64,000 bases of DNA, taken from contig NZ_WUMK01000011.1 in the NCBI RefSeq assembly GCF_009827055.1, positions 1 to 64,000 on the forward strand, in the 5' to 3' direction. Origin of the DNA: Shinella kummerowiae. Lineage in GTDB: Bacteria > Pseudomonadota > Alphaproteobacteria > Rhizobiales > Rhizobiaceae. Each line of letters opens with the position of its first letter. Within the stretch, counting starts at the first letter, position 1. Made by a program: the position numbers and the translations under genes. The notes below the pieces were generated by a model. The model had not been told where the DNA came from and did no database searches. It was given only the letters and a program-made list of their open reading frames with translations. This document shows, piece by piece, positions 1-64,000 of this stretch.

Positions 1-89
1 TGTCCGACATCAGCGCCCATGAGACAGAATTGGTTTAGTTGAGAAGAGAGGATTTTCGGCTCATCGTAGCTCTATCAAAGGAAGCGAAG

Positions 90-431
90 ATGAGACAGAA
101 ATCCGGGCCGCAGACATCGGCGGCCGAACAGGTCATCAAGGACATCCGCCGCGCCACGCGCAAGCATCATTCGGCCGAGGACAAAATTCGTATTGTGCTG
201 GAAGGTCTGCGTGGTGAGGACAGCATTGCCGCGATCTGCCGCCGTGAAGGGATCGCCGAGAGCCTGTATTATAGCTGGTCAAAGGAATTCCTCGAAGCGG
301 GCAAGAAGCGTCTTGCCGGTAACACCGCCCGCTCGGCGACCAGTGACGAGGTGAAGGCACTGCGCCGTGAAAGCCGCGACCTGAAGGAGGCGCTGGCCGA
401 CCTCACCCTAGAGAACCGCCTGCTCAAAAAA
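90..431 (+). pseudogene. IS3-family transposase OrfA, interrupted
   Basis: This encodes a small DNA-binding transposase subunit. The protein has an N-terminal HTH of the HTH_8/IS3 OrfA type (RGEDSIAAICRREGI, about residues 35-60 from the ATG at 90) and a C-terminal leucine-zipper helix ending in LLKK. The intact gene would continue SMIADGGDEE and stop at 1818-1820, but the IS1111-type element interrupts it after about 114 codons; the residual frame runs on into foreign sequence to 506. The ATG at 90 follows a GGAAGCG-like ribosome site. The missing piece is only about 13 codons, all of it present on the far side of the insertion. Confidence 0.8.
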
Positions 432-434
432 CGT

Positions 435-446
435 ATGGCCCGCCCT
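435..446 (+). repeat. Subterminal inverted repeat of the IS1111-type element (left copy)
   Basis: ATGGCCCGCCCT here is the exact reverse complement of 1769-1780. It lies about 3 bases inside the left edge of the insertion, as expected for IS1111-group elements. Confidence 0.85.
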
Positions 447-683
447 GCTTGCAAGAGGATTTTACGATTTTCTGATCAGTCTGCGTCAACGTATACGGTC
501 TCATGAGCGTGCTCATGGCCAAGATGGACATCCGCGCATTTGGAGCCCCAATAAAGCACTCCGGCACCCAGTGCCATTTTTTTAACCGGGCTTTCCAAAT
601 GCCGTTCGACTGTCAGGCCATCTTCACGATCCTTCCTGCAAACTCCTTTGGGCTACGCGTTTGATAATGCGTAGCTGTTCCTA
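447..683 (-). ncRNA. Candidate bridge RNA region of the IS1111-type element
   Basis: IS1111-group elements encode their guide (bridge or seeker) RNA in the non-coding end downstream of the transposase. This 237-base stretch has that position, between the transposase stop and the subterminal repeat, and has no convincing gene on either strand. I did not fold the sequence, so no loops or guide segments are assigned; the call rests on position and family knowledge. Confidence 0.4.
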
Positions 684-1715
684 TTACGCAGCCACCGGGT
701 ATCCACGGTCAAAGCCTGTTCCTTTGCGCAACGCAGCCCACGCTATCCGCGCCAGTTTGTTAGCCAGAGCCACAACAATGGCGTTACGGTGTACGCCTCG
801 CTCGATCATGGCTTTCAGCCATCGCCCCAGAGGCGTCTCAGCTGTTGAAAGCGACGGTAGCGCTGCACGAGCACCATGAATGAGCAACGTACGCAAGTAG
901 GTATTGCCACGTTTTGATATCCCAAGCAGTCGGGGTCTGCCGCCAGTACTGTATTGCCTGGGAACCAGTCCGAGCCAGGCCCCCAGATCCCGAGCTTTGG
1001 CGAAGCTGCTTGCATCACCCACCGCCGCGACCAAGGCCGTTGCATTAAGAACGCCAACACCAGGGATCGAGGTCAGTCTGCGCATGGCGGCGTCACCGCG
1101 TGCCAACCGGACAAACTCGGCATTCAGTGCGTCGATCTTTTTGTCGAGTTCCTTCCATTCGCTGCGTAGATCAGCAACCAGCTGATGCACACGAGGCGAT
1201 AGTATCTGGGCACTCTTGGAAAGCATACCATCCACGCCGAGCTCAAGTTTTCGCCGCCCGACCGGGAAGATCACCCCGCGCTCCAGCAGGATGGCACGAA
1301 GTTGATTGATGAGGTTTGTTCGTTCGGCCACAAGGCGAGAACGCACCCGATGCAGCGTCTGGATGTCCAGTTGCTCCTGGCTCTTAAGGTTGACGAAACG
1401 CATGGTCGGTCGAGATGCAGCTTCGGCAATACCCTCTGCATCCCGGTCATCATTTTTCTGCGCCTTGATGTAGGGGCGAACGTATTCCGGCGACATCAGC
1501 CGGACCTCGTGGCCTTGTGCCTCAAACAGGTGACCCAGATGATGGGCGCCGCAGCACGCTTCCATTGCCACCACGCAGGCAGGGAGCTTCGCTACGTACT
1601 CAATTAGCGTCTCGCGACGCATTGTTCGCCGGACAACTATCGCGCCGATGTCGTCGACACCAACTATGCTGCAAGAATTCTTGCCCAGATCAACTCCAAG
1701 GATCGCTATAGACAT
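684..1715 (-). CDS. IS110/IS1111-family transposase
   Basis: A 343-residue DEDD recombinase that moves the element through an RNA-guided mechanism known for the IS110 family. The N-terminal RuvC-like domain shows the acidic residues in ILGVDLGKNSC, VAMEACCGAHH and KNDDRDAEGIAEA. The C-terminal Transposase_20 domain shows SIPGVGVLNAT and GGRPRLLGISKRGN, the region that holds the catalytic serine. The ATG is preceded by AAAGGAACG. Only about 70 bases separate the start from the element edge, while about 250 non-coding bases follow the stop. The length is normal and the gene looks intact. Confidence 0.9.
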   Translation of the reverse strand: MSIAILGVDLGKNSCSIVGVDDIGAIVVRRTMRRETLIEYVAKLPACVVAMEACCGAHHLGHLFEAQGHEVRLMSPEYVRPYIKAQKNDDRDAEGIAEAASRPTMRFVNLKSQEQLDIQTLHRVRSRLVAERTNLINQLRAILLERGVIFPVGRRKLELGVDGMLSKSAQILSPRVHQLVADLRSEWKELDKKIDALNAEFVRLARGDAAMRRLTSIPGVGVLNATALVAAVGDASSFAKARDLGAWLGLVPRQYSTGGRPRLLGISKRGNTYLRTLLIHGARAALPSLSTAETPLGRWLKAMIERGVHRNAIVVALANKLARIAWAALRKGTGFDRGYPVAA

Positions 1716-1768
1716 TGGCTCGTTCCTTTCTTCCTTCCACCTGCAGCATCCTAACAGACGCTGGAGAA

Positions 1769-1780
1769 AGGGCGGGCCAT
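1769..1780 (-). repeat. Subterminal inverted repeat of the IS1111-type element (right copy)
   Basis: AGGGCGGGCCAT is the exact reverse complement of 435-446. It lies about 7 bases inside the right edge, so the two repeats sit at unequal distances from the ends, a feature of the IS1111 group. Confidence 0.85.
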
Positions 1781-1816
1781 TCCATAAAGCATGATCGCGG
1801 ATGGGGGCGACGAGGA

Positions 1817-2797
1817 ATGAGATATCCCGCCACTGAAAAACTTGAGATCATCCGGCTCGTCGAGCGGTCACATCTGTCGGTCCGGCAAACCCTCGAAAAG
1901 CTCGGCATACCCAGGCAAACATTTTACCGATGGTATGACCGGTTACAGACCCACGGTGTCGAGGGGCTGGAAGACCGGACGTCTGCGCCATCACGGGTGT
2001 GGAACCGCATCCCCGACGACATCCGGGACCGCATCATTGCCATGGCGCTCGATCATGCCGATCTGTCGCCGCGCGAGCTGGCGGTGAAGTTCACCGACAC
2101 GGAAAACTACTTCGTATCAGAGGCTTCTGTCTATCGCCTGCTCAAGGCGCATGACCTGATCACCTCGCCAGCCTATATCGTCATCAAGGCCAATGACGAG
2201 TTCAAGGACAAGACCACACGGCCCAACGAGATGTGGCAGACCGACTTCACCTATCTGAAGGTCTTTGGCTGGGGCTGGTTCTACCTGTCGACCATTCTCG
2301 ATGACTTCTCGCGTTACATCATCGCCTGGAAGCTGTGCACCAGCATGAGGGTGGACGATGTCACCGGCACGCTCGATCTGGCACTGGCCGCATCAGGCTG
2401 CGACAAGGTCAAGGTCGAACACCGACCGCGCCTGCTATCCGACAACGGCCCGTGTTACGTTGCTTCCGATCTCGGCGAATGGCTGGAGAAATACAAGATC
2501 GACCAGGTCCACGGCGCTCCCGGCCATCCGCAAACGCAGGGCAAGATCGAACGCTGGCACCAGACGCTCAAGAACCGCATTCTCTTGGAGAACTACTTCT
2601 TCCAGGAGGACCTCGAAGCGCAGATCGCCGCCTTCGTCGAGCATTACAATCATCGCCGATACCACGAGAGCCTCGACAATCTCACCCCGGCCGACGTCTA
2701 CTTCGGGCGCGGCCAGACCATCCTGCTCGAACGTGAAAGGATCAAACGAGACACGATCAAACAGCGCCGCTTGAACCACCAGGCCAAAGCGGCTTAG
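1817..2797 (+). CDS. IS3-family transposase OrfB (DDE integrase)
   Basis: This is the catalytic subunit of the IS3 element. From the ATG at 1817 (MRYPATEKLE) it has an HTH region (about 1-60), an HTH_21-like segment, and an rve integrase core with the DDE residues visible in WQTDFTYL, LLSDNGPCY and GKIERWHQTLK. The C-terminus NHRRYHESLDNLTPADVY is typical of the family. The start overlaps the orfA stop, so in the intact element it would be translated by coupling. Here orfA is cut by the inserted element, so orfB is intact but probably poorly expressed, unless a promoter lies in the insertion. Confidence 0.88.
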   Translation: MRYPATEKLEIIRLVERSHLSVRQTLEKLGIPRQTFYRWYDRLQTHGVEGLEDRTSAPSRVWNRIPDDIRDRIIAMALDHADLSPRELAVKFTDTENYFVSEASVYRLLKAHDLITSPAYIVIKANDEFKDKTTRPNEMWQTDFTYLKVFGWGWFYLSTILDDFSRYIIAWKLCTSMRVDDVTGTLDLALAASGCDKVKVEHRPRLLSDNGPCYVASDLGEWLEKYKIDQVHGAPGHPQTQGKIERWHQTLKNRILLENYFFQEDLEAQIAAFVEHYNHRRYHESLDNLTPADVYFGRGQTILLERERIKRDTIKQRRLNHQAKAA

Positions 2798-2875
2798 ATC
2801 AATCCGCAAATCGAGCCGGAAACTCCATTCTTCCGAAGCCCAAAAAGTCTCAAATCATTCGACGACGGACAGGGC

Positions 2876-3553
2876 TTAGGCGCCGATGGCGGCTTCCGGC
2901 GTCTCGAAGCGCGGGAAAAGCACGGTATTCTCCAGATGCATGTGCAAGACGAGATCATCGGTGAGCTTGCGCAGCCCCGTATAGAGCGCCGTCCACGACC
3001 CGCAGGCGCCCTCCGGCAGCGCCATGCCATGGGCTGCATGCTCGATATCCTGAAGAAGCCTGACCGTATCGGCATGTTCATGGCGCATCTGCATGATCGG
3101 GCGGGAAATCCGCGTGTTTTGCCCTTGCCGCATCAGGGGGAAGAGGATTTGCTCCTCGCTCGTCATGTGGTCTTCCAGTTCCGCCTTCAGCGCGACCAGT
3201 GCGCGAGCCAGTCCTGATGGGGCGACGGGATGGTCGCCGTGAACGCGTTCGACCTTCTCGGCAAGCGGGATCAAAAAGGCCAGTTCGCGGCGATGGGTCT
3301 CATGGTAGCGCGACAGAAGATGATCAATGAGCGGCCCGGTCTCCTGTGGCGCTTCAAGACCGGCCATCCGCTGGAGCGCTTCCAGCTCGGCAAGCAGTTC
3401 TGCCGGCGATAAGCCGGCCCGTTCGGCCGCTTGGCGCAGAGGGATATCACCCGCACAGCAGAAATTGATGGCAGAGCGGCGAAACAGTTCGGCCGCACCC
3501 GGCAGTTCGGCGGCAATGGTGGTCACGGTGGTCTTGAGAGAAAGCGTTTGCAT
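2876..3553 (-). CDS. ric: Iron-sulfur cluster repair di-iron protein (Ric/DnrN/YtfE)
   Basis: A cytoplasmic di-iron protein that helps restore iron-sulfur clusters damaged by nitric oxide or oxidants. The 225-residue product starts with a short ScdA_N domain (about 1-60) containing the family motif RRSAINFCCAGD, followed by a hemerythrin domain with histidines in RYHETHRRE, LEDHMTSEEQ, MRHEHAD and LHMHLENTVLFPR. The ATG at 3553 is chosen because AAGGATC precedes it; a longer frame to 3601 lacks this. An IS3 element ends 4 bases after the stop. It stands alone, but nirK and norCB are in the same window. I see no exact TTG-N8-CAA site upstream. Confidence 0.92.
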   Translation of the reverse strand: MQTLSLKTTVTTIAAELPGAAELFRRSAINFCCAGDIPLRQAAERAGLSPAELLAELEALQRMAGLEAPQETGPLIDHLLSRYHETHRRELAFLIPLAEKVERVHGDHPVAPSGLARALVALKAELEDHMTSEEQILFPLMRQGQNTRISRPIMQMRHEHADTVRLLQDIEHAAHGMALPEGACGSWTALYTGLRKLTDDLVLHMHLENTVLFPRFETPEAAIGA

Positions 3554-3754
3554 GCTTGATCCTTTGAAGGAGGGAAGAGCTCCATTTTGCAGGATCGTCA
3601 TGCGTCATCTTTGCGCCCGGCCGAACAAAAGAGCGGATGCATGAGAAGTTATCGTGGCGCTGCTTGCTGCACCGCAAAGAGTGCGACAATTCGGCGAGCC
3701 GGGAGCCTTTTCATCACGCGGCGCGCTTGGTAAGCCTCGGTGCGAGAGGTTTTG

Positions 3755-4147
3755 ATGACGATATACATGCAGCAGTGCCGGAACGGATGGGTGGCTTTCG
3801 CCGCCGCCGTGCTGATGGCGTTGCAGGTTCTTCTGAGCCCCTTGGCCCAAGCTGCCACGGCCGGCAGTTCGGCGGTGGATGCCTATGGTAATCCGCTCTG
3901 CATCACCCATCTCGACGAGCAGAAACCGGCATCGACGCCGGGCAAGGAGCGCTCGCTCGCTCCCGATTGCTGCACGCTGGCCTGCGGTATGGCGGCAGGC
4001 CTCGTTCCGCCGTATCGCCCTGTCCTCATCCTGTTCAATCCGCTTGCACAACCCTCGCAGCGGATTTTCGACGGGTATGACGACCACGCGCCTTCGGCGC
4101 ATGAGGCTTTGCCCGGACATCCGCGCGGTCCCCCGACACTCGCCTGA
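3755..4147 (+). CDS. Small exported protein, DUF2946-like
   Basis: A 130-residue protein with an N-terminal signal or membrane segment (VAFAAAVLMALQVLLSPLAQA) and a cysteine cluster DCCTLACG in the middle. Proteins of this layout (DUF2946-type) are commonly found beside copper-handling genes, and here it precedes ycnI and copCD, so a role in periplasmic metal handling is inferred. Its function is not known. The ATG at 3755 follows GAGAGG; an in-frame GTG at 3740 is less likely. The family name is a moderate-confidence match by eye. Confidence 0.65.
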   Translation: MTIYMQQCRNGWVAFAAAVLMALQVLLSPLAQAATAGSSAVDAYGNPLCITHLDEQKPASTPGKERSLAPDCCTLACGMAAGLVPPYRPVLILFNPLAQPSQRIFDGYDDHAPSAHEALPGHPRGPPTLA

Positions 4148-4317
4148 TCGCCGGGCCAGTGCCGGCAAGGCCATCGTGCGAGCATGTTGTGCGGGTTTTC
4201 CCTGCCCTGATCGCTGCATGAGCGGACCGCCTGCTGCGTGCCCTCGCGCTCCTATCTCCTTTCCTTTTTCCATCATACCTTGCCGGCAGGGATGACCGGC
4301 TCTCTTGGAGACTGACA

Positions 4318-4848
4318 ATGCTGAAAAGAACACTTGCAACCGTTGCCGCCCTTGCGCTCGGTTCCAGCGCCGCCCTTGCCCATGTTTCGTTGCAGTTGAA
4401 GGAGGCGCCGGTCGGCTCGACCTATCGCGCGATCTTCCAGGTGCCGCACGGCTGCGAGGGCAAGCCGACCAATGTGGTGCGCGTGCAGATCCCCGAAGGC
4501 GTGATTGCGGTGAAGCCGCAGCCGAAGGCCGGCTGGACGCTTGAAAAGATCAAGGGCGCCTATGCTAAATCCTACGACTACTACGGCACGCCGACCAGCG
4601 AAGGCGTGAAGGAAATCGTCTGGAGCGGCGGAAATCTCGGCGACGACGAATATGACGAATTCGTGCTGCGGGTCTATCTGACGAAGGATCTGAAGGCGGG
4701 TGAAACGCTGCACTTCCCCGTAGTGCAGGAGTGCCCGGATGGTGTGGCTGAGCGCTGGATCGAAATCCCGGCCGCAGGCCAGTCCGAGGACGATCTCGAG
4801 CTTCCCGCCCCCGGCGTGAAGCTGCTTGAGGCCACAAACGGCCACTGA
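4318..4848 (+). CDS. YcnI-family copper-binding protein (DUF1775)
   Basis: A 176-residue periplasmic protein with a signal peptide ending ...AALAH. The family binds Cu(II) through the new N-terminal histidine after cleavage, and here the mature protein would begin HVSLQLKEAP, which fits. The body shows the DUF1775 core with GCEGKPTNVVRVQIPEGV and PKAGWTLEKI. It is followed by the CopC-CopD fusion, the usual neighbour, so the two probably act in copper acquisition or tolerance, which would serve the copper enzymes NirK, pseudoazurin and cbb3 oxidase encoded nearby. Confidence 0.9.
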   Translation: MLKRTLATVAALALGSSAALAHVSLQLKEAPVGSTYRAIFQVPHGCEGKPTNVVRVQIPEGVIAVKPQPKAGWTLEKIKGAYAKSYDYYGTPTSEGVKEIVWSGGNLGDDEYDEFVLRVYLTKDLKAGETLHFPVVQECPDGVAERWIEIPAAGQSEDDLELPAPGVKLLEATNGH

Positions 4849-4857
4849 ACCCGAAAA

Positions 4858-4881
4858 GGCCGGCGCTTTCGGACGCCGGCC
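4858..4881 (+). terminator. Hairpin between ycnI and copCD
   Basis: GGCCGGCG (4858-4865) pairs with CGCCGGCC (4874-4881) across an 8-base loop. There is no strong T run, so it could be a weak terminator or an mRNA-stabilising stem that lets ycnI be made in excess of copCD. Confidence 0.45.
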
Positions 4882-4904
4882 CCGTCTGTCCTTCGGAGAT
4901 TGTC

Positions 4905-6503
4905 GTGCGGGATCATCTTGGCCGAGCCTGTATCCAGGTCTTTCTGACCGGTATCTTCTGGTGCTGCCTCGCTGTGGCAGCGATGGCGCATGCCTCGTTG
5001 ACGGGCGCTGTGCCCGCTGATGGCGCCGTCGTCAATGCTCCGCCGAAAACCCTGTCGCTGTCCTTCAGCGAGCCGGTGTCGCCGCTCGTGCTGCGGCTCA
5101 TCCTGCCCGATGGGCAGTCGAAGACGCTGGAGACATTCGTTCTGCGCGACCGCACACTCGAGATCGCGGCACCCGGCGACCTTGCGGCGGGAACCCACGT
5201 GCTTGCCTGGCGCGTCGTCTCCGAGGACGGACATCCCGTCGCGGGTTCCACGATCTTTTCGATTGGCGCGCCGAGCAGCGCGCCGCAGGCTGCCGGGGAA
5301 GCGATCGACTGGCCGGTGAGGACGGCGCTATGGCTTGCCCGCATCGCGATGTATGCCGGCCTGTTCTTCGGGATAGGCGGCCTTTTCGCCGTCCGGTGGC
5401 TGATCCCCGATGGCGCCGCTGGATTGCCGGTCATAAAAATGGCCCTGTTGCTCGGCTTCTCGGCGACGGTGGTTTCCCTGGGATTGCAGGGGCTCGATGC
5501 CTTGGGTGCTCCGCTCTCCAATCTTACTGATCGTGCGGTATGGAGCGCGGGGCTCGCGACGAGTTTCGGCCTGACCGTCGTCGTGCTCTCCTTTGCGTTC
5601 CTTCTGGCGCTGGTAACCTCTTCAAGGGCAACTTTTTCGGGCCGCGCGGCATCGCTTGTAGCCGTTGTCGCCGGAAGCGCGGCGATGGCATTGAGTGGCC
5701 ATGCAAGTTCGGCGACGCCGCAATGGCTGATGCGGCCGGCGGTCTTCGTGCATGTAGTCACGATTGCCATCTGGATCGGCTCTCTCCCACCACTGGCCTA
5801 CGCTTTGCAGCATGGAGGCGATGCCGCGCGGCAGGCGCTTGGCCGGTTCTCCCGCCTTATCCCCGTTTGCGTCGCTGCACTGACCGCGGCCGGCCTGCTG
5901 CTGGCCATCGTACAGGTCCAGACATTCGATGCGCTCGTTTCGACGGCCTATGGGAATGTGCTTCTCGCGAAGACGGCGCTGCTCGTCGTCCTGTTTCTTC
6001 TCGTGGTGGCCAACCGCTGGGTCTTCACCAAGCCAGCCGAACGCGGCGAGCTGGGCTCCGCACGGCGGCTTGCCCGCGCTATTATCATCGAGACCATGAT
6101 CGCCCTCGCCATTTTTGCTGTCGCCGCCACATGGCGGTTCACGCCGCCGCCTCGCGCGTTGGCGATTGCGGCTGCGCAGCCGGTGTCGATCCATATCCAC
6201 GCGGACAAGGCGATGGCTGAAATTGCCGTCACGCCCGGACGCGCCGGTCCGGTCGAGCTGTCCGCCGTCATCCTGGCCCCGGATTTCACGACCATGATCC
6301 CGAAGGAGGTGACCTTCGTGCTTTTCAATCCGCAGGCGGGTATCGAGCCGATGCGCAGGAAAGCGACCTTGCAGGCTGACGGTGTGTGGCGGGCCTCCGG
6401 CGTCGTAGTGCCGATCGCGGGACAATGGCACCTGAGGGTCGACATTCTCGTTAGCGACTTTGAACTTGTCCGGCTTCAGGACACGATTGAAATACCACGA
6501 TAA
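4905..6503 (+). CDS. CopC-CopD fusion protein (copper transport)
   Basis: A 532-residue protein joining a periplasmic CopC domain to a CopD membrane domain, as in YcnJ-type copper importers. After a signal segment the mature part begins HASLTGAVPADGAVV, with the N-terminal copper-site histidine and the later EDGHPVAGSTIF motif of CopC (about residues 28-125). About eight transmembrane segments with CopD-like histidines follow (residues 145-400), then a C-terminal periplasmic domain of about 110 residues. The start is a GTG with CGGAG upstream. It follows ycnI by 56 bases. Confidence 0.9.
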   Translation: MRDHLGRACIQVFLTGIFWCCLAVAAMAHASLTGAVPADGAVVNAPPKTLSLSFSEPVSPLVLRLILPDGQSKTLETFVLRDRTLEIAAPGDLAAGTHVLAWRVVSEDGHPVAGSTIFSIGAPSSAPQAAGEAIDWPVRTALWLARIAMYAGLFFGIGGLFAVRWLIPDGAAGLPVIKMALLLGFSATVVSLGLQGLDALGAPLSNLTDRAVWSAGLATSFGLTVVVLSFAFLLALVTSSRATFSGRAASLVAVVAGSAAMALSGHASSATPQWLMRPAVFVHVVTIAIWIGSLPPLAYALQHGGDAARQALGRFSRLIPVCVAALTAAGLLLAIVQVQTFDALVSTAYGNVLLAKTALLVVLFLLVVANRWVFTKPAERGELGSARRLARAIIIETMIALAIFAVAATWRFTPPPRALAIAAAQPVSIHIHADKAMAEIAVTPGRAGPVELSAVILAPDFTTMIPKEVTFVLFNPQAGIEPMRRKATLQADGVWRASGVVVPIAGQWHLRVDILVSDFELVRLQDTIEIPR

Positions 6504-6718
6504 AACCGTCCCGTTTTTGGTGGGACAGTCTGCTTCAACTCAGCAAACGGCATCTCGCCGAGCTATTGGGCGTGCCCAGCTTGCCGCAGTTGGTAATGGG
6601 TTCGGCACTCGCCATATGCCTCTGAAACGCGAAATTTGAAATATGCGACTGCTTTCGGATTGACGATGCGGTTTTTCGCCGATCGCACACGACGGCCGTG
6701 GACCTTCAAGGCGTCAGT

Positions 6719-6922
6719 TCAATTCTCCCAACTCTGCGCGGTGGCGAGGTATCCAAGGGCGAAGACGGATCCCAGGCCATAGACAATCAAAACTCCCGCT
6801 AGGCATATCGTTGGATTGCCAACGCTGGTTGGCGCCCCCAGGATCAAGGCGACCGCAGTGAGACCACCAATTGAGAAGCCTATCAACAAACGTGTGACCA
6901 TGAATTTGATCATAGGCGGCAT
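6719..6922 (-). CDS. Small two-helix membrane protein, unknown
   Basis: A 67-residue protein with two hydrophobic segments (LLIGFSIGGLTAVALIL and CLAGVLIVYGLGSVFALGYLA). I do not recognise a family. It is the last gene in line after fixS and the 89-residue protein upstream, all on the minus strand with short gaps, so it may be a distal member of the cbb3 operon. AAAGG precedes the ATG at 6922. Confidence 0.5.
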   Translation of the reverse strand: MPPMIKFMVTRLLIGFSIGGLTAVALILGAPTSVGNPTICLAGVLIVYGLGSVFALGYLATAQSWEN

Positions 6923-6934
6923 GGAGCGAGCCTT

Positions 6935-7204
6935 TCAACGTGGCGTTCCGCGTGCAACGGAGAACACAGCTCCGATCAGACCGCCTGTGACCACGCCCGC
7001 CGAACCGCCTGCAAGGCCGCCGATCAAGCAATAGAGGACCGCAGAAGCATCGAGTTGCGGAGCCGCCACGATCGCGGCCACGACACCGACCGCCGCGCCG
7101 ACTGACCCGAGCACAAAGCCAAGTCCGGTTACGGCGTCGGAGGGGTCGACGACAACGTGTTGATGGTTACCCTCTTGAATCTTGGGCCGATCCTCATCTG
7201 TCAT
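6935..7204 (-). CDS. Small glycine-rich membrane protein, unknown
   Basis: An 89-residue protein with a charged N-terminus (MTDEDRPKIQ) and two long glycine/alanine-rich hydrophobic stretches (GLGFVLGSVGAAVGVVAAIVAA and LIGGLAGGSAGVVTGGLIGAVF) that look like glycine-zipper membrane helices. The start at 7204 is chosen because GGAGG lies 5 bases upstream; it begins one base after the fixS stop codon, suggesting coupled translation. No family recognised. Confidence 0.55.
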   Translation of the reverse strand: MTDEDRPKIQEGNHQHVVVDPSDAVTGLGFVLGSVGAAVGVVAAIVAAPQLDASAVLYCLIGGLAGGSAGVVTGGLIGAVFSVARGTPR

Positions 7205-7205
7205 C

Positions 7206-7400
7206 TCATCCTCCATTCCTGGACATATGCCGCCGTCGGTCGCGGTCGATTGCATCGTCTTCGTCGCTGTCGAGCAGAATTCTGGCGGCGGCCCCGTCGA
7301 GATCCTCGTATTGTCGAGTACGCAGGGACCATAGGAAGGCGAGGAGCCCAGCGATACCCATAACGATCGAAAGTGGAACGAGCACGCTGATGGCCGTCAT
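7206..7400 (-). CDS. fixS: cbb3 oxidase assembly protein CcoS/FixS
   Basis: A 64-residue single-helix membrane protein. It begins MTAISVLVPLSIVMGIAGLLAFLW, the hydrophobic segment of CcoS, followed by RTRQYEDLDGAAARIL, which matches the conserved QYxDLxG motif of the family. CcoS is needed to insert heme and copper into the cbb3 catalytic subunit. Its start overlaps the fixI stop by four bases (ATGA), which implies translational coupling. Confidence 0.92.
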   Translation of the reverse strand: MTAISVLVPLSIVMGIAGLLAFLWSLRTRQYEDLDGAAARILLDSDEDDAIDRDRRRHMSRNGG

Positions 7401-9640
7401 GTCCTTGCCTCCAAGACGGATTTCGCCATGTTCTCTCCAGACCGTGGCGCACGCGCGAGGCGTAGCGCGTTGGCGACCACGATGAGCGAGGACGAGGACA
7501 TCGCAAGGGCCGCTATAAGCGGCGTCACATATCCGCTGAATGCAATGGGCAGGCTGATGAGGTTATAGAGGGCGGCGAGCACGAAATTTTGTCGGATAAG
7601 TCCGGCCGCCTTTTCCACGCTATCGAACACATCCGTCACAACGCGCAGATCATTGCCAAGGAAAACGAAGTCAGCGGCGCTGCGGCCGACGTCACTCGCC
7701 GACGTCGGCGCCATGGATGCGTCTGCGGCGCGCAGCGCCGGCGCATCGTTGATCCCGTCGCCGATCATCAGCACCCCGTGCCCGGCCGCCTGCAGGTTCT
7801 TTATCGCCCGGACCTTTTCGGTAGGCAGAAGCCGGGCGCGCCTATCGGTGATGCCGAGCGCGTTGGCAACCACCTCGACGGCTTCGAGGGAATCACCGGA
7901 GAGCAGGACGACCTCAAAGTGGCGGGCTTTCAGCGTTGCGACCAGATCGCGCGCGCCAGGTCGGATATCTTCGCCAAAGCTGAAACGCGCAAGGGCCTCA
8001 CCGTTCTTCGAGAGCACGGTCATAACCGCTTCGTCCTGTGTGGTCAGAGCCCATTCAGGCCTGCCGAGCCGGTATAGGTCGCCGCCGAGGCGGCCTTCCA
8101 GCCCCATTCCCGCCGTCTCCCTCACATCCGTAAAGGTGGGCGGCTTCTCTGCGGAGACACCTGCTTCGGCTATCGCCCTTGCCATCGGGTGGATGGAGGT
8201 GCGGGCCAGAGCGGTGGCGAGTTTGAGCGCTTCCGGAGTGATCCCGTCAATGCCGAGCAGGCGAGGCGCCCCCGTCGTCAGCGTGCCCGTCTTGTCGAAG
8301 ACGACCGTATCGATCTCGCGCAGGCGTTCAAAAGCGGAGCCGTCGGTTGCCATCACACCGCGTTCGAAGAGGTGGCGGGCCAGAGTGACCTGTACCATGG
8401 GTACCGCGAGCCCCAGCGCGCAGGGGCAAGTGATGATGAGAACGGCGACCGCGATAGTGAGCGCGGTATGCAAATTACCGCTCGCGATGAACCAGATGAT
8501 GAAAGCGAGGACAGCGAGACTGTGAACAACGGGGGCATATAGGCCGGCTGCGCGGTCGGCGAGCCGCCGGTAGCGCGAGCGGCCATCCTCGGCCGCCTCG
8601 ATCATTCTCGTCATCTCGGCGACCGTGGAATCTGCCGGCGCGTTGGTGGCGCGCAGCACGAAGGGGTTGCCGAGGTTCAGTTCCCCCGCCTGCACGGCCT
8701 CCCCGGCGCGGACGCTGCGCCAAAGGCTTTCGCCGGTGATAAGGGCGGCGTCGAGTTCAGCGCGCCCGTTCTCCAACACCCCATCGGTCGGCACACGCTC
8801 GCCGGAAGCGATGCGAAGGCGCATCCGCGCCTTGATGTCTCCCAGTTCTACGAAGTCCAGCCTGCCGTCGTTTTGCAGCACGTTCGCCCCACGTGGGATC
8901 AGCCGTGTCAAGGCGGCGACAGCAGAGCGCGCTTTCCGACGCATCGCATGATCGAGCACCCGACCGATCAGCAGAACGAAGATCAGCGACGTGGCGGCCT
9001 CGAAATAGGCATGGGGAGCGTTGGTGACGGTGTCGTAAAGACTGAGCGTGAAGGTGAGGAGGATGCCGATAGAGATTGGCACGTCCATATTGGTGCGGCC
9101 ATGGGAGAGTGCCTGCCAGGCTGAGCGGTAGAAGCCCGCGCCTGCATAGAAAATTGCCGGCAGCGCAAGCAGTGCCGAGATTGCGTGGAACGTTTGTCGT
9201 GTCGCAGCGTCCGCCCCCGACCAGACTGAAACGGACAGCAGCATAACGTTCATGGAGCAGAAGCCGGCGACGGCGAGCGCACGCACCAGTCCCGCAAGAA
9301 TCTCATCCTCGCCGTCGATCTCGGCTGTGGGAAGGTTGGCCTCATATCCAATGGCTGTGATTGCTCCAAGGAGGTCTGGTGCAACCTGCCGATCTCGTTT
9401 CCAGTCGATCGTGACGCGGCGTAGCGAGAGGTTGGCGCGTGCCCGCTCAACGCCGGGCACCGCGGTGAGGGCGGCCTCGATCGCACCAATACAGGCACCG
9501 CAATGCATGGCGGGGATCGAGAGCACGCTCTGGCGAAGGCCGTTGCCGAGATCCTTGCTGGTCATCGCCAACTCGTCGGCTGAGAAGCCGGTACGCGATT
9601 GCGATATATCCAATCCTATCTCGGCGGCGCAGCAGGACAT
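7397..9640 (-). CDS. fixI: Copper-translocating P-type ATPase CcoI/FixI
   Basis: A 747-residue P1B-type ATPase that delivers copper for assembly of the cbb3 oxidase. An N-terminal heavy-metal domain shows MHCGACIGAIEAAL (about residues 44-57); the transmembrane part has the CPC motif in ITCPCALGLAVP; the phosphorylation loop has VVFDKTGTLTTG, and the hinge has GDGINDAPAL. It begins MSCCAAEIGLDIS, another cysteine pair. It follows the DUF2189 gene by 5 bases and overlaps fixS. FixI length and order are normal, but the usual partners FixG and FixH are not present upstream. Confidence 0.95.
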   Translation of the reverse strand: MSCCAAEIGLDISQSRTGFSADELAMTSKDLGNGLRQSVLSIPAMHCGACIGAIEAALTAVPGVERARANLSLRRVTIDWKRDRQVAPDLLGAITAIGYEANLPTAEIDGEDEILAGLVRALAVAGFCSMNVMLLSVSVWSGADAATRQTFHAISALLALPAIFYAGAGFYRSAWQALSHGRTNMDVPISIGILLTFTLSLYDTVTNAPHAYFEAATSLIFVLLIGRVLDHAMRRKARSAVAALTRLIPRGANVLQNDGRLDFVELGDIKARMRLRIASGERVPTDGVLENGRAELDAALITGESLWRSVRAGEAVQAGELNLGNPFVLRATNAPADSTVAEMTRMIEAAEDGRSRYRRLADRAAGLYAPVVHSLAVLAFIIWFIASGNLHTALTIAVAVLIITCPCALGLAVPMVQVTLARHLFERGVMATDGSAFERLREIDTVVFDKTGTLTTGAPRLLGIDGITPEALKLATALARTSIHPMARAIAEAGVSAEKPPTFTDVRETAGMGLEGRLGGDLYRLGRPEWALTTQDEAVMTVLSKNGEALARFSFGEDIRPGARDLVATLKARHFEVVLLSGDSLEAVEVVANALGITDRRARLLPTEKVRAIKNLQAAGHGVLMIGDGINDAPALRAADASMAPTSASDVGRSAADFVFLGNDLRVVTDVFDSVEKAAGLIRQNFVLAALYNLISLPIAFSGYVTPLIAALAMSSSSLIVVANALRLARAPRSGENMAKSVLEART

Positions 9641-9645
9641 GGTCG

Positions 9646-10455
9646 CTACCGCATTTCTTTATAGGCGTGCCAGGTGGCATGCCCGAGCCAGGGAAAGATC
9701 ACGACCAGACCCAGAAGCCCCGTCGCGACGGAGATGAGGAAAAGGCCGAGCACGATGGCGCCCCAGGCCAGCATGGGCGTGAGATTGTTCCAGACGAGCG
9801 CCGTGCTGACGCCCATGGCGGTCAACGCATCGACACGCCGGTCGAGCAGCATAGGGATGGAAAAGACGCTGACGGCGAAGGCAAAACCGGCGAACAGTGC
9901 CCCGATCAGGCTACCTACCAGCAGCATGGCCCAGCCGGTGGGCGTGGTGAAGAGCATCCCGGTGACGTAGTCGAGCCCAGGAAAAGGGCGCACACCGAAG
10001 AACAGCGCATAGACAAGGACTGCCGCGCGCATCCAAAGGAGCATCAGCATGGCGAGCAACATGCCGGTGAAGAATACCTGCGCGCCCGCTAGCGGACGCA
10101 CGGCCAGCATGGAGCGCAGCGTCGGCTGTGCGCCGGCCTCGATATCGCGGCTCTTGAGATAGAGGCCGGCGGCAACCAGCGGGCCGACGATCAGGAAACC
10201 CGCAAGTGCCGGGAAAAGGAAATAGTCCCGTCCGGTATGGAACATGTAGACGATGAAGACGATCGAGGCGATGAAGACCGCGAGCCCGTAGAGAAGGCTT
10301 GGTACCGGGTTGGTCCACAGATCGCGCCAGCCGCTGGCGAGCCACCGCATGGGCGCTTGTGCCGACAGGTGGCGCTTCCATTGCTCGTTGCGCATCTCCT
10401 CGATATCCGAGACTTCGGATACAAGTTCAGGCCTATGTTGCCTCGCAGCCATCAT
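9646..10455 (-). CDS. DUF2189 membrane protein in the cbb3 operon
   Basis: A 269-residue integral membrane protein with about six hydrophobic segments. The N-terminal half has RHLSAQAPMRWLASGWRDLW and the centre GFLIVGPLVAAGLYLKSRDIE; both fit DUF2189. The function is unknown. It takes the place where fixG/fixH usually stand, between fixP and fixI, with gaps of 9 and 5 bases, so it is clearly part of the operon. AGGAG precedes the ATG. A role in oxidase assembly is an inference from position. Confidence 0.8.
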   Translation of the reverse strand: MMAARQHRPELVSEVSDIEEMRNEQWKRHLSAQAPMRWLASGWRDLWTNPVPSLLYGLAVFIASIVFIVYMFHTGRDYFLFPALAGFLIVGPLVAAGLYLKSRDIEAGAQPTLRSMLAVRPLAGAQVFFTGMLLAMLMLLWMRAAVLVYALFFGVRPFPGLDYVTGMLFTTPTGWAMLLVGSLIGALFAGFAFAVSVFSIPMLLDRRVDALTAMGVSTALVWNNLTPMLAWGAIVLGLFLISVATGLLGLVVIFPWLGHATWHAYKEMR

Positions 10456-10464
10456 CGTCTCCTG

Positions 10465-10662
10465 TCAGCACGCAGACTTGGCCGCGCGATATTCGCCCGG
10501 CGTTCCGCTTTTATCCTTTAGATGCGCCACGCAGCCCGTCTGGCTGGAGACTGCGACGTAAACGAGATGGGCATTGGCGCCCACGAAGACGACGATCGTT
10601 GCCGCCGCCAGAATCCAAAGGAGGTGAAACCCTCGCGGGCGGGCGGGCGCGGCATCCGTCAT
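10465..10662 (-). CDS. Small single-helix protein between fixP and DUF2189
   Basis: A 65-residue protein with one membrane helix (FHLLWILAAATIVVFVGANAHLVYVAV) and a short C-terminal tail containing two cysteines (TGCVAHLKDKSG and KSAC at the end). The ATG directly follows the fixP stop. The helix followed by YVAV is faintly like the N-terminus of FixH, but the FixH domain is absent, so I do not assign that name. Confidence 0.7.
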   Translation of the reverse strand: MTDAAPARPRGFHLLWILAAATIVVFVGANAHLVYVAVSSQTGCVAHLKDKSGTPGEYRAAKSAC

Positions 10663-11544
10663 CTAGGGTGCCCTCTTTCCGAGGTCGTCGACATAGAGCG
10701 CCAGCACCTTTATCTCGGCCGGCGCCAGCCGCTCGTCCCAGGTCGGCATATGCCCCTGCCGGCCGCCGTGGATGGTCGCGATGATGCGCTGCAGGCTGCC
10801 GCCGTAGATCCATCGGTTGTCCGTGAGATTGGGAGCGCCAAGTTCCGGATTGCCCTTGGCGTCCTCGCCATGGCAGGCAATGCAGGTCGTCTGGAAAACC
10901 TCGCGGCCCCGGTCCATCTGATCGACGTTGTCGGCGGTGGACACGGCCGGATCGCTAAGGGAGGCAACGTAGCTCGCGACGTCCACTACCTGTCCGGCGT
11001 CGAGCATCTCATCGCGGCCGAATGCGGGCATCTGGCCGACGCGGCTTTCCGCATGGCGCGAATTGATGCCTACTGTCAGCGTCTGCGCGATCGCTTCCGG
11101 CCCGCCACCCCAGATCCAGTCGTCGTCTGTGAGGTCGGGATAGTTCTCGCGGCCCTTGCCGTCGCGGCCGTGGCAGGCGGCGCAATTGTCGCCGAAGAGC
11201 TGATGGCCGTTGACACGCACCGTCTCCATCAGCGGTTCGTCGGCGCGAACCTCGTCGTAGGACAGGCTTTCGATGCGTGAAACCCAAGGGGCCCGCTCCC
11301 CGATGCCCTCCGTGATCGACGCCTCGACGGTTGCTTTTTGGTCGGCGCCGAGCACGCCCTTTGTATAAGTCTTGCCGAGTGGCCAGGTAGGCATCAGCAC
11401 CCACCAGAGCACGGCGAAGATATGCGTGACGATAAGAAAGAGCAGGACGCCGCGCGGAATGGGCGTGTCGAGCTCGCGGATACCGTTCCAGATATGGCCC
11501 GTCGTCTTGCGGCCGCTGACGGGGTCGACCTCTTTTACTTCCAT
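10663..11544 (-). CDS. fixP: cbb3 oxidase diheme cytochrome c subunit CcoP/FixP
   Basis: A 293-residue membrane-anchored cytochrome c that passes electrons to the catalytic subunit. It starts MEVKEVDPVSGRKTTGHIWNG, the typical FixP N-terminus, followed by one anchor helix (about residues 31-53). Two heme sites are visible, CAACHGRDGKG and CIACHGEDAKG, each with a later methionine ligand (GQMPAFG and GHMPTWD). The ATG at 11544 lies inside the end of fixQ (10-base overlap). Confidence 0.95.
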   Translation of the reverse strand: MEVKEVDPVSGRKTTGHIWNGIRELDTPIPRGVLLFLIVTHIFAVLWWVLMPTWPLGKTYTKGVLGADQKATVEASITEGIGERAPWVSRIESLSYDEVRADEPLMETVRVNGHQLFGDNCAACHGRDGKGRENYPDLTDDDWIWGGGPEAIAQTLTVGINSRHAESRVGQMPAFGRDEMLDAGQVVDVASYVASLSDPAVSTADNVDQMDRGREVFQTTCIACHGEDAKGNPELGAPNLTDNRWIYGGSLQRIIATIHGGRQGHMPTWDERLAPAEIKVLALYVDDLGKRAP

Positions 11545-11705
11545 GGGCCATCGTCCTCGTCGAAAATCTCCCGCTCCGCCCGTTCGAAACGCTCCCGGTT
11601 GGAGGGCAGGAAGGTGTAGATCAGCACGCAGATCGAAAAGCCCATCAGGTAAAACAGGCCCCACAATTTCGCGCCTTCGAGCAGTGTCTCGTGTGTCAGC
11701 GCCAT
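11535..11705 (-). CDS. fixQ: cbb3 oxidase small subunit CcoQ/FixQ
   Basis: A 56-residue protein read directly from the sequence: it begins MALTHETLLEGAKLWGLFY and ends DEDDGPWK, with a single helix around LMGFSICVLIYTFLP. The position between fixO and fixP, the size and the helix are those of CcoQ, which stabilises the cbb3 complex. GAGGTGACG precedes the ATG. It overlaps the fixP start by 10 bases. Confidence 0.9.
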   Translation of the reverse strand: MALTHETLLEGAKLWGLFYLMGFSICVLIYTFLPSNRERFERAEREIFDEDDGPWK

Positions 11706-11714
11706 CTCGTCACC

Positions 11715-12467
11715 TCAATTGTCCGGATCCGGCATCTGTTCCGGCGCGGCAGTGTTCTCATAGGCCGCGCGGGTGAGCTGGCCGAGTACCTGGAGATAGG
11801 CCACGAGCGCGTCCATCTCCGTCACATTGGTTGTCACACCGTCAAAGGCCGAGACCTGCGTCGCCTCGCCGTAGCGTTCCGTGACGCCGGACGATTGCTC
11901 GCTGTCGGGCACGGCCTGGCCATAGGCGTCGCGCGCGGCGTTCTCGATCATCTCGTCGGTATAGGGCACGCCGACGGCACGCTGCGCGCGAAGTGCCAGC
12001 GGCAGGTCGGCCAGCTTCAGCGGGTTGGTGCCAAGCCAGCGGTAGGACGGCATGTTGGATTCCGGTACGACGTCGCGCGGATTGTTGAGATGGGCGACGT
12101 GCCAGAAATCGGAATATTTGCCGCCGATGCGAGCAAGGTCCGGGCCGGTGCGCTTCGAGCCCCACAGCATCGGGTGATCGTATTTCGATTCGACGGCGAG
12201 CGAATAGGGACCGTAGCGCTCCACCTCGTCACGGAGCGTGCGGATCATCTGGCTATGGCAGGCGTAACAGCCTTCACGCACGTAGATGTCGCGGCCGGCA
12301 AGTTCCAGCGGCGTATAGAGGCGCATGTCGGAGACGGTCTCGACCGTGTCGTCGATTGTGAAGAGTGGAGCGATCTCCACGATGCCGCCGACGCTTGCGG
12401 CGGCGATAATGGCCAGCATGAAGCCCGTTGCGGAGCGTTCGAGTTTCCTGTGCATCAGTTCCGGCAT
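11715..12467 (-). CDS. fixO: cbb3 oxidase monoheme cytochrome c subunit CcoO/FixO
   Basis: A 250-residue protein with an N-terminal membrane anchor (GFMLAIIAAASVGGIVEIAPLF) and one c-type heme site, EGCYACHSQMIR. The conserved SKRTGPDLARIGGKYSD and PESNMPSYRWL segments, the latter holding the methionine ligand, are present. It sits 3 bases from the fixN stop and 9 bases ahead of fixQ, the invariant order of this operon. Confidence 0.95.
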   Translation of the reverse strand: MPELMHRKLERSATGFMLAIIAAASVGGIVEIAPLFTIDDTVETVSDMRLYTPLELAGRDIYVREGCYACHSQMIRTLRDEVERYGPYSLAVESKYDHPMLWGSKRTGPDLARIGGKYSDFWHVAHLNNPRDVVPESNMPSYRWLGTNPLKLADLPLALRAQRAVGVPYTDEMIENAARDAYGQAVPDSEQSSGVTERYGEATQVSAFDGVTTNVTEMDALVAYLQVLGQLTRAAYENTAAPEQMPDPDN

Positions 12468-12470
12468 CGG

Positions 12471-14129
12471 CTACTCCGCAGGCGTGGGGGTTGCGCCGCT
12501 GATCTGTCGCTCGTCGCCCGGCGAATCGTCGTCGAGGGCAAGCGTCGCGGCGGCGGGCGTACGAACGGTCATCCAGATATTATAGGCTGCGACGATCGCT
12601 CCGATGAGGAAGAGAAGGCCGCCGAAGGCGCGCGCGATGTAATAGGGGTACATCGCCAGCAGCGTGTCCACGAAGGAATAGACGAGGGTGTTGTCTGGAG
12701 AATAGGTGCGCCACATGAGACCCTGGATGATACCCGAGTTCCACATGGCGAAGACGTAGATGAGCGTTCCCGCCAGCGCGAGCCAGAAGTGGACCTCGAC
12801 CAGGATCGCCGAGTGCATCCGCTCCCGCTTCCAGATCGCCGGCACCAGCGTGTAGAGCGAACCGAAGGTGATCATCGCGACCCAGCCGAGCGCGCCAGCG
12901 TGAACGTGGCCAACCGTCCAGTCGGTATAGTGAGAAAGGGCGTTGACCGGGCGAATTGCCATGAACGAACCTTCGAAAGTGGAAAGTCCGTAAAAGAACG
13001 CCGCCATCATCATGAAACGAAGGGTCGCGTCGTCGCGTACCTTGTGCCAGGCGCCGTTGAGGGTCAGCAGCGCGTTGCCCGCCGAGGCCCAGGAGGGTAC
13101 AAGCAGCATTACGGAGAAGGTCATGCCGAGGTTCTGCACCCAGTGGGGCAGGGCGGTGTAGTGCAGGTGATGCGAGCCCGCCCACATGTAGAAGAAGGTG
13201 ATGCCCCAGAAGCTGAGTATCGACAGCCGGTAGGAAAAGATCGGCCGCTCCGCGCGTTTGGGGAGGTAGTAGTAAAGCATTGCCAGGAAGCCGGCGGTCA
13301 GGAAAAACGCCACGGCATTGTGCCCGTACCACCATTGCACCATGGAATCCTGCACGCCCGCCCAGATCGTGTAGCTCTTCGCATGAGCAAACGAGAGCGG
13401 AACCGCGAGATTGTTCACGATGTGCAGGATGGCTACGACGATGATAAACGCCATGTAGTACCAGTTGGCCACATAAATATGAGGCTCCTTCCGGCGGGCA
13501 AGCGTACGCACATAAAGCACGAAATAGGTGACCCAGACGATAACCAGCCAGATATCGGCGTACCATTCGGCTTCCGCATATTCCTTGGACTGGGTAACGC
13601 CGAGGAAATAGCCGGAAATCGCAATTAGACAGAAGAGGTTGAAGCCGAGGAGCACGAACCAGGGCGAAAGCTGATCGGCAAGGCGCGCCCGCGATGTTCG
13701 CTGAACGACATGGAACGAGGTGGTGATCAGCGCATTGCCGCCGAAGCCGAAGATGACGCCGGACGTATGTGCCGGGCGGATGCGGCCGAAGCTTGCCCAC
13801 GACGTATCGAAGTTGAGACTGGGCCAGGCGAGCTGCGCGGCTGCCCACACGCCGATGAACATGCCGAAAATCGCCCAGAACAGCGTCAATCCCACGCCGA
13901 CCTTGATCGGATCGTCATAGTAGCGGGTGAGGCGGGCGGCGCTCGGCGGCGTGCCGAAGGCGCCGGAGAGGAGTAAGAAGAGCAGCGCGAGACAGTAGAC
14001 GAGAACCATAGCCCCGTGGATGCCGAGCACATCGGATCGTCCCGCAGCGGCCATTGCGATGCCGATGATTGCGAGCACGATCAGGATGATCGCACCGAAG
14101 TCCCGTTCCCCCGTCGTGAGTTGCCCCAT
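12471..14129 (-). CDS. fixN: cbb3 oxidase catalytic subunit CcoN/FixN
   Basis: A 552-residue, 12-helix heme-copper oxidase subunit that reduces oxygen with high affinity. Signature regions include IRPAHTSGVIFGFGGNA, WWYGHNAVAFFLTAGFLAMLYYY with the CuB histidine, and YMWAGSHHLHYTALPHW. It is the first gene of an operon reading fixN-fixO-fixQ-fixP and onward to fixI-fixS. A FixK/FNR box lies about 135 bases upstream (14264-14277), consistent with induction at low oxygen. Confidence 0.96.
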   Translation of the reverse strand: MGQLTTGERDFGAIILIVLAIIGIAMAAAGRSDVLGIHGAMVLVYCLALLFLLLSGAFGTPPSAARLTRYYDDPIKVGVGLTLFWAIFGMFIGVWAAAQLAWPSLNFDTSWASFGRIRPAHTSGVIFGFGGNALITTSFHVVQRTSRARLADQLSPWFVLLGFNLFCLIAISGYFLGVTQSKEYAEAEWYADIWLVIVWVTYFVLYVRTLARRKEPHIYVANWYYMAFIIVVAILHIVNNLAVPLSFAHAKSYTIWAGVQDSMVQWWYGHNAVAFFLTAGFLAMLYYYLPKRAERPIFSYRLSILSFWGITFFYMWAGSHHLHYTALPHWVQNLGMTFSVMLLVPSWASAGNALLTLNGAWHKVRDDATLRFMMMAAFFYGLSTFEGSFMAIRPVNALSHYTDWTVGHVHAGALGWVAMITFGSLYTLVPAIWKRERMHSAILVEVHFWLALAGTLIYVFAMWNSGIIQGLMWRTYSPDNTLVYSFVDTLLAMYPYYIARAFGGLLFLIGAIVAAYNIWMTVRTPAAATLALDDDSPGDERQISGATPTPAE

Positions 14130-14263
14130 CTCCGATCTCCCTCACCAACTTCAAGGCACGAGACACTGCAACGCGCTCGTGTTCAGGAACGCATATTGGC
14201 AAACCTGAAGTCAAGGACGTGGTGGGATTAAATGAAGTTGGCACGACAATCTCAAGCCAGAAC

Positions 14264-14277
14264 TTGACGAAAATCAA
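14264..14277 (-). promoter_or_regulatory. FixK/FNR-type box upstream of fixN
   Basis: TTGACGAAAATCAA fits the FNR/FixK consensus TTGA-N6-TCAA exactly. It lies in the 369-base region between fixN and the next gene. The rest of that region shows no gene that I can support. Confidence 0.8.
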
Positions 14278-14498
14278 GTTTAGGCCAGAACGGTGCAATG
14301 AGACCTCTTTGCGCAGCGGCAATTGCCGAAGCAACGCGGGTAGGCAGCCGGAGAACGCGTTGCCAAAATCCCGCAGTTTTATCAAAGGTACGACTAATTA
14401 TGAAGCGACTAATTTAGCGAAGGTCTTATTTCTCGTTACGCTGACCGGTTCGCCTAAGGCTTGTTCAAATTCTCATTATGGGGTCTCGTAGCTAATCT

Positions 14499-14801
14499 CT
14501 ACGATAACGTCTTGATTGTTCCAATCACGCGAAGTTCGTCCACGGCTTGGTTGATTAATTCCTCGAGTCTCGAGATCAGCCTGCTGTTATTACCGTCGTC
14601 GTTGCGGGAAATCGCATTGATCAAAAATAATAAAGTCTCTCGGTACTCGGCCAAATTGCGAGGTTTGTAGCTCATAACGGCCTCGAAGATCGCCTCGACG
14701 CCTTTATCCAAACTATCAAACACGGAACCCTCACAGTGATGGAGAGAATTATACAGTTGTTGCCGCATCTCGTGAAATCTGCCGATCAATGCGATCACCA
14801 T
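14499..14801 (-). CDS. Hypothetical helical protein
   Basis: A 100-residue acidic, mostly helical protein with segments FHEMRQQLYNSLHH and LISRLEELINQAVDEL. The start at 14801 is chosen because GGAGG lies about 7 bases upstream; longer starts (14816 ATG, 14840 GTG) are possible. I recognise no family. It lies between the cbb3 operon and the pseudoazurin gene. The codon use is less GC-rich than in its neighbours, which hints at separate origin. Confidence 0.5.
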   Translation of the reverse strand: MVIALIGRFHEMRQQLYNSLHHCEGSVFDSLDKGVEAIFEAVMSYKPRNLAEYRETLLFLINAISRNDDGNNSRLISRLEELINQAVDELRVIGTIKTLS

Positions 14802-14972
14802 TCCAGCCTCCTCCATGGGTAAGAGCGTCAACCGTACCACGCTCGATGACGGCGACCTATCGTTAGGATCAGCGAGCGATCCCCGCCATGTTGGTATGAG
14901 ATGAGAGGGTCAGCGGCCTTAGGCAAGTTCGCACGCACGGTTCTGCCGACGAGGCGCATCTCTTCCCGTTGT

Positions 14973-14986
14973 TTGATCAACGTCAA
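14973..14986 (+). promoter_or_regulatory. FixK/FNR-type box upstream of pseudoazurin
   Basis: TTGATCAACGTCAA matches TTGA-N6-TCAA. It lies about 70 bases upstream of the pseudoazurin start, a suitable activator position. It shares the half-sites with the box upstream of fixN, not the TTG-N8-CAA form seen in the nor/nir promoters. Confidence 0.8.
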
Positions 14987-15056
14987 AGAAGGGAGATGCC
15001 CCGTCGCCTATCCTTTGCATATGAACGTATGACGTTCGTCAGCAAGGAGAACTTTA

Positions 15057-15503
15057 GTGCGTATCATAGCAAAGTGCATCGTCGGCGCCGCAGCAACCTT
15101 CATCTCGCTTGCCCTTCCGGCGGGTGCGGCAGACTTCGAAGTGCACATGCTCAACAAGGGCGCCGAAGGCGCCATGATGTTCGAGCCCGCTTTCGTTAAG
15201 GTCGCCCCCGGCGATACCGTCACGTTCATTCCCACCGACAAGGGCCACAATGTCGAAACGATCAAAGGTTTCATCCCTGAGGGGGCAGAAGCCTTCAAGA
15301 GCAAAATGAACGAGACCTATAAGGTCACCTTCGACAAACCTGGCGCCTATGGCGTCAAATGCACACCGCATGTCGGTATGGGCATGGTGGGCGTCGTCGT
15401 GGTCGGCGATGCACCGTCCAACCTCGAGGCCGTCAAAACCGGCAAGCTGCCGAAGAAGGCTCGCGAGCGCATGGATGCGGCCATCGCAGGGCTGGGCCAG
15501 TAA
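15057..15503 (+). CDS. Pseudoazurin (type 1 copper protein)
   Basis: A 148-residue periplasmic blue copper protein that can donate electrons to copper nitrite reductase. It has a signal peptide ending PAGAA, and the mature protein shows the copper ligands in [11 protein letters not shown] (His), [12 protein letters not shown] (Cys, His, Met). GTG start with AAGGAG 8 bases upstream. A FixK/FNR box precedes it and a hairpin follows. A second pseudoazurin-like gene lies at 36449-36895; this one, under oxygen-type control beside the denitrification genes, is the better candidate partner of NirK. Confidence 0.93.
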
Positions 15504-15525
15504 ACACGCGAACAAATCGAAGAAG

Positions 15526-15559
15526 AGGGCCGGAGAAAACGATCTCCCTCCGGCTCCTT
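15526..15559 (+). terminator. Probable terminator after pseudoazurin
   Basis: GGCCGGAG and CTCCGGC form a stem within 15526-15559, closing about 12 loop bases, 23 bases after the stop codon. There is no long T run. Confidence 0.45.
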
Positions 15560-15692
15560 ACGCAATCTCTCTCAACTGAGACATTAAGTACGAGCCGATC
15601 CAAAACACGATTGTGTCGTTGGCAGGAACATGAGGACCGGTCGGACTTCGAAATCAACTATGTTCTCGGCCTGAGCCGGCTGGCGGAGCGCC

Positions 15693-16004
15693 ATGACAAA
15701 GATCGCAAAAGATGCACCGTCGTCACAACAGAGCTCTTACAAGGAGTTTTTCCTGGACGTGGCGTTTATCGCGAGAACCTTCGATATGAGCGAGGCTCGA
15801 GTGTGCGCGCTTATGACGCGGAAGCTCTTCAGGAGCGTCGTGGAGAAGGGCGTGGGCGACGACGACGGTCTCTGGAGGCTGACGCTGCGTTGCGGCAACA
15901 GGGCCTGGCAAGGCATTGTGACGAGCAATGGCGATGTCGAACGGCAAACACTCGGTCATGTTCCCGCCACTCGAGATTTGAAGAACAAGCAATCGCGGAT
16001 TTGA
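15693..16004 (+). CDS. DUF6522-like small protein
   Basis: A 103-residue soluble protein. The segment FFLDVAFIARTFDMSEARVCALM looks like a degenerate HTH, and GLWRLTLRCGNRAWQGIV looks like a small beta sheet. The layout agrees with DUF6522 proteins of rhizobia, as far as I can judge by eye; no function is known for them. It stands alone between pseudoazurin and the ubiX end. The family name needs a profile search. Confidence 0.6.
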   Translation: MTKIAKDAPSSQQSSYKEFFLDVAFIARTFDMSEARVCALMTRKLFRSVVEKGVGDDDGLWRLTLRCGNRAWQGIVTSNGDVERQTLGHVPATRDLKNKQSRI

Positions 16005-16029
16005 GAGCTATTAGGGAGATTTCCTGACG

Positions 16030-16233
16030 TTGATAATTCATCCAGATGATCGCGCCCTGTTTTTCAGGCGAGAAGAGCACATTGAGGCCGTCTTCGGCGC
16101 TTTGAACAGCCATTCGGCTGTCGATAGCGAACTGCTCGCCGCGATGCTCGAAAGCTTGGAACAAGCCAGCAGCCTGGCATTGGGCAGCCTTCCACAAGAC
16201 TCACCTCGATTTCCACATCGGCGCTACGGGTGA
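16030..16233 (+). CDS. Possible small acidic protein
   Basis: A 67-residue frame starting at a TTG with GGGAG 11 bases upstream. The product has a helical middle part (SELLAAMLESLEQASSLALG). No family is recognised and the non-ATG start weakens the call. It follows the DUF6522-like gene by 25 bases in the same direction and could be co-transcribed. Confidence 0.35.
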   Translation: MIIHPDDRALFFRREEHIEAVFGALNSHSAVDSELLAAMLESLEQASSLALGSLPQDSPRFPHRRYG

Positions 16234-16352
16234 AGAGCCGCGGTCTTCAGTTTTTCACATTGAAGACCGATGTGTAAAATAGCCCATGCAATTCAAGCAG
16301 AGCAGTATTGTCCGCAGCGCTGCAAGATCTTGCTGCCGTCGTCAACTCTGTA

Positions 16353-16922
16353 TCATGTCCCCTGCCAGCTCTTCGAAAGCGGGGCGTGAGACAAGGCGAG
16401 GAGATCGATCGCGCGTGCTGCGAGATGGTCGACGATGTCTTCTACTGACTTCGGGTGATGGTAGAACGCGGGAACCGGCGGCATGACGATGGCGCCAATC
16501 TCGGTCACTGCGCACATGTTGCGCAAGTGGCCGAGATGTAGCGGAGTTTCTCGCGCAAGCAGCACGAGCCGGCGGCGTTCCTTCAGTTGGACATCAGCGG
16601 CGCGCGTCAGCAGTGAATCGTTGCGTCCCGTGGCGATTGCCGAAAGCGTCTGCATGGAGCACGGGGCGACGATCATCCCGCGAACGGGGAATGTGCCGCT
16701 TGCGATCGAAGCGCCGATATCTCCGATCGGGTGATGGTGGGTGGCGATGGAGAGGAGGCGAGTCAGTGCCTCCGGACCACATTCGTAATCCACCGTGCGC
16801 CGCGCCGCATCGGAGATGACGAGATGCGTTTCGACGGTGGACAGTGACGCGAGCCGTTCGACAATGCGCACACCGAGTGCCGCACCGGAAGCGCCGGAGA
16901 TACCAATGACGACCCGATTCAC
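16353..16922 (-). CDS. ubiX: Flavin prenyltransferase UbiX
   Basis: A 189-residue flavoprotein that makes prenylated FMN, the cofactor of UbiD decarboxylases. The N-terminus RVVIGISGASGAALGVRI is the FMN-binding loop, and APCSMQTLSAIATG with RRRLVLLARETPLHLGHL are the other family signatures. The GTG at 16922 overlaps the ubiD stop, so the pair is translationally coupled. Together they decarboxylate 3-polyprenyl-4-hydroxybenzoate in ubiquinone synthesis. Its grouping with ubiTUV suggests a dedicated anaerobic copy. Confidence 0.92.
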   Translation of the reverse strand: MNRVVIGISGASGAALGVRIVERLASLSTVETHLVISDAARRTVDYECGPEALTRLLSIATHHHPIGDIGASIASGTFPVRGMIVAPCSMQTLSAIATGRNDSLLTRAADVQLKERRRLVLLARETPLHLGHLRNMCAVTEIGAIVMPPVPAFYHHPKSVEDIVDHLAARAIDLLALSHAPLSKSWQGT

Positions 16923-18430
16923 CTGCCGGCCTCCCCCAGGCCGAGAGAAGACCAAAGTGCGTCAACCCCAGCCGTCACCTCTGGCGTCATCGTAAGGACC
17001 TGACCCCAGTCGCGACCGACTTCCGTGCCGATCTTTGTCGTGGCGTCCAGGCCCAGCTTGCCGCCGAGGCCGGATTTGGGAGAGGCGAAGTCGAGATAGT
17101 CGATCGGCGTGTTTTCCACTAGCATAACGTCGCGGCTGGCGTCGAAGCGCGTGGAGAGCGCCCAGATCACGTCCCGCCAGCTTTTGACATCGATGTCGCC
17201 ATCCACTGCGATGATCAGCTTCGTGTAGCTAAATTGCGGCAGCATCGACCAGAGGCCCATCATGATTCGGCGCGCCTGTCCCGGATATCGTTTGTCGATG
17301 GAAACGATCATCGCACGGTAAGAGCAGGCTTCCGGCGGCAGCCACAGATCGAGGATTTCTGGAAACTGGCGTTTTACCAACGGTACGAAGAGTTCGCCCA
17401 TCGCCTCGCCGAGCCTCGATGGCTCGTCCGGCGGACGGCCGGTATAGGTGGATAGATAGAGCGGGTTCTTGCGCATTGTGATCGCCGTTAGCTTCATCAC
17501 CGGGAAAGGTTCGACCGAATTGTAATAGCCTGTGTGGTCGCCATACGGGCCTTCCTCGGCAGTCTCAACGGCAGAAACCGTTCCTTCGAGAACGATTTCG
17601 GCGCTGGCCGGTACGGGTGTGGGGATAGTCACGCCGCGCGCCGTCTCCTGTCGCCGGCCTTTCAACACACCGGCAAAACTCAATTCGCTCATGCCGTCCG
17701 GCAGCGGCATGACGGCTGAAAGGATCGTTGCGGGATCCGCTCCGATAACGACAGCGACCGGCATGTGCTGTCCCAGCGCCTTCCAGAGGCGATGGTGCCG
17801 TGCCCCGCCGCGATGCGCCAGCCATCGCATGATCAACCGGTTACGGCCGAGCTTCTGCATGCGGTATATACCAACATTGACGTCGGCAGGATCGTCCGGT
17901 GCTCGCGTGATGACGAGGGGCCAACTGACGAGGGGGGCAGGTTCACCCGGCCAGCAGGTCTGGATCGGCAGGTCGTCGAGATTGGCGTCGTCGCCCCGCC
18001 AGACGATCTCCTGGCAGGGCGGACGCCGTGTCTCGCGCGGGTTCATCGACAGGGCGGCCCTGAGATTGGGCAGTTTCTGCCAGGCGTCCCGCATGGAGCG
18101 CGGCGGCTGCGGCTCGCGAAGGTCGGCAAGCAAGGCCGCGAGGTGTGGCAGCCGGCCGGTCTCAAGGCCGAAACCCCATTCGATGCGCTCGCGTGTGCCG
18201 AAGAGATTGGTAAGCAGAGGGATCGGCTGGACCCGACCTTTCCCATCGACCGGCCGTTCGAAGAGCAGCGCCGGCCCGTCCTCGGCCAGCACGCGTCGAT
18301 GGATTTCCGTAATCTCGTGGACCAGCGAGACGGGCTCGCAAATGCGCTTCAGCCGTGCCCGCCGCTCTAGCAAAGCGACGAAATCCTGGAGGTTGCCAAA
18401 ATGGCGCGGAATGGGGGCATCGGCTTTCAT
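16919..18430 (-). CDS. ubiD: UbiD-family 4-hydroxy-3-polyprenylbenzoate decarboxylase
   Basis: A 503-residue prenyl-FMN-dependent decarboxylase. Visible family segments are VNVGIYRMQ with the metal site region, PASAEIVLEGTV, EEGPYGDHTGYYN and GLWSMLPQFSYTKLIIAVD. It starts at the ATG at 18430 after AAGGAAAGG. It is divergent from ubiT with an NnrR-type box in between (18464-18477). The C-terminus SPKSGLGGKLGLDATTK carries the lysine-rich end typical of UbiD. Confidence 0.92.
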   Translation of the reverse strand: MKADAPIPRHFGNLQDFVALLERRARLKRICEPVSLVHEITEIHRRVLAEDGPALLFERPVDGKGRVQPIPLLTNLFGTRERIEWGFGLETGRLPHLAALLADLREPQPPRSMRDAWQKLPNLRAALSMNPRETRRPPCQEIVWRGDDANLDDLPIQTCWPGEPAPLVSWPLVITRAPDDPADVNVGIYRMQKLGRNRLIMRWLAHRGGARHHRLWKALGQHMPVAVVIGADPATILSAVMPLPDGMSELSFAGVLKGRRQETARGVTIPTPVPASAEIVLEGTVSAVETAEEGPYGDHTGYYNSVEPFPVMKLTAITMRKNPLYLSTYTGRPPDEPSRLGEAMGELFVPLVKRQFPEILDLWLPPEACSYRAMIVSIDKRYPGQARRIMMGLWSMLPQFSYTKLIIAVDGDIDVKSWRDVIWALSTRFDASRDVMLVENTPIDYLDFASPKSGLGGKLGLDATTKIGTEVGRDWGQVLTMTPEVTAGVDALWSSLGLGEAGR

Positions 18431-18463
18431 ACCTTTCCTTGCCGGGGAAAAATGGCGCGGTCT

Positions 18464-18477
18464 TTGACCTGGCGCAA
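18464..18477. promoter_or_regulatory. NnrR-type box between ubiD and ubiT
   Basis: TTGACCTGGCGCAA fits TTG-N8-CAA. It is 34 bases from the ubiD start and 60 bases from the ubiT start, so it may serve both directions. The same pattern recurs at the nor, hemN, nnrS and nirK promoters. Confidence 0.7.
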
Positions 18478-18536
18478 ACTCCTTTGCCGCCGGGCTCCCT
18501 AGGTTCGGCCTGACGCTTCTCTCCAAGGCTAGCCGC

Positions 18537-19043
18537 ATGCAATCCCTTCCGCTCTTTCTCGCAAAACCGGTCGACGTCGCCCCCCTTTGGCTGGTGGAGC
18601 GGGTGGCGCGCCTGATCTTTTCCGGTGTATTGAAGGCCCACCCCGATCTTTTCGAACGGCTCGGCACCTATCGCCAGGCGCGCTACTGCTTTTCCCCGAC
18701 CGACCTGCCGCTCCATTTCACCGTCGTTCCGGCGGCGCAAACGCTGGCGGTCTCACGCGGGCAGCCGCCGCAAGCCGATGCGCGCGTCGAGGGGCCGCTG
18801 CTGCTGCTGCTCGGCCTGCTCGAAGGCCGCTGCGATGCGGATGCGCTGTTCTTCTCGCGCGAGCTTTCGGTTACCGGCGACATGGAGGCCATGCTGGCGC
18901 TGCGCAATGCGCTCGACGACAGCGCCATCGACCTGCCGCGCGAACTTGGCAGGCTCGCCGGGCCGCTCTCGTTCCTGGTTGCGGGCACGGCACGATTCAT
19001 TCGCAGCAAAGCGCTGGAAGGAAGGGACACCACATGGAACTGA
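18537..19043 (+). CDS. ubiT: UbiT, SCP2-domain protein of O2-independent ubiquinone synthesis
   Basis: A 168-residue protein with an SCP2 lipid-binding domain (about residues 45-140: CFSPTDLPLHFTVV, GRCDADALFFSRELSVTGD). UbiT is an accessory factor thought to bind ubiquinone intermediates during anaerobic synthesis. It overlaps ubiU by 10 bases, and the order ubiT-ubiU-ubiV is that described for proteobacteria that make ubiquinone without oxygen. Confidence 0.9.
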   Translation: MQSLPLFLAKPVDVAPLWLVERVARLIFSGVLKAHPDLFERLGTYRQARYCFSPTDLPLHFTVVPAAQTLAVSRGQPPQADARVEGPLLLLLGLLEGRCDADALFFSRELSVTGDMEAMLALRNALDDSAIDLPRELGRLAGPLSFLVAGTARFIRSKALEGRDTTWN

Positions 19044-20011
19044 TCTGCCCCGCCGGCACGCCCGCCGCTTTTCGCGAGGCGGTGGAGGCCGGTGCCGATG
19101 CGGTCTATTGCGGCTTTCGCGACGAGACCAATGCCCGTAACTTCCCCGGCCTGAACTTCAGTCGCGAGGAGCTGCGCCAATCGACTGCGCTGGCACAGCG
19201 CAAGGGCGTGCAGACCTTCGTCGCGCTCAACACTTTCATGCGGGCGGGCGATGAGGCGCTGTGGTATTCGGCTGCCGACGATGCCGTGGCGCTGGGCGCC
19301 GATGCGCTGATCCTGGCCGATTTCGGCCTGATGGCCTATGTGGCGGAAAAATACCCGCAGCAGCGGCTGCACGTCTCCGTCCAGGCGTCTGCCTCGAACG
19401 CGGATGCGATCCGTTTCCTCGTCGAAGCCTTCGGGGCCAGGCGCGTCGTGCTGCCACGCGTGCTGACGGTGCAGGACATCGCCCGGCTGACGCGGCAGAT
19501 CGATTGCGAGGTCGAGGTCTTTGCTTTCGGCGGGCTGTGCGTCATGGCGGAGGGGCGGTGCTCGCTCTCCTCCTATGCCACCGGCAAATCGCCCAACATG
19601 AACGGCGTCTGCTCGCCGGCAAGTCATGTGCGCTACCGGCAGGACGGGGCGGATCTCGTTTCCGAACTGGGTGCCTATACGATCAACCGTTTCGGCCCCG
19701 GCGAGGCCTCCGGCTATCCGACGCTCTGCAAGGGGCGTTTCGATGTTGGCGGCGTCGAGGGTTATGCCTTCGAGGATCCGGTCTCGCTCGACGTGATCGA
19801 TGAGATCGACGCGCTGAGGGCGGCCGGCGTCTCGGCACTCAAGATCGAGGGCCGCCAGCGCGGCAAGGCCTATGTCGCGGAAGTGGTGTCCTCGCTGAAG
19901 AAGGCACTTGACGCGACGCCTGCGGAACGGGCCGTGCTCGTCGCCCGGTTGCGAACGATGAGCGAGGGTCAACGCACCACCGCCGGCGCCTATGACAAGC
20001 GCTGGCGATAG
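19034..20011 (+). CDS. ubiU: UbiU, U32-family hydroxylase subunit
   Basis: A 325-residue peptidase-U32 family protein that forms a heterodimer with UbiV and hydroxylates the ubiquinone ring without oxygen. It starts MELICPAGTPAAFREAVEAGADAV. The four cysteines expected to hold a 4Fe-4S cluster are visible in FGGLCVMAEGRC, NGVCSPASH and YPTLCKGRF. The ATG lies inside the end of ubiT. Length is normal for the family. Confidence 0.93.
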   Translation: MELICPAGTPAAFREAVEAGADAVYCGFRDETNARNFPGLNFSREELRQSTALAQRKGVQTFVALNTFMRAGDEALWYSAADDAVALGADALILADFGLMAYVAEKYPQQRLHVSVQASASNADAIRFLVEAFGARRVVLPRVLTVQDIARLTRQIDCEVEVFAFGGLCVMAEGRCSLSSYATGKSPNMNGVCSPASHVRYRQDGADLVSELGAYTINRFGPGEASGYPTLCKGRFDVGGVEGYAFEDPVSLDVIDEIDALRAAGVSALKIEGRQRGKAYVAEVVSSLKKALDATPAERAVLVARLRTMSEGQRTTAGAYDKRWR

Positions 20012-20019
20012 GAGACGAG

Positions 20020-20958
20020 ATGACGACAAATGCGGGCAAGCCGGCGCTCAGCCTCGGGCCGGTCTATTTCCTTTGGGACGGGCCGAAATGGCGCGATTTC
20101 TATTTCCGCATCGCGGACGAGGCGGCGGTCGAGCATGTGACGCTCGGCGAAACGGTCTGTTCCAAACGCCAGCATTTCAGCGAGCCGCATATCGCCGAGG
20201 TCGTCGAGCGGCTGGAGGCGGCCGGCAAGCGGGTGACGCTTTCCTCCCTCGCCATGGTGACGCTGCCGCGGGAAAGCCGCCATGTGCGCGACCTGATCGC
20301 CGACAGCATCCACCCCATCGAAGCCAACGACCTTTCGGCGCTCGGCCTCCTCAAGGGCAGGCCGCATGCGATCGGGCCGCTGGTCAACGTCTACAATGCG
20401 GCGACCGCGCGGCTGCTCGCCGCCCGCGGGGCGCAAAACATCTGCCTGCCGCCGGAACTGCCGGCTGCATCCATCCATCCGATGCTGGCGGCCATGCCGG
20501 ACTTCTCCTTCGAGATTTTTGCCTTCGGCCGCATGCCTCTCGCCATCTCGGCGCGCTGCGCCCATGCACGCTCCAAGGGGCTGACGAAGGACAATTGCCA
20601 GTTCGTCTGCGGCGAGGAACCCGACAGCCTGCCGCTGCGCACGCTCGACCGCCAGTCCTTCCTCGTGCTGAACGGCGTGCAGACCATGTCGAACAGTTGC
20701 GTGGTGCTTGTCGACGATCTGGCGCCGCTGGTCGAGGCGGGTCTTTCACGCATCCGGCTGTCGCCGCAGGATTGCGACATGGTCGAGGTGGCGGGCCTCT
20801 ACCGTGCGCTGCTCAATGGCCGGATCGACGGCGAAGAGGCGATCGCGGGCCTGGCAAGGGTCTATCCCGGCGTGCGCTTCTCGAATGGCTTCCTGCACAG
20901 GCAGGAGGGCGCGGCCTGGGTTTCGCGCGGGCGGAATGCGGCGACGGGACGCGACTGA
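20020..20958 (+). CDS. ubiV: UbiV, U32-family hydroxylase subunit
   Basis: A 312-residue U32 protein, partner of UbiU. Its cluster cysteines appear in GETVCSKRQHF (residue 47), ISARCAHARS and KDNCQFVC, the same arrangement as in characterised UbiV. It begins 8 bases after ubiU, preceded by GGAGACGAG. The pair allows ubiquinone to be made during anaerobic nitrite and NO respiration, where quinol is the electron source. Confidence 0.93.
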   Translation: MTTNAGKPALSLGPVYFLWDGPKWRDFYFRIADEAAVEHVTLGETVCSKRQHFSEPHIAEVVERLEAAGKRVTLSSLAMVTLPRESRHVRDLIADSIHPIEANDLSALGLLKGRPHAIGPLVNVYNAATARLLAARGAQNICLPPELPAASIHPMLAAMPDFSFEIFAFGRMPLAISARCAHARSKGLTKDNCQFVCGEEPDSLPLRTLDRQSFLVLNGVQTMSNSCVVLVDDLAPLVEAGLSRIRLSPQDCDMVEVAGLYRALLNGRIDGEEAIAGLARVYPGVRFSNGFLHRQEGAAWVSRGRNAATGRD

Positions 20959-20966
20959 GGGGCGGC

Positions 20967-21428
20967 TCAGGCGAAGACGTCGCGCGCTTCCGCCTTTGCC
21001 GAGAGAAGCGCTTCCAGGATCATCTGTTCCGAGAAGACGTGGCGGCGCAGGCTCTCCTGGAAGCCGCCGATCATGCGCGAAACCGTCTGCGGCGAGAGCC
21101 CGCAGCGATCGTCGGCGACGGCCTTCAGCGTCAGCGACAGTTCGTCGGCCGCGAGCCGGTCGCATCGGTGCTCCGCCTTCAGCCGCTCGATCGCGATAGC
21201 GGCGAAACACGAGCCGGCGTGCCGGTCGAAATCGCGAAAGAGCAGGCGTTCCTCAAGCTCGTGCACGGCGCCGAGGAGCGGCGGAACGGTATCGGCAAGC
21301 TCGCACAGCTCTCCGGCCAGCCCCGGCTCGCCCGCCGCCGCTTCAAGGCGCAGGCACAGGTCGAGCAGGTCGCGATGAAGCGCTTCGAGCCGGCCGATAT
21401 CGGCGGCGGCAAGGGTTGGGACGTTCAT
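20967..21428 (-). CDS. Hemerythrin-like protein in the nor region
   Basis: A 153-residue four-helix protein. Candidate iron ligands are in LEALHRDLLDLC, AVHELEERLLFRDFDRHAG, LKAEHRCDRLA and SLRRHVFSEQMIL, a pattern close to hemerythrin-domain proteins. Its ending is convergent with ubiV (8 bases). It follows the small norF-like hairpin protein on the same strand and shares the promoter with an NnrR-type box, so a role in sensing or handling NO or iron is inferred. Confidence 0.7.
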   Translation of the reverse strand: MNVPTLAAADIGRLEALHRDLLDLCLRLEAAAGEPGLAGELCELADTVPPLLGAVHELEERLLFRDFDRHAGSCFAAIAIERLKAEHRCDRLAADELSLTLKAVADDRCGLSPQTVSRMIGGFQESLRRHVFSEQMILEALLSAKAEARDVFA

Positions 21429-21437
21429 CACCGCCTC

Positions 21438-21602
21438 CTACTGGCCGAAGAACAGCACGGCGGCGATGACCACCGAGGCGCCGACGGCAGAGAACGTTCC
21501 GGCTCCCTGCAGCACGCCCATGCGATAGAGCATCAGGGCGAAGCCGGCGATGACCGGCGCCGCGACGAGGAGGCCGAACTGCGCATCCGTCATGGAAGTC
21601 AT
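21438..21602 (-). CDS. Small two-helix membrane protein divergent from norE
   Basis: A 54-residue protein made almost only of two hydrophobic segments (FGLLVAAPVIAGFALMLYRMGV and GTFSAVGASVVIAAVLFFG). The ATG at 21602 follows AAAGGACCC; a second ATG at 21593 is possible. It precedes the hemerythrin-like gene by 9 bases and is transcribed away from norE, sharing the NnrR-type box at 21656. Unknown family; perhaps a small subunit associated with the NO reductase. Confidence 0.6.
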   Translation of the reverse strand: MTSMTDAQFGLLVAAPVIAGFALMLYRMGVLQGAGTFSAVGASVVIAAVLFFGQ

Positions 21603-21655
21603 GGAAGGGTCCTTTCGTTTTGCCGCCATCATGCAGCACCCGCCATCGCCGCTCT

Positions 21656-21669
21656 TTGTGCCGGCGCAA
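21656..21669. promoter_or_regulatory. NnrR-type box between the small membrane protein and norE
   Basis: TTGTGCCGGCGCAA fits TTG-N8-CAA and is nearly palindromic with flanking T and A (TTTG...CAAA). It lies 34 bases from the norE start and 54 from the divergent gene. Confidence 0.75.
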
Positions 21670-21702
21670 AGAAGGCCGCGGGCGCCTGCGCTAGGAAAGG
21701 CC

Positions 21703-22257
21703 ATGGCGACGATAGACGATATGGACATGGCGGTCCGGAAGGCTAGGAGCGGGGAAGGCGATTGCCTGCTGCTCTGGATCCTGGTGTGGAGCGAGCTTGC
21801 CGCCTTCGGCGCGCTGCTCGTCGCCTTTCTGGTGACGACGGTGGTGGATGCCGGCGGCGCGTCCCTTCTCCGCTCGCATCTCCATCCGGGGCTTGCGGCC
21901 CTCAACACCGTGCTTCTCGTCTCCAGCGGCTGGCAGGCGGCGCTGGCGGTTCGCGGCGGCGCGGGTGCGGTCCGCCGTCCCCTCATGCTTGCGGCGCTTT
22001 TCGGCCTCGCCTTCGCGGCGGTGAAGATCGCCGAATATACGGTGGAAATCCGCTCCGGCATCGGCGGAGCCGGCACGCTTGCGGAACTCTATTTCCTCGT
22101 CACCGGCTTCCACCTGCTGCATGTCGTCTTCGGCACGGGCATCCTCCTCCTCGTCGCCTGGCGTCCGTCGCGGGCCAATGTCGTAATGATCGCGACGCTG
22201 TGGCACGTGATCGACCTCGTCTGGCTCGTGATGTTCCCCATCGTCTATCTCACCTGA
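21703..22257 (+). CDS. norE: NorE, cytochrome oxidase subunit III-like protein
   Basis: A 184-residue membrane protein with five hydrophobic segments, of the CoxIII/NorE family (LLLWILVWSELAAFGALLVAFL near the N-terminus, LYFLVTGFHLLHVVFGTGILLL, and VIDLVWLVMFPIVYLT at the end). NorE supports activity of the cNor nitric oxide reductase, although it is not part of the purified enzyme. The ATG at 21703 follows AGGAAAGG. norF follows by 7 bases. Confidence 0.9.
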   Translation: MATIDDMDMAVRKARSGEGDCLLLWILVWSELAAFGALLVAFLVTTVVDAGGASLLRSHLHPGLAALNTVLLVSSGWQAALAVRGGAGAVRRPLMLAALFGLAFAAVKIAEYTVEIRSGIGGAGTLAELYFLVTGFHLLHVVFGTGILLLVAWRPSRANVVMIATLWHVIDLVWLVMFPIVYLT

Positions 22258-22264
22258 GGCAGCC

Positions 22265-22540
22265 ATGACCCGACAGGCCCGCGAACAGTTTATCGCCACC
22301 CTTGCCATGCTGCTGACGCTCGCCCTCGGCGGTGCCTTCGTCGGCGGCCTCGGCGGCGGCCTGCTGGTGCCGATCGCCGCCGTGCTCGTCATGGCCTATG
22401 CGAAGGGACGTATCGTCATCCTCGATTTCCTGGAGCTGCGGGCGCAGCGCGGCGTCCTCCGATCCGCGCTGCTCGCCTGGCCGGCGGTGCTGCTCTCGCT
22501 CGCGCTCCTGCGCGCCGTCGCCGTCGCGCTCATCGGCTGA
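22265..22540 (+). CDS. norF: NorF, small membrane protein of NO reduction
   Basis: A 91-residue protein with three hydrophobic segments, similar to subunit IV of cytochrome oxidases; FVGGLGGGLLVPIAAVLVMAYAKGRIVILDFLELR holds the family core. It is co-transcribed with norE. NorF affects the efficiency of NO reduction in related bacteria. Confidence 0.85.
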   Translation: MTRQAREQFIATLAMLLTLALGGAFVGGLGGGLLVPIAAVLVMAYAKGRIVILDFLELRAQRGVLRSALLAWPAVLLSLALLRAVAVALIG

Positions 22541-22556
22541 CGAACCGCGCTGATCT

Positions 22557-22570
22557 TTGCCTGCGCGCAA
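22557..22570 (+). promoter_or_regulatory. NnrR-type box upstream of norC
   Basis: TTGCCTGCGCGCAA fits TTG-N8-CAA, flanked by T and A as at the norE site. It is about 127 bases upstream of norC and 17 bases after norF, so norCBQD has its own promoter. Confidence 0.75.
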
Positions 22571-22696
22571 AGAAGCCTTTTCATGCGGCGCTAGAACGGA
22601 GCGTCCCGCATCGTCGGCGAGGGGATCGCCGGCACCCAGTTTCGCGGGGTTTGACGCCGGTGCCCGAGGGGTTCTGGCCAAGGAAAGGACCAGGGG

Positions 22697-23149
22697 ATGG
22701 CAGAGCGCCTAACCAAGACCGGGGCCCGCAACGTCTTCTATGGCGGGTCCATCTTCTTCTTCACGATCTTCGTGGGGCTGACCGCCCATTCGCATTACTA
22801 CATGCGCACGGTATCCACCGACGAGACGACACTGACCGACAGCGTCGCGCGCGGCAAACACGTCTGGGAAAAGAACGCCTGTATCAACTGCCACACGCTG
22901 CTGGGTGAGGGCGCCTATTTCGCGCCCGAGCTCGGCAATGTGTGGAAGCGCTATGGCGGCGTGGAAGACCCAGAAGGCGCACGCGAGGCGCTGAAGGCCT
23001 GGATGGCCGCCCAGCCGAGCGGCGCGGAAGGCCGGCGGCAGATGCCGCAGTTCAATCTCACCGAACAGGAGGTCAACGATCTCGCCGACTTCCTCGAATG
23101 GACGAGCAAGATCAAGACCCAGAACTGGCCGCCGAACGACGCCGGTTAA
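22697..23149 (+). CDS. norC: Nitric oxide reductase cytochrome c subunit NorC
   Basis: A 150-residue membrane-anchored monoheme cytochrome c. One helix (FYGGSIFFFTIFVGLTAHSHYY) is followed by the heme site NACINCHTLLGEGAYFAPELG and the methionine ligand in RQMPQFNL. NorC passes electrons from periplasmic carriers to NorB. The start has AAGGACCAGGGG upstream; norB follows by 11 bases. Confidence 0.96.
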   Translation: MAERLTKTGARNVFYGGSIFFFTIFVGLTAHSHYYMRTVSTDETTLTDSVARGKHVWEKNACINCHTLLGEGAYFAPELGNVWKRYGGVEDPEGAREALKAWMAAQPSGAEGRRQMPQFNLTEQEVNDLADFLEWTSKIKTQNWPPNDAG

Positions 23150-23160
23150 GGAGAGACGAC

Positions 23161-24507
23161 ATGAAATATCAAACGCAAAAGGTCGCGATGCTGTACTTCT
23201 ACGGCGCGCTCGGCCTGTTCCTCGCCCAGGTGCTCTTCGGCGTCGTGGCCGGTACGATCTATGTGCTGCCCAACACGCTGTCCGAACTCCTGCCCTTCAA
23301 CATCGTGCGCATGATCCACACCAATGCGCTCGTCGTCTGGCTGCTCATGGGCTTCATGGGTGCCACCTACTACATGATCCCCGAGGAGACCGAGACGGAG
23401 CTTTACAGCCCCAGGCTCGCGATCGCGCAGTTCTGGATGTTCTTCGTCGCGGCCGGCCTGACGGTCGTCGGCTACATGTTCCGCATCCATGAAGGCCGCG
23501 AATTCCTCGAGCAGACCTTCATCGCCAAGGTCGGTATCGTCGTGGTCGTGCTGATGTTCCTGTTCAACATCACGATGACGGCGCTGAAGGGCCGCAAGAC
23601 CACAGTCATCAACATCCTGCTCTTCGGTCTGTGGGGGCTGGCGCTGTTCTTCCTCTTCGCCTTCTACAACCCGGCGAACCTCGCGCTCGACAAGATGTAC
23701 TGGTGGTACGTCATCCATCTCTGGGTTGAAGGCGTCTGGGAGCTGATCATGGCTTCGGTGCTCGCCTTCCTGATGATCAAGCTCAACGGCATCGACCGCG
23801 AGGTCGTGGAGAAGTGGCTGTATGTCATCGTCGGCCTGGCGCTGTTCTCGGGCATTCTGGGTACCGGTCACCACTATTATTGGATCGGCGCACCGGGTTA
23901 CTGGCAGTGGATCGGGTCGCTGTTCTCGACGCTGGAAGTGGCGCCCTTCTTCACCATGGTCATCTTCACCTTCGTGATGACCTGGAAGGCCGGCCGCAAT
24001 CATCCGAACAAGGCAGCACTCCTGTGGTCGATTGGCTGCTCGGTCATGGCCTTCTTCGGCGCCGGTGTCTGGGGCTTCCTGCACACGCTGTCGTCGGTGA
24101 ACTACTACAGCCACGGCACGCAGATAACGGCCGCGCACGGACACCTCGCCTTCTTCGGCGCCTATGTAATGCTGAACCTCGCCATGATGGCCTATGCCAT
24201 CCCGGAGATCCGCGGCCGCCAGCCCTACAACCAGTGGCTCTCGATCGTCAGCTTCTGGATCATGTGCACCGCCATGTCGGTCATGACCTTCGCGCTCACC
24301 TTTGCGGGCGTCGTGCAGATCCACCTGCAGCGCGTGCTCGGCGAAAGCTTCATGGACGTGCAGGACCAGCTGGCGCTGTTTTACTGGGTCCGCCTCGGCT
24401 CGGGCGTGGTCGTGCTCGTCTCGGCGTTGATGTTCATCTGGGCCGTGCTGGTGCCCGGCCGTGAGCGCACCGACAGCCTCACGCGGATGGTCCAACCCGC
24501 CGAGTGA
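23161..24507 (+). CDS. norB: Nitric oxide reductase catalytic subunit NorB
   Basis: A 448-residue, 12-helix member of the heme-copper oxidase superfamily that joins two NO molecules to nitrous oxide. It begins MKYQTQKVAMLYFYGALGLF. The active-site region shows HLWVEGVWELIMASVLAF with the FeB histidine and glutamate, GTGHHYYWIG, and NYYSHGTQITAAHGHLAFFG with further heme and FeB histidines. ATG preceded by AAGGAGAG. It has no N-terminal quinol-oxidase extension, so it is the cytochrome c-dependent type, matching norC. Confidence 0.97.
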   Translation: MKYQTQKVAMLYFYGALGLFLAQVLFGVVAGTIYVLPNTLSELLPFNIVRMIHTNALVVWLLMGFMGATYYMIPEETETELYSPRLAIAQFWMFFVAAGLTVVGYMFRIHEGREFLEQTFIAKVGIVVVVLMFLFNITMTALKGRKTTVINILLFGLWGLALFFLFAFYNPANLALDKMYWWYVIHLWVEGVWELIMASVLAFLMIKLNGIDREVVEKWLYVIVGLALFSGILGTGHHYYWIGAPGYWQWIGSLFSTLEVAPFFTMVIFTFVMTWKAGRNHPNKAALLWSIGCSVMAFFGAGVWGFLHTLSSVNYYSHGTQITAAHGHLAFFGAYVMLNLAMMAYAIPEIRGRQPYNQWLSIVSFWIMCTAMSVMTFALTFAGVVQIHLQRVLGESFMDVQDQLALFYWVRLGSGVVVLVSALMFIWAVLVPGRERTDSLTRMVQPAE

Positions 24508-24513
24508 GTGCTG

Positions 24514-24541
24514 GCCGGCCCCGTCATCCCGCGGGGCCGGC
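24514..24541 (+). terminator. Strong hairpin between norB and norQ
   Basis: GCCGGCCCCG (24514-24523) pairs with CGGGGCCGGC (24532-24541). It is followed by ACCTTTCC, a poor T run. It may attenuate transcription so that the structural genes norCB are made in excess of norQD, or may stabilise the norCB message. Confidence 0.5.
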
Positions 24542-24571
24542 ACCTTTCCTCTATAAGACTTGGAGATAGAA

Positions 24572-25375
24572 ATGACCGTCATGCTCAAGGCCGCCCGCGC
24601 GGACATTCCCGCCTACAGCCCTTCCGGCAACGAATGCGAGCTGTTCGAAAAGGCGTGGGTACGCCAGCTTCCCCTGCTGCTGAAAGGCCCGACCGGTTGC
24701 GGCAAGACCCGCTTCGTCAGCCATATGGCGGCAAAGCTCAACCTGCCGCTCTCGACGGTCTCCTGCCATGACGACCTCTCCGCCGCCGATCTGACCGGCC
24801 GCTATCTGCTAAAGGGTGGCGATACCGTCTGGGTCGATGGTCCCCTGACGCGCGCGGTGCGCGAGGGCGGCGTGTGTTATCTCGACGAAATCGTCGAGGC
24901 GCGCAAGGACGTTGCCGTGGTGCTGCACCCGCTGACCGACGACCGCCGCATCCTGCCTTTGGAGCGCACCGGCGAGGTGCTGGAAGCGCCTGTCGGCTTC
25001 ATGCTCGTCGTTTCCTACAATCCAGGCTACCAGAACCTCTTGAAGGCCCTGAAGCCTTCCACCCGCCAGCGTTTCGTTGCAATCGAGTTCGATTTCCTGC
25101 CGAAGGCCGCCGAGATCGCCGTCGTCGCCACGGAAAGCGGGCTGGACGAGGCGCGCGTCGCGCCGCTGGTCGCACTGGCGCACCGGCTGCGCGCGTTGAA
25201 GGGCCACGACCTCGAAGAGGGCGTCTCGACGCGCCTGCTCGTCTATTGTGCCTGCCTTATCGACAGCGGTATGGGCGTGCGCGAGGCTGTGCGCGCGGCG
25301 ATGATCGAGCCCTTGACCGACGAACCCGATGTGCGCGCCGCCCTCCTCGAAATTGCCGATGCGATGATCCGGTGA
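24572..25375 (+). CDS. norQ: NorQ, MoxR-type AAA+ ATPase
   Basis: A 267-residue AAA+ chaperone that inserts the non-heme iron (FeB) into NorB together with NorD. Walker A is LLKGPTGCGKTRFV, Walker B is GGVCYLDEIVEA, and sensor I is MLVVSYNPGYQ. The ATG at 24572 has TTGGAGA upstream. norD follows by 9 bases. Confidence 0.95.
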   Translation: MTVMLKAARADIPAYSPSGNECELFEKAWVRQLPLLLKGPTGCGKTRFVSHMAAKLNLPLSTVSCHDDLSAADLTGRYLLKGGDTVWVDGPLTRAVREGGVCYLDEIVEARKDVAVVLHPLTDDRRILPLERTGEVLEAPVGFMLVVSYNPGYQNLLKALKPSTRQRFVAIEFDFLPKAAEIAVVATESGLDEARVAPLVALAHRLRALKGHDLEEGVSTRLLVYCACLIDSGMGVREAVRAAMIEPLTDEPDVRAALLEIADAMIR

Positions 25376-25384
25376 GGTCTGACC

Positions 25385-27283
25385 ATGCTGGATTTTCTGG
25401 AGCTTGAGGAGACTGTCGGCCGCGCCTGGCACCGGCTGGTCGGCAAGACTGGCAGTTGGCCGCGCCATCCGGACCAGGCGGTGCGGCTGGAGGATATCCG
25501 CCCGGTGCTCGCCGTCTGCTTTCGCGGTTTCGGCGGGGAGGGCGCGGTGCAGATCGCGCCGGCGCGTGGGCGCACCTCGACGCATCGGTTGCGGTTGCGC
25601 CAGCGCATGGGGCTTGGCGAGGAGAAGCTGGTGCAGCCCGGCCGCGACCACGCGACCGTCATGCTGCCCGGCGCAGTCGACCTTTTCCCGGAGCGCGCAC
25701 TCAACCGCGATCTCTATGTCTGGCTCGCCGCCGCCATGGCTGCGATGCCGCTCGAGCCTGTTGCCGAAAGTGACCCGCTGCTGCGGGACCTTGCCATTCT
25801 CCAGCGCGCGGACGCGATGGTGAAAGCGGTACTTGCGGCCTTTCCCGGCCTCGCAAAGCGCTACCTCCGGCTTTCATTAGCCATGCTGGACGCGCGCCAG
25901 CACCGCCCGCTTCCCTCCGTCGAGCGCCATGTCGAGAACCGCATTCTCAGCCTGCTGCGCGAAGGCGCGGGGCTTGCCGACGAGATGCTGCCGGTGATTT
26001 TTCCGCATCGTGCACCTGCCGGCTATCTGCCGATGCTTCCCGTGCCGCTCTGGCCGGATGCGCTGTGGCGCGAGGAGGGTGAGGGACGCGGTGATGAAGA
26101 CCAGCCGGCCACGGGAACAAACCCCGACGCACCGGAAACGGAGCGTCATGTGGCGCTGCGCGAGAAGGCGGAGAACCGCAAGAGCGAACGCAGCCCCTTC
26201 ATTCTCAACCGCTTCGAGAAGATTTTGGCGATGGCCGAGATGGTCAATGTCGACCGCCCCGGCGACGACAGCGACGACCACGATTCCTCGGCTGCCGATG
26301 AACTCGACGACATGACGCTCGGCGAGCGCAAGGGGCGTCCCGCCGCGCGCTTCCGCTTCGATCTCGACCTGCCGCCGGAAGCGCTCGACCGCACGCGGCT
26401 GACGGGCGAGTTCACCTATCCCGAATGGGATTATCGCACGGCCACCTATCTGCCGGACCATTGCCGCGTGCTGGCCGCGCCCGCGCCGGATGCGGCCGAG
26501 ATCCCGGAGACCGATGCCGATACGAAAAGCCTCATCCGCCGTGTGCGCCGGCAATTCGAGGTGCTGCGGCCGCGCCATGAAATGCTGCGTGCGCAGCTCG
26601 ACGGCGCCGAACTCGACCTTGATGCGGTGGTCAGGGCGCGCAGCGATCTCGCCGCCGGCGGGCAGGGCAGCGATCGCATCCACCTGATGAGCCGGCCGCA
26701 GGCGCATGACCTCGCCGTCACCATCCTGGTGGACGTGTCGCTCTCCACTGATGCCTGGTTCGACAACCGCCGGGTGCTCGACGTGGAGAAGGAGGCGCTG
26801 CTGGTTCTGTCCCATGGCCTCGCGGCCTGCGGCGATAGCCATTCCATCCTCACCTTCACCTCGCGCCGCCGCTCCTGGGTGCGCGTCGAGACGGTCAAGG
26901 ATTTCGGCGAGCCGATGGGCCATGGCGTCGAGGCGCGCATCGCGGCGCTGAAGCCGGGTTTCTACACTCGCATCGGCCCGGCGATCCGCCATGCGGCGGC
27001 AAAGCTGCGCGCGCAGCCGAACCGCCGCAAGCTCCTGCTGATCCTGACGGACGGCAAGCCGAACGACGTCGATCACTATGAGGGGCGTTTCGCGCTGGAG
27101 GACAGCCGCCGCGCCGTCAACGACGCGCGGCGCACGGGCCTTGGCGTCTTCGGCGTGACGGTCGACCGGGAGGCGCAAGCCTATGTGCCCGCCATCTTCG
27201 GCCGCAACGGCTACGCCATTGTCAGCAATATCGCCCGGCTGCCAGCGGCGCTGCCGGCGATCTATCGCGGTCTTGTGGGATAG
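25385..27283 (+). CDS. norD: NorD, VWA-domain protein for NO reductase activation
   Basis: A 632-residue protein with a C-terminal von Willebrand A domain (about residues 440-632). The metal-ion site is visible in VTILVDVSLSTDAW (D-x-S-x-S) with a later LILTDGKPNDVDHYEGR. The centre holds acidic, low-complexity segments such as DRPGDDSDDHDSSAADELDD. NorD works with NorQ to activate the reductase. It ends the norCBQD transcript; a terminator follows. Confidence 0.94.
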   Translation: MLDFLELEETVGRAWHRLVGKTGSWPRHPDQAVRLEDIRPVLAVCFRGFGGEGAVQIAPARGRTSTHRLRLRQRMGLGEEKLVQPGRDHATVMLPGAVDLFPERALNRDLYVWLAAAMAAMPLEPVAESDPLLRDLAILQRADAMVKAVLAAFPGLAKRYLRLSLAMLDARQHRPLPSVERHVENRILSLLREGAGLADEMLPVIFPHRAPAGYLPMLPVPLWPDALWREEGEGRGDEDQPATGTNPDAPETERHVALREKAENRKSERSPFILNRFEKILAMAEMVNVDRPGDDSDDHDSSAADELDDMTLGERKGRPAARFRFDLDLPPEALDRTRLTGEFTYPEWDYRTATYLPDHCRVLAAPAPDAAEIPETDADTKSLIRRVRRQFEVLRPRHEMLRAQLDGAELDLDAVVRARSDLAAGGQGSDRIHLMSRPQAHDLAVTILVDVSLSTDAWFDNRRVLDVEKEALLVLSHGLAACGDSHSILTFTSRRRSWVRVETVKDFGEPMGHGVEARIAALKPGFYTRIGPAIRHAAAKLRAQPNRRKLLLILTDGKPNDVDHYEGRFALEDSRRAVNDARRTGLGVFGVTVDREAQAYVPAIFGRNGYAIVSNIARLPAALPAIYRGLVG

Positions 27284-27303
27284 AGGACACAGGATCTGCG
27301 AGA

Positions 27304-27336
27304 AAGGCCCGGCGTGCCGCACCACGCCGGGCCTTT
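27304..27336. terminator. Bidirectional terminator between norD and hemN
   Basis: AAGGCCCGGCGTG and CACGCCGGGCCTT form a 13-base perfect stem with a 6-base loop, followed by TTTT on the plus strand and preceded by A on the minus side. The two convergent genes end on each side of it. Confidence 0.85.
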
Positions 27337-27341
27337 TGCGT

Positions 27342-28694
27342 TCAGGCAGCCTTGCTGTGCGTGCGGGCCGACTGGTCGATATAGGCGTCGAAGGCGGCAG
27401 CGACGGCGCGGATGATGAAACGATGATCCTGCCGCACCGTGACCGTGCCGCCGCTTATATCGACGGCGCCGTAATCAGCGAGCGCTGCCAGCCGCGCATT
27501 GCCGTCCAAAAGGGGGGCCGCGTCGAAACCGTGACGGGCGGCGATGGTGGTGATGTCGGCGCGGAAATTGCACATCAGCCGTTCGATGATTTCGGCGCGC
27601 AGCCGGTCTTCGGCAGTCAGCCGGTATCCCTTGACGGTGGCCAACCGACCCGAGGCGATGCGCTGGGCATAGAGGCCGGGCGGCACCTCGTTCTGGACAT
27701 AACCATCCGGCGTGCGGCCGATGGACGAGGCGCCGAAGCCGATCAGCGTTTCGCAGGTATCCGTCGTATAGCCCTGGAAGTTGCGCCGCAGCCGGCCGCG
27801 TTTTGCGGCGATCGCGAGATCATCGCTCGGGAGCGCATAGTGGTCGAGACCGATGCGAACATAGCCGGCGGCAACGAGTGTTTCGGCAATCGCCTCCGCC
27901 TGCGCGGCCCGTGCGGCAGCATCCGGCAGCGCGCGTTCGTCGATCAGTCGCTGGTGCCTCTTGAAGGAGGGGATGTGGGCATAGCCAAAGACGGCGAAAC
28001 GCTCCGGCCGCATGGCGACCGCCGCGGTCGCCGTGTCGATGCAGGATTGCACCGTCTGGTGCGGCAGGCCGTAGATGAGGTCGAAATTGATGCCGCGTAC
28101 ACCGGCGGCACGCAGCCGTGCCACCGCTTCGGCGGTCTGCGCCTCGCTTTGCATGCGGTTAATCGCCTTCTGCACGACGGGATCGAAACTCTGCACGCCG
28201 AGGCTCGCGCGGGTGACGCCCGCCTCGCCGAGCGCTGCCGCCATCTCTGCCGTCAGCGTGCGCGGGTCGATCTCCACCGCGATCTCCGCGCCGGCAACGA
28301 GGCCGAAGCGGGCGCGCAGCAGGCCGATGAGATCGCGGAACTCCTCCGGCTGCATGATCGTCGGCGTGCCGCCGCCGAAATGGATGTGTTTCATCTTGAT
28401 GCGGTTTTCCACCCGGTCGGAGACGAGGCCGATCTCCTGTCGCAGCATGTCGAGATAGTCGAGGATCGGCGCGTCCTTCTGGGTAATGGTGGTGTGGCAA
28501 CCGCAATACCAGCACATGGACCGACAGAAGGGGATGTGCAGGTAGAGCGAGGCCTCGGTGCCCGGCTTGATGTTAGACAGCCAGTCGCCATAGGTGCCGG
28601 CGCCGACGACGGGAGCGAAGGCGGGCGCGGTCGGATAGCTCGTATAGCGCGGCAGCCGCGCCTCTCCGTATTTCTCGATCAGGGCCTGTTGCAT
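27342..28694 (-). CDS. hemN: Oxygen-independent coproporphyrinogen III oxidase HemN
   Basis: A 450-residue radical SAM enzyme that converts coproporphyrinogen III to protoporphyrinogen IX without oxygen, securing heme for NorC, NorB and cytochromes under anoxia. The cluster motif CRSMCWYCGCH is clear, with IHFGGGTPTIM and LIGFGASSIG as further signatures. The ATG at 28694 has GGAACG upstream. An NnrR-type box is 61 bases upstream (28755-28768). Confidence 0.95.
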   Translation of the reverse strand: MQQALIEKYGEARLPRYTSYPTAPAFAPVVGAGTYGDWLSNIKPGTEASLYLHIPFCRSMCWYCGCHTTITQKDAPILDYLDMLRQEIGLVSDRVENRIKMKHIHFGGGTPTIMQPEEFRDLIGLLRARFGLVAGAEIAVEIDPRTLTAEMAAALGEAGVTRASLGVQSFDPVVQKAINRMQSEAQTAEAVARLRAAGVRGINFDLIYGLPHQTVQSCIDTATAAVAMRPERFAVFGYAHIPSFKRHQRLIDERALPDAAARAAQAEAIAETLVAAGYVRIGLDHYALPSDDLAIAAKRGRLRRNFQGYTTDTCETLIGFGASSIGRTPDGYVQNEVPPGLYAQRIASGRLATVKGYRLTAEDRLRAEIIERLMCNFRADITTIAARHGFDAAPLLDGNARLAALADYGAVDISGGTVTVRQDHRFIIRAVAAAFDAYIDQSARTHSKAA

Positions 28695-28754
28695 GGCGCG
28701 TTCCTTTTCGTGTGTCGATTGCGGAAAGGGTAGGAGCGGCAGGGGCAGTCTTCT

Positions 28755-28768
28755 TTGCGAAATGCCAA
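28755..28768 (-). promoter_or_regulatory. NnrR-type box upstream of hemN
   Basis: TTGCGAAATGCCAA fits TTG-N8-CAA. It is 61 bases upstream of hemN and 36 bases from a second such box serving the divergent DUF2249 operon. Confidence 0.7.
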
Positions 28769-28803
28769 GCAGCGCGGCAAGAGGCCTGAAAATCGTCGAT
28801 TGT

Positions 28804-28817
28804 TTGCGCAGGGTCAA
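28804..28817 (+). promoter_or_regulatory. NnrR-type box upstream of the DUF2249 operon
   Basis: TTGCGCAGGGTCAA fits TTG-N8-CAA (TTTG...CAAA). It is about 103 bases upstream of the ATG at 28920. Confidence 0.7.
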
Positions 28818-28919
28818 AGTGCCTGGCGGCGCGTAGGGTTAGCGTCAGGTGGTTCCGGTCGGGTCGGGCCGTGCCCTTCCGGAACGGTATCGGAACGGCC
28901 GGGACGGAAACACCAAACC

Positions 28920-29201
28920 ATGTCTGAGACCCTGGACAAGCCCCTCATCGACGTGCGCACCATTCCGCCGCGCGAACGCCATCCGCGCATTTTCGGCATG
29001 CTTGGCGCATTGATGCCCGGCAAATCCATGCTGATCACCAGCGATCACGATCCGCGACCTTTGCACTACCAGCTCGAGACCAATTTCCCCGGCCAGTTCG
29101 GCTGGGATTATCTCGAACAGGGTCCGGAAGTCTGGCGCGTCGAGATCGACCGGCTGGAAGACGGCGGCGGCTGCGACTGCTGCTGCGGTTCCGAACACTG
29201 A
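28920..29201 (+). CDS. DUF2249 protein with cysteine-rich tail
   Basis: A 93-residue protein with one DUF2249 domain (VRTIPPRERHPRIFGMLGAL, ITSDHDPRPLHYQLE, PEVWRVEIDRL) and an unusual tail, GGGCDCCCGSEH, holding four cysteines and a histidine. DUF2249 proteins often lie in denitrification clusters; their role is unknown, though metal or heme handling is often suspected. It is the first gene of an NnrR-controlled operon. Confidence 0.85.
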   Translation: MSETLDKPLIDVRTIPPRERHPRIFGMLGALMPGKSMLITSDHDPRPLHYQLETNFPGQFGWDYLEQGPEVWRVEIDRLEDGGGCDCCCGSEH

Positions 29202-29226
29202 ACAGGTTGCGGCGAGGCAAACCGAC

Positions 29227-30585
29227 ATGCCGGGCGCAACGCTCTCCCGCTGGACCATGTCCTACTTCGCCGCCGCCTGCCTCATGCTCGTGGCGGGGCA
29301 GGGGCTGATGGTGGCCGGCTACGGCTATCCCTTTGCCGATATCAGCGCGCCGGAAACGCTTGTCGTCGTCCATCTCATCGCCATCGGCTGGCTGAGCCTG
29401 CTGATGGCCGGGGCGCTCTTGCAATTCGTGCCGGTGCTCATCGCCCGGCCTGTCATCGGCGGGCGTTTTGCCATGCCGGCCCTGTTGCTGCTGCTCGGCG
29501 GGCTGGGCTGCCTTCTGGGCGGGTTCGTTGCGCTGTCTGGGGCATTGGACCTGCCGCTTGCCCTGCTGCCCATCGGCGGCGTTATGCTTCTGGCCGGTTT
29601 CGGCCTGTTTGCCGGCATTCTCGCCGTCACGCTTCTTTCTGCGCGGCCTCTGCCGCTACCCGCCCGCTTCGTCGCCACCGGTCTTGCCGCGCTTGTCGGC
29701 GCGGCCCTGATCGGTTCTGCGTTCACGGCCACCCTGTCCGGTTTCACGGAAAGTCCATTGCTCGACCGGCTCGTTGCCGATGGCGTCGCGCTGCATGCCG
29801 CCCTTGGCCTCGGGGGCTGGTTGAGCGCGACGGCGGTCGGTGTCAGCTACCGGCTGTTCTCGATGTTTCTGCTGGCGCCGGAGGTCGAGCGTTCGACCAG
29901 CCGCGCCGCCTGGTGGGGTGCGAGCGTGGCTGTCGGGCTTGTTGTCGTGGCGGTGGTCTTCGTGCTGTCCGGCATTTTCGGTGCCGCGCTGCTTTTCGCC
30001 GCCGCGCTGCTGCTCACGCTGATGGCCGTCATGCTTTACGGCGCGGATGTCCTGCACATCTATCGTGGCCGGAAGCGAAAGCAGGCGGAACTGAACATTC
30101 GCGCGAGTTTCGCGGCGCTTGGCTTGTGTGCCCTCTCTATCCTCCTTCTCAACGTCCCCTCCCTCAGGTCCGGCAATATGGTGGCGGCGGTCGTCTACCT
30201 GTTCGTTTTCGGTTGGCTCACCGGGCTCGGCCTTGCCCAGCTCTACAAGATCGTCGCCTTTCTCACCTGGCTGGAGGCCTATGGCCCCGTCCTGGGCCGT
30301 GCGCCCGTGCCGCGGGTGCAGGACCTCGTCGACGAGCGCCACGCGTTGATCCTGTTCCGTCTCTATTACGGTGCCGTCGGCATCGCGGTGCTCTCCCTTG
30401 CTGCCGGAACGACCGGCTTTTTCCGGATGGCCGTCGCAGGGCAGCTTTTGTCGACGCTTTGTCTGATCCGCGAATTCATCCGGGCGCGCCGCCTGTCCAT
30501 CGTGCCGGCTGCGCTACGTGCGCCTGCCGGCATGGTGCGGCCGCGCCTCTTTCTGCCTCTATCCGCTTTCCAAGGAGATAAATGA
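29227..30585 (+). CDS. Polytopic membrane protein, unknown, in the nir cluster
   Basis: A 452-residue protein with about 12 hydrophobic segments. Histidines occur within membrane segments, for example LVVVHLIAIGWLSLLMAGALLQFVPVL and GVALHAALGLGGWLSATAVGVSYRLFSMF, which recalls heme-binding membrane proteins of the NnrS or oxidase-subunit type. Similar proteins stand next to nirK genes in other rhizobia. I cannot assign a function. It overlaps the next gene by 4 bases and follows the Cys-tailed DUF2249 protein by 25. Confidence 0.75.
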   Translation: MPGATLSRWTMSYFAAACLMLVAGQGLMVAGYGYPFADISAPETLVVVHLIAIGWLSLLMAGALLQFVPVLIARPVIGGRFAMPALLLLLGGLGCLLGGFVALSGALDLPLALLPIGGVMLLAGFGLFAGILAVTLLSARPLPLPARFVATGLAALVGAALIGSAFTATLSGFTESPLLDRLVADGVALHAALGLGGWLSATAVGVSYRLFSMFLLAPEVERSTSRAAWWGASVAVGLVVVAVVFVLSGIFGAALLFAAALLLTLMAVMLYGADVLHIYRGRKRKQAELNIRASFAALGLCALSILLLNVPSLRSGNMVAAVVYLFVFGWLTGLGLAQLYKIVAFLTWLEAYGPVLGRAPVPRVQDLVDERHALILFRLYYGAVGIAVLSLAAGTTGFFRMAVAGQLLSTLCLIREFIRARRLSIVPAALRAPAGMVRPRLFLPLSAFQGDK

Positions 30586-31100
30586 TGTCCGAGATTACAC
30601 CGAAGGTGCTCGACGTGCGGCCGATCCTGCGCAGCGGCGGCGAGCCGTTCCAGGCGATCATGCAGGCTGTTCAAGACCTGCAGCCCGGACAGGCGTTGAC
30701 GCTGCTTGCGACGTTTCGTCCGCAGCCGCTGTTTCGTGTGATGGAAGGGCGTGGCTTCGATCATGAAGCCCGCGAGATCGACGGCGGCGACTGGGAGGTG
30801 CTGTTCACGCCGAAGAAGGACGCGGCGCCCGTCGAGACCTCTGTCGACGCCGATCGCCCCGAGACATGGCCGGATCCGTCCGAGCATCTCGACCTCACCG
30901 ATCTGGATCCGCCAGAGCCGATGGTGCGTATTCTTGCCGCCGCCGAGGCGCTGGCGCCGGGGGAAGTGCTCTTTGCCGTGCTCTCCCGCGAGCCGCTGTT
31001 CCTCTTCCCGGAACTCACCAAGCGCGGCCACCAATGGGCCGGCAATTTCGATGAAACGGGCTCGGCCTATCGCATCCTCGTGCGGATCGGGGAGGCTTGA
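30582..31100 (+). CDS. Tandem DUF2249 protein
   Basis: A 172-residue protein with two DUF2249 domains, the first at about 8-80 (VLDVRPILRSGGEPFQAIMQ, RPQPLFRVMEGRGF) and the second at about 102-172 (LDLTDLDPPEPMVRILAAAE, SREPLFLFPELTKRGH). The two halves share the pattern of a hydrophobic start and an xxPLFLF segment. Two ATG codons stand together at 30582 and 30585; the first overlaps the previous gene. It forms an operon with the MIP18-type protein downstream. Confidence 0.85.
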   Translation: MMSEITPKVLDVRPILRSGGEPFQAIMQAVQDLQPGQALTLLATFRPQPLFRVMEGRGFDHEAREIDGGDWEVLFTPKKDAAPVETSVDADRPETWPDPSEHLDLTDLDPPEPMVRILAAAEALAPGEVLFAVLSREPLFLFPELTKRGHQWAGNFDETGSAYRILVRIGEA

Positions 31101-31105
31101 CGGCG

Positions 31106-31405
31106 ATGAACGAAATGGACAAGACCACGCTGTCCGAGGACATCCGCACGGCGCTGCGCATGGTCATCGACCCCGAGATCGGCAAGAACATCGTCGATCT
31201 CGGTCTGGTCTACGATATCGCGGTGGAGGAGGGCGGCGTCGTTTCCGTCACCATGACCACGACGACACGTTTCTGCCCGGCAACGGATTTCCTCAAGGAG
31301 GCGGTGCAGGCCTGCGTTTGGTATGTGCCGGGCGTCGAATATGCCGAGGTGCGGCTGACCTACGAGCCGCCCTGGACACCGGATATGATGCTGGATGTCG
31401 CATGA
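31106..31405 (+). CDS. MIP18/DUF59 metal-sulfur cluster assembly protein
   Basis: A 99-residue protein of the MIP18 (DUF59, SufT/PaaD-like) family. Signatures are VIDPEIGKNIVDLGLVYDI and TTTTRFCPATDFLKEAV, in which the cysteine is the conserved one of the family. Such proteins help place iron-sulfur clusters. In this position it may mature a cluster or metal site of the denitrification enzymes. The ATG at 31106 has GGGGAGG upstream; a TTG at 31097 is less likely. Confidence 0.85.
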   Translation: MNEMDKTTLSEDIRTALRMVIDPEIGKNIVDLGLVYDIAVEEGGVVSVTMTTTTRFCPATDFLKEAVQACVWYVPGVEYAEVRLTYEPPWTPDMMLDVA

Positions 31406-31407
31406 AC

Positions 31408-31439
31408 GAAAGGCCCGGAGAGAACCTCCGGGCCTTTCG
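31408..31439. terminator. Bidirectional terminator between the DUF2249 operon and nnrS
   Basis: GAAAGGCCCGGAG and CTCCGGGCCTTTC form a 13-base perfect stem with a 6-base loop (AGAAC-like). Genes converge on it from both sides. Confidence 0.85.
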
Positions 31440-31443
31440 CGTT

Positions 31444-32661
31444 TTAGAGCGGTGCGCGGCGCTTCCTTGCGAGGATCGGTGCATATTCCAGGCAATAGAG
31501 GCCGAAGGCGACGATCCACAGCAGGCCGGAGGCGGCATAGAGGGCGGGGCTGAGGTCCGGCAGGATTTCCGCGAGCGGGCGCACCAGCGCGCAGAGGATG
31601 AGGGCGGCATAGGAGGCCACCGTGATCTTCGAGGCGATCAGAGCGCGGCCGGTATGGCCGAGGCTTGCCCGCGTCATGACCGCCAGCATCATGCAGGCGA
31701 TGGCGCCGACCGAGAGCAGGTGCAGCACAGAGCGTTCCTCAAGGTATCCAGCTGCACTGAGGCTGATCGCCAAGAGGCCGAGCGGGATGAAGACATAGGC
31801 GATGTGCAGGATGACGAGGATCCGGTCCCGCGCCACCGTCCAGCCACGCCAGCGGTGCAGGCGGATGCAATGGAGGGCGGCAGCGACCGCGCCCGCAGCG
31901 GCGGTTGACGGACGCTCCGGCAAGACGGCCCAGAGGCCGAGTGTGCCGGTGCCGGCGAGGATCACGACCATGTCATAGCTGTTGTAGGGCACCGGAAAAT
32001 CGGTGCGACCGAACTTGTTGAGCCAGTTGCGCGTAAAGCTTGGAATGATGCGTCCGCCGACGATCATCACCAGTACGACATAGGCGGCGACGGCGAGCCG
32101 GGTCGCCATAGGATCGTGCCCGCCGTGAATGGCCGCCACGTGATAGAGCGCATTGGCAAGCGACAGGGCGGCGAGCCCGGCCATAACCTTCAGGTCCTTC
32201 CACTTGCGCCCGGCCACGACCTCGCGCGTGCAGATGGCGAGCAGGACGGGCAGGAAGAGCGCATCGATGGTGGCGGCAACGGCAACACCGATCGTATCGG
32301 AGGCGAGAAGCGCGATGCGCCCGGCGCACCAGAGCGCGAAAAGGCCTGCTAGCGGCCAGCCGGAAACCGGCAGGCGCCCGGTCCAGTTCGGCACGGCCGT
32401 CAGCAGGAAGCCGGCGAGCACGGCGGAGGCGAAGCCGAACAGCATTTCATGCGCGTGCCAGTTCGGCGCGCCATAGGTCTCGGCAATCGTGATGTGGCCT
32501 GTTATCGCGGCGATCCACAGGCCCATGGCCGCGATGGCCCAGAGCGCGCCGCCGAGAAAGAACGGCCGGAACCCATAGGAGAAGAGCACCGGGCCGGTGC
32601 GGGAAAGGCCGCGTGGCACGGGGCGGCTGACGGATGGACTGACGGGGGGATTTGCAGACAT
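31444..32661 (-). CDS. nnrS: NnrS membrane protein
   Basis: A 405-residue heme- and copper-containing membrane protein known to lower nitrosative stress during nitrite and NO respiration. Typical motifs are LFSYGFRPFFLGGALWA, PNWHAHEMLFGFASAVLAGFLLTAVPNWTG, and GGRIIPSFTRNWLN. About twelve helices are present. The ATG at 32661 follows AAAGGAAAG. Divergent from nirK; an NnrR-type box is 60 bases upstream. Confidence 0.95.
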   Translation of the reverse strand: MSANPPVSPSVSRPVPRGLSRTGPVLFSYGFRPFFLGGALWAIAAMGLWIAAITGHITIAETYGAPNWHAHEMLFGFASAVLAGFLLTAVPNWTGRLPVSGWPLAGLFALWCAGRIALLASDTIGVAVAATIDALFLPVLLAICTREVVAGRKWKDLKVMAGLAALSLANALYHVAAIHGGHDPMATRLAVAAYVVLVMIVGGRIIPSFTRNWLNKFGRTDFPVPYNSYDMVVILAGTGTLGLWAVLPERPSTAAAGAVAAALHCIRLHRWRGWTVARDRILVILHIAYVFIPLGLLAISLSAAGYLEERSVLHLLSVGAIACMMLAVMTRASLGHTGRALIASKITVASYAALILCALVRPLAEILPDLSPALYAASGLLWIVAFGLYCLEYAPILARKRRAPL

Positions 32662-32720
32662 TGATGTCACTTTCCTTTGCAATCGTCAGCTGTTTCTAGG
32701 GCCTCCATCGGGCTCTTTCT

Positions 32721-32734
32721 TTGCGAGATGGCAA
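32721..32734 (-). promoter_or_regulatory. NnrR-type box upstream of nnrS
   Basis: TTGCGAGATGGCAA fits TTG-N8-CAA with flanking T and A. It is 60 bases from the nnrS start and 63 bases from the start of a second box facing nirK. Confidence 0.72.
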
Positions 32735-32783
32735 AGAGCAAATCAGCATCTGCCAAAATGCCGCAGCGGCCGGAAAGGCCTGT

Positions 32784-32797
32784 TTGTCCCACCACAA
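32784..32797 (+). promoter_or_regulatory. NnrR-type box upstream of nirK
   Basis: TTGTCCCACCACAA fits TTG-N8-CAA (TTTG...CAAA). It lies 83 bases upstream of the nirK ATG. Confidence 0.72.
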
Positions 32798-32879
32798 AGA
32801 GGTTGGCGCGAATGCTCCTAGAACAGAGAGGACCGGGCGATAGACAAATCGCTCCGTCCTTTCGAAAAGGAGAAATTCA

Positions 32880-34022
32880 ATGACCGAGCAGTTTCAGATG
32901 ACCCGCCGCACGATCCTCGGCGGTGCCGCGTTTGCCGGCGTCCTGACGCCGATCATTGCGGCGTCGATGGCCCGCGCCGAAGGCGGCGCGGTCGAAACAA
33001 ACGCCGCGGCGACCGCGGCCGACATCGCCAAGCTGGAGCGCGTGAAGGTCGAGCTCGTCAAGCCGCCCTTCGTGCACGCCCACACCCAGAAGGCCGAAGG
33101 CGGCCCGAAGGTCTATGAGTTCACCATGACGATCGAGGAAAAGAAGATGATCCTCGACGACAAGGGCACGGAAGTGCACGCCATGACCTTCAACGGCTCG
33201 GTTCCCGGCCCGCTGATGGTGGTGCACCAGAACGACTATGTCGAGCTGACGCTGATCAACCCCGAGACCAACGAGCTGCAGCACAATATCGACTTCCATG
33301 CGGCGACCGGCGCTCTCGGCGGCGGCGCGCTGACGGTGGTCAATCCCGGCGAACGCACCGTGCTGCGCTTCAAGGCCACCAAGGCAGGCGTCTTCGTCTA
33401 CCACTGCGCACCTCCCGGAATGGTGCCGTGGCACGTCACCTCGGGCATGAACGGCGCCATCATGGTGCTGCCGCGCGAAGGCCTGAGTGATGGCCACGGC
33501 AAGGAGCTGACCTATGACCACATCTACTATGTCGGCGAGCAGGACTTTTATGTCCCCCGTGATGCCGAGGGCAACTTCAAGAAATATGCCAGCGTCGGCG
33601 AAGCCTATGACGATACGCTTGCGGTCATGCGGACCCTCACCCCGAGCCACATCGTCTTCAATGGCGCCGTGGGCGCACTGACGGGCGACAACGCGCTGAA
33701 GGCCAAGGTGGGCGACAGGGTGCTGGTCGTGCATTCGCAGGCCAACCGCGACACCCGCCCGCACCTGATCGGCGGCCATGGCGACTATGTCTGGCAGACC
33801 GGCAAGTTCCACAATCCACCTGATGTCGACCAGGAAACCTGGTTCATTCCGGGCGGCACGGCGGGCGCGGCCTACTATACCTTCCAGCAGCCCGGCATCT
33901 ACGCCTATGTGAACCACAACCTCATCGAGGCCTTCGAACTGGGTGCCGCCGGCCACTTCGCCGTCACCGGCGACTGGAACGATGACCTGATGACCTCGGT
34001 CACACCGCCCAGCGGCGCCTGA
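32880..34022 (+). CDS. nirK: Copper-containing nitrite reductase NirK
   Basis: A 380-residue periplasmic enzyme that reduces nitrite to nitric oxide. It has a twin-arginine signal ([15 protein letters not shown]) and two cupredoxin domains. The type 1 and type 2 copper ligands are visible in [32 protein letters not shown] and in the second domain around [13 protein letters not shown]. The size and pattern are those of the alphaproteobacterial class I enzyme. SD AAGGAG is present. Pseudoazurin (15057-15503) is its likely donor. Confidence 0.97.
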
Positions 34023-34036
34023 CACCACCCGACAAA

Positions 34037-34063
34037 GGCGCGCCCGTCTTGGGACGGGCGCGC
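34037..34063 (+). terminator. Hairpin between nirK and nirV
   Basis: GCGCGCCCGTC and GACGGGCGCGC form an 11-base stem with a short loop. No T run follows, and nirV starts 90 bases on, so it may reduce read-through rather than stop it. Confidence 0.6.
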
Positions 34064-34153
34064 TTGCGGATCGCAAGGCTGCGATTCCCATACCAATCGG
34101 CGCCCAGTCCCGGACGCCGAACGATCGTCCGGGCGAGGCGTAAGGAGGCCTTC

Positions 34154-35068
34154 ATGGCTGCGCTGACATCGAAACCCGGCATTCCCCTGAAATCACTTGC
34201 GCTTCCCGCCCTGCTGCTGGCGGCACTTGCCGGCACGCTCGCGATCAAGGCTGATCTTATCGGATTGGCGGCTACCGGCCCCGTGTTGGACGAGCCGTTG
34301 ACGGTGGAAATCGCGCCGCGCCGCTTCGAGTATCGCGACAGCGGCGAGTTCTTCCGCAACGGCTTTGCCGTCGATGGGCCGGTGAAGAGCGTCACCATGC
34401 GCCGCCCGCTCACCATCATGAAATATCAGGTGACGGCTGCGGATTACGGCCGCTGCGTGGCCGATGGCGCCTGCCCGGCGGCCGAGCCGGGCTTTGCTCC
34501 TCACGATGCCACCACGACGCCGGCGACCGGCGTCAGCTACGACGATGCCACCGCCTATGCCGGCTGGCTGAGTGCGCGCACCGGCGAGGTCTGGGTATTG
34601 CCGAGCGATCAGGATCTCGCCTTTGCCGCCGGCTCACGGTTTCCCGACGATGCGCTCGGTGTCGATATCAACAGCACCAACCCGGCCGATCGCTGGCTCG
34701 CCGATTATAACCGCGAGGCGGCGCGCAAGGCCTCGCGCGATCCGGCGCCGCAGCCGCTCGGCCGCTTCGGCGAGAACGAATACGGCTTTGCGGATTTCGC
34801 CGGCAATATCTGGGAGTGGACGGCGACCTGCAACCGGCGTGTCAATCTCGACAAGGCCGGCATTGTTGTGAACGACGTATCGTCCTGCGGCATCTATGTC
34901 GCTAGCGGCAAGCACCGGGCGGCGCTCAGTTCGTTCGTGCGCAACCCGAAGGGCGGCGGCTGCGCGGTCGGGGTTCCGCCCGACAATGTCGGCTTCCGGC
35001 TGGTCAAGGATACGCGCTGGTATGCGCCGCTTCTTGCGAAGCTTAGAGAGAGGGGACTTGCGTTCTGA
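34154..35068 (+). CDS. nirV: NirV, formylglycine-generating-enzyme-like protein
   Basis: A 304-residue protein with an N-terminal membrane or signal helix and an FGE-sulfatase domain (SVTMRRPLTIMKYQVTAADY, YDDATAYAGWLSARTGEVW, YGFADFAGNIWEWTATC, PPDNVGFRLVKD). NirV regularly follows nirK; its role is not settled. ATG at 34154 with AAGGAGG. Confidence 0.93.
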   Translation: MAALTSKPGIPLKSLALPALLLAALAGTLAIKADLIGLAATGPVLDEPLTVEIAPRRFEYRDSGEFFRNGFAVDGPVKSVTMRRPLTIMKYQVTAADYGRCVADGACPAAEPGFAPHDATTTPATGVSYDDATAYAGWLSARTGEVWVLPSDQDLAFAAGSRFPDDALGVDINSTNPADRWLADYNREAARKASRDPAPQPLGRFGENEYGFADFAGNIWEWTATCNRRVNLDKAGIVVNDVSSCGIYVASGKHRAALSSFVRNPKGGGCAVGVPPDNVGFRLVKDTRWYAPLLAKLRERGLAF

Positions 35069-35139
35069 ACTTTCTGTCGGCGGACAGGCATGATAGAAGC
35101 CGGATGCGCCGATGAAGGCGCACGCAAAGGGACACGATT

Positions 35140-35835
35140 GTGAAGATTGACCGGACCGTCGTCCGGTCGCTCGCCCTGTTTGACAGGATGAGCGACGAGG
35201 ATCTCGACAGGCTGCTGAACCACGCGGCCGCGCGCCGCGTGCCGCAGGGTGACGCCGTCTTCAAGCAGGGCCAGCAGGCAGCAAGCTTCTTCCTTCTGCT
35301 GCACGGGCGCTTGAAGGTGACGCAGGTGACGGAGGACGGCCAGCAGATCATCGTGCGCGTCGTGCATCCCGGCGATCTCTTCGGCTTTGCCAAGGCCTTG
35401 CAGCGCTCGGATTATCCGGGCACCGCGAAGGCCGCGACGGAAAGCGTCATCCTCGGCTGGCCGACGGATCTCTGGCCGCATTTCGTCGAGCAGAACCCTC
35501 GGCTTGCCGTCAGCGCCATGCAGACGATTGGCCAGCGGCTGGAGGAAGCGCATACCCGCATCCGCGAAATGTCGACGCAGGAGGTGGAGCGCCGCGTGGC
35601 GCACGCCGTGCTCCGGCTCTCCAAGCAGGCCGGCCGCAAGGAAGGCGAGGGTGTGCGCATCGATTTCCCGATCTCCCGGCAAGATATTGCCGAAATGACC
35701 GGCACGACGCTGCACACCGTCTCGCGCATCCTGAGCGCCTGGGAATCGCAAGGCCTCGTTGAAGGCGGCCGGCAGAAGCTTCTGGTGCGCGACATGGCTG
35801 GTCTTGCCGCGCTTGCGGATGGCGGCCGCGACTGA
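35140..35835 (+). CDS. nnrR: Crp/Fnr-family NO-responsive regulator NnrR
   Basis: A 231-residue regulator with an N-terminal cAMP-binding-like domain (residues 15-130) and a C-terminal HTH (ISRQDIAEMTGTTLHTVSRIL). The protein contains no cysteine, so it cannot hold the FNR 4Fe-4S cluster; this fits the NnrR/Dnr class that senses NO, probably by heme. In the recognition helix, H-T-V-S-R replaces the E-x-x-S-R of FNR, which agrees with the altered half-site TTG without the A seen in the local NnrR boxes. It starts with GTG and is the last gene of the nir cluster. Confidence 0.92.
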   Translation: MKIDRTVVRSLALFDRMSDEDLDRLLNHAAARRVPQGDAVFKQGQQAASFFLLLHGRLKVTQVTEDGQQIIVRVVHPGDLFGFAKALQRSDYPGTAKAATESVILGWPTDLWPHFVEQNPRLAVSAMQTIGQRLEEAHTRIREMSTQEVERRVAHAVLRLSKQAGRKEGEGVRIDFPISRQDIAEMTGTTLHTVSRILSAWESQGLVEGGRQKLLVRDMAGLAALADGGRD

Positions 35836-36107
35836 CGCCTTGGTGTTTATTTTATCGCGTCATTATTCAGTAAATCCTGAATTGCTTTTGTTTCCTGTAC
35901 TATTGATTTTAAATTAGCAGCGCTTTTTTGGAAATGTTTCATGTCTTCGATGTGTTCTCACCGATATATCCGGAATTGACATTGCGCAAATTGAATCATG
36001 ATTACAAAAGTATAGTTTATTATTCTTTCTTTCTGCGGGATGAATGCTAGTATCGCGGCAATGAATTGTCGCCGGAGGTAAGCAACCTTGTCCGACGCCT
36101 TGGCAGA
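35836..36107. other. AT-rich intergenic stretch, probable module junction
   Basis: This 272-base region is markedly richer in A and T than everything around it (for example ATTGATTTTAAATTAGC and ATAGTTTATTATTCTTTC). No gene is supported in it. It lies between the end of nnrR and the broken end of pqqB, so it probably marks a recombination or deletion point between the denitrification and PQQ modules. Confidence 0.6.
35976..35989. promoter_or_regulatory. Orphan NnrR-like box in the AT-rich region
   Basis: TTGACATTGCGCAA fits TTG-N8-CAA. No start codon of a supported gene follows it on either strand at promoter distance, unless an unannotated small RNA is present or its gene has been lost. Confidence 0.4.
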
Positions 36108-36239
36108 TCATCCGACGGCAAGCGTGCTCTGCGTCATCGCGGGGATCAGACCTTCACGCGCCGCGGCGCATTGCACACAGCCGCAGTTCCATTGGGGCAG
36201 GCCGCCACCGGCGCCTGCCCCGAGAACGATGATACGCAC
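36108..36239 (-). pseudogene. pqqB: Truncated pqqB (N-terminal fragment)
   Basis: The first 43 codons of a PqqB-like protein are present: it starts at a GTG and reads VRIIVLGAGAGGGLPQWNCGC, then CAAAREG and MTQSTLAVG, followed by a stop at 36108-36110. Intact PqqB is about 300 residues, so some 85% is missing. It starts 10 bases after the pqqA stop, the normal operon order. The remaining pqq genes are not downstream; the AT-rich stretch follows instead. The cell would need PQQ genes elsewhere. Confidence 0.85.
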
Positions 36240-36249
36240 AGCGCCCCGT

Positions 36250-36351
36250 TCAGAACGGATGTTCGGGACGCGGATCATCTTCCGACGGGCCGTACATGTT
36301 GATTTCCATACCGCAGGCAATGTCTTTGACGACGGGTTTCTTCCAGGCCAT
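36250..36351 (-). CDS. pqqA: PqqA, peptide precursor of PQQ
   Basis: A 33-residue peptide read from the sequence, starting MAWKKPVVKDIACGMEINMY and ending RPEHPF. The glutamate and tyrosine that are fused to form pyrroloquinoline quinone lie in the conserved spacing E-I-N-M-Y. GGAGGAGAA precedes the ATG. A GACC-type operator (36417-36429) lies 66 bases upstream. The downstream pqqB is truncated, so this may be an extra pqqA feeding a pathway encoded elsewhere. Confidence 0.88.
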   Translation of the reverse strand: MAWKKPVVKDIACGMEINMYGPSEDDPRPEHPF

Positions 36352-36416
36352 TTGTTTCTCCTCCAGAACGTGGACAGTTCACCCTGTCAGGCTGCGCCCG
36401 TCCGTCCGGCTTCACA

Positions 36417-36429
36417 ATGCGACCAAGGT
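36417..36429 (+). promoter_or_regulatory. PQQ-module operator motif upstream of pqqA
   Basis: ATGCGACCAAGGT is one of seven copies of a motif with consensus ATRCGACCWWGGT found only in the 36-55 kb region, each at a promoter. The core CGACCWWGGTCG is palindromic, as expected for a LuxR-type dimer. Confidence 0.65.
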
Positions 36430-36448
36430 CTCGGGTCTCTCGATCGGG

Positions 36449-36895
36449 TCAGTTCACCGCCGCTGCCGCCAGCGCATCGAAGGCAGCCGTCATGCGCTCC
36501 GACGCCTTCTTCGGCAGCTTCACCGCTTTTGCAGCGTCAAGATTGGGGGAGCCATCGCCGACCCGGATGAGGGCGACCATGCCCATGCTGTAATGCGGCG
36601 AGCACTTCACGCCGTAGAAGCCGGGCTCGCTGACCGTCAGGACATATTCCTGGTTCACCTTGCTCTTGAAGGGTTTTACGCCCTCCGGAAGCATGCCCTT
36701 GATGCCCTCGACATTGTGGCTCTTGTCCGTCGGGATGAAGCGGATGGTATCGCCGGGTGCCGCCGCGATGGCGGCCGGTTCGAAGACCATGGCGCCGCTT
36801 TCGCCCTTGTTCATCATCTTGACGGCGTGCTCGGCCGCCTGTGCCGCACCGCTTGCAAGGATCATCAGGGCGGTTGCCGCGAGTAGCTTCTTCAT
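36449..36895 (-). CDS. Pseudoazurin-like copper protein of the PQQ module
   Basis: A 148-residue periplasmic type 1 copper protein, paralogue of the product at 15057-15503. The signal peptide ends GAAQAA; the ligands are in [11 protein letters not shown] (His) and [12 protein letters not shown] (Cys, His, Met). It lies between the histidine kinase and pqqA with its own operator (36953-36965), so it is likely an electron acceptor for the PQQ alcohol dehydrogenase route or a link from it to the respiratory chain. That role is an inference from position. Confidence 0.9.
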
Positions 36896-36952
36896 GTCCT
36901 TCCTCCTCCAATTCGGGTGGAAGGGATGTCCCATCTGGCACGCCGTGTCGCA

Positions 36953-36965
36953 ATGCGACCTTGGT
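36953..36965 (+). promoter_or_regulatory. PQQ-module operator motif upstream of pseudoazurin-like gene
   Basis: ATGCGACCTTGGT, consensus ATRCGACCWWGGT, 58 bases upstream of the ATG at 36895 and just after the kinase stop codon. It gives the copper protein its own promoter. Confidence 0.65.
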
Positions 36966-36971
36966 GCCGGG

Positions 36972-39164
36972 TCAGCTCGCGTGCAGCACGAAGGCCTCCA
37001 GCGCGTCCGCGGCGATCGGCTTGTACATGACCTCGATGCCCGCGGCGTCCGCGGCAAGCCGCGCCTGCGGCGTACGGTTGGCGGTGAGCAGGCGGGTGGG
37101 GCGCTCGCCATATTCCGCATGCAGCGCCAGCACGGTTTCGATGCCGGTGAGCGTGCCGTCGAGCTGCTGGTCGATCAGGTAAAGGTCGGGCACGATGCCG
37201 ATTTCCTCCAGCAGGGAGAGCGCCTCTTCGCCGCTTGCCGCTTCGAGCACGCTGACCCCGCGCCGCTCCAGCAGCAGGGAGATGGCGCGGCGCAGGTCCT
37301 CGTCGTTCTCCACGAGAAGCGCGATGCGATCGGAATTGTCGCCCGGCTCCTCGGGTATCGCCGGCGCGGTCTCCCGATAGGCCGGCTTGGCGTGGTGCGG
37401 GACGACGGCCAGATCGACGGCGAAACAGGTGCCGCGCCCCGGTTCCGAGTGAAGCGCCAGCCGGTGGCCGAGCAGGCCGCAGGCCCTTTCCACGATCGCA
37501 AGGCCGAGCCCCATTCCCTCCGATGCCGAGGCGGAGCCTTGGATGCGATGGAATTCACGGAAGATCGATTGCTGCTGGTCGGCTGCTATACCCGGTCCCG
37601 TATCATGCACCTCGATGCGCACATGCCCTTTCACCCGCCGCGGCCCGACGAGGACACGGCCGCTGCTCGTGTAGCGGATGGCGTTGCTGATCAGGTTCTG
37701 CAGGATGCGGCGCAGGTAGGTCGGGTCGCTCGATACGGTGAGGCCGCAGTGCAGGATGTCGAGCTGCAGGCCCTTGCGGGCGGCGATGGGAGCGAATTCG
37801 TCGGTGAGCTGGTTGAGCAGAACGGAAAGGGGAACCGGGCCGATATCGACCGCAGCGCCGCCGGCTTCCAGGCGCGAGATGTCGAGCAGGGCGCCGAGGA
37901 TCCCCTCCACGCTGACAAGGGCATTGTGTGCCTTTTCCAGCGTCCCGCACATCGGCGTGGCACCCGCGTCGTCACGCGCCGCCGCGACGAAGAGTTTTGC
38001 GGCCGACAGTGGTTGCAGCAGATCGTGGCTTGCCGCCGCGACGAAGCGGACGCGGGCGGAATTGGCGCGCTCGGCCTCGGCAAGCGCTGCGGCGAGATCC
38101 CCGGTGCGCGCCGCCACGCGCGCTTCCAGCGAGCTGTTGGCGCGGATCATGGCGTGAATGGCAAGGCGCTCGCGCGTCACGTCGGCAAACGACATGACGA
38201 AGCCGCGCCCCGGCATTTCCTGCGCAAAGACGTCGAGAATGATGCCCGAGACGTGCTGGAGTTCGAAGGACAGCGGTTCGCGCGGCAGGCGGCCGTCGAT
38301 CCATTGGCGCAGCATATCGGCGGAAAAACCGTCGCTGAGGGTGATCGAGCGGGCAATGCGGTCCGCCAGCAATTCGAACGGCGTTCCCCGCCGCAGCAGC
38401 CGCGGCGGAATGTCGAGAAGCTGCGCGACACGGCCGTTCCAGCCGGCCAGCCGGCGGTTTGCGTCGAAGATGCCGACGCCCTGGTTGATATGTTCCAGCG
38501 TCGCGCGGATCATGCGGGCCTGATCGTCAAGCAGCTTGCCGCGTTCCGAGCGCTCCATGCGGATGATGTCGGTGATATCCGTCTGGAGGATGACGGTGCC
38601 GCCATCGGCGGTGCGCTGCTCGCTGACCTGAAGCCAGCGGTCGCCGGTCAGCCCGACATTGAAGACCTGCCGGGTCCGATGCAGGCGCATGCGTTCCGCA
38701 GCCCAGGCCTTGACCGTCACGCCTTTGGGAAAGGCCAGCATCGTGGAACGGCTGACGATTTCCACATAATCGGCAAAGGCGATGCCTGGAAAGAGTTTCG
38801 GGCGAACGTCGGTGAGGTCGCGACAGAAGCGGGAATTGCACAGCACGAGGATGTCGGCGGGGTCGAAAAGGGCGAAACCTTCATCGACCGCCTCGATGGC
38901 CTGGGACAGATCGCGTCTCGCCCGCTCGGCCGCGCTGTTGGCGTCGTTGAGCTGCTTGAGCGTGGTTTCGAGGTCGCGCGTGCGCTGGCGCACCCGGTCC
39001 TCCAGAACGGCGGCGCGGCGAAACTGCTCGAAGGCCGCACCCCTGTCGCCGGAATTCTGCTCGACATGGCGAATGAGGGCATCGGCGATGACGAGCATCT
39101 TTTCGAGGTTTTTCGTCTCACCATCGGCGGGGTCGAGCAATCCTTCGGACAGGTGTGTGTTCAT
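36972..39164 (-). CDS. Hybrid sensor histidine kinase (PAS, HisKA, HATPase, REC)
   Basis: A 730-residue cytosolic protein without membrane helices. An N-terminal coiled coil (about 50-90) leads to two PAS-like domains (about 85-200 and 215-330), a HisKA box [14 protein letters not shown], ATPase boxes ([40 protein letters not shown]), and a C-terminal receiver with its aspartate in [10 protein letters not shown]. The overall layout is that of P. aeruginosa ErcS'/NahK. It overlaps the FIST gene by 4 bases, exactly the NosP-NahK pairing. It probably phosphorylates the response regulator encoded just upstream. Confidence 0.9.
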
Positions 39165-40312
39165 GGATCGCTTCCCGAAAGGATCGTGCCGGGCGGGTAG
39201 AAGGCAAAACCGGTCATGGTATGGTTGATGTGCATCGGGCCGATCTGTTCGCCATAGGTGGAAAAGCCGATCACGCCATGATGCCGCAGAAGCTCGGAAA
39301 CGCGGCCGGTCATCTGTTTTTCCTGCGCCTCGACGCGCCGCAGGATACAGTCGAAGGCAAGCACGGCGACGGGGTTTCCGGGCTGCTTCAGGGCCTGCAA
39401 TTCGCCCGCCAGGTGGTCCACGAGATCGTGCGGTTCGGCAATCGTGAGAACCATTCCCTCGTCGATCGCCGAAAAGAACAGGAGTTCGCCGGACGGCAGA
39501 ACGCGTTGGATAGCACGCACGTGGTGGCGCTCGCCCATGCGCACGGTAAGCGGATGGATCGCGAAGGTGAGGGTATCGACGCTTTCCGGCTGCATGCCGA
39601 TGAGACGGGCATATTCCTGCACGGCGGGTTCGGCGTTGATCTTTCGCACGATGCGGGCGGCAGGGTCGGCTTCCGTCACGACCATGCGCCGCTCCGTCGG
39701 CCTGATATGGTCCATTTTGAAGGCCCGCAGCGGACAGGCGCCGCGCATGACGGAAATCACCGCGGCATTCGCCAGAAGCCGCCTGCCGTCGAAGACGAGG
39801 GTTTCGCGGAAATTCGTGCCGTCGCCGGCCGATCCGCCGATGAGCGGCATCGCGCCCGTGCCGGCGGCGAGCACCGAAGCAAGTTCGTCCTCGCGCGCCG
39901 ACAACCCATCGACGAAAAGCAGCGCGAACTCTTCGGGCAGGTGCCCGTGATCGCGGGCGAGCGATTGCCTAACATGCAGCAGCGCCTCCGAAAGCTCGCT
40001 TGCCGCAAGCTGCGACAGATCCGGAATGAGCAGCGTTTGGGCCGCGAAATGGCGTGCACGGAAACCGATGGCGACGATGCTTCCGTCCTCATAGCCGGCG
40101 CCGGAGATTTCTCCGGCGGTGGTACAGCCGGCGATGCGCGCATCCGGCCAGGCCCTTGCCGCGCCCGAAACGATGCCGGGCACGTCGGCTTCCGGCGAGA
40201 CGAACAAAAGGACGAGCGAAAACGGGCCGGGACCGAGGCTTGATGCCAGCCTCTCGACCGCATGGGCGTCATGCGCCGATGCGAGCGCACGCGTGATGAA
40301 CTGTTCCTCCAC
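39161..40312 (-). CDS. FIST-domain sensory protein (NosP-like)
   Basis: A 383-residue soluble protein with FIST_N (about 30-220: IAGCTTAGEISGAGYEDGSIVAIGF, LFVDGLSAREDELASVL, LIGGSAGDG) and FIST_C (about 225-360: VQEYARLIGMQPES, IGFSTYGEQIGPMH). In several bacteria the FIST protein NosP binds NO by heme and controls the neighbouring hybrid kinase NahK. The same two-gene arrangement is seen here, with an ATGA overlap, so the pair may let NO or another small ligand modulate the alcohol oxidation module. Confidence 0.88.
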   Translation of the reverse strand: MEEQFITRALASAHDAHAVERLASSLGPGPFSLVLLFVSPEADVPGIVSGAARAWPDARIAGCTTAGEISGAGYEDGSIVAIGFRARHFAAQTLLIPDLSQLAASELSEALLHVRQSLARDHGHLPEEFALLFVDGLSAREDELASVLAAGTGAMPLIGGSAGDGTNFRETLVFDGRRLLANAAVISVMRGACPLRAFKMDHIRPTERRMVVTEADPAARIVRKINAEPAVQEYARLIGMQPESVDTLTFAIHPLTVRMGERHHVRAIQRVLPSGELLFFSAIDEGMVLTIAEPHDLVDHLAGELQALKQPGNPVAVLAFDCILRRVEAQEKQMTGRVSELLRHHGVIGFSTYGEQIGPMHINHTMTGFAFYPPGTILSGSDP

Positions 40313-40394
40313 GGGTGATGGCCTCCTCCGCCGTTTCCCCCGCCTTAAAGCTTAGAGCATCCATGATGACCGGACGCCAGCACGCAGTTCGTTG

Positions 40395-41081
40395 TCAGAT
40401 ATCGGTCGCCATGACGTTGAAACTTGCCTCCTGGGCGAAAAGCACGGCCTGCATGCGTGTCTGCACGCCGAGCTTTCGCATGATGGCGGTGACATGGGCC
40501 TTCACGGTGGTTTCCGCGATGGAAAGCTCATAGGCGATGTGCTTGTTCATGCGCCCGGCGCAGACGAGTTGCAGGATGCGCGCCTGCTGGCGGGTCAGCA
40601 ATGCCAGCCGCCTCACCGCTTCTTCGGATGGCGTCGGAGCCGAAGCTTCGAGCGCCATGCGGCTCGCATGGATTTCGCCGCGCGCGATGACGGCGAACGC
40701 CTCGCGGAATTCTTCGCGGGAGGCATGTTTGGGGACGAAGGCATTGACGCCGGCCTTGAGTGCTGCCCGCACGACGCGGATCTCGTCGAGCGACGAGACG
40801 ACGACAATCGGCGTGTCCGGCAGGGCGCGGCGCAGGCGCACCACCCCATCGAGCCCGTTGACGTCGGGAAGGTTGAGGTCCAGCACCACCACGTCGGGCA
40901 GCGGGCCGGTCTCCAGCCTCGCAAGTGCTGCCTCAAGCGCACCGACGGCCTCGACGTCCGGAATGCCGACCGGACCGGTCAAGGTCATCGCCAGCGCATC
41001 GCAGAACAGCGGGTGATCGTCGACGATCAGCGCCGATTTCAGCGTGCGCACGGGTTTGTCGGGGGCTGGGACTGGCATCAT
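40395..41081 (-). CDS. LuxR-type response regulator of the PQQ module
   Basis: A 228-residue NarL/FixJ-family regulator. The receiver domain shows ALIVDDHPLF and the phosphorylated aspartate in VVVLDLNLPDVNG; the HTH is LTRQQARILQLVCAGRMNKHIAYELSIAETTVKAHV. It resembles AgmR, ErdR and FlhR regulators of PQQ alcohol dehydrogenase genes. It lies 82 bases ahead of the FIST gene on the same strand. The recurrent palindrome in this module is its likely binding site. The start may be one codon later (41078). Confidence 0.9.
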   Translation of the reverse strand: MMPVPAPDKPVRTLKSALIVDDHPLFCDALAMTLTGPVGIPDVEAVGALEAALARLETGPLPDVVVLDLNLPDVNGLDGVVRLRRALPDTPIVVVSSLDEIRVVRAALKAGVNAFVPKHASREEFREAFAVIARGEIHASRMALEASAPTPSEEAVRRLALLTRQQARILQLVCAGRMNKHIAYELSIAETTVKAHVTAIMRKLGVQTRMQAVLFAQEASFNVMATDI

Positions 41082-41165
41082 GCGAAATTCCCGAAAGGGC
41101 TGGCGATAGCTTAGCATTGATTTCGTCCGTCTTCATCGGCCTTGTTGGCCCGTGCAGAAAGCAGG

Positions 41166-41189
41166 AAGCCGGGCGTTTCCGCCCGGCTT
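41166..41189. terminator. Terminator after the PQQ alcohol dehydrogenase gene
   Basis: AAGCCGGGCG and CGCCCGGCTT form a 10-base stem around a TTTC loop, 6 bases beyond the alcohol dehydrogenase stop codon. Confidence 0.7.
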
Positions 41190-41195
41190 GTCGTC

Positions 41196-42962
41196 TCAGT
41201 CCAGCGCTGCGAGCTGTTTTGGCAGGCGGAAGGTCCAGACCATGCCGCCCTGGTTGAGATAGTTGACCTTCTTGGCCACTTCGCCGCCCCAGAGCGGAAC
41301 CGCGCCGCCCCAGCCGGAAATCACCGAGACATATTGCTCGCCGTCCTGTTCCCAGGTCACCGGCTGTCCGACGATCCCGGAGCCGGTCTGGAACTTCCAG
41401 AGCTCCTCGCCGGTCTCGTTGTTGAGGGCGACGAAATCGCCTTCGGGCGTGCCGAAGAAGACGAGGCCGCCGGCGGTGGTCATCGCGCCGCCCCAGAGCG
41501 GAGCGCCGTTCTTGTATTCCCACTTGATCTCGCCGGTATTGGGGTCGATCGCCTTCAGGCTGCCGATATGGTCCTCGAAGAGCGGCTTGATGGTGAAGCC
41601 AGCGCCGAGATAGGCGGCACCCTTCTTGTAGCTGATCGGCTCGTTCCAGATGTCCATGCCCCACTCGTTGGAGGGAACGTAGAACAGGCCGGTCTTCGGG
41701 CTGTAGGCCATCGGCATCCAGTTCTTGCCGCCGAGGAACGACGGCACCGCGAAGACCTGCTGGCCCTTGGCGCCATCGGCGGCGGCAGCGGCATCGCCCG
41801 GACGGTTGTCTTCGTTGTAGATCGGGCGGCCCGTCTCATCGATGCCCTTGGCCCAGCTGATGTTCTTCACGAAGGGATGGGCGGAGACGAACTTGCCGTC
41901 CTCGCGGTTCAGCACGTAGAAGAAGCCGTTGCGGTCCGCCGTTGCGAAGCGCTTGTTGCCGTCCTTGTCGACGAAGGGCACGACCTCGTTGACGCCGTCG
42001 AAATCCCAGCCTTCGCGCGGCGTGGTCTGGAAGTGCCACTTGATCTCGCCGTTTTCCGGATCGATGCCGATGCGCGATGCGGCATAGAGGTTGTCGCCCT
42101 TGTTGCCGTCCACCGGCTTGCCGGCGCCGCGCAGGTGGCTGTTCCAGGGCGAGGGGTTGCCGGCGCCGAAGACGAGCGTCTTCGTGTCTTCGTCATAGGA
42201 GCCGCCGAGCCAGGTCGCGCCGCCGCCGGTCTTCCACATATCGCCGGGCCAGGTCGCGTTCAGCGTCCCGGTCATCGTGCTTTCCTTGCCCTTGAAGGTG
42301 CCCATGTGGCCTTCGATCACGGGCCGGGTCCAGACAAGCGCGCCGGTCTCGGCATTGCGCGCCTGCACCTCGCCGACGACGCCGAATTCGCCGCCGGAAT
42401 TGCCCGTGACGACGAGGCCGTTCACGATCAGTGGGGCAGCGGTATAGCTGTAGCCTTCCTTGTAGTCGGCGATCTTCTTGTTCCAGACGACATCGCCCGT
42501 CTTGCGATTGAGCGCCACGAGGCGGGCATCGAGCGTGCCGAAAAAGATGTTGTCGCCGAAGATCGCCGCGCCGCGGTTGACCACGTCGCAACAGGGCAGG
42601 ATGCCTTCCGGCAGGCGGGCATCGTACTGCCAGACTTCCTTGCCGGTCTTGATGTCGATGGCGTAGAGGCGGCTGTAGGAGCCGGTAATATACATCATGC
42701 CGTCATAGATGATCGGCTGGCTTTCCTGGCCGCGCTGCTTTTCGCCGCCGAGCGAGAACGCCCAGGCCGGCAGCAGGTTCTTGACGTTCTTCGTGTTCAG
42801 CGTCTCCATCGGCGAGAAGCGCTGCAGGCCGCGCCCCATGCCGTTGGTCAGCACGTCGGCGGCGGTTTCGGCGTCCTTTGCGAGATCCTCCTCCGTTACG
42901 CCGGCCTGCACGGCACCCGCACAGGCAATGGCCGCAACCGCGGCCAGAACGAGACTCCTCAT
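41196..42962 (-). CDS. PQQ-dependent alcohol dehydrogenase, ExaF/PedH-like
   Basis: A 588-residue periplasmic quinoprotein with an eight-bladed propeller that oxidises alcohols with PQQ. The signal peptide ends AGAVQA. Family features are ENDLTNGMG-type start of the mature protein ([20 protein letters not shown]), the vicinal disulfide in [12 protein letters not shown], and tryptophan-docking repeats. The metal site reads [10 protein letters not shown]: the extra aspartate two residues after the catalytic one is the hallmark of lanthanide-dependent enzymes. It resembles ExaF/PedH ethanol dehydrogenases more than methanol-type XoxF. Two operator motifs lie 84-141 bases upstream. Confidence 0.92.
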
Positions 42963-43045
42963 GGCATCCTCCCACTCCCTGCCCGCAGATCGATGCGGGC
43001 TTCATGGCGTGGATCATCTGCTCACTCTTGCAACGGATGAATTGG

Positions 43046-43059
43046 ACCTTGGTCGTAAT
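43046..43059 (-). promoter_or_regulatory. PQQ-module operator motif, dehydrogenase/importer promoter (site 1)
   Basis: On the minus strand this reads ATTACGACCAAGGT, close to consensus ATRCGACCWWGGT. It is 84 bases upstream of the alcohol dehydrogenase start and 96 from the divergent substrate-binding protein. Confidence 0.65.
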
Positions 43060-43091
43060 GCCGAGACCCCGATGTCTTTGGGGACCCCCAA

Positions 43092-43103
43092 TAGGTCGTA
43101 TAT
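43092..43103 (-). promoter_or_regulatory. PQQ-module operator half-site, dehydrogenase/importer promoter (site 2)
   Basis: On the minus strand this reads ATATACGACCTA, the conserved left half of the motif with a degraded right half (TTGG). It is 52 bases from the start of the plus-strand gene. Confidence 0.45.
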
Positions 43104-43154
43104 CGGGCCGTGGCGGCGGCGGATAGCATCGCTGGAACAGGGGGAGGAGAGCCC

Positions 43155-44129
43155 ATGACAATCCTGAAATCGCTTGTCGGAGTGGCATTTGCCGCGGTTA
43201 TGTCCAGCCTGCCGGCGCTCGCCGAGCCGACTGTCGTGCGCGCCGCGCTCCAGCTTTCGGGCACCGTAAACTGGGAAGTCGATACGATCCGTCACTACGG
43301 TTTCGACACGGCGAACGGCTTTACCATGGAGGTGATGGACATTGCCGGCGCTCCCGCGGCCCAGATTGCGCTCGTCGGGGGCGAGGTGGACGTCATCGTC
43401 TCCGACTGGCTTTGGGTGGCGCGGGAGCGGGCCGCCGGCCGCGACGTCGTGTTCATTCCCTATTCGCGTGCGGTCGGCGGCCTGATGGTGCCGGCGGACA
43501 GCACGGCGAAAAGCCTTTCCGACCTGAAGGGCCAGAAGATCGGCGTCGCCGGCAGCCCGATCGACAAGAGCTGGCTGATCCTGCGTGCCTATGCGCAGAA
43601 GGTGGAGCATTTCGATCTTTCCGGCACGACCGAGCAGGTCTTCGGCGCGCCGCCGTTGATCTACAAGGCCGCGCTCGACGGCGAGGTGCAGGGCGCCCTG
43701 AACTTCTGGAATTTTGGCGCACGGATGCAGGCGGCGGGCATGCGCACGCTGGTCGGCGTCGAGGAGGCCGCGAGAGCCCTCGGCCTCGATCCGGAAACAC
43801 CGCTGATCGGCTACGTGGTGCGGGGCGACATCCTGAAGAGCCATCCCGGACTGGGCGAGGCGATCGCCACCGCCTCGCGCCAGGCGAAGGAAAGGCTTTC
43901 CAATGATCCAGCCGCCTGGGAGCGTATCCGGCCGATGATGCGGGCGGAGACCGATGCGGAATTCGAGGCGCTGAAGGCGGGTTTCCTCGCGGGCACGCCG
44001 GAAAGGCGCGCGGTGGACGAAAAGGCGGCCGCACGCATGCTGGCCATCATGACCGAGCTCGGCGGCGCCGATCTGGTCGGCGACCTGAAAGAGCTGCCCG
44101 ATGGCGTCTTCCACCACCCCGGCAGTTGA
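43155..44129 (+). CDS. NMT1/THI5-like ABC transporter substrate-binding protein
   Basis: A 324-residue periplasmic protein with a signal peptide ending PALAEP and an NMT1-type fold (VVRAALQLSGTVNWEVDTIRHYGFD, IALVGGEVDVIVSDWLWVARER, GQKIGVAGSPIDKSWLILRAYAQK). Its ligand is unknown. It is divergent from the alcohol dehydrogenase gene and overlaps the ATPase gene by 29 bases; the matching permease lies 10 kb away at 54307. Because it is under the module promoter, the ligand might be an alcohol, a cofactor or a metal chelate. Confidence 0.85.
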   Translation: MTILKSLVGVAFAAVMSSLPALAEPTVVRAALQLSGTVNWEVDTIRHYGFDTANGFTMEVMDIAGAPAAQIALVGGEVDVIVSDWLWVARERAAGRDVVFIPYSRAVGGLMVPADSTAKSLSDLKGQKIGVAGSPIDKSWLILRAYAQKVEHFDLSGTTEQVFGAPPLIYKAALDGEVQGALNFWNFGARMQAAGMRTLVGVEEAARALGLDPETPLIGYVVRGDILKSHPGLGEAIATASRQAKERLSNDPAAWERIRPMMRAETDAEFEALKAGFLAGTPERRAVDEKAAARMLAIMTELGGADLVGDLKELPDGVFHHPGS

Positions 44130-44781
44130 GTCCGTCCTCACGCTCGACCTTCAACGCGGCGGGCCGGGCGGTGTGCTCGGCCCGATGAGGCTTTCGCTGG
44201 CCCCGGGCGAGACGGTGGCATTGACCGGGCCTTCCGGCGTCGGGAAAACCTCGCTGCTGCGCGTCGTCGCCGGCCTCGATCGCGGTTTTCGCGGCCGACG
44301 GGAGGGCACTGCGCGGCTTGCCATGGTGTTCCAGGAGCCGGTTCTGCTACCCTGGCGGACCGCGATCGAAAACCTCACCATCGTCGCGCGCATCTCCCCT
44401 GAAGAGGCGCGGCACTGGCTTGAGGCCGTAGAGCTCGGCGGTCTCGGCGAACGTTTTCCCGGCATGCTTTCCCTCGGCCAGCAGCGGCGCCTGTCCCTGG
44501 CGCGAGCCTTTGCCTCCAAGCCCGATCTTCTCCTGATGGACGAGCCCTTTGTCAGCCTGGACCCGGCGCTTGCCGGCGAAATGATGGGCCTTTTCGAGCG
44601 GCTGATCGCGAAGCGGCCCTGCGCGACCCTGCTCGTCACCCATGTCCGCGTGGAGGCGGAGCGGCTTGCCGGGCGCATCCTTCGGCTTGAGGGACGTCCC
44701 GCGCGGATCGTCGAGGAGGATCAGAAGGCCGGGGCGTATTTCCAGTTGTCGGCGTCCGGCGTCACGACATCGAGGTCGTAG
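44101..44781 (+). CDS. ABC transporter ATP-binding protein (NitT/TauT type)
   Basis: A 226-residue ATPase. Walker A is LTGPSGVGKTSLLRV, the Q loop is MVFQEPVLLPWRTA, the signature is MLSLGQQRRLSLARAF, and Walker B is LLLMDEPFVSLD. It is shorter than many NitT-type ATPases and the signature motif starts LSLGQ instead of LSGGQ. Its 3' end overlaps the convergent Sel1-type gene by 61 bases. Confidence 0.87.
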   Translation: MASSTTPAVESVLTLDLQRGGPGGVLGPMRLSLAPGETVALTGPSGVGKTSLLRVVAGLDRGFRGRREGTARLAMVFQEPVLLPWRTAIENLTIVARISPEEARHWLEAVELGGLGERFPGMLSLGQQRRLSLARAFASKPDLLLMDEPFVSLDPALAGEMMGLFERLIAKRPCATLLVTHVRVEAERLAGRILRLEGRPARIVEEDQKAGAYFQLSASGVTTSRS

Positions 44782-45269
44782 TCGGCGGCGCGCAGGCGCT
44801 TTGCGGTAGGAAGGCCACTGCGGGCCGCCTCGTCGATATACTGACGGCCGAGCGCGCGGTTCTCCGCGACGCCGCGGCCGCGCATCAGGTCGAGCCCGTA
44901 GTTCAGCTTGCCGATCGGATCGCCGGCCTCCGCGGCCCGGCGGTCCCACTCGGCCGCCGTATCAGGGTCTTCCGGGCCGCCAAGGCCGTTGTCGTCAAGC
45001 TGCGACATCCATGTCATGGCATGCGTCCAGCCGGCTGCGGCGCAACGCTCGAAAAGCTCGCGCGCCATTTCGTGGCGGCCCGATTTGGTGATGTAGTAGC
45101 CGGTCGCGCAGATGGTCATGCTCGTCCGCCCTTCCGCCACGTCCTTCATGACGCGGTTGAGCGTCAGCTCTTCCGGATTGAGCGTGCCGCCGGCATCGGT
45201 CTCCGTCTGGGACAAGGCGGTGTTGGCGGATATCAGCAGAAGGCCGGCGGCGAGGGTGGCAAGGCGCAT
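44721..45269 (-). CDS. Exported Sel1-repeat protein
   Basis: A 182-residue periplasmic protein: signal peptide ending ANTALSQ, then about two Sel1-type repeats (REMARELFERCAAAGWTHAM, AEWDRRAAEAGDPIGKLNYGLDLMRGRGVAENRALGRQYIDEAARSG). Sel1 repeats mediate protein contacts. It is the last gene of the Ped-like ABC operon on this strand, 24 bases after the permease, and its 3' end overlaps a convergent ATPase gene. Confidence 0.75.
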   Translation of the reverse strand: MRLATLAAGLLLISANTALSQTETDAGGTLNPEELTLNRVMKDVAEGRTSMTICATGYYITKSGRHEMARELFERCAAAGWTHAMTWMSQLDDNGLGGPEDPDTAAEWDRRAAEAGDPIGKLNYGLDLMRGRGVAENRALGRQYIDEAARSGLPTAKRLRAADYDLDVVTPDADNWKYAPAF

Positions 45270-45293
45270 GGCAGTTCTCCTTTGCGGCCCTGG

Positions 45294-46136
45294 TCAGGCC
45301 TTGCGCGCGGTAAGCCCGCGGGCGGGATCGTAGCCCCAGACAGCGATAAGGCCGAAGACGGCGAAAGCGGCGAGCGTGACGGCAAGCGATGTCAGGTTGC
45401 CCTTCGCGTAGAGCGCGAAGCGGATGAGTTCGACGGCATGGGTGAAGGGGTTCAGCGCGCATAGGTCCCGCAGTCTTGGAGAGGCCTCGGCCATTTTCCA
45501 CAGCGGATAGAGCGCGGAGGAGAGGAAGAACATCGGGAAGATAACGAAGTTCATTACGCCGGCAAAGTTTTCGAGCTGCCGGATGAAGGAGGAGAGGAGC
45601 AGCCCGAGCGCGCCCAGCATCATGGCGCTTGCGGCCATTGCCGGCGCTGCGGCCAGGTAGCCGAGCAATGGAAAACGAATGCCATAGAGTGCGGCGATCG
45701 CCAGGAAGGCATAGGCCTGCAGCATGGCGATCAGGCTGCCGGCGAGAAGCCGGCAGAACAGCAGCCACCAGCGCGGCAACGGCGCCGTCAGCAACAGCCG
45801 CATCGATCCCATCTCGCGGTCATAGACGAGGCTCAACGAGGACTGCATGCCGCTGAACAGCAGGATCATGCCCACCAGCCCGGGCACGATATAGATCTCG
45901 TAGGTGATGTAGGTCTGGTAGGGCGGGGTGATCGAAAGACCGAGCGCCGCCCGGAAGCCGGCGGCGAAGACGAAGAGCCAGACGAGCGGCCGCACAAGCG
46001 CTGCAATCAATCGCCCGCGCTGGCCGAGAAACCGCAGCGCCTCGCGGTGGATGATCGCGCGCAGCGCGATGAAGGGGTGCGATCTGAAGAACCCGGTGGG
46101 TGCAGAAGCCACGGTTGGAAATGCCTCCGCAGTCAT
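45294..46136 (-). CDS. ABC-2 type permease of the PQQ-alcohol system (PedC-like)
   Basis: A 280-residue membrane protein with six helices, of the ABC-2 family (FIALRAIIHREALRFLGQRG, LLFSGMQSSLSLVYDREMGSMR, FAGVMNFVIFPMFFLSSALYP). Permeases with this gene context belong to the group described with PQQ alcohol dehydrogenases, such as pedC in P. putida. Substrate not known; efflux of an alcohol or aldehyde product has been proposed. Its start overlaps the ATPase stop (ATGA). Confidence 0.88.
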   Translation of the reverse strand: MTAEAFPTVASAPTGFFRSHPFIALRAIIHREALRFLGQRGRLIAALVRPLVWLFVFAAGFRAALGLSITPPYQTYITYEIYIVPGLVGMILLFSGMQSSLSLVYDREMGSMRLLLTAPLPRWWLLFCRLLAGSLIAMLQAYAFLAIAALYGIRFPLLGYLAAAPAMAASAMMLGALGLLLSSFIRQLENFAGVMNFVIFPMFFLSSALYPLWKMAEASPRLRDLCALNPFTHAVELIRFALYAKGNLTSLAVTLAAFAVFGLIAVWGYDPARGLTARKA

Positions 46137-46846
46137 GGCCGATCTCCCGTGAGCGCAAGAAATCGGCCGGTCAAATCCGTACCGCCAATGTCTCCGGCTT
46201 CGCCATCGGCCAGCACCCGGCCGTGGTGAAGGATGACGAGCCGGTCCTGCCGGCGCACTTCATCCACCAGATGGGTCGCCCAGAGCACCGTCAGCCCACC
46301 TGCCGCAAGGTCGTGCACGTGCTGCGTGATGGCGGCGCGCGAGGCTGCGTCCAGTCCGACCGTCGGCTCGTCCAGCAGCAGCACGTCGGGCCGGTGGATG
46401 AGGGCACGCGCGATTTCCATGCGCCGGCGGTGGCCGCCGTTCAGCCTTGCGGCCTTCTCCTCCGCGCGTTCCGCCATGCCGAGCCTTTCGAGCGCCGCCA
46501 TGGCGCGCGCCTCCGCCTCCCGCCCGGAAAGCCCGTGCAGGGCTGCGAAGTAAAGCAGGTTGCGCCTGACGGTCAGGTCCGGATCGAGCGTCGAAGCCTG
46601 GAACACGACGCCCATGCCGGCAAGGGCGGCGCGCGGCGCGCGGGCCATGTCGTGGCCGGCGATCGCGATGCGGCCCGTGCGCGGCGTGAAGAGCCGTGTC
46701 AGCATGCCGAACAGCGTCGATTTCCCGGCGCCGTTCGGCCCGAGCAGGGCGCAGAAACGGCCGCGTTCGACGGTAAAGGACACGCCGTCGAGGGCGCGCC
46801 GGGCGCCCCAGTCGTGGCTGATATCCTCTACCGTCAAGCCGCTCAT
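46133..46846 (-). CDS. ABC transporter ATPase of the PQQ-alcohol system
   Basis: A 237-residue ATPase partner of the ABC-2 permease. Walker A is LLGPNGAGKSTLF, Q loop VVFQASTLDPDLT, signature LNGGHRRRMEIARALI, Walker B VLLLDEPTVGLD. The overlap with the permease gene and the position after the 151-residue exported protein place it in one operon. Confidence 0.9.
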   Translation of the reverse strand: MSGLTVEDISHDWGARRALDGVSFTVERGRFCALLGPNGAGKSTLFGMLTRLFTPRTGRIAIAGHDMARAPRAALAGMGVVFQASTLDPDLTVRRNLLYFAALHGLSGREAEARAMAALERLGMAERAEEKAARLNGGHRRRMEIARALIHRPDVLLLDEPTVGLDAASRAAITQHVHDLAAGGLTVLWATHLVDEVRRQDRLVILHHGRVLADGEAGDIGGTDLTGRFLALTGDRP

Positions 46847-46853
46847 GTGTTGC

Positions 46854-47309
46854 TCATTCTATGGTGATCGAGACCTGTTGCGTATCGCCCGTGCTGCCGG
46901 GCACCTTGAGGTGATAACTGCCCGGCTTGATCGCGATGAAGCTGATCTCCGCTTCGCCCGCCTCGTCGAATTCGATGGAATCGACGCCGAGCGGCCGGAT
47001 CTCGATGCCCTCGATGACGATCTCGTTGACCCAGACGGCGCGGAAGAAACCGGCCCCCTCCAGCGCCAGTTCCTGGCTGCCGTCCGCCTTGATTTCCAGC
47101 GTGTAATATTTGCCGGATTTCAGCGTCAGCGCGCCCTTGGCAACCGGCTGGCCTGCCGACAGGGTAAGTTCGGGCAACGCTTCGCGATTGGATTTGGACA
47201 GGATGCCGGCAAGGCCCATGCCGGCTTCGGCCTTGTTGTCGTCGTCGTCCGCCAGCGCCACGAACGGCACGGCGACAAGCGCGATGGCGGTCAGGATTGC
47301 TCTTTTCAT
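46854..47309 (-). CDS. Exported beta-rich protein of the PQQ module, unknown
   Basis: A 151-residue protein with a signal peptide ending FVALA and an acidic start (DDDDNKAE). The rest looks like a beta sandwich (GKYYTLEIKADGSQELALEG, GSYHLKVPGS). No catalytic or cofactor motif is visible; it lacks cysteine, and has one histidine. Homologues in this gene context are usually listed as hypothetical. It lies between the beta-propeller protein and the ABC ATPase with gaps of 20 and 7 bases. Confidence 0.7.
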   Translation of the reverse strand: MKRAILTAIALVAVPFVALADDDDNKAEAGMGLAGILSKSNREALPELTLSAGQPVAKGALTLKSGKYYTLEIKADGSQELALEGAGFFRAVWVNEIVIEGIEIRPLGVDSIEFDEAGEAEISFIAIKPGSYHLKVPGSTGDTQQVSITIE

Positions 47310-47329
47310 GATGTCCTCCTCTTCGACTC

Positions 47330-48295
47330 TTATGGCCGGCTCGCCGCGCCCCAGGGGAAGCGCCCGACCTTGATGGATTTCACGGGTTCCAGCGAGGCGA
47401 CGTCGATGACGGTCACGTCGCCGGAGACACCGTTGGTGGTGAAAAGCTGCGTGTGGTCCGGCGAGAAGGCGAGGTGCCAGACCCGCCGGCCGACGAGGAC
47501 GTAGGACTTGACCGCGAACGTATCGGCATCGATCACCGCGACATGGTTGGCAGGGCCAAGGGCGACGAAGGCGGTCTTGCCGTCCGGCGTGAACTCGAAG
47601 CCGACGGGCTGGACGAGGTCGGCATTGACGCCGGTGATCTCGAAGCGGATCTTGGCCTTTTCCGCCTGCGTGGCTACGTCGAAGACGGTGATCGTGCCGC
47701 CGATTTCGGACGAGACCCAGAGCTCCGTTCCGCCCTTGGCGAACTCCGCATGGCGCGGACGGGAATCGACGAGCGTGTTGGCGAAGATCGTCTTCGTGCC
47801 GGTGTCGATCCAGTGCGCCATGTTCGTCGTTTCCGACGTGGTGATGACGATCTTGCCATCCGGCGAGACCGCCATGCCTTCCGGCTCGATGCCGACATTG
47901 ACCTGCGCCACGACCTGCCGGGTCTCGACATCGACGACCGTCGTCACGGCATCGTCCTCGTTGGCGATCCATAAATGCTTGTCGTCCGGGGCGAGCACGA
48001 ACTGCTCGGGGTCCTCGCCGGAGGGCAGGTCGTGCAGGATCTCGCCGGTCGCGGGATCCATGACCTGGACCGTGTCGCTGTCGGAGGCGCAGATATAGAC
48101 GCGGCTGTGGTCGGAATTGAAGGTGATGCCGCGCGGCCGCTCGCCGGTCTTGATGGTGCGCACCATTTCCAGCGTCAGCGTGTCGATCACGGAAATCGTG
48201 TCGTCCTTCTCGTTCGTCACCCAGATCTCGCCGGCAATCGCCGGAAGCGGCATGGCGGCCAGCATGGGCGCGATCAGCAGGGCCGGAAATTTCAT
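47330..48295 (-). CDS. YVTN beta-propeller protein of PQQ-dependent catabolism
   Basis: A 321-residue periplasmic propeller protein with a signal peptide ending PAIAG and repeats such as GEIWVTNEKDDTISVIDT, KHLWIANEDDAVTTVVD and TVIDVASLEPVKSIKVG. It matches the PQQ-associated beta-propeller family seen beside ABC genes of alcohol oxidation. It probably assists the dehydrogenase or the transporter; the exact role is unknown. It begins one base before the end of the preceding gene's stop codon region (gap of 1 base). Confidence 0.88.
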   Translation of the reverse strand: MKFPALLIAPMLAAMPLPAIAGEIWVTNEKDDTISVIDTLTLEMVRTIKTGERPRGITFNSDHSRVYICASDSDTVQVMDPATGEILHDLPSGEDPEQFVLAPDDKHLWIANEDDAVTTVVDVETRQVVAQVNVGIEPEGMAVSPDGKIVITTSETTNMAHWIDTGTKTIFANTLVDSRPRHAEFAKGGTELWVSSEIGGTITVFDVATQAEKAKIRFEITGVNADLVQPVGFEFTPDGKTAFVALGPANHVAVIDADTFAVKSYVLVGRRVWHLAFSPDHTQLFTTNGVSGDVTVIDVASLEPVKSIKVGRFPWGAASRP

Positions 48296-48296
48296 C

Positions 48297-49484
48297 TCAT
48301 CCTCCAAAGGCAGTGCAGGTGCTTTCGGGCCGGTCGAGGCCCAGCGTGTCCATTTCGTTGGTCTGGTGCAGGTAGCCGTCGAGTGGTGCCAGTTCGACCA
48401 GCGCGCGGGCGTTGACCACCGCCATCGGCTGGCGCAGCTGGCCATCCCAGTCGCGATAGGTGAGGCTGCGGCCCTTGAAGCCGTCGAGCGCGAATTTTTC
48501 CGAGAGGATGAAGGTGCGTAGTACGGCGGGATCGGCGGAATTGGTTCGCGTGACGGCCTCGCCGATGGTGCGCAGCGCCGTCCACGCGGCGTAATCGCGC
48601 GAGCCCATCTCGCGGCCGGCCGCCTTTTCGAAGCGGTTCTGGAGCTGCACGGCGGCCCATTGTTCCAGCACCGTCGCCCAGCCCTCGCCGCGCAGGCCAT
48701 CGGAGCCCGCGACCGGTCGCGGCAGCCAGGTATTGTCCTGAACGTAACGCGCGAAATCGTCGGCCTCGTCGGAAATCAGCAGGATGTCATGGTCGGGAAA
48801 ATCCTGGGTGAAGAGGGGGATTTCCTGGCCGGCGGCGCGCCGCAGGTCCGTGTCGAACGTCCAGTCCTTCGCGGCAAGGATTTCGACGCCGAATTTTTGC
48901 GCGGAGGCGCGCAGCGTGTCGGCGAAGGCGCGGTCCTCCGGCTTCGGTCCAGCGATTAGCACCGTGCGGGTCCAGCGCCGCGCCTTCAGCACCTGCATCA
49001 GCGCATCCGCGCGCATGGCATCTTCCGCCATGGTGTGCAGCACGTTCGCGCGGCAGTCGGCGTCCCGCAGCCGTCGCGCGCCGGATGAGACGTTGAAGAG
49101 CAGCGCGCCCTTGGCTTCCGGCAGGTCGGCCACGGCGAGAATGCCTTCCGGCGGCGCGTCGATGAACAGGATCTTGGACGTGGCAAGCGCCTTGCGGGCG
49201 GCGTCGAGGAAGTCGCCATCGGATTCGACCGAGAGCAATGCGAGGCTGTAGTCGTGGCCCATGAAGGTGCCGGTGGTCTTGGTATCGGTCAGCGCCACCT
49301 CGGCGCCGGCAATGCCGCGGTCCTCCGGAATCGGATCGAGATTGGAAAGCACCGGCGGCGCCTGCATCTCCTGGCGGAGATAGGTCATCGATATGGCAAT
49401 GTCGGCTGCGGCTGAGGACGCCCAGCAGAAAGCCGCAGCCGCAAGCCACAAGCCTTTCCGGCTCCCTTTGAAGCATTCCCGCAT
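48297..49484 (-). CDS. Branched-chain-type substrate-binding protein of the PQQ-alcohol system
   Basis: A 395-residue periplasmic binding protein (type I fold) with a signal peptide ending ASSAAADI. Segments such as DIAISMTYLRQEMQAPPVL, GIAGAEVALTDTKTTGTFMG and FKGRSLTYRDWDGQLRQPM match the family found next to PQQ dehydrogenase ABC genes. First gene of an operon that continues through the propeller, ATPase and permease genes. The start at 49484 is chosen as the first ATG leading into the signal peptide. Two operator motifs lie just upstream. Confidence 0.85.
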   Translation of the reverse strand: MRECFKGSRKGLWLAAAAFCWASSAAADIAISMTYLRQEMQAPPVLSNLDPIPEDRGIAGAEVALTDTKTTGTFMGHDYSLALLSVESDGDFLDAARKALATSKILFIDAPPEGILAVADLPEAKGALLFNVSSGARRLRDADCRANVLHTMAEDAMRADALMQVLKARRWTRTVLIAGPKPEDRAFADTLRASAQKFGVEILAAKDWTFDTDLRRAAGQEIPLFTQDFPDHDILLISDEADDFARYVQDNTWLPRPVAGSDGLRGEGWATVLEQWAAVQLQNRFEKAAGREMGSRDYAAWTALRTIGEAVTRTNSADPAVLRTFILSEKFALDGFKGRSLTYRDWDGQLRQPMAVVNARALVELAPLDGYLHQTNEMDTLGLDRPESTCTAFGG

Positions 49485-49531
49485 GTCGCATCCTCCCGCA
49501 ACAACCATGTCGCCAAGGGGGAGAGCTAGAA

Positions 49532-49544
49532 ATACGACCTTGGT
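49532..49544 (+). promoter_or_regulatory. PQQ-module operator motif, binding protein/cytochrome c promoter (site 1)
   Basis: ATACGACCTTGGT, exact to consensus ATRCGACCWWGGT, 48 bases upstream of the minus-strand binding protein gene. It is paired with a second inverted copy 14 bases on. Confidence 0.65.
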
Positions 49545-49558
49545 GCCATGCGCCGCCG

Positions 49559-49575
49559 CGACCTAGGTCGAATAT
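49559..49575 (-). promoter_or_regulatory. PQQ-module operator motif, binding protein/cytochrome c promoter (site 2)
   Basis: CGACCTAGGTCG (49559-49570) is a perfect 12-base palindrome, the best version of the motif core. It is 59 bases upstream of the cytochrome c gene, and the minus strand reads ATTCGACCTAGGT. Confidence 0.68.
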
Positions 49576-49633
49576 CGCGCTGCGTCCGTGCTGCCTTACA
49601 AAATGCGCAGTTGGAAATGCGAAGGAGGACGGC

Positions 49634-50320
49634 ATGTCGGCCAACATCATTCGCGGCGGGGTCGCCGCATTCATTCTCATGGCGACGACGAGCCTGGTGA
49701 TTGCGCATGGCGATGTCGCGCCGCAACCGGTCAATACCGATGCGCTTCCCGAAGTGGGCGAGGAGTGGTTGACCGAAAACCCCTATCGCGAGGCGAAGAT
49801 CGGCCATGAGGCCTGGTTGAAGGCCGTCGAGATCGGTGCCTCCGGCTATACCCAGAACTGCGCGCGCTGTCATGGCTTGGGTGCGGTGTCCGGCGGGCTT
49901 GCGCCGGACCTGCGCTTTCTGGAAGCGGAAGAAGTCGGCGACGAGTGGTTCGTGGAGCGCTTCCGGCACGGTTATACGCAGGACGGCACGACCAAGATGC
50001 CGGCCTTCGGCGACATTCTGGGCCAGAAGGCCGCCTGGGCGATCCGCACCTATGTCGAGACACGGCCGGAGGACGGCGCGCTCGACGCCCACGCAAAGCG
50101 CCTCCATGAAATCCGCGACGAACTCGGCAGCGGCAAGGTGGCCGATACGGGCGCGATCAAGAAGGAACTGGAGACGATCGCGACCGAAGTGAAGACCGCA
50201 TCCGGCGCGCCGGTTGCCGACAGCGTCACCTATGAGGCTGCGCGCATCCTCTCGGACAAGCCGGAAAGCTGGAAGAAGGCGGCCGAGGTGCTGACGGTCG
50301 GCCTTTCGGCCACGCAGTAA
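49634..50320 (+). CDS. Cytochrome c-550 (PedF-like), electron acceptor of the PQQ dehydrogenase
   Basis: A 228-residue periplasmic monoheme cytochrome c. Signal peptide ends TTSLVIAHG. The heme site is QNCARCHGLGAVSGG and the methionine ligand is in TTKMPAFGD. It resembles the PedF-type cytochrome c-550 found with ethanol quinoproteins. A C-terminal helical extension (residues 150-228) has no evident cofactor. Followed by the XoxJ-like protein after 6 bases. Confidence 0.9.
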   Translation: MSANIIRGGVAAFILMATTSLVIAHGDVAPQPVNTDALPEVGEEWLTENPYREAKIGHEAWLKAVEIGASGYTQNCARCHGLGAVSGGLAPDLRFLEAEEVGDEWFVERFRHGYTQDGTTKMPAFGDILGQKAAWAIRTYVETRPEDGALDAHAKRLHEIRDELGSGKVADTGAIKKELETIATEVKTASGAPVADSVTYEAARILSDKPESWKKAAEVLTVGLSATQ

Positions 50321-50326
50321 CCTGCC

Positions 50327-51223
50327 ATGTTGCGCCGTGCATTTCTGGCCATGGTCCTCGGCGTCGCCCTTCCGGGGGGCGCCTTCGCGCGCTGCGAGGA
50401 CTATGTGCCCCAGGCCAAGCCGCAGAACACTTTCGCGCAGGATGTCGGGCGCGAATTCGACCGGATCATCGAAGACGGCTGGATCGAGTTCGCCGTCTAC
50501 GAGAACTATGCCCCGTGGTCCTATGAAAAGAAGGGCAAGGCGGTCGGCGTGGATATCGAGATCGGCCGTCTGGTTGCGAAGGCCCTCGGCGTCGAGGCGA
50601 AGTTCCGCCTTGTCGCGGCCGGCGAGAATCTCGAAGCCGATCTGTTGAATTATGTCTGGAAGGGCGCCGCCGTCGGTGGGCGGGTCAGCGACGTGATGCT
50701 GCATGTGCCCTATGACAGCGCGCTCGTCTGCCGCATCGAGCAGGTGAGTTTTACCGGGAAATACGCCAAGGAAAGCATCGCCATCGCCTATCGTGCGTCC
50801 GACTACGAAGAGAAGGCGCCGACCCCGCCCTTCTTCCGGTTCGATGCGGTGGCGGTCGAAAACGACGCGATCTCTGACTTTTACCTCACGTCCCTGATCG
50901 GCCCGGTCGACAAGATCCACCGTTATCGCTCGACCGCAGCGGCGATGGACGGCCTGGCGGACGGCGACACCAAGGCGGCGATGGGGCCTCGCGCGGAGCT
51001 GGAATCCGGTCTCGTGCGCCATCCGGATGCCGGGCTGAAGGTCCATTCTCCGCCGCTTGTCGGCTTCGCGCGTGGCAGCTGGACGATTGGCGTGGGTGTG
51101 AATTTCCAGCACAAGGACCTCGCCTATGCCGTCGACGAGGCAATCGAAAAGGCGCTTGCCAGCGGGGAAATCTCGCGTGTTTTCGAGGCGCATGGCCTGA
51201 CCTTCACGCCGCCCGAACGATAG
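50327..51223 (+). CDS. XoxJ/MxaJ-like periplasmic binding protein
   Basis: A 298-residue protein with a signal peptide ending GGAFAR and the fold of amino-acid binding proteins (EDGWIEFAVYENYAPWSYEKKG, AVGVDIEIGRLVAKALGVEAKF, GVNFQHKDLAYAVDEAIEKAL). Such proteins accompany PQQ dehydrogenases and the cytochrome, as XoxJ or MxaJ, and are thought to help activate the dehydrogenase instead of acting in transport. The gene is directly after cytochrome c-550. Confidence 0.85.
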   Translation: MLRRAFLAMVLGVALPGGAFARCEDYVPQAKPQNTFAQDVGREFDRIIEDGWIEFAVYENYAPWSYEKKGKAVGVDIEIGRLVAKALGVEAKFRLVAAGENLEADLLNYVWKGAAVGGRVSDVMLHVPYDSALVCRIEQVSFTGKYAKESIAIAYRASDYEEKAPTPPFFRFDAVAVENDAISDFYLTSLIGPVDKIHRYRSTAAAMDGLADGDTKAAMGPRAELESGLVRHPDAGLKVHSPPLVGFARGSWTIGVGVNFQHKDLAYAVDEAIEKALASGEISRVFEAHGLTFTPPER

Positions 51224-51225
51224 GC

Positions 51226-52101
51226 TCAGAAGGTTGAAACATCGCCGGCCTCATCGACCGCGGTGACGCGCGTGATGCCGGGAACACGGCGCAGGGTCGC
51301 GCGGATTTCATCGCGTGTCATCAGGCAGAAGGCGGTCGAAAAGCCGTCCGCCATGGCGGCACTTTCTGCCTCCACCGAGATAGTCGACCAGCAGGGGCGC
51401 TCACCACGGGGTCCCAGAATATGGAAGCCCGTGCCGAGCATCATGGCCGAAGGGCTTGAGGTCGCAATGGCGTTGCCGGCGAGGCGCCGCGTGGCGATCT
51501 GGCCTAGGGCAGGATCTTCGACGGCTACGCTGAACGGGCCGCCAATGGCGGCAAACTCCCCCATGTCCACGAAGGCCTGCGCATAGCCTTCTTCCAGCAG
51601 CAGGCGGCGGACCCGATCAGCCGCGTAGCCCTGCGCGATGCCGTTCAAGGTCAGCGCTTGGCCGTGAGCAAGCTGGATGGATGGTTCGATGCGCACCCGC
51701 TCCCAGCCGATCGCGGCCTGTGCTTCGGTGACGTCGCGTGCTTGGGCAAGCGCGCGCCAGAGGGGCTGCACCGTCGGGTCGAAACGACCGGCCGTTGCCT
51801 GATGGACGTGGTTGGCGAGGCGTAGGAGATCGAGAAGGGCTGGCGGCGGATCGTCCAGATGGCCTGCGGCATTCAGCCTGCTGAGGGCGGAACCGGTTTT
51901 GAACAGGCTGGCCGCTGCCTCGACTTCGGCAATCGTGCTGCCGATCCGTCCGACAATATCCTGCGCAAGGCCGCGCGTGCCGCGCAGATCCACCCGTACC
52001 GTGCCGCCAAGCATGTCTGTCTGCCAGGTCGTGTTTTCAGCGCGCGCGGCGCCGGAAAACGCAGCCGCCGCGGCGATGAACAGGAACCGCCGTCGCTTCA
52101 T
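51226..52101 (-). CDS. ApbE-family FMN transferase
   Basis: A 291-residue exported enzyme that attaches FMN to a threonine of a partner protein. The N-terminus MKRRRFLFIAAAAAFSGAARA is a signal with a twin-arginine-like start. Family features are NGIAQGYAADRVRRLL, FVDMGEFAAIGG and AAMADGFSTAFCLM. The start overlaps the end of the NosR-like gene by 4 bases. Its likely substrate is the FMN-binding domain of that neighbour; the same pair (NosX/NosR) occurs with nosZ in other rhizobia. Confidence 0.9.
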   Translation of the reverse strand: MKRRRFLFIAAAAAFSGAARAENTTWQTDMLGGTVRVDLRGTRGLAQDIVGRIGSTIAEVEAAASLFKTGSALSRLNAAGHLDDPPPALLDLLRLANHVHQATAGRFDPTVQPLWRALAQARDVTEAQAAIGWERVRIEPSIQLAHGQALTLNGIAQGYAADRVRRLLLEEGYAQAFVDMGEFAAIGGPFSVAVEDPALGQIATRRLAGNAIATSSPSAMMLGTGFHILGPRGERPCWSTISVEAESAAMADGFSTAFCLMTRDEIRATLRRVPGITRVTAVDEAGDVSTF

Positions 52102-54194
52102 GCTGATGCCTCCACCTTGGCAAGCGCCTGAATCGGCGGGCGCTTTCGTTGCGCCAGCACCAACGGCACGCATTGCTGCGCGTCGTCGTGGATCGAAACG
52201 CAGTCGAGACATTGGAAACATTCGCTGTAGGCGATCTCGCCCGTCTTGCGGATGGCGCCGTAGGGGCAGCGCACGCGGCAGAGCTGGCAGGGCGAGCCGC
52301 ATTCGGCGCGGCGGGGTATCCAGGAGCGGGTGCGCAACAGGCCGCCGAGCGCCATGACCGCGCCGAGAGGGCAGACATAGCGGCAGAAACCCTTGAAGGT
52401 CGTTGCTGCGAGGAGCAGCCAGAAGACGGCATAGGCGACGTAGTACCATTCGCGCTGGAAGAGCGTGGTGACCGCCGTCTTGAAGGGCTCGATCTCGGCT
52501 GCGGTTTCAATCTTTTCGGGTGCGAGAAAGGTGACGGCGACCAGGCCGGCGAGCGAAATCCATGCGCCAGCCTTCAACCGTCTGTCCCAGATCGGTGAGG
52601 GGTTCCATTGCGGCAGCCGAAGCAGGCGGCCGGCATGATGGGCGAATTCCTGCATGGCGCCGAACGGGCAGAGCCATCCGCAGAACAGGCCGCGTCCCCA
52701 CAAGACAAATCCAAGGATGGAGGCGCCCCAGACCATGAGGGAGAAGGGATCGTAGAGCAGGACCGCCAGGCTGCCGCCGCTATTTGCGGCCCGAAGTGCC
52801 GCGAGTGGCGTAACGATCGAAAGCTGGCCCTGGCCCCACCAGCCCACGAAGCCGATCATCAGGCCCAGAAAGGCCAGCCGTGCCGGGCGCAGCAACGTCG
52901 GCGCGGCGAGCCGGTGCATGCCGGGGCCGACTGCGCCGATCAATCCCGCAAGCAGGATGCCAAGCCCGGCAACGTCCCATTTTCGATCGACGATCGCGGC
53001 CTGCCAGGGTGGCAGCGCCTTTGACGTTTGCGGGCGCAGGAAGAAAGCGGGGTCGGCCTTCAAGTCGAGCGGAAAATGGACCGAGCCCATTTCCGGCTTC
53101 AGCATGCCGTGGGCGCGCACGGCCTGGGCGGAGAGTATCCAGTCGCGCGTGGGGTCGAAACCGAGGCGCCGGTCGATCCTCAGGACCATCGTCGTGCCCT
53201 GCGGCACATCCCGCCGCGTCTCGACCATCATGTCGGCATCGCGAAGGGCGACCGGCAGGCCGTCCTGCACGGCCGCAAGCCGGTCCGGCGCCGTGTTGCG
53301 CACGAAATCCGCCGACACCAGCCCGTGGCGGCCGCCATCGATGATGAGCATGGGCTCGTCGTCCGGCGATACGCGCAGCAGGCGTTGAAGATCGGCGAAA
53401 CTCTCCTCGCTCAGGACGGCCCGGGCGATGGACGGCGGACCGATGTCGACCACCCACAGATCGAGGAACAGGCCTTGCGGATCATCCGCCGCCTCGGGAT
53501 CGTCGCGCGCCCAGATCGTCGTCTTGAAGCCGTCGTCGAGTTCGGCGTTGGTTACCTTCAGGTTCCGGGCCAACCCTCGCTTGACCAGTTCCGCCCAGTC
53601 GAATGTCTCGTCTATCGATGGATCGGGGTGCACCGGCGGGCCGCTCGCCACGCCCTGCATCTTCTCGCGCGCGACGGCGAGCGTTGCGGCGAGGATCGAC
53701 TCGTGCGCGATGCGAACGGAGGCCGTGGCTTTCGTCACCCCGTCGAGATAGACGAGATCGGAGCCGCCGCCGGCCTCGCCATACGGCGTGCCGACAACGA
53801 GCGCTTCCCGGATCGAATGGCCGCGATATTGTTCGAGGAATGCGCGCAGCGGCGCTTCGCCCAGGCCGGAAACGAAGATCGGCTCGTTGTGGGCAATAAG
53901 GCGCACATCGAGAAAGCGGCCATCGCGGTCGATCGTCACGAGCATGTTGATGGGAGCGCCGGAAAAGCCCGGAAGCGGCGCCAGCGGACCGGTCTCGAAA
54001 ACGTAACCCGCCTCCGCGCCACCGGAATTCAGCAGCGTCCACACGCCCTTTTCATTCACCGGCTCGCCGAGCGCGTAGGGCGGCACGATCAGGCCTGCAA
54101 GCGCATCGCGATCGAGCGGTGCTGCGCCCGCCATCCCGGCGCAGGCGAGCAGGCTGAAAACGAGAAAGCTCAGCAGGGCAAAGCGTCGTCTCAT
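52098..54194 (-). CDS. NosR/NirI-like flavo-iron-sulfur membrane protein
   Basis: A 698-residue protein: signal peptide (ends GMAGAA), a periplasmic FMN-binding domain (about 75-190) with DGVTKATASVRIAH, which matches the ApbE acceptor pattern Dxx(T)xAT, a second periplasmic part (about 200-400), five or six helices with two CxxxCP motifs (FCGWLCPFG, FCRYVCPLG), and two 4Fe-4S sites near the C-terminus (CGSPCQLCRVRCP and CFQCLDC). This is the NosR layout, but no nosZ is nearby. In this module it may pass electrons to or from the periplasm for dehydrogenase activation. Divergent from the ABC permease, with an operator between them. Confidence 0.9.
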   Translation of the reverse strand: MRRRFALLSFLVFSLLACAGMAGAAPLDRDALAGLIVPPYALGEPVNEKGVWTLLNSGGAEAGYVFETGPLAPLPGFSGAPINMLVTIDRDGRFLDVRLIAHNEPIFVSGLGEAPLRAFLEQYRGHSIREALVVGTPYGEAGGGSDLVYLDGVTKATASVRIAHESILAATLAVAREKMQGVASGPPVHPDPSIDETFDWAELVKRGLARNLKVTNAELDDGFKTTIWARDDPEAADDPQGLFLDLWVVDIGPPSIARAVLSEESFADLQRLLRVSPDDEPMLIIDGGRHGLVSADFVRNTAPDRLAAVQDGLPVALRDADMMVETRRDVPQGTTMVLRIDRRLGFDPTRDWILSAQAVRAHGMLKPEMGSVHFPLDLKADPAFFLRPQTSKALPPWQAAIVDRKWDVAGLGILLAGLIGAVGPGMHRLAAPTLLRPARLAFLGLMIGFVGWWGQGQLSIVTPLAALRAANSGGSLAVLLYDPFSLMVWGASILGFVLWGRGLFCGWLCPFGAMQEFAHHAGRLLRLPQWNPSPIWDRRLKAGAWISLAGLVAVTFLAPEKIETAAEIEPFKTAVTTLFQREWYYVAYAVFWLLLAATTFKGFCRYVCPLGAVMALGGLLRTRSWIPRRAECGSPCQLCRVRCPYGAIRKTGEIAYSECFQCLDCVSIHDDAQQCVPLVLAQRKRPPIQALAKVEASA

Positions 54195-54242
54195 GCCGCG
54201 ATCCTCCCAACCCGATCTCTACGCGCCAGGCGAAAGGCCGCC

Positions 54243-54255
54243 ATACGACCAAGGT
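54243..54255 (+). promoter_or_regulatory. PQQ-module operator motif, NosR-like/permease promoter
   Basis: ATACGACCAAGGT, exact to consensus ATRCGACCWWGGT, followed by CG to complete the palindrome. It is 49 bases from the NosR-like start and 52 bases from the permease start. Confidence 0.65.
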
Positions 54256-54306
54256 CGCGGATCGGGTGGCAACCGTGGCGGCTATATTCGGTTCGGGAGA
54301 ATTCGC

Positions 54307-55104
54307 ATGTCTGAGAAGAGCCTCGACGATCGCTTGCAGGGGAGCGTGTTCCTTCTTTCACTCGGCCTGTTCGGGCTGTTCTGGGCAACACTCGCCATGC
54401 TGAAGGCCGACCCGACCGTCCTGCCGGGGCCTGTCGAGGTCGCGCGTGTCTTCTGGTCTGAAACGGTTGCCGGACGCTTGCCGAAAGAACTGATGGCGAC
54501 ACTCTTGCGCGTGGCGGTCTCGTTCGGGCTTGCCATGGCGGCGGGCTCGCTGCTGGGTTTCCTGCTCGGCCGCCACAGGGCGCTCAACCGCTGGGCCGAT
54601 CCGTGGGTGACGATCTTCATGAACCTGCCGGCGCTGGTTCTGATCGTGCTCTGCTATCTGTGGATCGGCCTCAACGAGCTAGCGGCGATCGTCGCGGTGA
54701 CCCTCAACAAGACGGCAATGGTCATGGTCACCGTGCGCCAGGGCGTGACGTCCTTCGACCCGGCCCTCGACGACCTGGCATTCGTTGCCTGTCTTTCGCC
54801 CCAGGAGCGGCTTCGGCATCTCATCCTGCCGCAACTCGCACCATGGCTGGCCGTCGCCGCGCGCAACGGGATCGCCGTCATCTGGAAGATCGTCCTCGTC
54901 GTCGAATTCCTCGGCCGGTCCAACGGCATCGGCTTTCGCATTCACCTCTATTTCCAGCAATTCCAAACCGCGCATGTGATCGCGTATTCTCTAGCTTTCG
55001 TGGGTGTCATGCTGATCGTGGAGCACGGGCTCGTTCAGCCGTGGGAAGCGCGATCTATTCGCTGGAAAGCGACCGACAGTGGCTTCCGAAATGGTGTAGC
55101 CTGA
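54307..55104 (+). CDS. ABC transporter permease (NitT/TauT type)
   Basis: A 265-residue inner-membrane permease with six helices and the EAA-like loop (DDLAFVACLSPQERLRHLILPQL). It is of the binding-protein-dependent family that pairs with NMT1-like proteins and ATPases; the likely partners are the genes at 43155 and 44101, on the other side of the module. The gene stands alone at the module edge. Confidence 0.88.
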   Translation: MSEKSLDDRLQGSVFLLSLGLFGLFWATLAMLKADPTVLPGPVEVARVFWSETVAGRLPKELMATLLRVAVSFGLAMAAGSLLGFLLGRHRALNRWADPWVTIFMNLPALVLIVLCYLWIGLNELAAIVAVTLNKTAMVMVTVRQGVTSFDPALDDLAFVACLSPQERLRHLILPQLAPWLAVAARNGIAVIWKIVLVVEFLGRSNGIGFRIHLYFQQFQTAHVIAYSLAFVGVMLIVEHGLVQPWEARSIRWKATDSGFRNGVA

Positions 55105-55761
55105 GATTGCTCGATCCCCATCAATGCCTGGGTGTCGATGCCGTGGCGATATCTACGACCGATTGATCCGGCACGGTTTTCCACGAGAACTGACGTTGGC
55201 TTCTGGTCTTCGGTTCGATCCCGTTCAAGAGCAAATCATTCGCGGAGCCAAAAACGTTCGGCACGCAACCACCTTCTCGTCGCTGCATATCGCTTTAATC
55301 TGTCTCAAACTATCAAAATGCTTGGAGAGCTTCTCCAAGCTACGGTCGAAACAGCCTTCGGCGTCTGGCCAAAACTCTTTGCGCTTGTTGCCCAGTTGTT
55401 GGATATTTCCAGAATTTGACCCAGTTTGTCAGTTTATCGTGATCCACGCGCAGCAATAAAACTACTTTCGATCCCAAGCCTTTGCGTCGCTTTAGATGGG
55501 GCGATGCCAAATGAAAAACTGGGTCAATTCCGATCGTTATTCAACAGAGATTACTCTGCCTCTCCTTCGGGGCTAATCGTGCGTCATGGCCGCCAGTGTG
55601 TCTCCTCAACATGGGATGATTTTACTGCCCTCAGAGGCAGCATCTCTGATTTACCTTGCTAATGGTGCGGAGGGGGCTCACACTGGTTTCTTCAGCAGCC
55701 ATGGTTCCGGGCACTGCTGTGTGAGGGTTGGTTACCCTGGCCCCAATCCAAGGAGGACGAC
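55105..55761. other. Gene-free stretch with a pair of inverted repeats
   Basis: I find no supportable gene in these 657 bases. Within it GAATTTGACCCAGTTTGTCA (55415-55434) is repeated in inverted orientation near 55510-55531 as TGAAAAACTGGGTCAATTCC, with about 75 bases between. The frames present are short, and no transposase-like protein is evident. It may be a relict of a mobile element or a small non-autonomous one. Confidence 0.5.
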
Positions 55762-56160
55762 ATGTCTTCCGATACGAGAACGCCTGAAATCTCATTGCGC
55801 GAGATGGAAATGATCCGGTCCGTGCTGCGCATTGCGGGCTACAGTCCCGATGTCCTTGCCGAAGATCGGCAAAAATTCAATACGGCCACCAAATTGCTGA
55901 TGCAGCTGGTCCTCTCCGGCGAAGTCGCGCCGCATGCTCTGGCGGAGCATCTGGAACAGTGTTTCGGTCGCCCCATGAAGTACAAGGTCCTCTTTGCCTC
56001 CCTACTGCCGCGGTATGCCATACAAGGCCTGCCGCTTGTTCCCAGGGCGGGCTTCCGTCCGATCAGCGTGCACTTGCGATCTGGTGAAAATGATCTGCAG
56101 GAATGGGAGAATGAAGGTGGAGCGCTGAAACCCGCCTCGCACCATAAATCTATCCACTGA
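55762..56160 (+). CDS. Small protein with C-terminal WENEGGA motif (paralogue 1)
   Basis: A 132-residue soluble protein preceded by AAGGAGGACG. It begins with a helical half (ISLREMEMIRSVLRIAGYSP, TKLLMQLVLSGEVAPHALAEHLE) and ends DLQEWENEGGALKPA. The next gene has the same layout and ending. No family recognised. The pair with the membrane peptide forms a three-gene operon. Confidence 0.75.
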   Translation: MSSDTRTPEISLREMEMIRSVLRIAGYSPDVLAEDRQKFNTATKLLMQLVLSGEVAPHALAEHLEQCFGRPMKYKVLFASLLPRYAIQGLPLVPRAGFRPISVHLRSGENDLQEWENEGGALKPASHHKSIH

Positions 56161-56211
56161 CAGGCAGAGTGCAAGACGCGCACAAACCACCCAATGCGAA
56201 AGGAGGGTGGC

Positions 56212-56499
56212 ATGTCTTCCATCTATCAAGAACAATATATGGATGCCGCAGACATAAGAATGCTTCGCGACATTCTGAAGCGTTCGGGTTACCGGCTTGC
56301 CGGAGGAGGAGCGGAGACGAAGCGCAGTCGCTCCGCCGCGATGTTCGTGATCGGTCAGTTCAAGGCCGGCCTCATTGAACCGTCCTTCATGCTGCATGGT
56401 CTCGAACACAGAGCGTATCATCCGCGCCAAGCCGCGGACGATACAGGTCTTCAGGTGTGGGAAAACGAGGGCGGGGCGACGAAAGGAGACGCTATATGA
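56212..56499 (+). CDS. Small protein with C-terminal WENEGGA motif (paralogue 2)
   Basis: A 95-residue protein, shorter paralogue of the preceding one: ADIRMLRDILKRSGYRL aligns with REMEMIRSVLRIAGYSP, SRSAAMFVIGQFKAGLIEPSFMLHGLE aligns with the next helix pair, and the tail GLQVWENEGGATK is shared. AAAGGAGGG precedes the ATG. Overlaps the following gene by 4 bases. No family recognised. Confidence 0.75.
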   Translation: MSSIYQEQYMDAADIRMLRDILKRSGYRLAGGGAETKRSRSAAMFVIGQFKAGLIEPSFMLHGLEHRAYHPRQAADDTGLQVWENEGGATKGDAI

Positions 56500-56657
56500 C
56501 CGGTCGCTTGACGCTGTCGGTCCTCCTCGTCGCTCTCTCGATCACGCTGGTCTGGGCGTTTCGCCCTGAACAGAATGCGTTCGAGCGATTGACCCCCGCT
56601 GAACTGAACCAGCCGATGTCGGCGCAGCCTGGAGGAGACGTCGAACGAAATCCATGA
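56496..56657 (+). CDS. Small single-helix membrane peptide
   Basis: A 53-residue product with an N-terminal helix (LTLSVLLVALSITLVWAF) and a polar tail (RPEQNAFERLTPAELNQPM). It overlaps the previous stop by ATGA, so it is coupled to the WENEGGA paralogues and may anchor one of them or be exported. Confidence 0.6.
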   Translation: MTGRLTLSVLLVALSITLVWAFRPEQNAFERLTPAELNQPMSAQPGGDVERNP

Positions 56658-56932
56658 GGACACGCCACGCACCGATAGTCCTATTTGGTCGCCGGCGACG
56701 CGTTGCCGAGCTAGCGCAAAGTGTTGGGGGATGTCGAGGGAGCTTACCCGCAGCGATGGCGTGCGGCCAAGGAAAGCCGTGTTCCGCAGCGACAGATAAA
56801 GCACGCGACCGCCTGGCACATTTTGGCCGCTCGCAAGGGGAAGCGATACTCCTTCAAGAGGAAGCCCTCGTTCACCTCGACAATTACCCTGTCCGGCCGG
56901 CTCTCACCGATGCGTTGCACAACGTATGGGTG

Positions 56933-57823
56933 CTACTGACCTGCCGCCATCTCGCTGAACAGCCAGTCCCGGAACGCCCTGATTTTCTGGTGCCGCAGCG
57001 CGCTTTCCGGATAGACGACGTAGTAGCTCCAGCGCGATTTGAGAGCAAGGTCGAAGGGCCGCACCAGACGTCCCGCTGCAAGGTCCGCCGATACGAGCGC
57101 GCTCCTGCCGAGAAGCACGCCTTCACCCTGCACCGCGGCCTCCACGGCATAGGCGGCGGATTCGAATTTTATGCCGGCGGTGTGGTCGATGCCATACAGG
57201 CCGGCGGCCTGGTGCCAAGTCGCCCAGTCGATACGGAAATTGTCGTGAATGAGCCTGTGGTGCCGGAGGTCCTCCGGGCTGCGTAGCGGGCGGTCTGCCT
57301 TCAGGAGTTCCGGGCTGCAGACGGGGCTGACATCTTCTTCCGCCAGAAGTTCCGATACGACCTTGTCATAATTGCCCTCGCCGTAGCGGATTGCGATGTC
57401 GATGCCATCGCGGATGAAATCGGTGAGCGTCCCGGACGTCGAAAGACGCACATCGATTTCACGGTGGATACGGTGAAACCTGTGAAGGCGGGGTACAAGC
57501 CACCGACCTGCAAAGCCGTCCGAGGTGCTGACATTGAGGACACCGGCTGATCTCGAGGCCGTCGCTGCAATGGTCGCGATACCCACGCGGTCCAGCGCCG
57601 CGCCGATTTCGGCGGCGTAGGCCACCCCCTCCCGAGTCAGCCGGACAGAACGGGTGCCGCGCTCGAAAAGCCGGACGCCCAGCATCTCCTCGAGATTGCG
57701 CACGGCTCGGCTGATCGCCCCGTGCGTCAGGTTCAATTCCGCGGCCGCCCGGGTGAAGCTCAAATGTCGGGCAGCAGCATCGAAGGCTGGCAACGTCGTC
57801 AGCGGAGGAAGTTTGCGGGCCAT
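56933..57823 (-). CDS. LysR-family regulator (GcvA-like)
   Basis: A 296-residue regulator. HTH at the N-terminus (LSFTRAAAELNLTHGAISRAVRNLEEMLGVRLFERG), then the substrate-binding domain from about residue 90. This subgroup resembles GcvA and AmpR. The start at 57823 gives MARKLPPLTTLPAFDAAARH, the usual beginning. It is divergent from the DUF1127, VOC and SDR genes and may control them. Confidence 0.9.
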   Translation of the reverse strand: MARKLPPLTTLPAFDAAARHLSFTRAAAELNLTHGAISRAVRNLEEMLGVRLFERGTRSVRLTREGVAYAAEIGAALDRVGIATIAATASRSAGVLNVSTSDGFAGRWLVPRLHRFHRIHREIDVRLSTSGTLTDFIRDGIDIAIRYGEGNYDKVVSELLAEEDVSPVCSPELLKADRPLRSPEDLRHHRLIHDNFRIDWATWHQAAGLYGIDHTAGIKFESAAYAVEAAVQGEGVLLGRSALVSADLAAGRLVRPFDLALKSRWSYYVVYPESALRHQKIRAFRDWLFSEMAAGQ

Positions 57824-57961
57824 CGAACACCTGTGAGCATTGATCACAAATCATCGACGATTACTCGTTTGTCGTCCAGCCGGTTTTGCCGCAGGTTTTT
57901 CCTCATGGATTTGAATTCAACGGCTGCTCCCCGGGGGCGCGATTTGAGAAGGAAAAACGCT

Positions 57962-58225
57962 GTGAGTATCATTCACACTTGCGACGCTCCGTGCCGCAGC
58001 CTTGTGCCGGTTTCCGCGCCCGATGCCCGAGAGGCGCTGACATCGTTGTTCGCGTTCGTCGCACGCCTGGCGGCCCGGTCAATGGATGCGGTTCACCTTC
58101 ACCTTGCCATGCGGCGTATCGCGCGCCTTTCGGCCCGCCGTCTGGATGACATCGGCTTCGAACGCGACTGGGGCGGGACAATCCGCCCCCGGTCTGCGAC
58201 CGCCAGCCAAGGAGAAGGCAAATGA
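57962..58225 (+). CDS. DUF1127 protein
   Basis: An 87-residue product from a GTG preceded by GAGAAGGA. The C-terminal part AMRRIARLSARRLDDIGFERDWGG is the DUF1127 motif, arginine-rich with the RRLxDIG ending. DUF1127 proteins in related bacteria affect phosphate, RNA and stress regulation. An upstream ATG at 57905 is possible. The stop overlaps the next start (ATGA). Confidence 0.75.
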   Translation: MSIIHTCDAPCRSLVPVSAPDAREALTSLFAFVARLAARSMDAVHLHLAMRRIARLSARRLDDIGFERDWGGTIRPRSATASQGEGK

Positions 58226-58674
58226 AGATCTATCCTCATCTCTGGTTCCAGGGCCAGGCCGAGGAGGCCATGGCGTTCTACCTGTCGGTCTTCAATGGGT
58301 CCACGGTCATCGAACGCATCCTATTGCCCGATCCTGAACTGTCCGTCGTTCGGTTCACGCTGGCCGGTTTGCCGGTTGCGGCTTTGAACGCCAACTCGCG
58401 GGTGCCCTACAACGAAGCCTTCTCCTTCCTCGTCGAAACCGCAGATCAGGCGGAGACGGACTATTATTGGAACGCCCTTATCGCCGATGGCGGCAAGGAG
58501 CAGCCCTGCGGATGGTTGACCGACCGGTTCGGGGTTTACTGGCAGGTCACGCCGCGGGTACTCTTACGCATGCTCGCCGATCCCGACCAAGAGAAGGCCA
58601 GCCGCGTGATGCAGGCCATGTACAAAATGAAGAAGATCGTCATCGCCGATCTCGAGCACGCCTATCGCGGCTGA
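58222..58674 (+). CDS. VOC-superfamily protein (PhnB-like)
   Basis: A 150-residue cytoplasmic protein of the PhnB/3-demethylubiquinone-like VOC family: MKIYPHLWFQGQAEEAMAFYLSVF at the start, PYNEAFSFLVETADQAETDYYWNALIADGGKEQPCGWLTDRFGVYWQVTP in the middle. Activity not known. Coupled to the DUF1127 gene. Confidence 0.88.
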   Translation: MKIYPHLWFQGQAEEAMAFYLSVFNGSTVIERILLPDPELSVVRFTLAGLPVAALNANSRVPYNEAFSFLVETADQAETDYYWNALIADGGKEQPCGWLTDRFGVYWQVTPRVLLRMLADPDQEKASRVMQAMYKMKKIVIADLEHAYRG

Positions 58675-58727
58675 CGCGTTCCGCTTCCCCGGAAAAATTA
58701 TCTTCAACGCAGAATATGGAGAACCCA

Positions 58728-59459
58728 ATGGCACCGCTTATGGGCAAGAGAGTTGTTATCGTCGGCGGCAGTTCGGGTATCGGTCTCGGCGTTGCCTCCG
58801 CCGCGGTGAAAGCCGGGGCACAGGTGGTCATCGTCGGTCGCTCAATGGAGAGGCTGAAGGCGGCGCGAGAGACACTTGCCGCTGAGGATCGTGTTACCGC
58901 CCTTGCTGCCGACATGACGCAGGAGCGCGAGATCGCCCGGCTTTTCGATGCCGTGGGCGCGTTCGATCATCTCGTCTCGACGGCCGGGTCGCCTCCACCG
59001 GGCGATCCGATCGATCAGACGGACATCGATGTCGTTCGCGACTTCATCGAGAACAAGTTTGTCGGCGCCGTTCTTCTTGCAAAACACGCGGCGCGCCGAT
59101 TGACGCGCGGTGGGTCCATGACGTTCACTTCGGGCATCAACAAGGACAAGCCGCCCGTCCCGGGAGGCGCGGTCGTCGCGGCGATTGCCGGTTCATTCAG
59201 TTATCTGGCCCATGCGCTGTCGCTTGAACTGGCGCCAACCCGCGTGAACGTCGTATCACCGGGCTGGGTGGACACCCCCATGTTCGACGCATTGGCTGGC
59301 GAGGCGAAGGCCGGGTACTTCGACGGTATGGCCGCCCGCCTGCCCGTTGGTCGCATTGCAACGCCGGCCGATATCGCGCCTGCCTATATTCACACGATGG
59401 AAAGCGATTTTACCACCGGCCAGACCCTTCACATCGATGGCGGCCAGAGCCTTCTTTGA
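58728..59459 (+). CDS. Atypical short-chain dehydrogenase/reductase
   Basis: A 243-residue SDR with the cofactor motif IVGGSSGIGLGVASAAV and the C-terminal VNVVSPGWVDTPMFD. In the active-site helix (GGAVVAAIAGSFSYLAHALSLELAP) the expected Y-x-x-x-K is missing when the LELAP end is aligned; the equivalent positions are valine and alanine. The fold may thus bind NAD(P) without classical activity, or use another residue. ATG at 58728 follows GGAG; MENP at 58716 is a possible alternative. Confidence 0.85.
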   Translation: MAPLMGKRVVIVGGSSGIGLGVASAAVKAGAQVVIVGRSMERLKAARETLAAEDRVTALAADMTQEREIARLFDAVGAFDHLVSTAGSPPPGDPIDQTDIDVVRDFIENKFVGAVLLAKHAARRLTRGGSMTFTSGINKDKPPVPGGAVVAAIAGSFSYLAHALSLELAPTRVNVVSPGWVDTPMFDALAGEAKAGYFDGMAARLPVGRIATPADIAPAYIHTMESDFTTGQTLHIDGGQSLL

Positions 59460-59595
59460 CAGGGAGGCGACCCCGCCGCGCCAGCAATCTAACGTGACAT
59501 ACTCGCCTTGACGCAGGAGGAGCGTGAGATTGACAACACCCCCGGCTCCCGGTGGCCCTACCGCAACGGCGGCATGTTCGCTCGTCCCTTCCCGG

Positions 59596-60315
59596 TTACT
59601 GACTGCTCAAGGTCATCTTCGACGCCGCGGGCGCGCCGGCGTTCAAATAGGCGACGAAATCCCTGAGCATGGGCACCCGGCGTGGACGGAAACTCTCCTC
59701 CGTCATTCGGATATCGGCGATCCGGTCGACACGGAACTTGCGGAAATCCTGGCGCAGGCAGCACCAAGCGAGCAGCACCAGCATCCGCTCCAGATACACG
59801 ATCGCCAGCGGCAGCACCTGCCGGTCGGTTCGCTGCTGCTCAGCATCGACGTAACCGATCACCACAGCGCGCTCCTGCCAGCAGGCCTCGCGCAGAAGGC
59901 CGACATCGATAAACGGCGGATCGCGGCGTTCGAAGCGATAGACCTGCGATGCGGCGTGCAGTGCCTGGCGCTGTAGCCGATCAGGCAGCGTTGCCGTGAC
60001 CTTCGAAAGCACGGCAGCTGCGGCTGCCGCCAGAGCCGGCTCACCCATATGCTGCACCTCGGCAAGGCCGAGCACCAGGGCTTCGATTTCAAGCCGTGTA
60101 AATGTCTGCGGCGGCAAGGCGATGTCTTCCGTCAGCCGGTATCCGAAGCCGCGCTCGCCGTCGATGACGGCACCTGCGGCGCGCAGGCAGTCGATGTCCC
60201 TGTAGAGAGAACGCAACGATACGCCGGTCTCCTCGGCAAGGCGCGCGGCCGTCACCGGGGAGGGGAGAGTGCGAAGCGCCTGGAGCAGGCGAAACAGACG
60301 ATCACTACGGGCCAT
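59596..60315 (-). CDS. HTH_11/WYL-domain transcriptional regulator (YafY-like)
   Basis: A 239-residue regulator with an N-terminal HTH (TAARLAEETGVSLRSLYRDIDCLRAAGAVI) and a WYL-type domain (CWQERAVVIGYVDAEQQRTDRQVLPLAIVYLERMLVLLAW). It is divergent from the GST gene and its likely target is this neighbour. Confidence 0.9.
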   Translation of the reverse strand: MARSDRLFRLLQALRTLPSPVTAARLAEETGVSLRSLYRDIDCLRAAGAVIDGERGFGYRLTEDIALPPQTFTRLEIEALVLGLAEVQHMGEPALAAAAAAVLSKVTATLPDRLQRQALHAASQVYRFERRDPPFIDVGLLREACWQERAVVIGYVDAEQQRTDRQVLPLAIVYLERMLVLLAWCCLRQDFRKFRVDRIADIRMTEESFRPRRVPMLRDFVAYLNAGAPAASKMTLSSQ

Positions 60316-60409
60316 GACTGTGGAAGGTAGATGAAGCCTACTGACGGAAAATGGCAGTTGGCCGACTGTACAAGATCAGCATTGCCAAACGCAACCGAGG
60401 ATCCAGACC

Positions 60410-61021
60410 ATGCTGACGCTGTTTCATTCCCCCCGCTCGCGCTCGTCGCGTATCGTCACCCTGCTTCGCGAACTCGAAGCCCTCGACAAGGTCGCGATCG
60501 AGATTGTCGACATCACCCGCGGCGACGGCAGCGGCCGCAAGGATCCGAGGAACCCACATCCGGAAGGCAAGGTGCCGCTGCTCGTTCACGACGGCGTGGT
60601 GATCTGGGAGAGCATCGCGATCATCCAGTACCTGACGAATCTCTTCCCGGAAAAGAAGATGGCGCCGGTTGCCGGCGACCCGCAGCGTGGTCGGTATCTA
60701 AGCTGGCTCGCCTGGTATGCCGGCGTCGTCGAGCCGGTGCTGATCGCACAGGCAGCCGGGATCTCGCATCAATTTCTGGATTCTACCTTCCGCGGCCCGG
60801 CGGAACTGGCGGCACGCCTCGAAACCGCACTCACGGATAGCCCGTATCTGATGGGGGAGCGATACACGGCTGTCGATCTGCTGCTGCATTCGCCCTTTGC
60901 CTGGTACCCCGCGGCGACGCCGGACAGCGATGTGGTCCGGTCCTGGGTTAAGCGGTGCGGGGAGCGGCCGTCGCTGCAATGGACCGCCGACTACGATGCC
61001 CGCACCATGGCTGCAGCCTGA
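60410..61021 (+). CDS. Glutathione S-transferase
   Basis: A 203-residue cytosolic enzyme with a thioredoxin-like N-terminal domain (TLFHSPRSRSSRIVTLLREL, GKVPLLVHDGVVIWESIAIIQYL) and an all-helical C-terminal domain (SPYLMGERYTAVDLLLHSPF). The substrate is unknown. It probably is regulated by the divergent WYL gene. Confidence 0.9.
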   Translation: MLTLFHSPRSRSSRIVTLLRELEALDKVAIEIVDITRGDGSGRKDPRNPHPEGKVPLLVHDGVVIWESIAIIQYLTNLFPEKKMAPVAGDPQRGRYLSWLAWYAGVVEPVLIAQAAGISHQFLDSTFRGPAELAARLETALTDSPYLMGERYTAVDLLLHSPFAWYPAATPDSDVVRSWVKRCGERPSLQWTADYDARTMAAA

Positions 61022-61155
61022 TCGCTGGCACTGGACGGCGACCTATCCGCAAACGCTCATCGCTTGAACCACGATCAGCTTAAGTCTGCATCCGGGATGG
61101 TCGCGACGCGGGTGGGGCGGCCGGACTTTCATTCGCAGGCAAGCGCCGCCTGGCA

Positions 61156-62412
61156 CTAAGGTTTGTATGTGACCACCCGGTTGCGCCCACTCGTCTTTGC
61201 TTCGTAGAGGGCTGCGTCCGCCCATTGCTGCAGTGTTTCCGAGGAAACGATATTGTCGCCCTTTTCAAGGATAGAGACCCCGATGCTGACGGTAACGTAT
61301 GGAGCAACGCTCGACCGAGGGTTAGGGAGCGAGGCGGCCTCGACGCGGCTTCGAATTTGCTCCGCGATCTTTGCCGCCTCCTGTTCGTCGGCTCCTCGAA
61401 GAAGAACAAGAAACTCTTCACCGCCGTAACGGGCAACTTGGTCGCGCTCATCGCGCAAACTGCTTTGGATAATACCGGCCACCTTTACAAGGCAGCGGTC
61501 ACCTTCCGCATGGCCAAGGCTGTCATTGAGCTGCTTGAAGTGATCAATGTCGCACATCAGGATCGCCACCGCTTCTGCCTGCTCAAGCTCGTTGATTCCG
61601 ACCCGATGAAGCGCTTCCATCATCCAACGGCGATTTGCGATCCCTGTCAGCGCATCGGTCCTGGCAAGTAGTTCCAATCGCCCATTGGCGTCCGTCAGAT
61701 CGGCCAGGCGCGCGCGGTCGCGCAATTCGAGCAGAAACGTTTTGTGGCTGAGGATGTTTGCAGTGCGGCGAGCTACGACCGTCGCCCCAACGCCGCTCGC
61801 GAAGAAGTGCGTTCCCGCGAGTGCGCTTCCTTGCGAGACATGCGGGTTTTGCAGTTGCAGCACGAGAAAAAGGCCGATCGCCGCCAGCACGATCGAGATC
61901 GTCCATTCGAGTGGAACCGGGAAGACTATGATTGCGCTCGCCGCAACGAACAGCATGATTGTCAGGTGGCGCTCATAATATTCACCAGCTGCCGCTACGC
62001 CGACCAGAGCTACCGATAGCAAGATGAGAAACACGCCAAGATGGATAGCGGTGCCCTCGATCCAGCGCGTGCGCGGCTTTAGAAATACAGCCGCCGTAGC
62101 AAGCGCGGCCGGCGGGAGGATCAAGGCCGGCTTAAGCATGGCGGCCACGACTTCAGATGGCAGAAGGATCGCGTTGACCGCTAGCGTGAGAACGTCGAGT
62201 ACGACGACCCAGATCATCCACGCGCGGATGATCTTCGATGTCTGAGGCCACGATCGCAGGCGAAAAATACTGGAAAGCTCAGGATTCAAGCGAATATCGC
62301 GCGTACGCCCGGCAAGAAGGCGATCGACTTCATCGACAACGGAGGATTTCGGCGGTTGAAGTGCGGATATCCCATCCTTCCTTGACGTTCCTATTGTCTT
62401 GAGAGGGTCCAT
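61156..62412 (-). CDS. Membrane diguanylate cyclase (GGDEF)
   Basis: A 418-residue protein with about six helices (residues 70-215) and a C-terminal GGDEF domain (about 255-415). The active site reads ARYGGEEFLVLL and the metal site LMCDIDHFKQLNDSLGHAEGD. The inhibitory RxxD at the usual distance is not present (DERD instead). It should make cyclic di-GMP in response to an unknown membrane signal. Confidence 0.92.
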   Translation of the reverse strand: MDPLKTIGTSRKDGISALQPPKSSVVDEVDRLLAGRTRDIRLNPELSSIFRLRSWPQTSKIIRAWMIWVVVLDVLTLAVNAILLPSEVVAAMLKPALILPPAALATAAVFLKPRTRWIEGTAIHLGVFLILLSVALVGVAAAGEYYERHLTIMLFVAASAIIVFPVPLEWTISIVLAAIGLFLVLQLQNPHVSQGSALAGTHFFASGVGATVVARRTANILSHKTFLLELRDRARLADLTDANGRLELLARTDALTGIANRRWMMEALHRVGINELEQAEAVAILMCDIDHFKQLNDSLGHAEGDRCLVKVAGIIQSSLRDERDQVARYGGEEFLVLLRGADEQEAAKIAEQIRSRVEAASLPNPRSSVAPYVTVSIGVSILEKGDNIVSSETLQQWADAALYEAKTSGRNRVVTYKP

Positions 62413-62723
62413 AGCATTGATTTAGGCTCATGTCTGTTTGAAGCAAGAACGACGGACGGTCTCGCGTAAAAATGGCCTCACAAGCTTAACGCTGGATGTA
62501 GCATCGCACTGCGCGATCTGCTGGTTGTTCCACGTCAGAACATTTTGCCGATATCGCGGACGGCGCGTTCAGCTAGGCCAAGGAAGGGCATGCGTGCGTG
62601 GCGCAGCATGCGATCCTGCGCACTGCATCGCCGCTCGGCGAGCGGTTGCAACGCGACAGCGGTGCCCTATTTTCCCATTTGAATAGCAAGGCCGGGGCTT
62701 ATCTGTCCGCAAGGGAGGCGGCG
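62413..62723. other. Gene-free stretch
   Basis: Between the diguanylate cyclase start and the NTF2-like gene I see no supported gene, repeat or clear regulatory motif. The in-frame extension of the next gene back to 62598 lacks a ribosome site and looks less protein-like. Confidence 0.4.
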
Positions 62724-63065
62724 ATGGATGAAGATCCGATCTGGGAGCTAGAGCGTCGGCTCTGGCTTGAAGGCATTTCCGTGTACGAGGCGCATCTTCA
62801 CGAGGGCGCGCGCATGATTTTCCCGGGGATGGGAATTCTTGACCGTTCTGCAATCCTCGACAGCCTGCGCGACGCTCCCCGCTGGGACCACGTCGACATG
62901 TGCAACCGCCAACTCGCCGATGCTGGAGGTTTTGTTTTCCTCGCATACGCTGCAATCGCGCGCAGGGGTGACAGCCCCCCATATAAGGCGTTCTGCGGCT
63001 CGGCCTATGTCCGAAAGCACCTCGGAGCGATCATGATCGCCCATCAGCAGACGCTTATGGACTAG
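62724..63065 (+). CDS. NTF2-like/DUF4440-type small protein
   Basis: A 113-residue protein starting MDEDPIWELERRLWLEG with GGGAGG upstream. The sequence EGARMIFPGMGILDRSAILDSLRDAPRWDHVDM is like SnoaL/NTF2 fold proteins of unknown role. A longer start at 62598 is possible. Confidence 0.65.
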   Translation: MDEDPIWELERRLWLEGISVYEAHLHEGARMIFPGMGILDRSAILDSLRDAPRWDHVDMCNRQLADAGGFVFLAYAAIARRGDSPPYKAFCGSAYVRKHLGAIMIAHQQTLMD

Positions 63066-63241
63066 TTGACGCATGGATCGCCACTGCTGCGGTCGTCTGG
63101 CTACATCGATCTCGTGCGGGTGCTTCGCCAGCTTTAGGAAAAACGTCCTCCTTATACGATCTCGCTCACCTCGCGTGTCGCGCGAGCGCATCATGTCGTG
63201 GCAGAAATCCTGCACGTTCTGTCGTTTGGGCCGAGCGCACC

Positions 63242-63415
63242 AGTTGGTATATTCAACGCGACTTGCGGGCAGCCTCGTCCGCGCGCACCTATCACCGCGA
63301 CCTGCCCGATGCGGAACTGCATCTGCTTGAAGGGGCCGGCCACTGGCGTTTGGAAACCCATTTCGACACGGCGCTGCCGCTGGTGCGCAAGTTTCTTGCT
63401 CGCCACTACGCCTGA
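63242..63415 (+). pseudogene. C-terminal fragment of an alpha/beta hydrolase
   Basis: The frame ending at the TGA at 63413-63415 reads YHRDLPDAELHLLEGAGHW and ends KFLARHYA. This is the usual C-terminal end of alpha/beta hydrolases, with the catalytic histidine in EGAGHW. No start or upstream two thirds of such a gene is present; the sequence before 63242 does not continue it. It is probably the remains of a gene cut by a deletion. Confidence 0.6.
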
Positions 63416-63463
63416 CGGGCGGCGCCCGGTCCGTTTGTAGATCTGCTTTGGAAAGGACGAGCA

Positions 63464-64000
63464 ATGACTGAAATCGTTTGTGAAATCATGCTGACGATCG
63501 ACGGCGCGGCGCGCGGCGAGAAATCGCCAGCTTATTACGGTTACACCGGACCCGAATTCATGGCGTGGCTGGCAAAAAAAAACGCGCAGACCCATCGCAC
63601 GTTGATCGGTCGCAAGACCCTCGATGCGTTGAGCAGCATACCCGCGGCCTATCAAGATGACGGCTATCGCCGGATGACCGAAAATCCGGGCTGGGTCGTT
63701 TCCTCCACGCTCAGCCGCGTGACCTGGCCGGGCCTGACGGTGCTGGGGTCCAGATTTCTCGATACGCTTCGCGCGGAGCGCGCGGGCGAAGGTCCTGAAA
63801 TCCGCACGATGGGGAGCCTGTCCATCGTCCGGCAGTTGCTCGCGGCAGGTCTGCTGGACCGCCTCCGCCTGATCTATTGTCCGCTGATCCTGCCGCAGTC
63901 GGGCGTCGAGCCATTCTTCCGGGGCATGCCTGACCAAAAGTTCAAGCTCAGGGATCATCGCATTCTCGATGAGGAAGTCGTTGTGCTTGACTACGCGCCT
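63464..64000 (+). CDS. Dihydrofolate-reductase-like protein (RibD C-terminal fold), partial
   Basis: At least 179 residues, open to the end of the window. It begins MTEIVCEIMLTIDGAARGE after GGAAAGGACG. LIGRKTLDALSSIPAAY, GWVVSSTL and MGSLSIVRQLLAAGLLDRLRLIYCPLILPQSG are typical of the RibD_C/DHFR-like family, which reduces deaminated pyrimidines or related compounds. Function unknown; it does not look like the folate enzyme itself. No stop codon is seen, so the gene continues. Confidence 0.8.
   Translation, partial: MTEIVCEIMLTIDGAARGEKSPAYYGYTGPEFMAWLAKKNAQTHRTLIGRKTLDALSSIPAAYQDDGYRRMTENPGWVVSSTLSRVTWPGLTVLGSRFLDTLRAERAGEGPEIRTMGSLSIVRQLLAAGLLDRLRLIYCPLILPQSGVEPFFRGMPDQKFKLRDHRILDEEVVVLDYAP

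Follow-up and report, generated by a model that had tools for sequence, protein, structure and literature searches.

A palindromic box at the promoters of a PQQ alcohol-oxidation module in Shinella kummerowiae and its candidate LuxR-type regulator

The palindromic box that recurs in a PQQ alcohol-oxidation module of Shinella kummerowiae precedes the module's transcription units and is retained in similar clusters of other bacteria, and for this reason it most likely serves as the binding site of the activator that the cluster itself encodes. A sequence-only reading of the window (the whole 64,000-nucleotide stretch analysed, contig NZ_WUMK01000011.1) had proposed that one such box marks these units, and its conservation upstream of orthologous genes across 80 loci bears this out. 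The best candidate binder is the module's LuxR-type response regulator; we infer the identity of the binder, activation, and the signal.

Genes of the module

36105–36236, minus strand: pqqB remnant, about 46 codons
36250–36351, minus strand: pqqA, 33 aa (TIGR02107, 33.2 bits, cut-off 20)
36449–36895, minus strand: pseudoazurin (TIGR02375, 170 bits, cut-off 110)
36972–39164, minus strand: hybrid histidine kinase, NahK/ErcS'-like (NF041832, 331 bits, below the cut-off of 400; Pfam)
39161–40312, minus strand: FIST-domain protein, NosP-like (NF041558, 356 bits, below the cut-off of 450)
40395–41081, minus strand: LuxR/NarL-type response regulator, proposed binder (Response_reg and GerE)
41196–42962, minus strand: PQQ alcohol dehydrogenase of predicted lanthanide type, PedH-like, WDFDGVNE (TIGR03075, 771 bits)
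43155–44129, plus strand: NMT1/THI5-like substrate-binding protein
44101–44781, plus strand: ABC ATPase
44721–45269, minus strand: Sel1-like protein (PF08238, 27.1 bits, below the cut-off of 30.7)
45294–49508, minus strand: PedA1A2BC-like transporter operon (TIGR03861, TIGR03864, TIGR03866 and TIGR03863, each above cut-off), with PedC (45294–46136), an ATPase (46133–46846), a small protein (46854–47309; no family match in the family scan), a beta-propeller (47330–48295) and a binding protein (48297–49508)
49634–50320, plus strand: cytochrome c-550 PedF (TIGR04494, 194 bits, cut-off 122)
50327–51223, plus strand: family 3 substrate-binding protein
51226–52104, minus strand: ApbE-like gene
52098–54194, minus strand: NosR-like gene (NosR model, 423 bits, below the cut-off of 1000)
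54307–55104, plus strand: ABC permease

The best solved relative of the dehydrogenase is PedH (6zcv). An additional aspartate two residues after the catalytic aspartate (WDFD) is the mark of the lanthanide type, and is present in the window's enzyme; among 43 locus matches, 35 carry WD[FY]DGVNE, six WDFSGNNE, and two neither. We assign the module's enzyme to the lanthanide (PedH) type. The pqqA box appears to serve a broken operon, since pqqB is cut short and neither a further pqqB nor a pqqC was found in the genome; the pqqC result comes from a protein search for which sibling genomes provided the positive controls. Both points had been missed in the sequence-only reading.

A family scan of the 18 longer module genes detected a DNA-binding domain in the regulator only, so that within this set the regulator is, as had been claimed, the module's sole DNA-binding protein; a Crp/Fnr-type regulator lies just outside (35140–35835). 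The best named match of the module regulator is the ErdR model NF041830 (NCBIfam; 154 bits, below the cut-off of 390), and its closest solved relative is NarL. The regulator of NarL-type operators shares its LuxR-type helix-turn-helix, and the sequence of such operators is unlike the module box.

Of the 80 loci, 76 contain the regulator, the FIST protein and the kinase together. The AgmR/PedR1/ErbR constellation, a PQQ alcohol module with neighbouring genes for a NosP-like protein, a NahK-like kinase and a LuxR-type regulator, is present here, and as judged from the predicted genes the regulator cluster is syntenic with that of Pseudomonas AgmR/PedR1. The Pseudomonas ped cluster, as far as the accounts cited here describe it, likewise has NosP-like, NahK-like kinase, LuxR-type regulator, PedA1A2BC, PedF and PQQ dehydrogenase genes; a PedS2/PedR2 pair was not seen within the module. 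In Pseudomonas, AgmR/PedR1 is recognised as the master activator of PQQ-dependent alcohol oxidation and acts on ped and pqq genes (PMC12997753; PMC13390443). The Pseudomonas regulators are only 37–39% identical to that of the module. The recognition helix of the module regulator all but matches that of the Pseudomonas-like AgmR orthologues and that of a CrbR-like protein encoded elsewhere in the genome. FlhSR of Paracoccus, also an alphaproteobacterium, is likewise a two-component regulator, of C1 oxidation (PMC8879981), and most Paracoccus loci in our comparison have the regulator-FIST-kinase set.

Distribution and conservation of the box

The orthologue counts below are upstream regions with a match of at least 9 bits to a position matrix built from the six full window sites only and run on the 80 related loci.

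36418–36433, minus strand: box facing pqqA, CGAGACC-TTGGTCGCA; 5 of 7 pqqA orthologues
36954–36969, minus strand: box facing the pseudoazurin gene; 20 of 20 orthologues
43042–43057, minus strand: box facing the dehydrogenase gene, TACGACCAAGGTCCAA; 32 of 42 orthologues
43085–43100, plus strand: half box facing the NMT1-like binding protein gene, CCCCCAATAGGTCGTA; 15 of 17 upstreams
49533–49548, minus strand: box facing the transporter operon, TGGCACC-AAGGTCGTA; 38 of 39 orthologues (binding protein)
49557–49572, plus strand: box facing the cytochrome c gene, CGCGACC-TAGGTCGAA, perfect core; 39 of 43 orthologues
54244–54259, facing both ways: box between the NosR-like and permease genes, perfect core CGACCAAGGTCG; NosR-like 10 of 10, permease 9 of 13

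The motif stands in module promoters at all seven positions first reported: four copies of ATRCGACCWWGGT are exact (36417, 36953, 49532 and 54243), two on the minus strand, at 43046 and 49559, have one mismatch each, in the ATR part, and 43092 is a half copy on the minus strand (TACGACC-TATTGG). The core at 49559–49570 is a perfect palindrome as described, but not the only one, that at 54246–54257 being perfect too; the genome holds the perfect 12-base palindrome at 12 places, of which the 10 beyond the window all lie within predicted ORFs. CGACCWWGGT gives eight strand-wise matches at six places in the window, against a mean of 0.47 in dinucleotide shuffles, none of 100 reaching eight.

Within the 6.34 Mb genome the motif is enriched in the module: four of the five exact copies of ATRCGACCWWGGTS fall in this 36–54 kb region. 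The assertion that no copy exists outside was thus nearly right, the exception being one exact copy within an ORF (C5:99918). A search allowing one mismatch gave 34 places in the genome, six in the module and 28 outside it. Of these 28, 25 lie inside called ORFs and three are intergenic (C12:498682, C38:424789, C40:323036). With the starts favoured, in our reading, by family matches and Shine-Dalgarno-like stretches, all six full module copies are intergenic, as had been stated; a single simple ORF caller gives four of six, against 3 of 28 outside (chance 0.0096). This caller picks the longest start, and 36953 and 54243 then land in 5' extensions ahead of the likely starts; counting both as intergenic (6/6) gives 6e-5, for which the 3 of 28 outside is not a like-for-like comparison. 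By eye, C12:498682 precedes a CoA-transferase-like gene and C38:424789 a chemoreceptor-like gene. The latter is the only full palindrome among the three, and we do not assign it to the regulon because same-genus genomes without the module regulator keep the site.

The matrix scan of related loci, suggested in the sequence-only reading, placed 86 of 92 matches of at least 18 bits in the regions preceding orthologous target genes, which make up 2.5% of the bases. Shuffled controls for upstream matches gave 0–3.5%, and the same measure for eight further genes of the module (FIST, ATPnmt, ABC2, ATPpq, small protein, beta-propeller, SBP3, ApbE) was 0–6%. Upstreams of the regulator (14/80), kinase (8/77) and Sel1 (8/20) genes are intermediate at 9 bits and no clean negatives. 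Of the 10 dehydrogenase upstreams below 9 bits, seven belong to enzymes 50–53% identical (L028, L030, L031, L034, L038, L040, L042) and three to enzymes 83–86% identical (L048, L066, L072). Outside the eight target upstreams there are 20 matches of at least 15 bits in the 80 loci (11 intergenic, 9 in called ORFs); several precede genes that by eye encode cytochrome c, Sel1, CoxG-like and regulator proteins.

Close relatives share intergenic DNA by descent, and the box might in principle reflect this or chance. Such an origin can practically be dismissed: the box persists where the regulator is merely 57–65% identical and flanking DNA is unalike, and chance is ruled out by shuffles, half-site permutations and matrix permutations, the most productive of 100 symmetric permuted matrices yielding three matches of at least 12 bits in target upstreams versus 140 with the real one. 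Among 21 same-genus genomes, the eight with the module regulator carry 4–7 exact sites each (42 in total, 34 in the module) and the 13 without it five exact ATRCGACCWWGGTS altogether, a link that is partly trivial because site and regulator travel in one module. Across the phylum set, the association between an AgmR-type helix and the box is imperfect, the box being present in 7 of 9 loci with the helix and 4 of 11 without. All seven Pseudomonas-like loci have TACTACCTTGGTAC at the matching promoter, with the half-site TACTAC in place of the module's TACGAC.

Promoter geometry and the ACTU motif

Over the promoters the conserved profile is T..GACCWWGGTC..A, and the gene-proximal half is the better conserved. 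Of 78 non-redundant promoters, 23 have a -10-like TA at position +33 relative to the dyad (mean rate 0.029). As this element recurs 33 bp from the dyad, we place the dyad near -45, making the box an oriented site whose predicted position is where an activator site should be. In the window, the cytochrome, permease, NosR-like and NMT1-like promoters have a plain -10, which is absent as a plain element from the other four.

The predicted position is in line with that of the ACTU motif of ErdR (= CrbR) in Gammaproteobacteria, an imperfect inverted repeat at -52 to -36 (e.g. TACTACCATCGTCGAAT, TAATACTAAGGTCGTCT; TWCKAC-N4-GTMGWA), which governs the acetate genes acs and actP; mutation showed that the LuxR-type regulator ErdR requires it to activate acs (Sepulveda and Lupas, 2017; PMC5715377). 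Both have the same 6-4-6 inverted repeat, with TWCKAC-type half-sites 4 bp apart, and the candidate binder of the module box belongs to the same LuxR-type clade as ErdR. In ACTU as published, however, the centre and fourth base vary, whereas the window boxes keep CCWWGG and a G at position 4. The statement that no operator of this form had been described therefore fails for ErdR (PMC5715377); for AgmR/PedR1/FlhR it stands so far as sampled broad searches of the open-access literature go, and such an operator may be in print elsewhere. A 2026 paper argues for direct PedR1 action, and its main text names no binding site (PMC13390443).

Fixed spacing to the -10-like TA and a better-kept proximal half would also suit a palindrome that is no operator but the -35 element recognised by a special sigma factor. 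We regard this as very unlikely, given the dyad symmetry, a box at 54244 common to two divergent genes, a dyad near -45 and not -35, and the action of the sister motif ACTU through a LuxR-type regulator (PMC5715377).

A second same-clade regulator could read such sites, since the genome encodes the CrbR-like protein, beside a large kinase gene (NF041830, 214 bits, below the cut-off of 390). The boxes would then be ACTU sites, read mainly by this chromosomal acetate regulator, and the module would be tied to acetate. The near-identical recognition helix and the build shared with ACTU (PMC5715377) favour this, as does the 6-4-6 site before the chemoreceptor-like gene, which 12 of the 20 same-genus loci inspected retain; six of the 12 are from genomes without the module regulator, so some other regulator reads such sites. 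We nevertheless consider it improbable. The centres of those 12 sites are CAAA, GAAA or GAAG (either strand), not CWWG flanked on both sides by GAC-GTC; exact sites are few in the 13 genomes lacking the module regulator; and the acs-like loci L211 and L212 show no site of at least 10/12.

Overall, the palindrome is best explained, with good confidence, as a predicted oriented activator site of the module's LuxR-type response regulator. The phosphorylated regulator would bind as a dimer to the 6-4-6 repeat T-R-C-G-A-C-CWWG-G-T-C-G-Y-A and, centred near -45 and adjoining RNA polymerase, would switch on the lanthanide-type PQQ alcohol-oxidation module, its putative targets being the genes for the dehydrogenase, cytochrome c and pseudoazurin, the transporter operons, the pqqA unit, and the paired NosR-like and permease genes. 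It would correspond, in Alphaproteobacteria, to AgmR/PedR1/ErbR and probably also to FlhR. The NahK-like neighbour may be the feeding kinase, or another may serve; the neighbour need not be the partner, because PedR1 of P. putida can act without the kinase PedS1 (PMC13390443). Whether the clade as a whole activates is less than certain, since in P. aeruginosa loss of erdR function by mutation raised most of the ErdR targets tested, as if they were normally repressed (PMC9927353).

The build of the box was thus already known from ACTU, and the CCWWGG-centred form at an alcohol-oxidation module is a variant for which binding is predicted. We see even chances that the AgmR/PedR1/FlhR alcohol-oxidation regulon is defined, all the way from Alphaproteobacteria to Pseudomonas, by one operator code, KACC-WW-GGTM, and that bacteria possessing both this regulator and CrbR separate the two circuits through the strict central C/G pair, despite the nearly identical helices. 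This poses the question of how two sister regulators escape crosstalk when the helices with which they read DNA are almost alike; the box makes the regulon predictable from sequence and offers a concrete site to mutate in both Pseudomonas and Alphaproteobacteria.

Box copies in the window and the genome

The palindromic box ATRCGACCWWGGTS (core CGACCWWGGT) and the features that bear on it lie in the window as follows.

31444-35835, denitrification-type cluster (NnrS, multicopper oxidase, FGE-sulfatase domain protein, Crp/Fnr)
36105-36240, broken pqqB
36417, box
36449-36895, pseudoazurin gene
36953, box
40395-41081 (-), LuxR-type response regulator
43046, box, one mismatch to ATR
43092, half copy of the box
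49532, box
49559, box, one mismatch to ATR
54243, box, with a second perfect palindrome core at 54246

A motif rescan of the window reproduced the box coordinates of the sequence-only reading. The core occurs at six places, all within 36-54 kb (8 strand-wise matches versus 0.47 expected over the whole window). That reading also saw the box only in the module, which holds for four of the five exact copies of ATRCGACCWWGGTS in the source genome (6.34 Mb, 41 contigs), but 28 of the 34 places with at most one mismatch lie outside it. All 28 were inspected; 25 are in called ORFs and three between genes, and each of the 10 perfect 12-base palindromes beyond the window lies within a called ORF. Its placement of every copy in a promoter region fits the six module places: four are intergenic by the identical ORF caller (chance 0.0096), and 36953 and 54243 fall within called 5′ extensions of ORFs, ahead of the likely start codons of the pseudoazurin and permease genes, respectively.

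The module comprises pqqA, the pseudoazurin, a NahK/ErcS′-like hybrid kinase, a NosP-like FIST protein, the LuxR-type response regulator, a PQQ alcohol dehydrogenase, an NMT1-like importer, a PedA1A2BC-type transporter operon, cytochrome c-550 PedF, a family 3 binding protein, and ApbE-like, NosR-like, and permease proteins; 16 of its proteins are 95-100% identical to counterparts in a Shinella lacus locus (L015). The dehydrogenase has a WDFD signature, and its closest solved structure is that of the lanthanide enzyme PedH; PedA1A2BC is reported as a lanthanide transporter in P. putida (PMC12997753).

Conservation and orientation at orthologous promoters

The matrix scan of related loci proposed in the sequence-only reading, run over whole loci, placed 86 of 92 matches at 18 bits within the 2.5% of bases upstream of orthologous targets; with the threshold lowered to 15 bits, the figure is 111 of 131. 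The matrix was built from the six full window sites only and applied to 80 loci (the best 80 among the matches listed in one scan for regulator relatives, all of which were used). Orthologues were placed with tblastn, and 250 bp upstream plus 30 bp into each gene were scanned, with at least 9 bits counted as a match. Matches precede orthologues of the cytochrome c (39/43), binding protein (38/39), dehydrogenase (32/42), NMT1-like protein (15/17), pqqA (5/7), NosR-like protein (10/10), and permease (9/13), as well as the pseudoazurin (20/20), which is present in 20 of the 80 loci and may serve as electron acceptor for the dehydrogenase; these counts are not independent, because divergent pairs have one region in common. 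Dinucleotide shuffles gave a match in 0-3.5%. At 12 bits, the real matrix found 140 target-upstream matches and 100 symmetric permutations at most 3 each, and in an order control of the CGACC half-site (1.56 Mb, 20 orders) the real order gave 26 perfect palindromes, the next 8, and the rest 0-2.

Non-target upstreams matched at 9 bits or better for FIST (1/77), ATPnmt (1/32), ABC2 (0/29), ATPpq (1/36), the small protein (0/24), beta-propeller (0/33), SBP3 (2/35), and ApbE (0/11). Matches also precede the kinase (8/77), the regulator (14/80), and Sel1 (8/20), which are therefore not clean negatives; autoregulation may occur in some lineages. Away from the target upstreams, the loci hold 20 matches at 15 bits; 11 are intergenic, and several precede cytochrome c, Sel1, CoxG-like, or regulator genes. 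Five loci (L048, L072, L074, L086, L088) carry extra boxes of at least 15 bits that belong to none of the eight target promoters and precede genes for cytochrome c-like and Sel1-like proteins. Three Rhodobacteraceae loci that lack the alcohol module (L053, L070, L083) have a box before a gene that by eye is CoxG-like and that adjoins this regulator, which may therefore serve a further role there.

When 78 non-redundant promoters (of 166) were aligned at the dyad of the site nearest the gene, the box proved oriented, its gene-proximal half GGTCGNAT being better conserved. TA occurs at +33 from the dyad in 23 of the 78 (mean rate beyond +12, 0.029) and TANNNT at +32 or +33 in 15; if a -10 element begins at this distance of 33 bp, the dyad would lie near -45. 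For the ACTU box, the published motif of the sister regulator CrbR/ErdR, the reported position is -52 to -36 (PMC5715377). In the window, a -10 element was looked for at all eight promoters; those of the cytochrome, permease, NosR-like, and NMT1-like genes show one and the other four do not, the 43092 dyad being placed two bases off in this reading. Two boxes lie in 35 of the 39 cytochrome upstreams with a match, and in the window's binding-protein/cytochrome region each gene is faced by the conserved half of one. An oriented box near -45 would be the layout needed by an activator adjoining RNA polymerase, and we infer activation via the box. Most tested targets of P. aeruginosa ErdR are higher in the mutant (PMC9927353), which warns against assuming activation.

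The predicted reader and related operators

A family scan of the 18 longer module genes found a DNA-binding domain in the LuxR-type regulator only, as the sequence-only reading had held. The regulator and its neighbors correspond to P. putida PP_2663 (NosP-like), PedS1, and AgmR/PedR1, and 76 of the best 80 loci have the regulator along with both the FIST protein and the kinase. PedS1 is reported to be dispensable in P. putida (PMC13390443), so the regulator's partner may be a kinase other than the adjacent one. The recognition helix TTVKAHVTAIMRKL is nearly identical to TTVKAHVSAILRKL of Pseudomonas-like AgmR orthologues, and TACTACCTTGGTAC precedes the orthologous transporter operon in 7/7 loci of a family (f44) set as Pseudomonas-like, the dehydrogenase of locus L196 matching P. 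aeruginosa 1flg (E 7e-209). The wider set to which these seven belong has 23 other loci. No half-site pattern occurs in those of f3 (10), f1 (3), f2 (2), f5 (1), and f81 (1), nor in one f17 locus of two and one f55 locus of three; a degenerate or variant form is present in the remaining two f55 loci, the other f17 locus, and one f51 locus.

Across 20 loci of the phylum (13-20 kb), the box occurs with at most one mismatch in 7/9 with an AgmR-type helix and in 4/11 that lack it; contig ends truncate two of the latter four loci. Of 21 genomes from the same genus, 8 encode the regulator and contain 4-7 exact sites each (34/42 in the module), whereas the 13 that lack it contain a total of 5. The module shows itself to be self-contained; this co-occurrence is no proof of binding, because sites and regulator gene travel together. 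The sequence-only reading was right in its core: the module regulator is the predicted reader of the box.

It was wrong on the novelty of the operator type, knowing of no described operator of this kind for AgmR/ErdR/FlhR-type regulators, since one has been published for ErdR/CrbR: ACTU and the box have the TWCKAC-N4-GTMGWA build in common, and breaking ACTU is reported to abolish activation (PMC5715377). For AgmR/PedR1/FlhR themselves no operator was seen in the open-access literature, in a search weak in part, and older papers may have one; the main text of a 2026 PedR1 paper (PMC13390443) names no binding site or operator. The box is best filed as a variant ACTU-kind site, putatively proper to the AgmR/PedR1 branch.

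A second site class in the source genome is more ACTU-like than the module boxes. At C38:424789 (L150 1998-2013), a full 6-4-6 palindrome, TACGAC-TTTG-GTCGCA (other strand TGCGAC-CAAA-GTCGTA), lies ~100 bp before a chemoreceptor-like gene. Of 20 same-genus loci inspected, 12 retain it, 6 of them in genomes that lack the module regulator; no site is seen in the remaining 8, whose alignment is limited to bases 1-180 of the query. Its likely reader is the source genome's CrbR-like protein. The gene for this regulator, whose recognition helix ATIKAHVSAILLKL is nearly identical to that of the module regulator, shares the interval C12:257059-261215 (L125 6060-10216) with a convergent gene for a 1167-aa protein that by eye looks like an SLC5-type, CrbS-like histidine kinase. 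In P. fluorescens, an ACTU site likewise precedes a chemoreceptor gene.

The broken pqq operon

The window's pqqB is broken after ~46 codons. The stretch homologous to S. lacus runs out inside the gene, at ~36114, and the denitrification-type cluster lies beyond the break. Neither a second pqqB nor pqqC was found in the source genome, and pqqC is present in 4/4 sibling genomes searched. With pqqB broken and no other pqqB or pqqC found, the strain therefore probably needs external PQQ, and the conserved pqqA box would be a relic in it.
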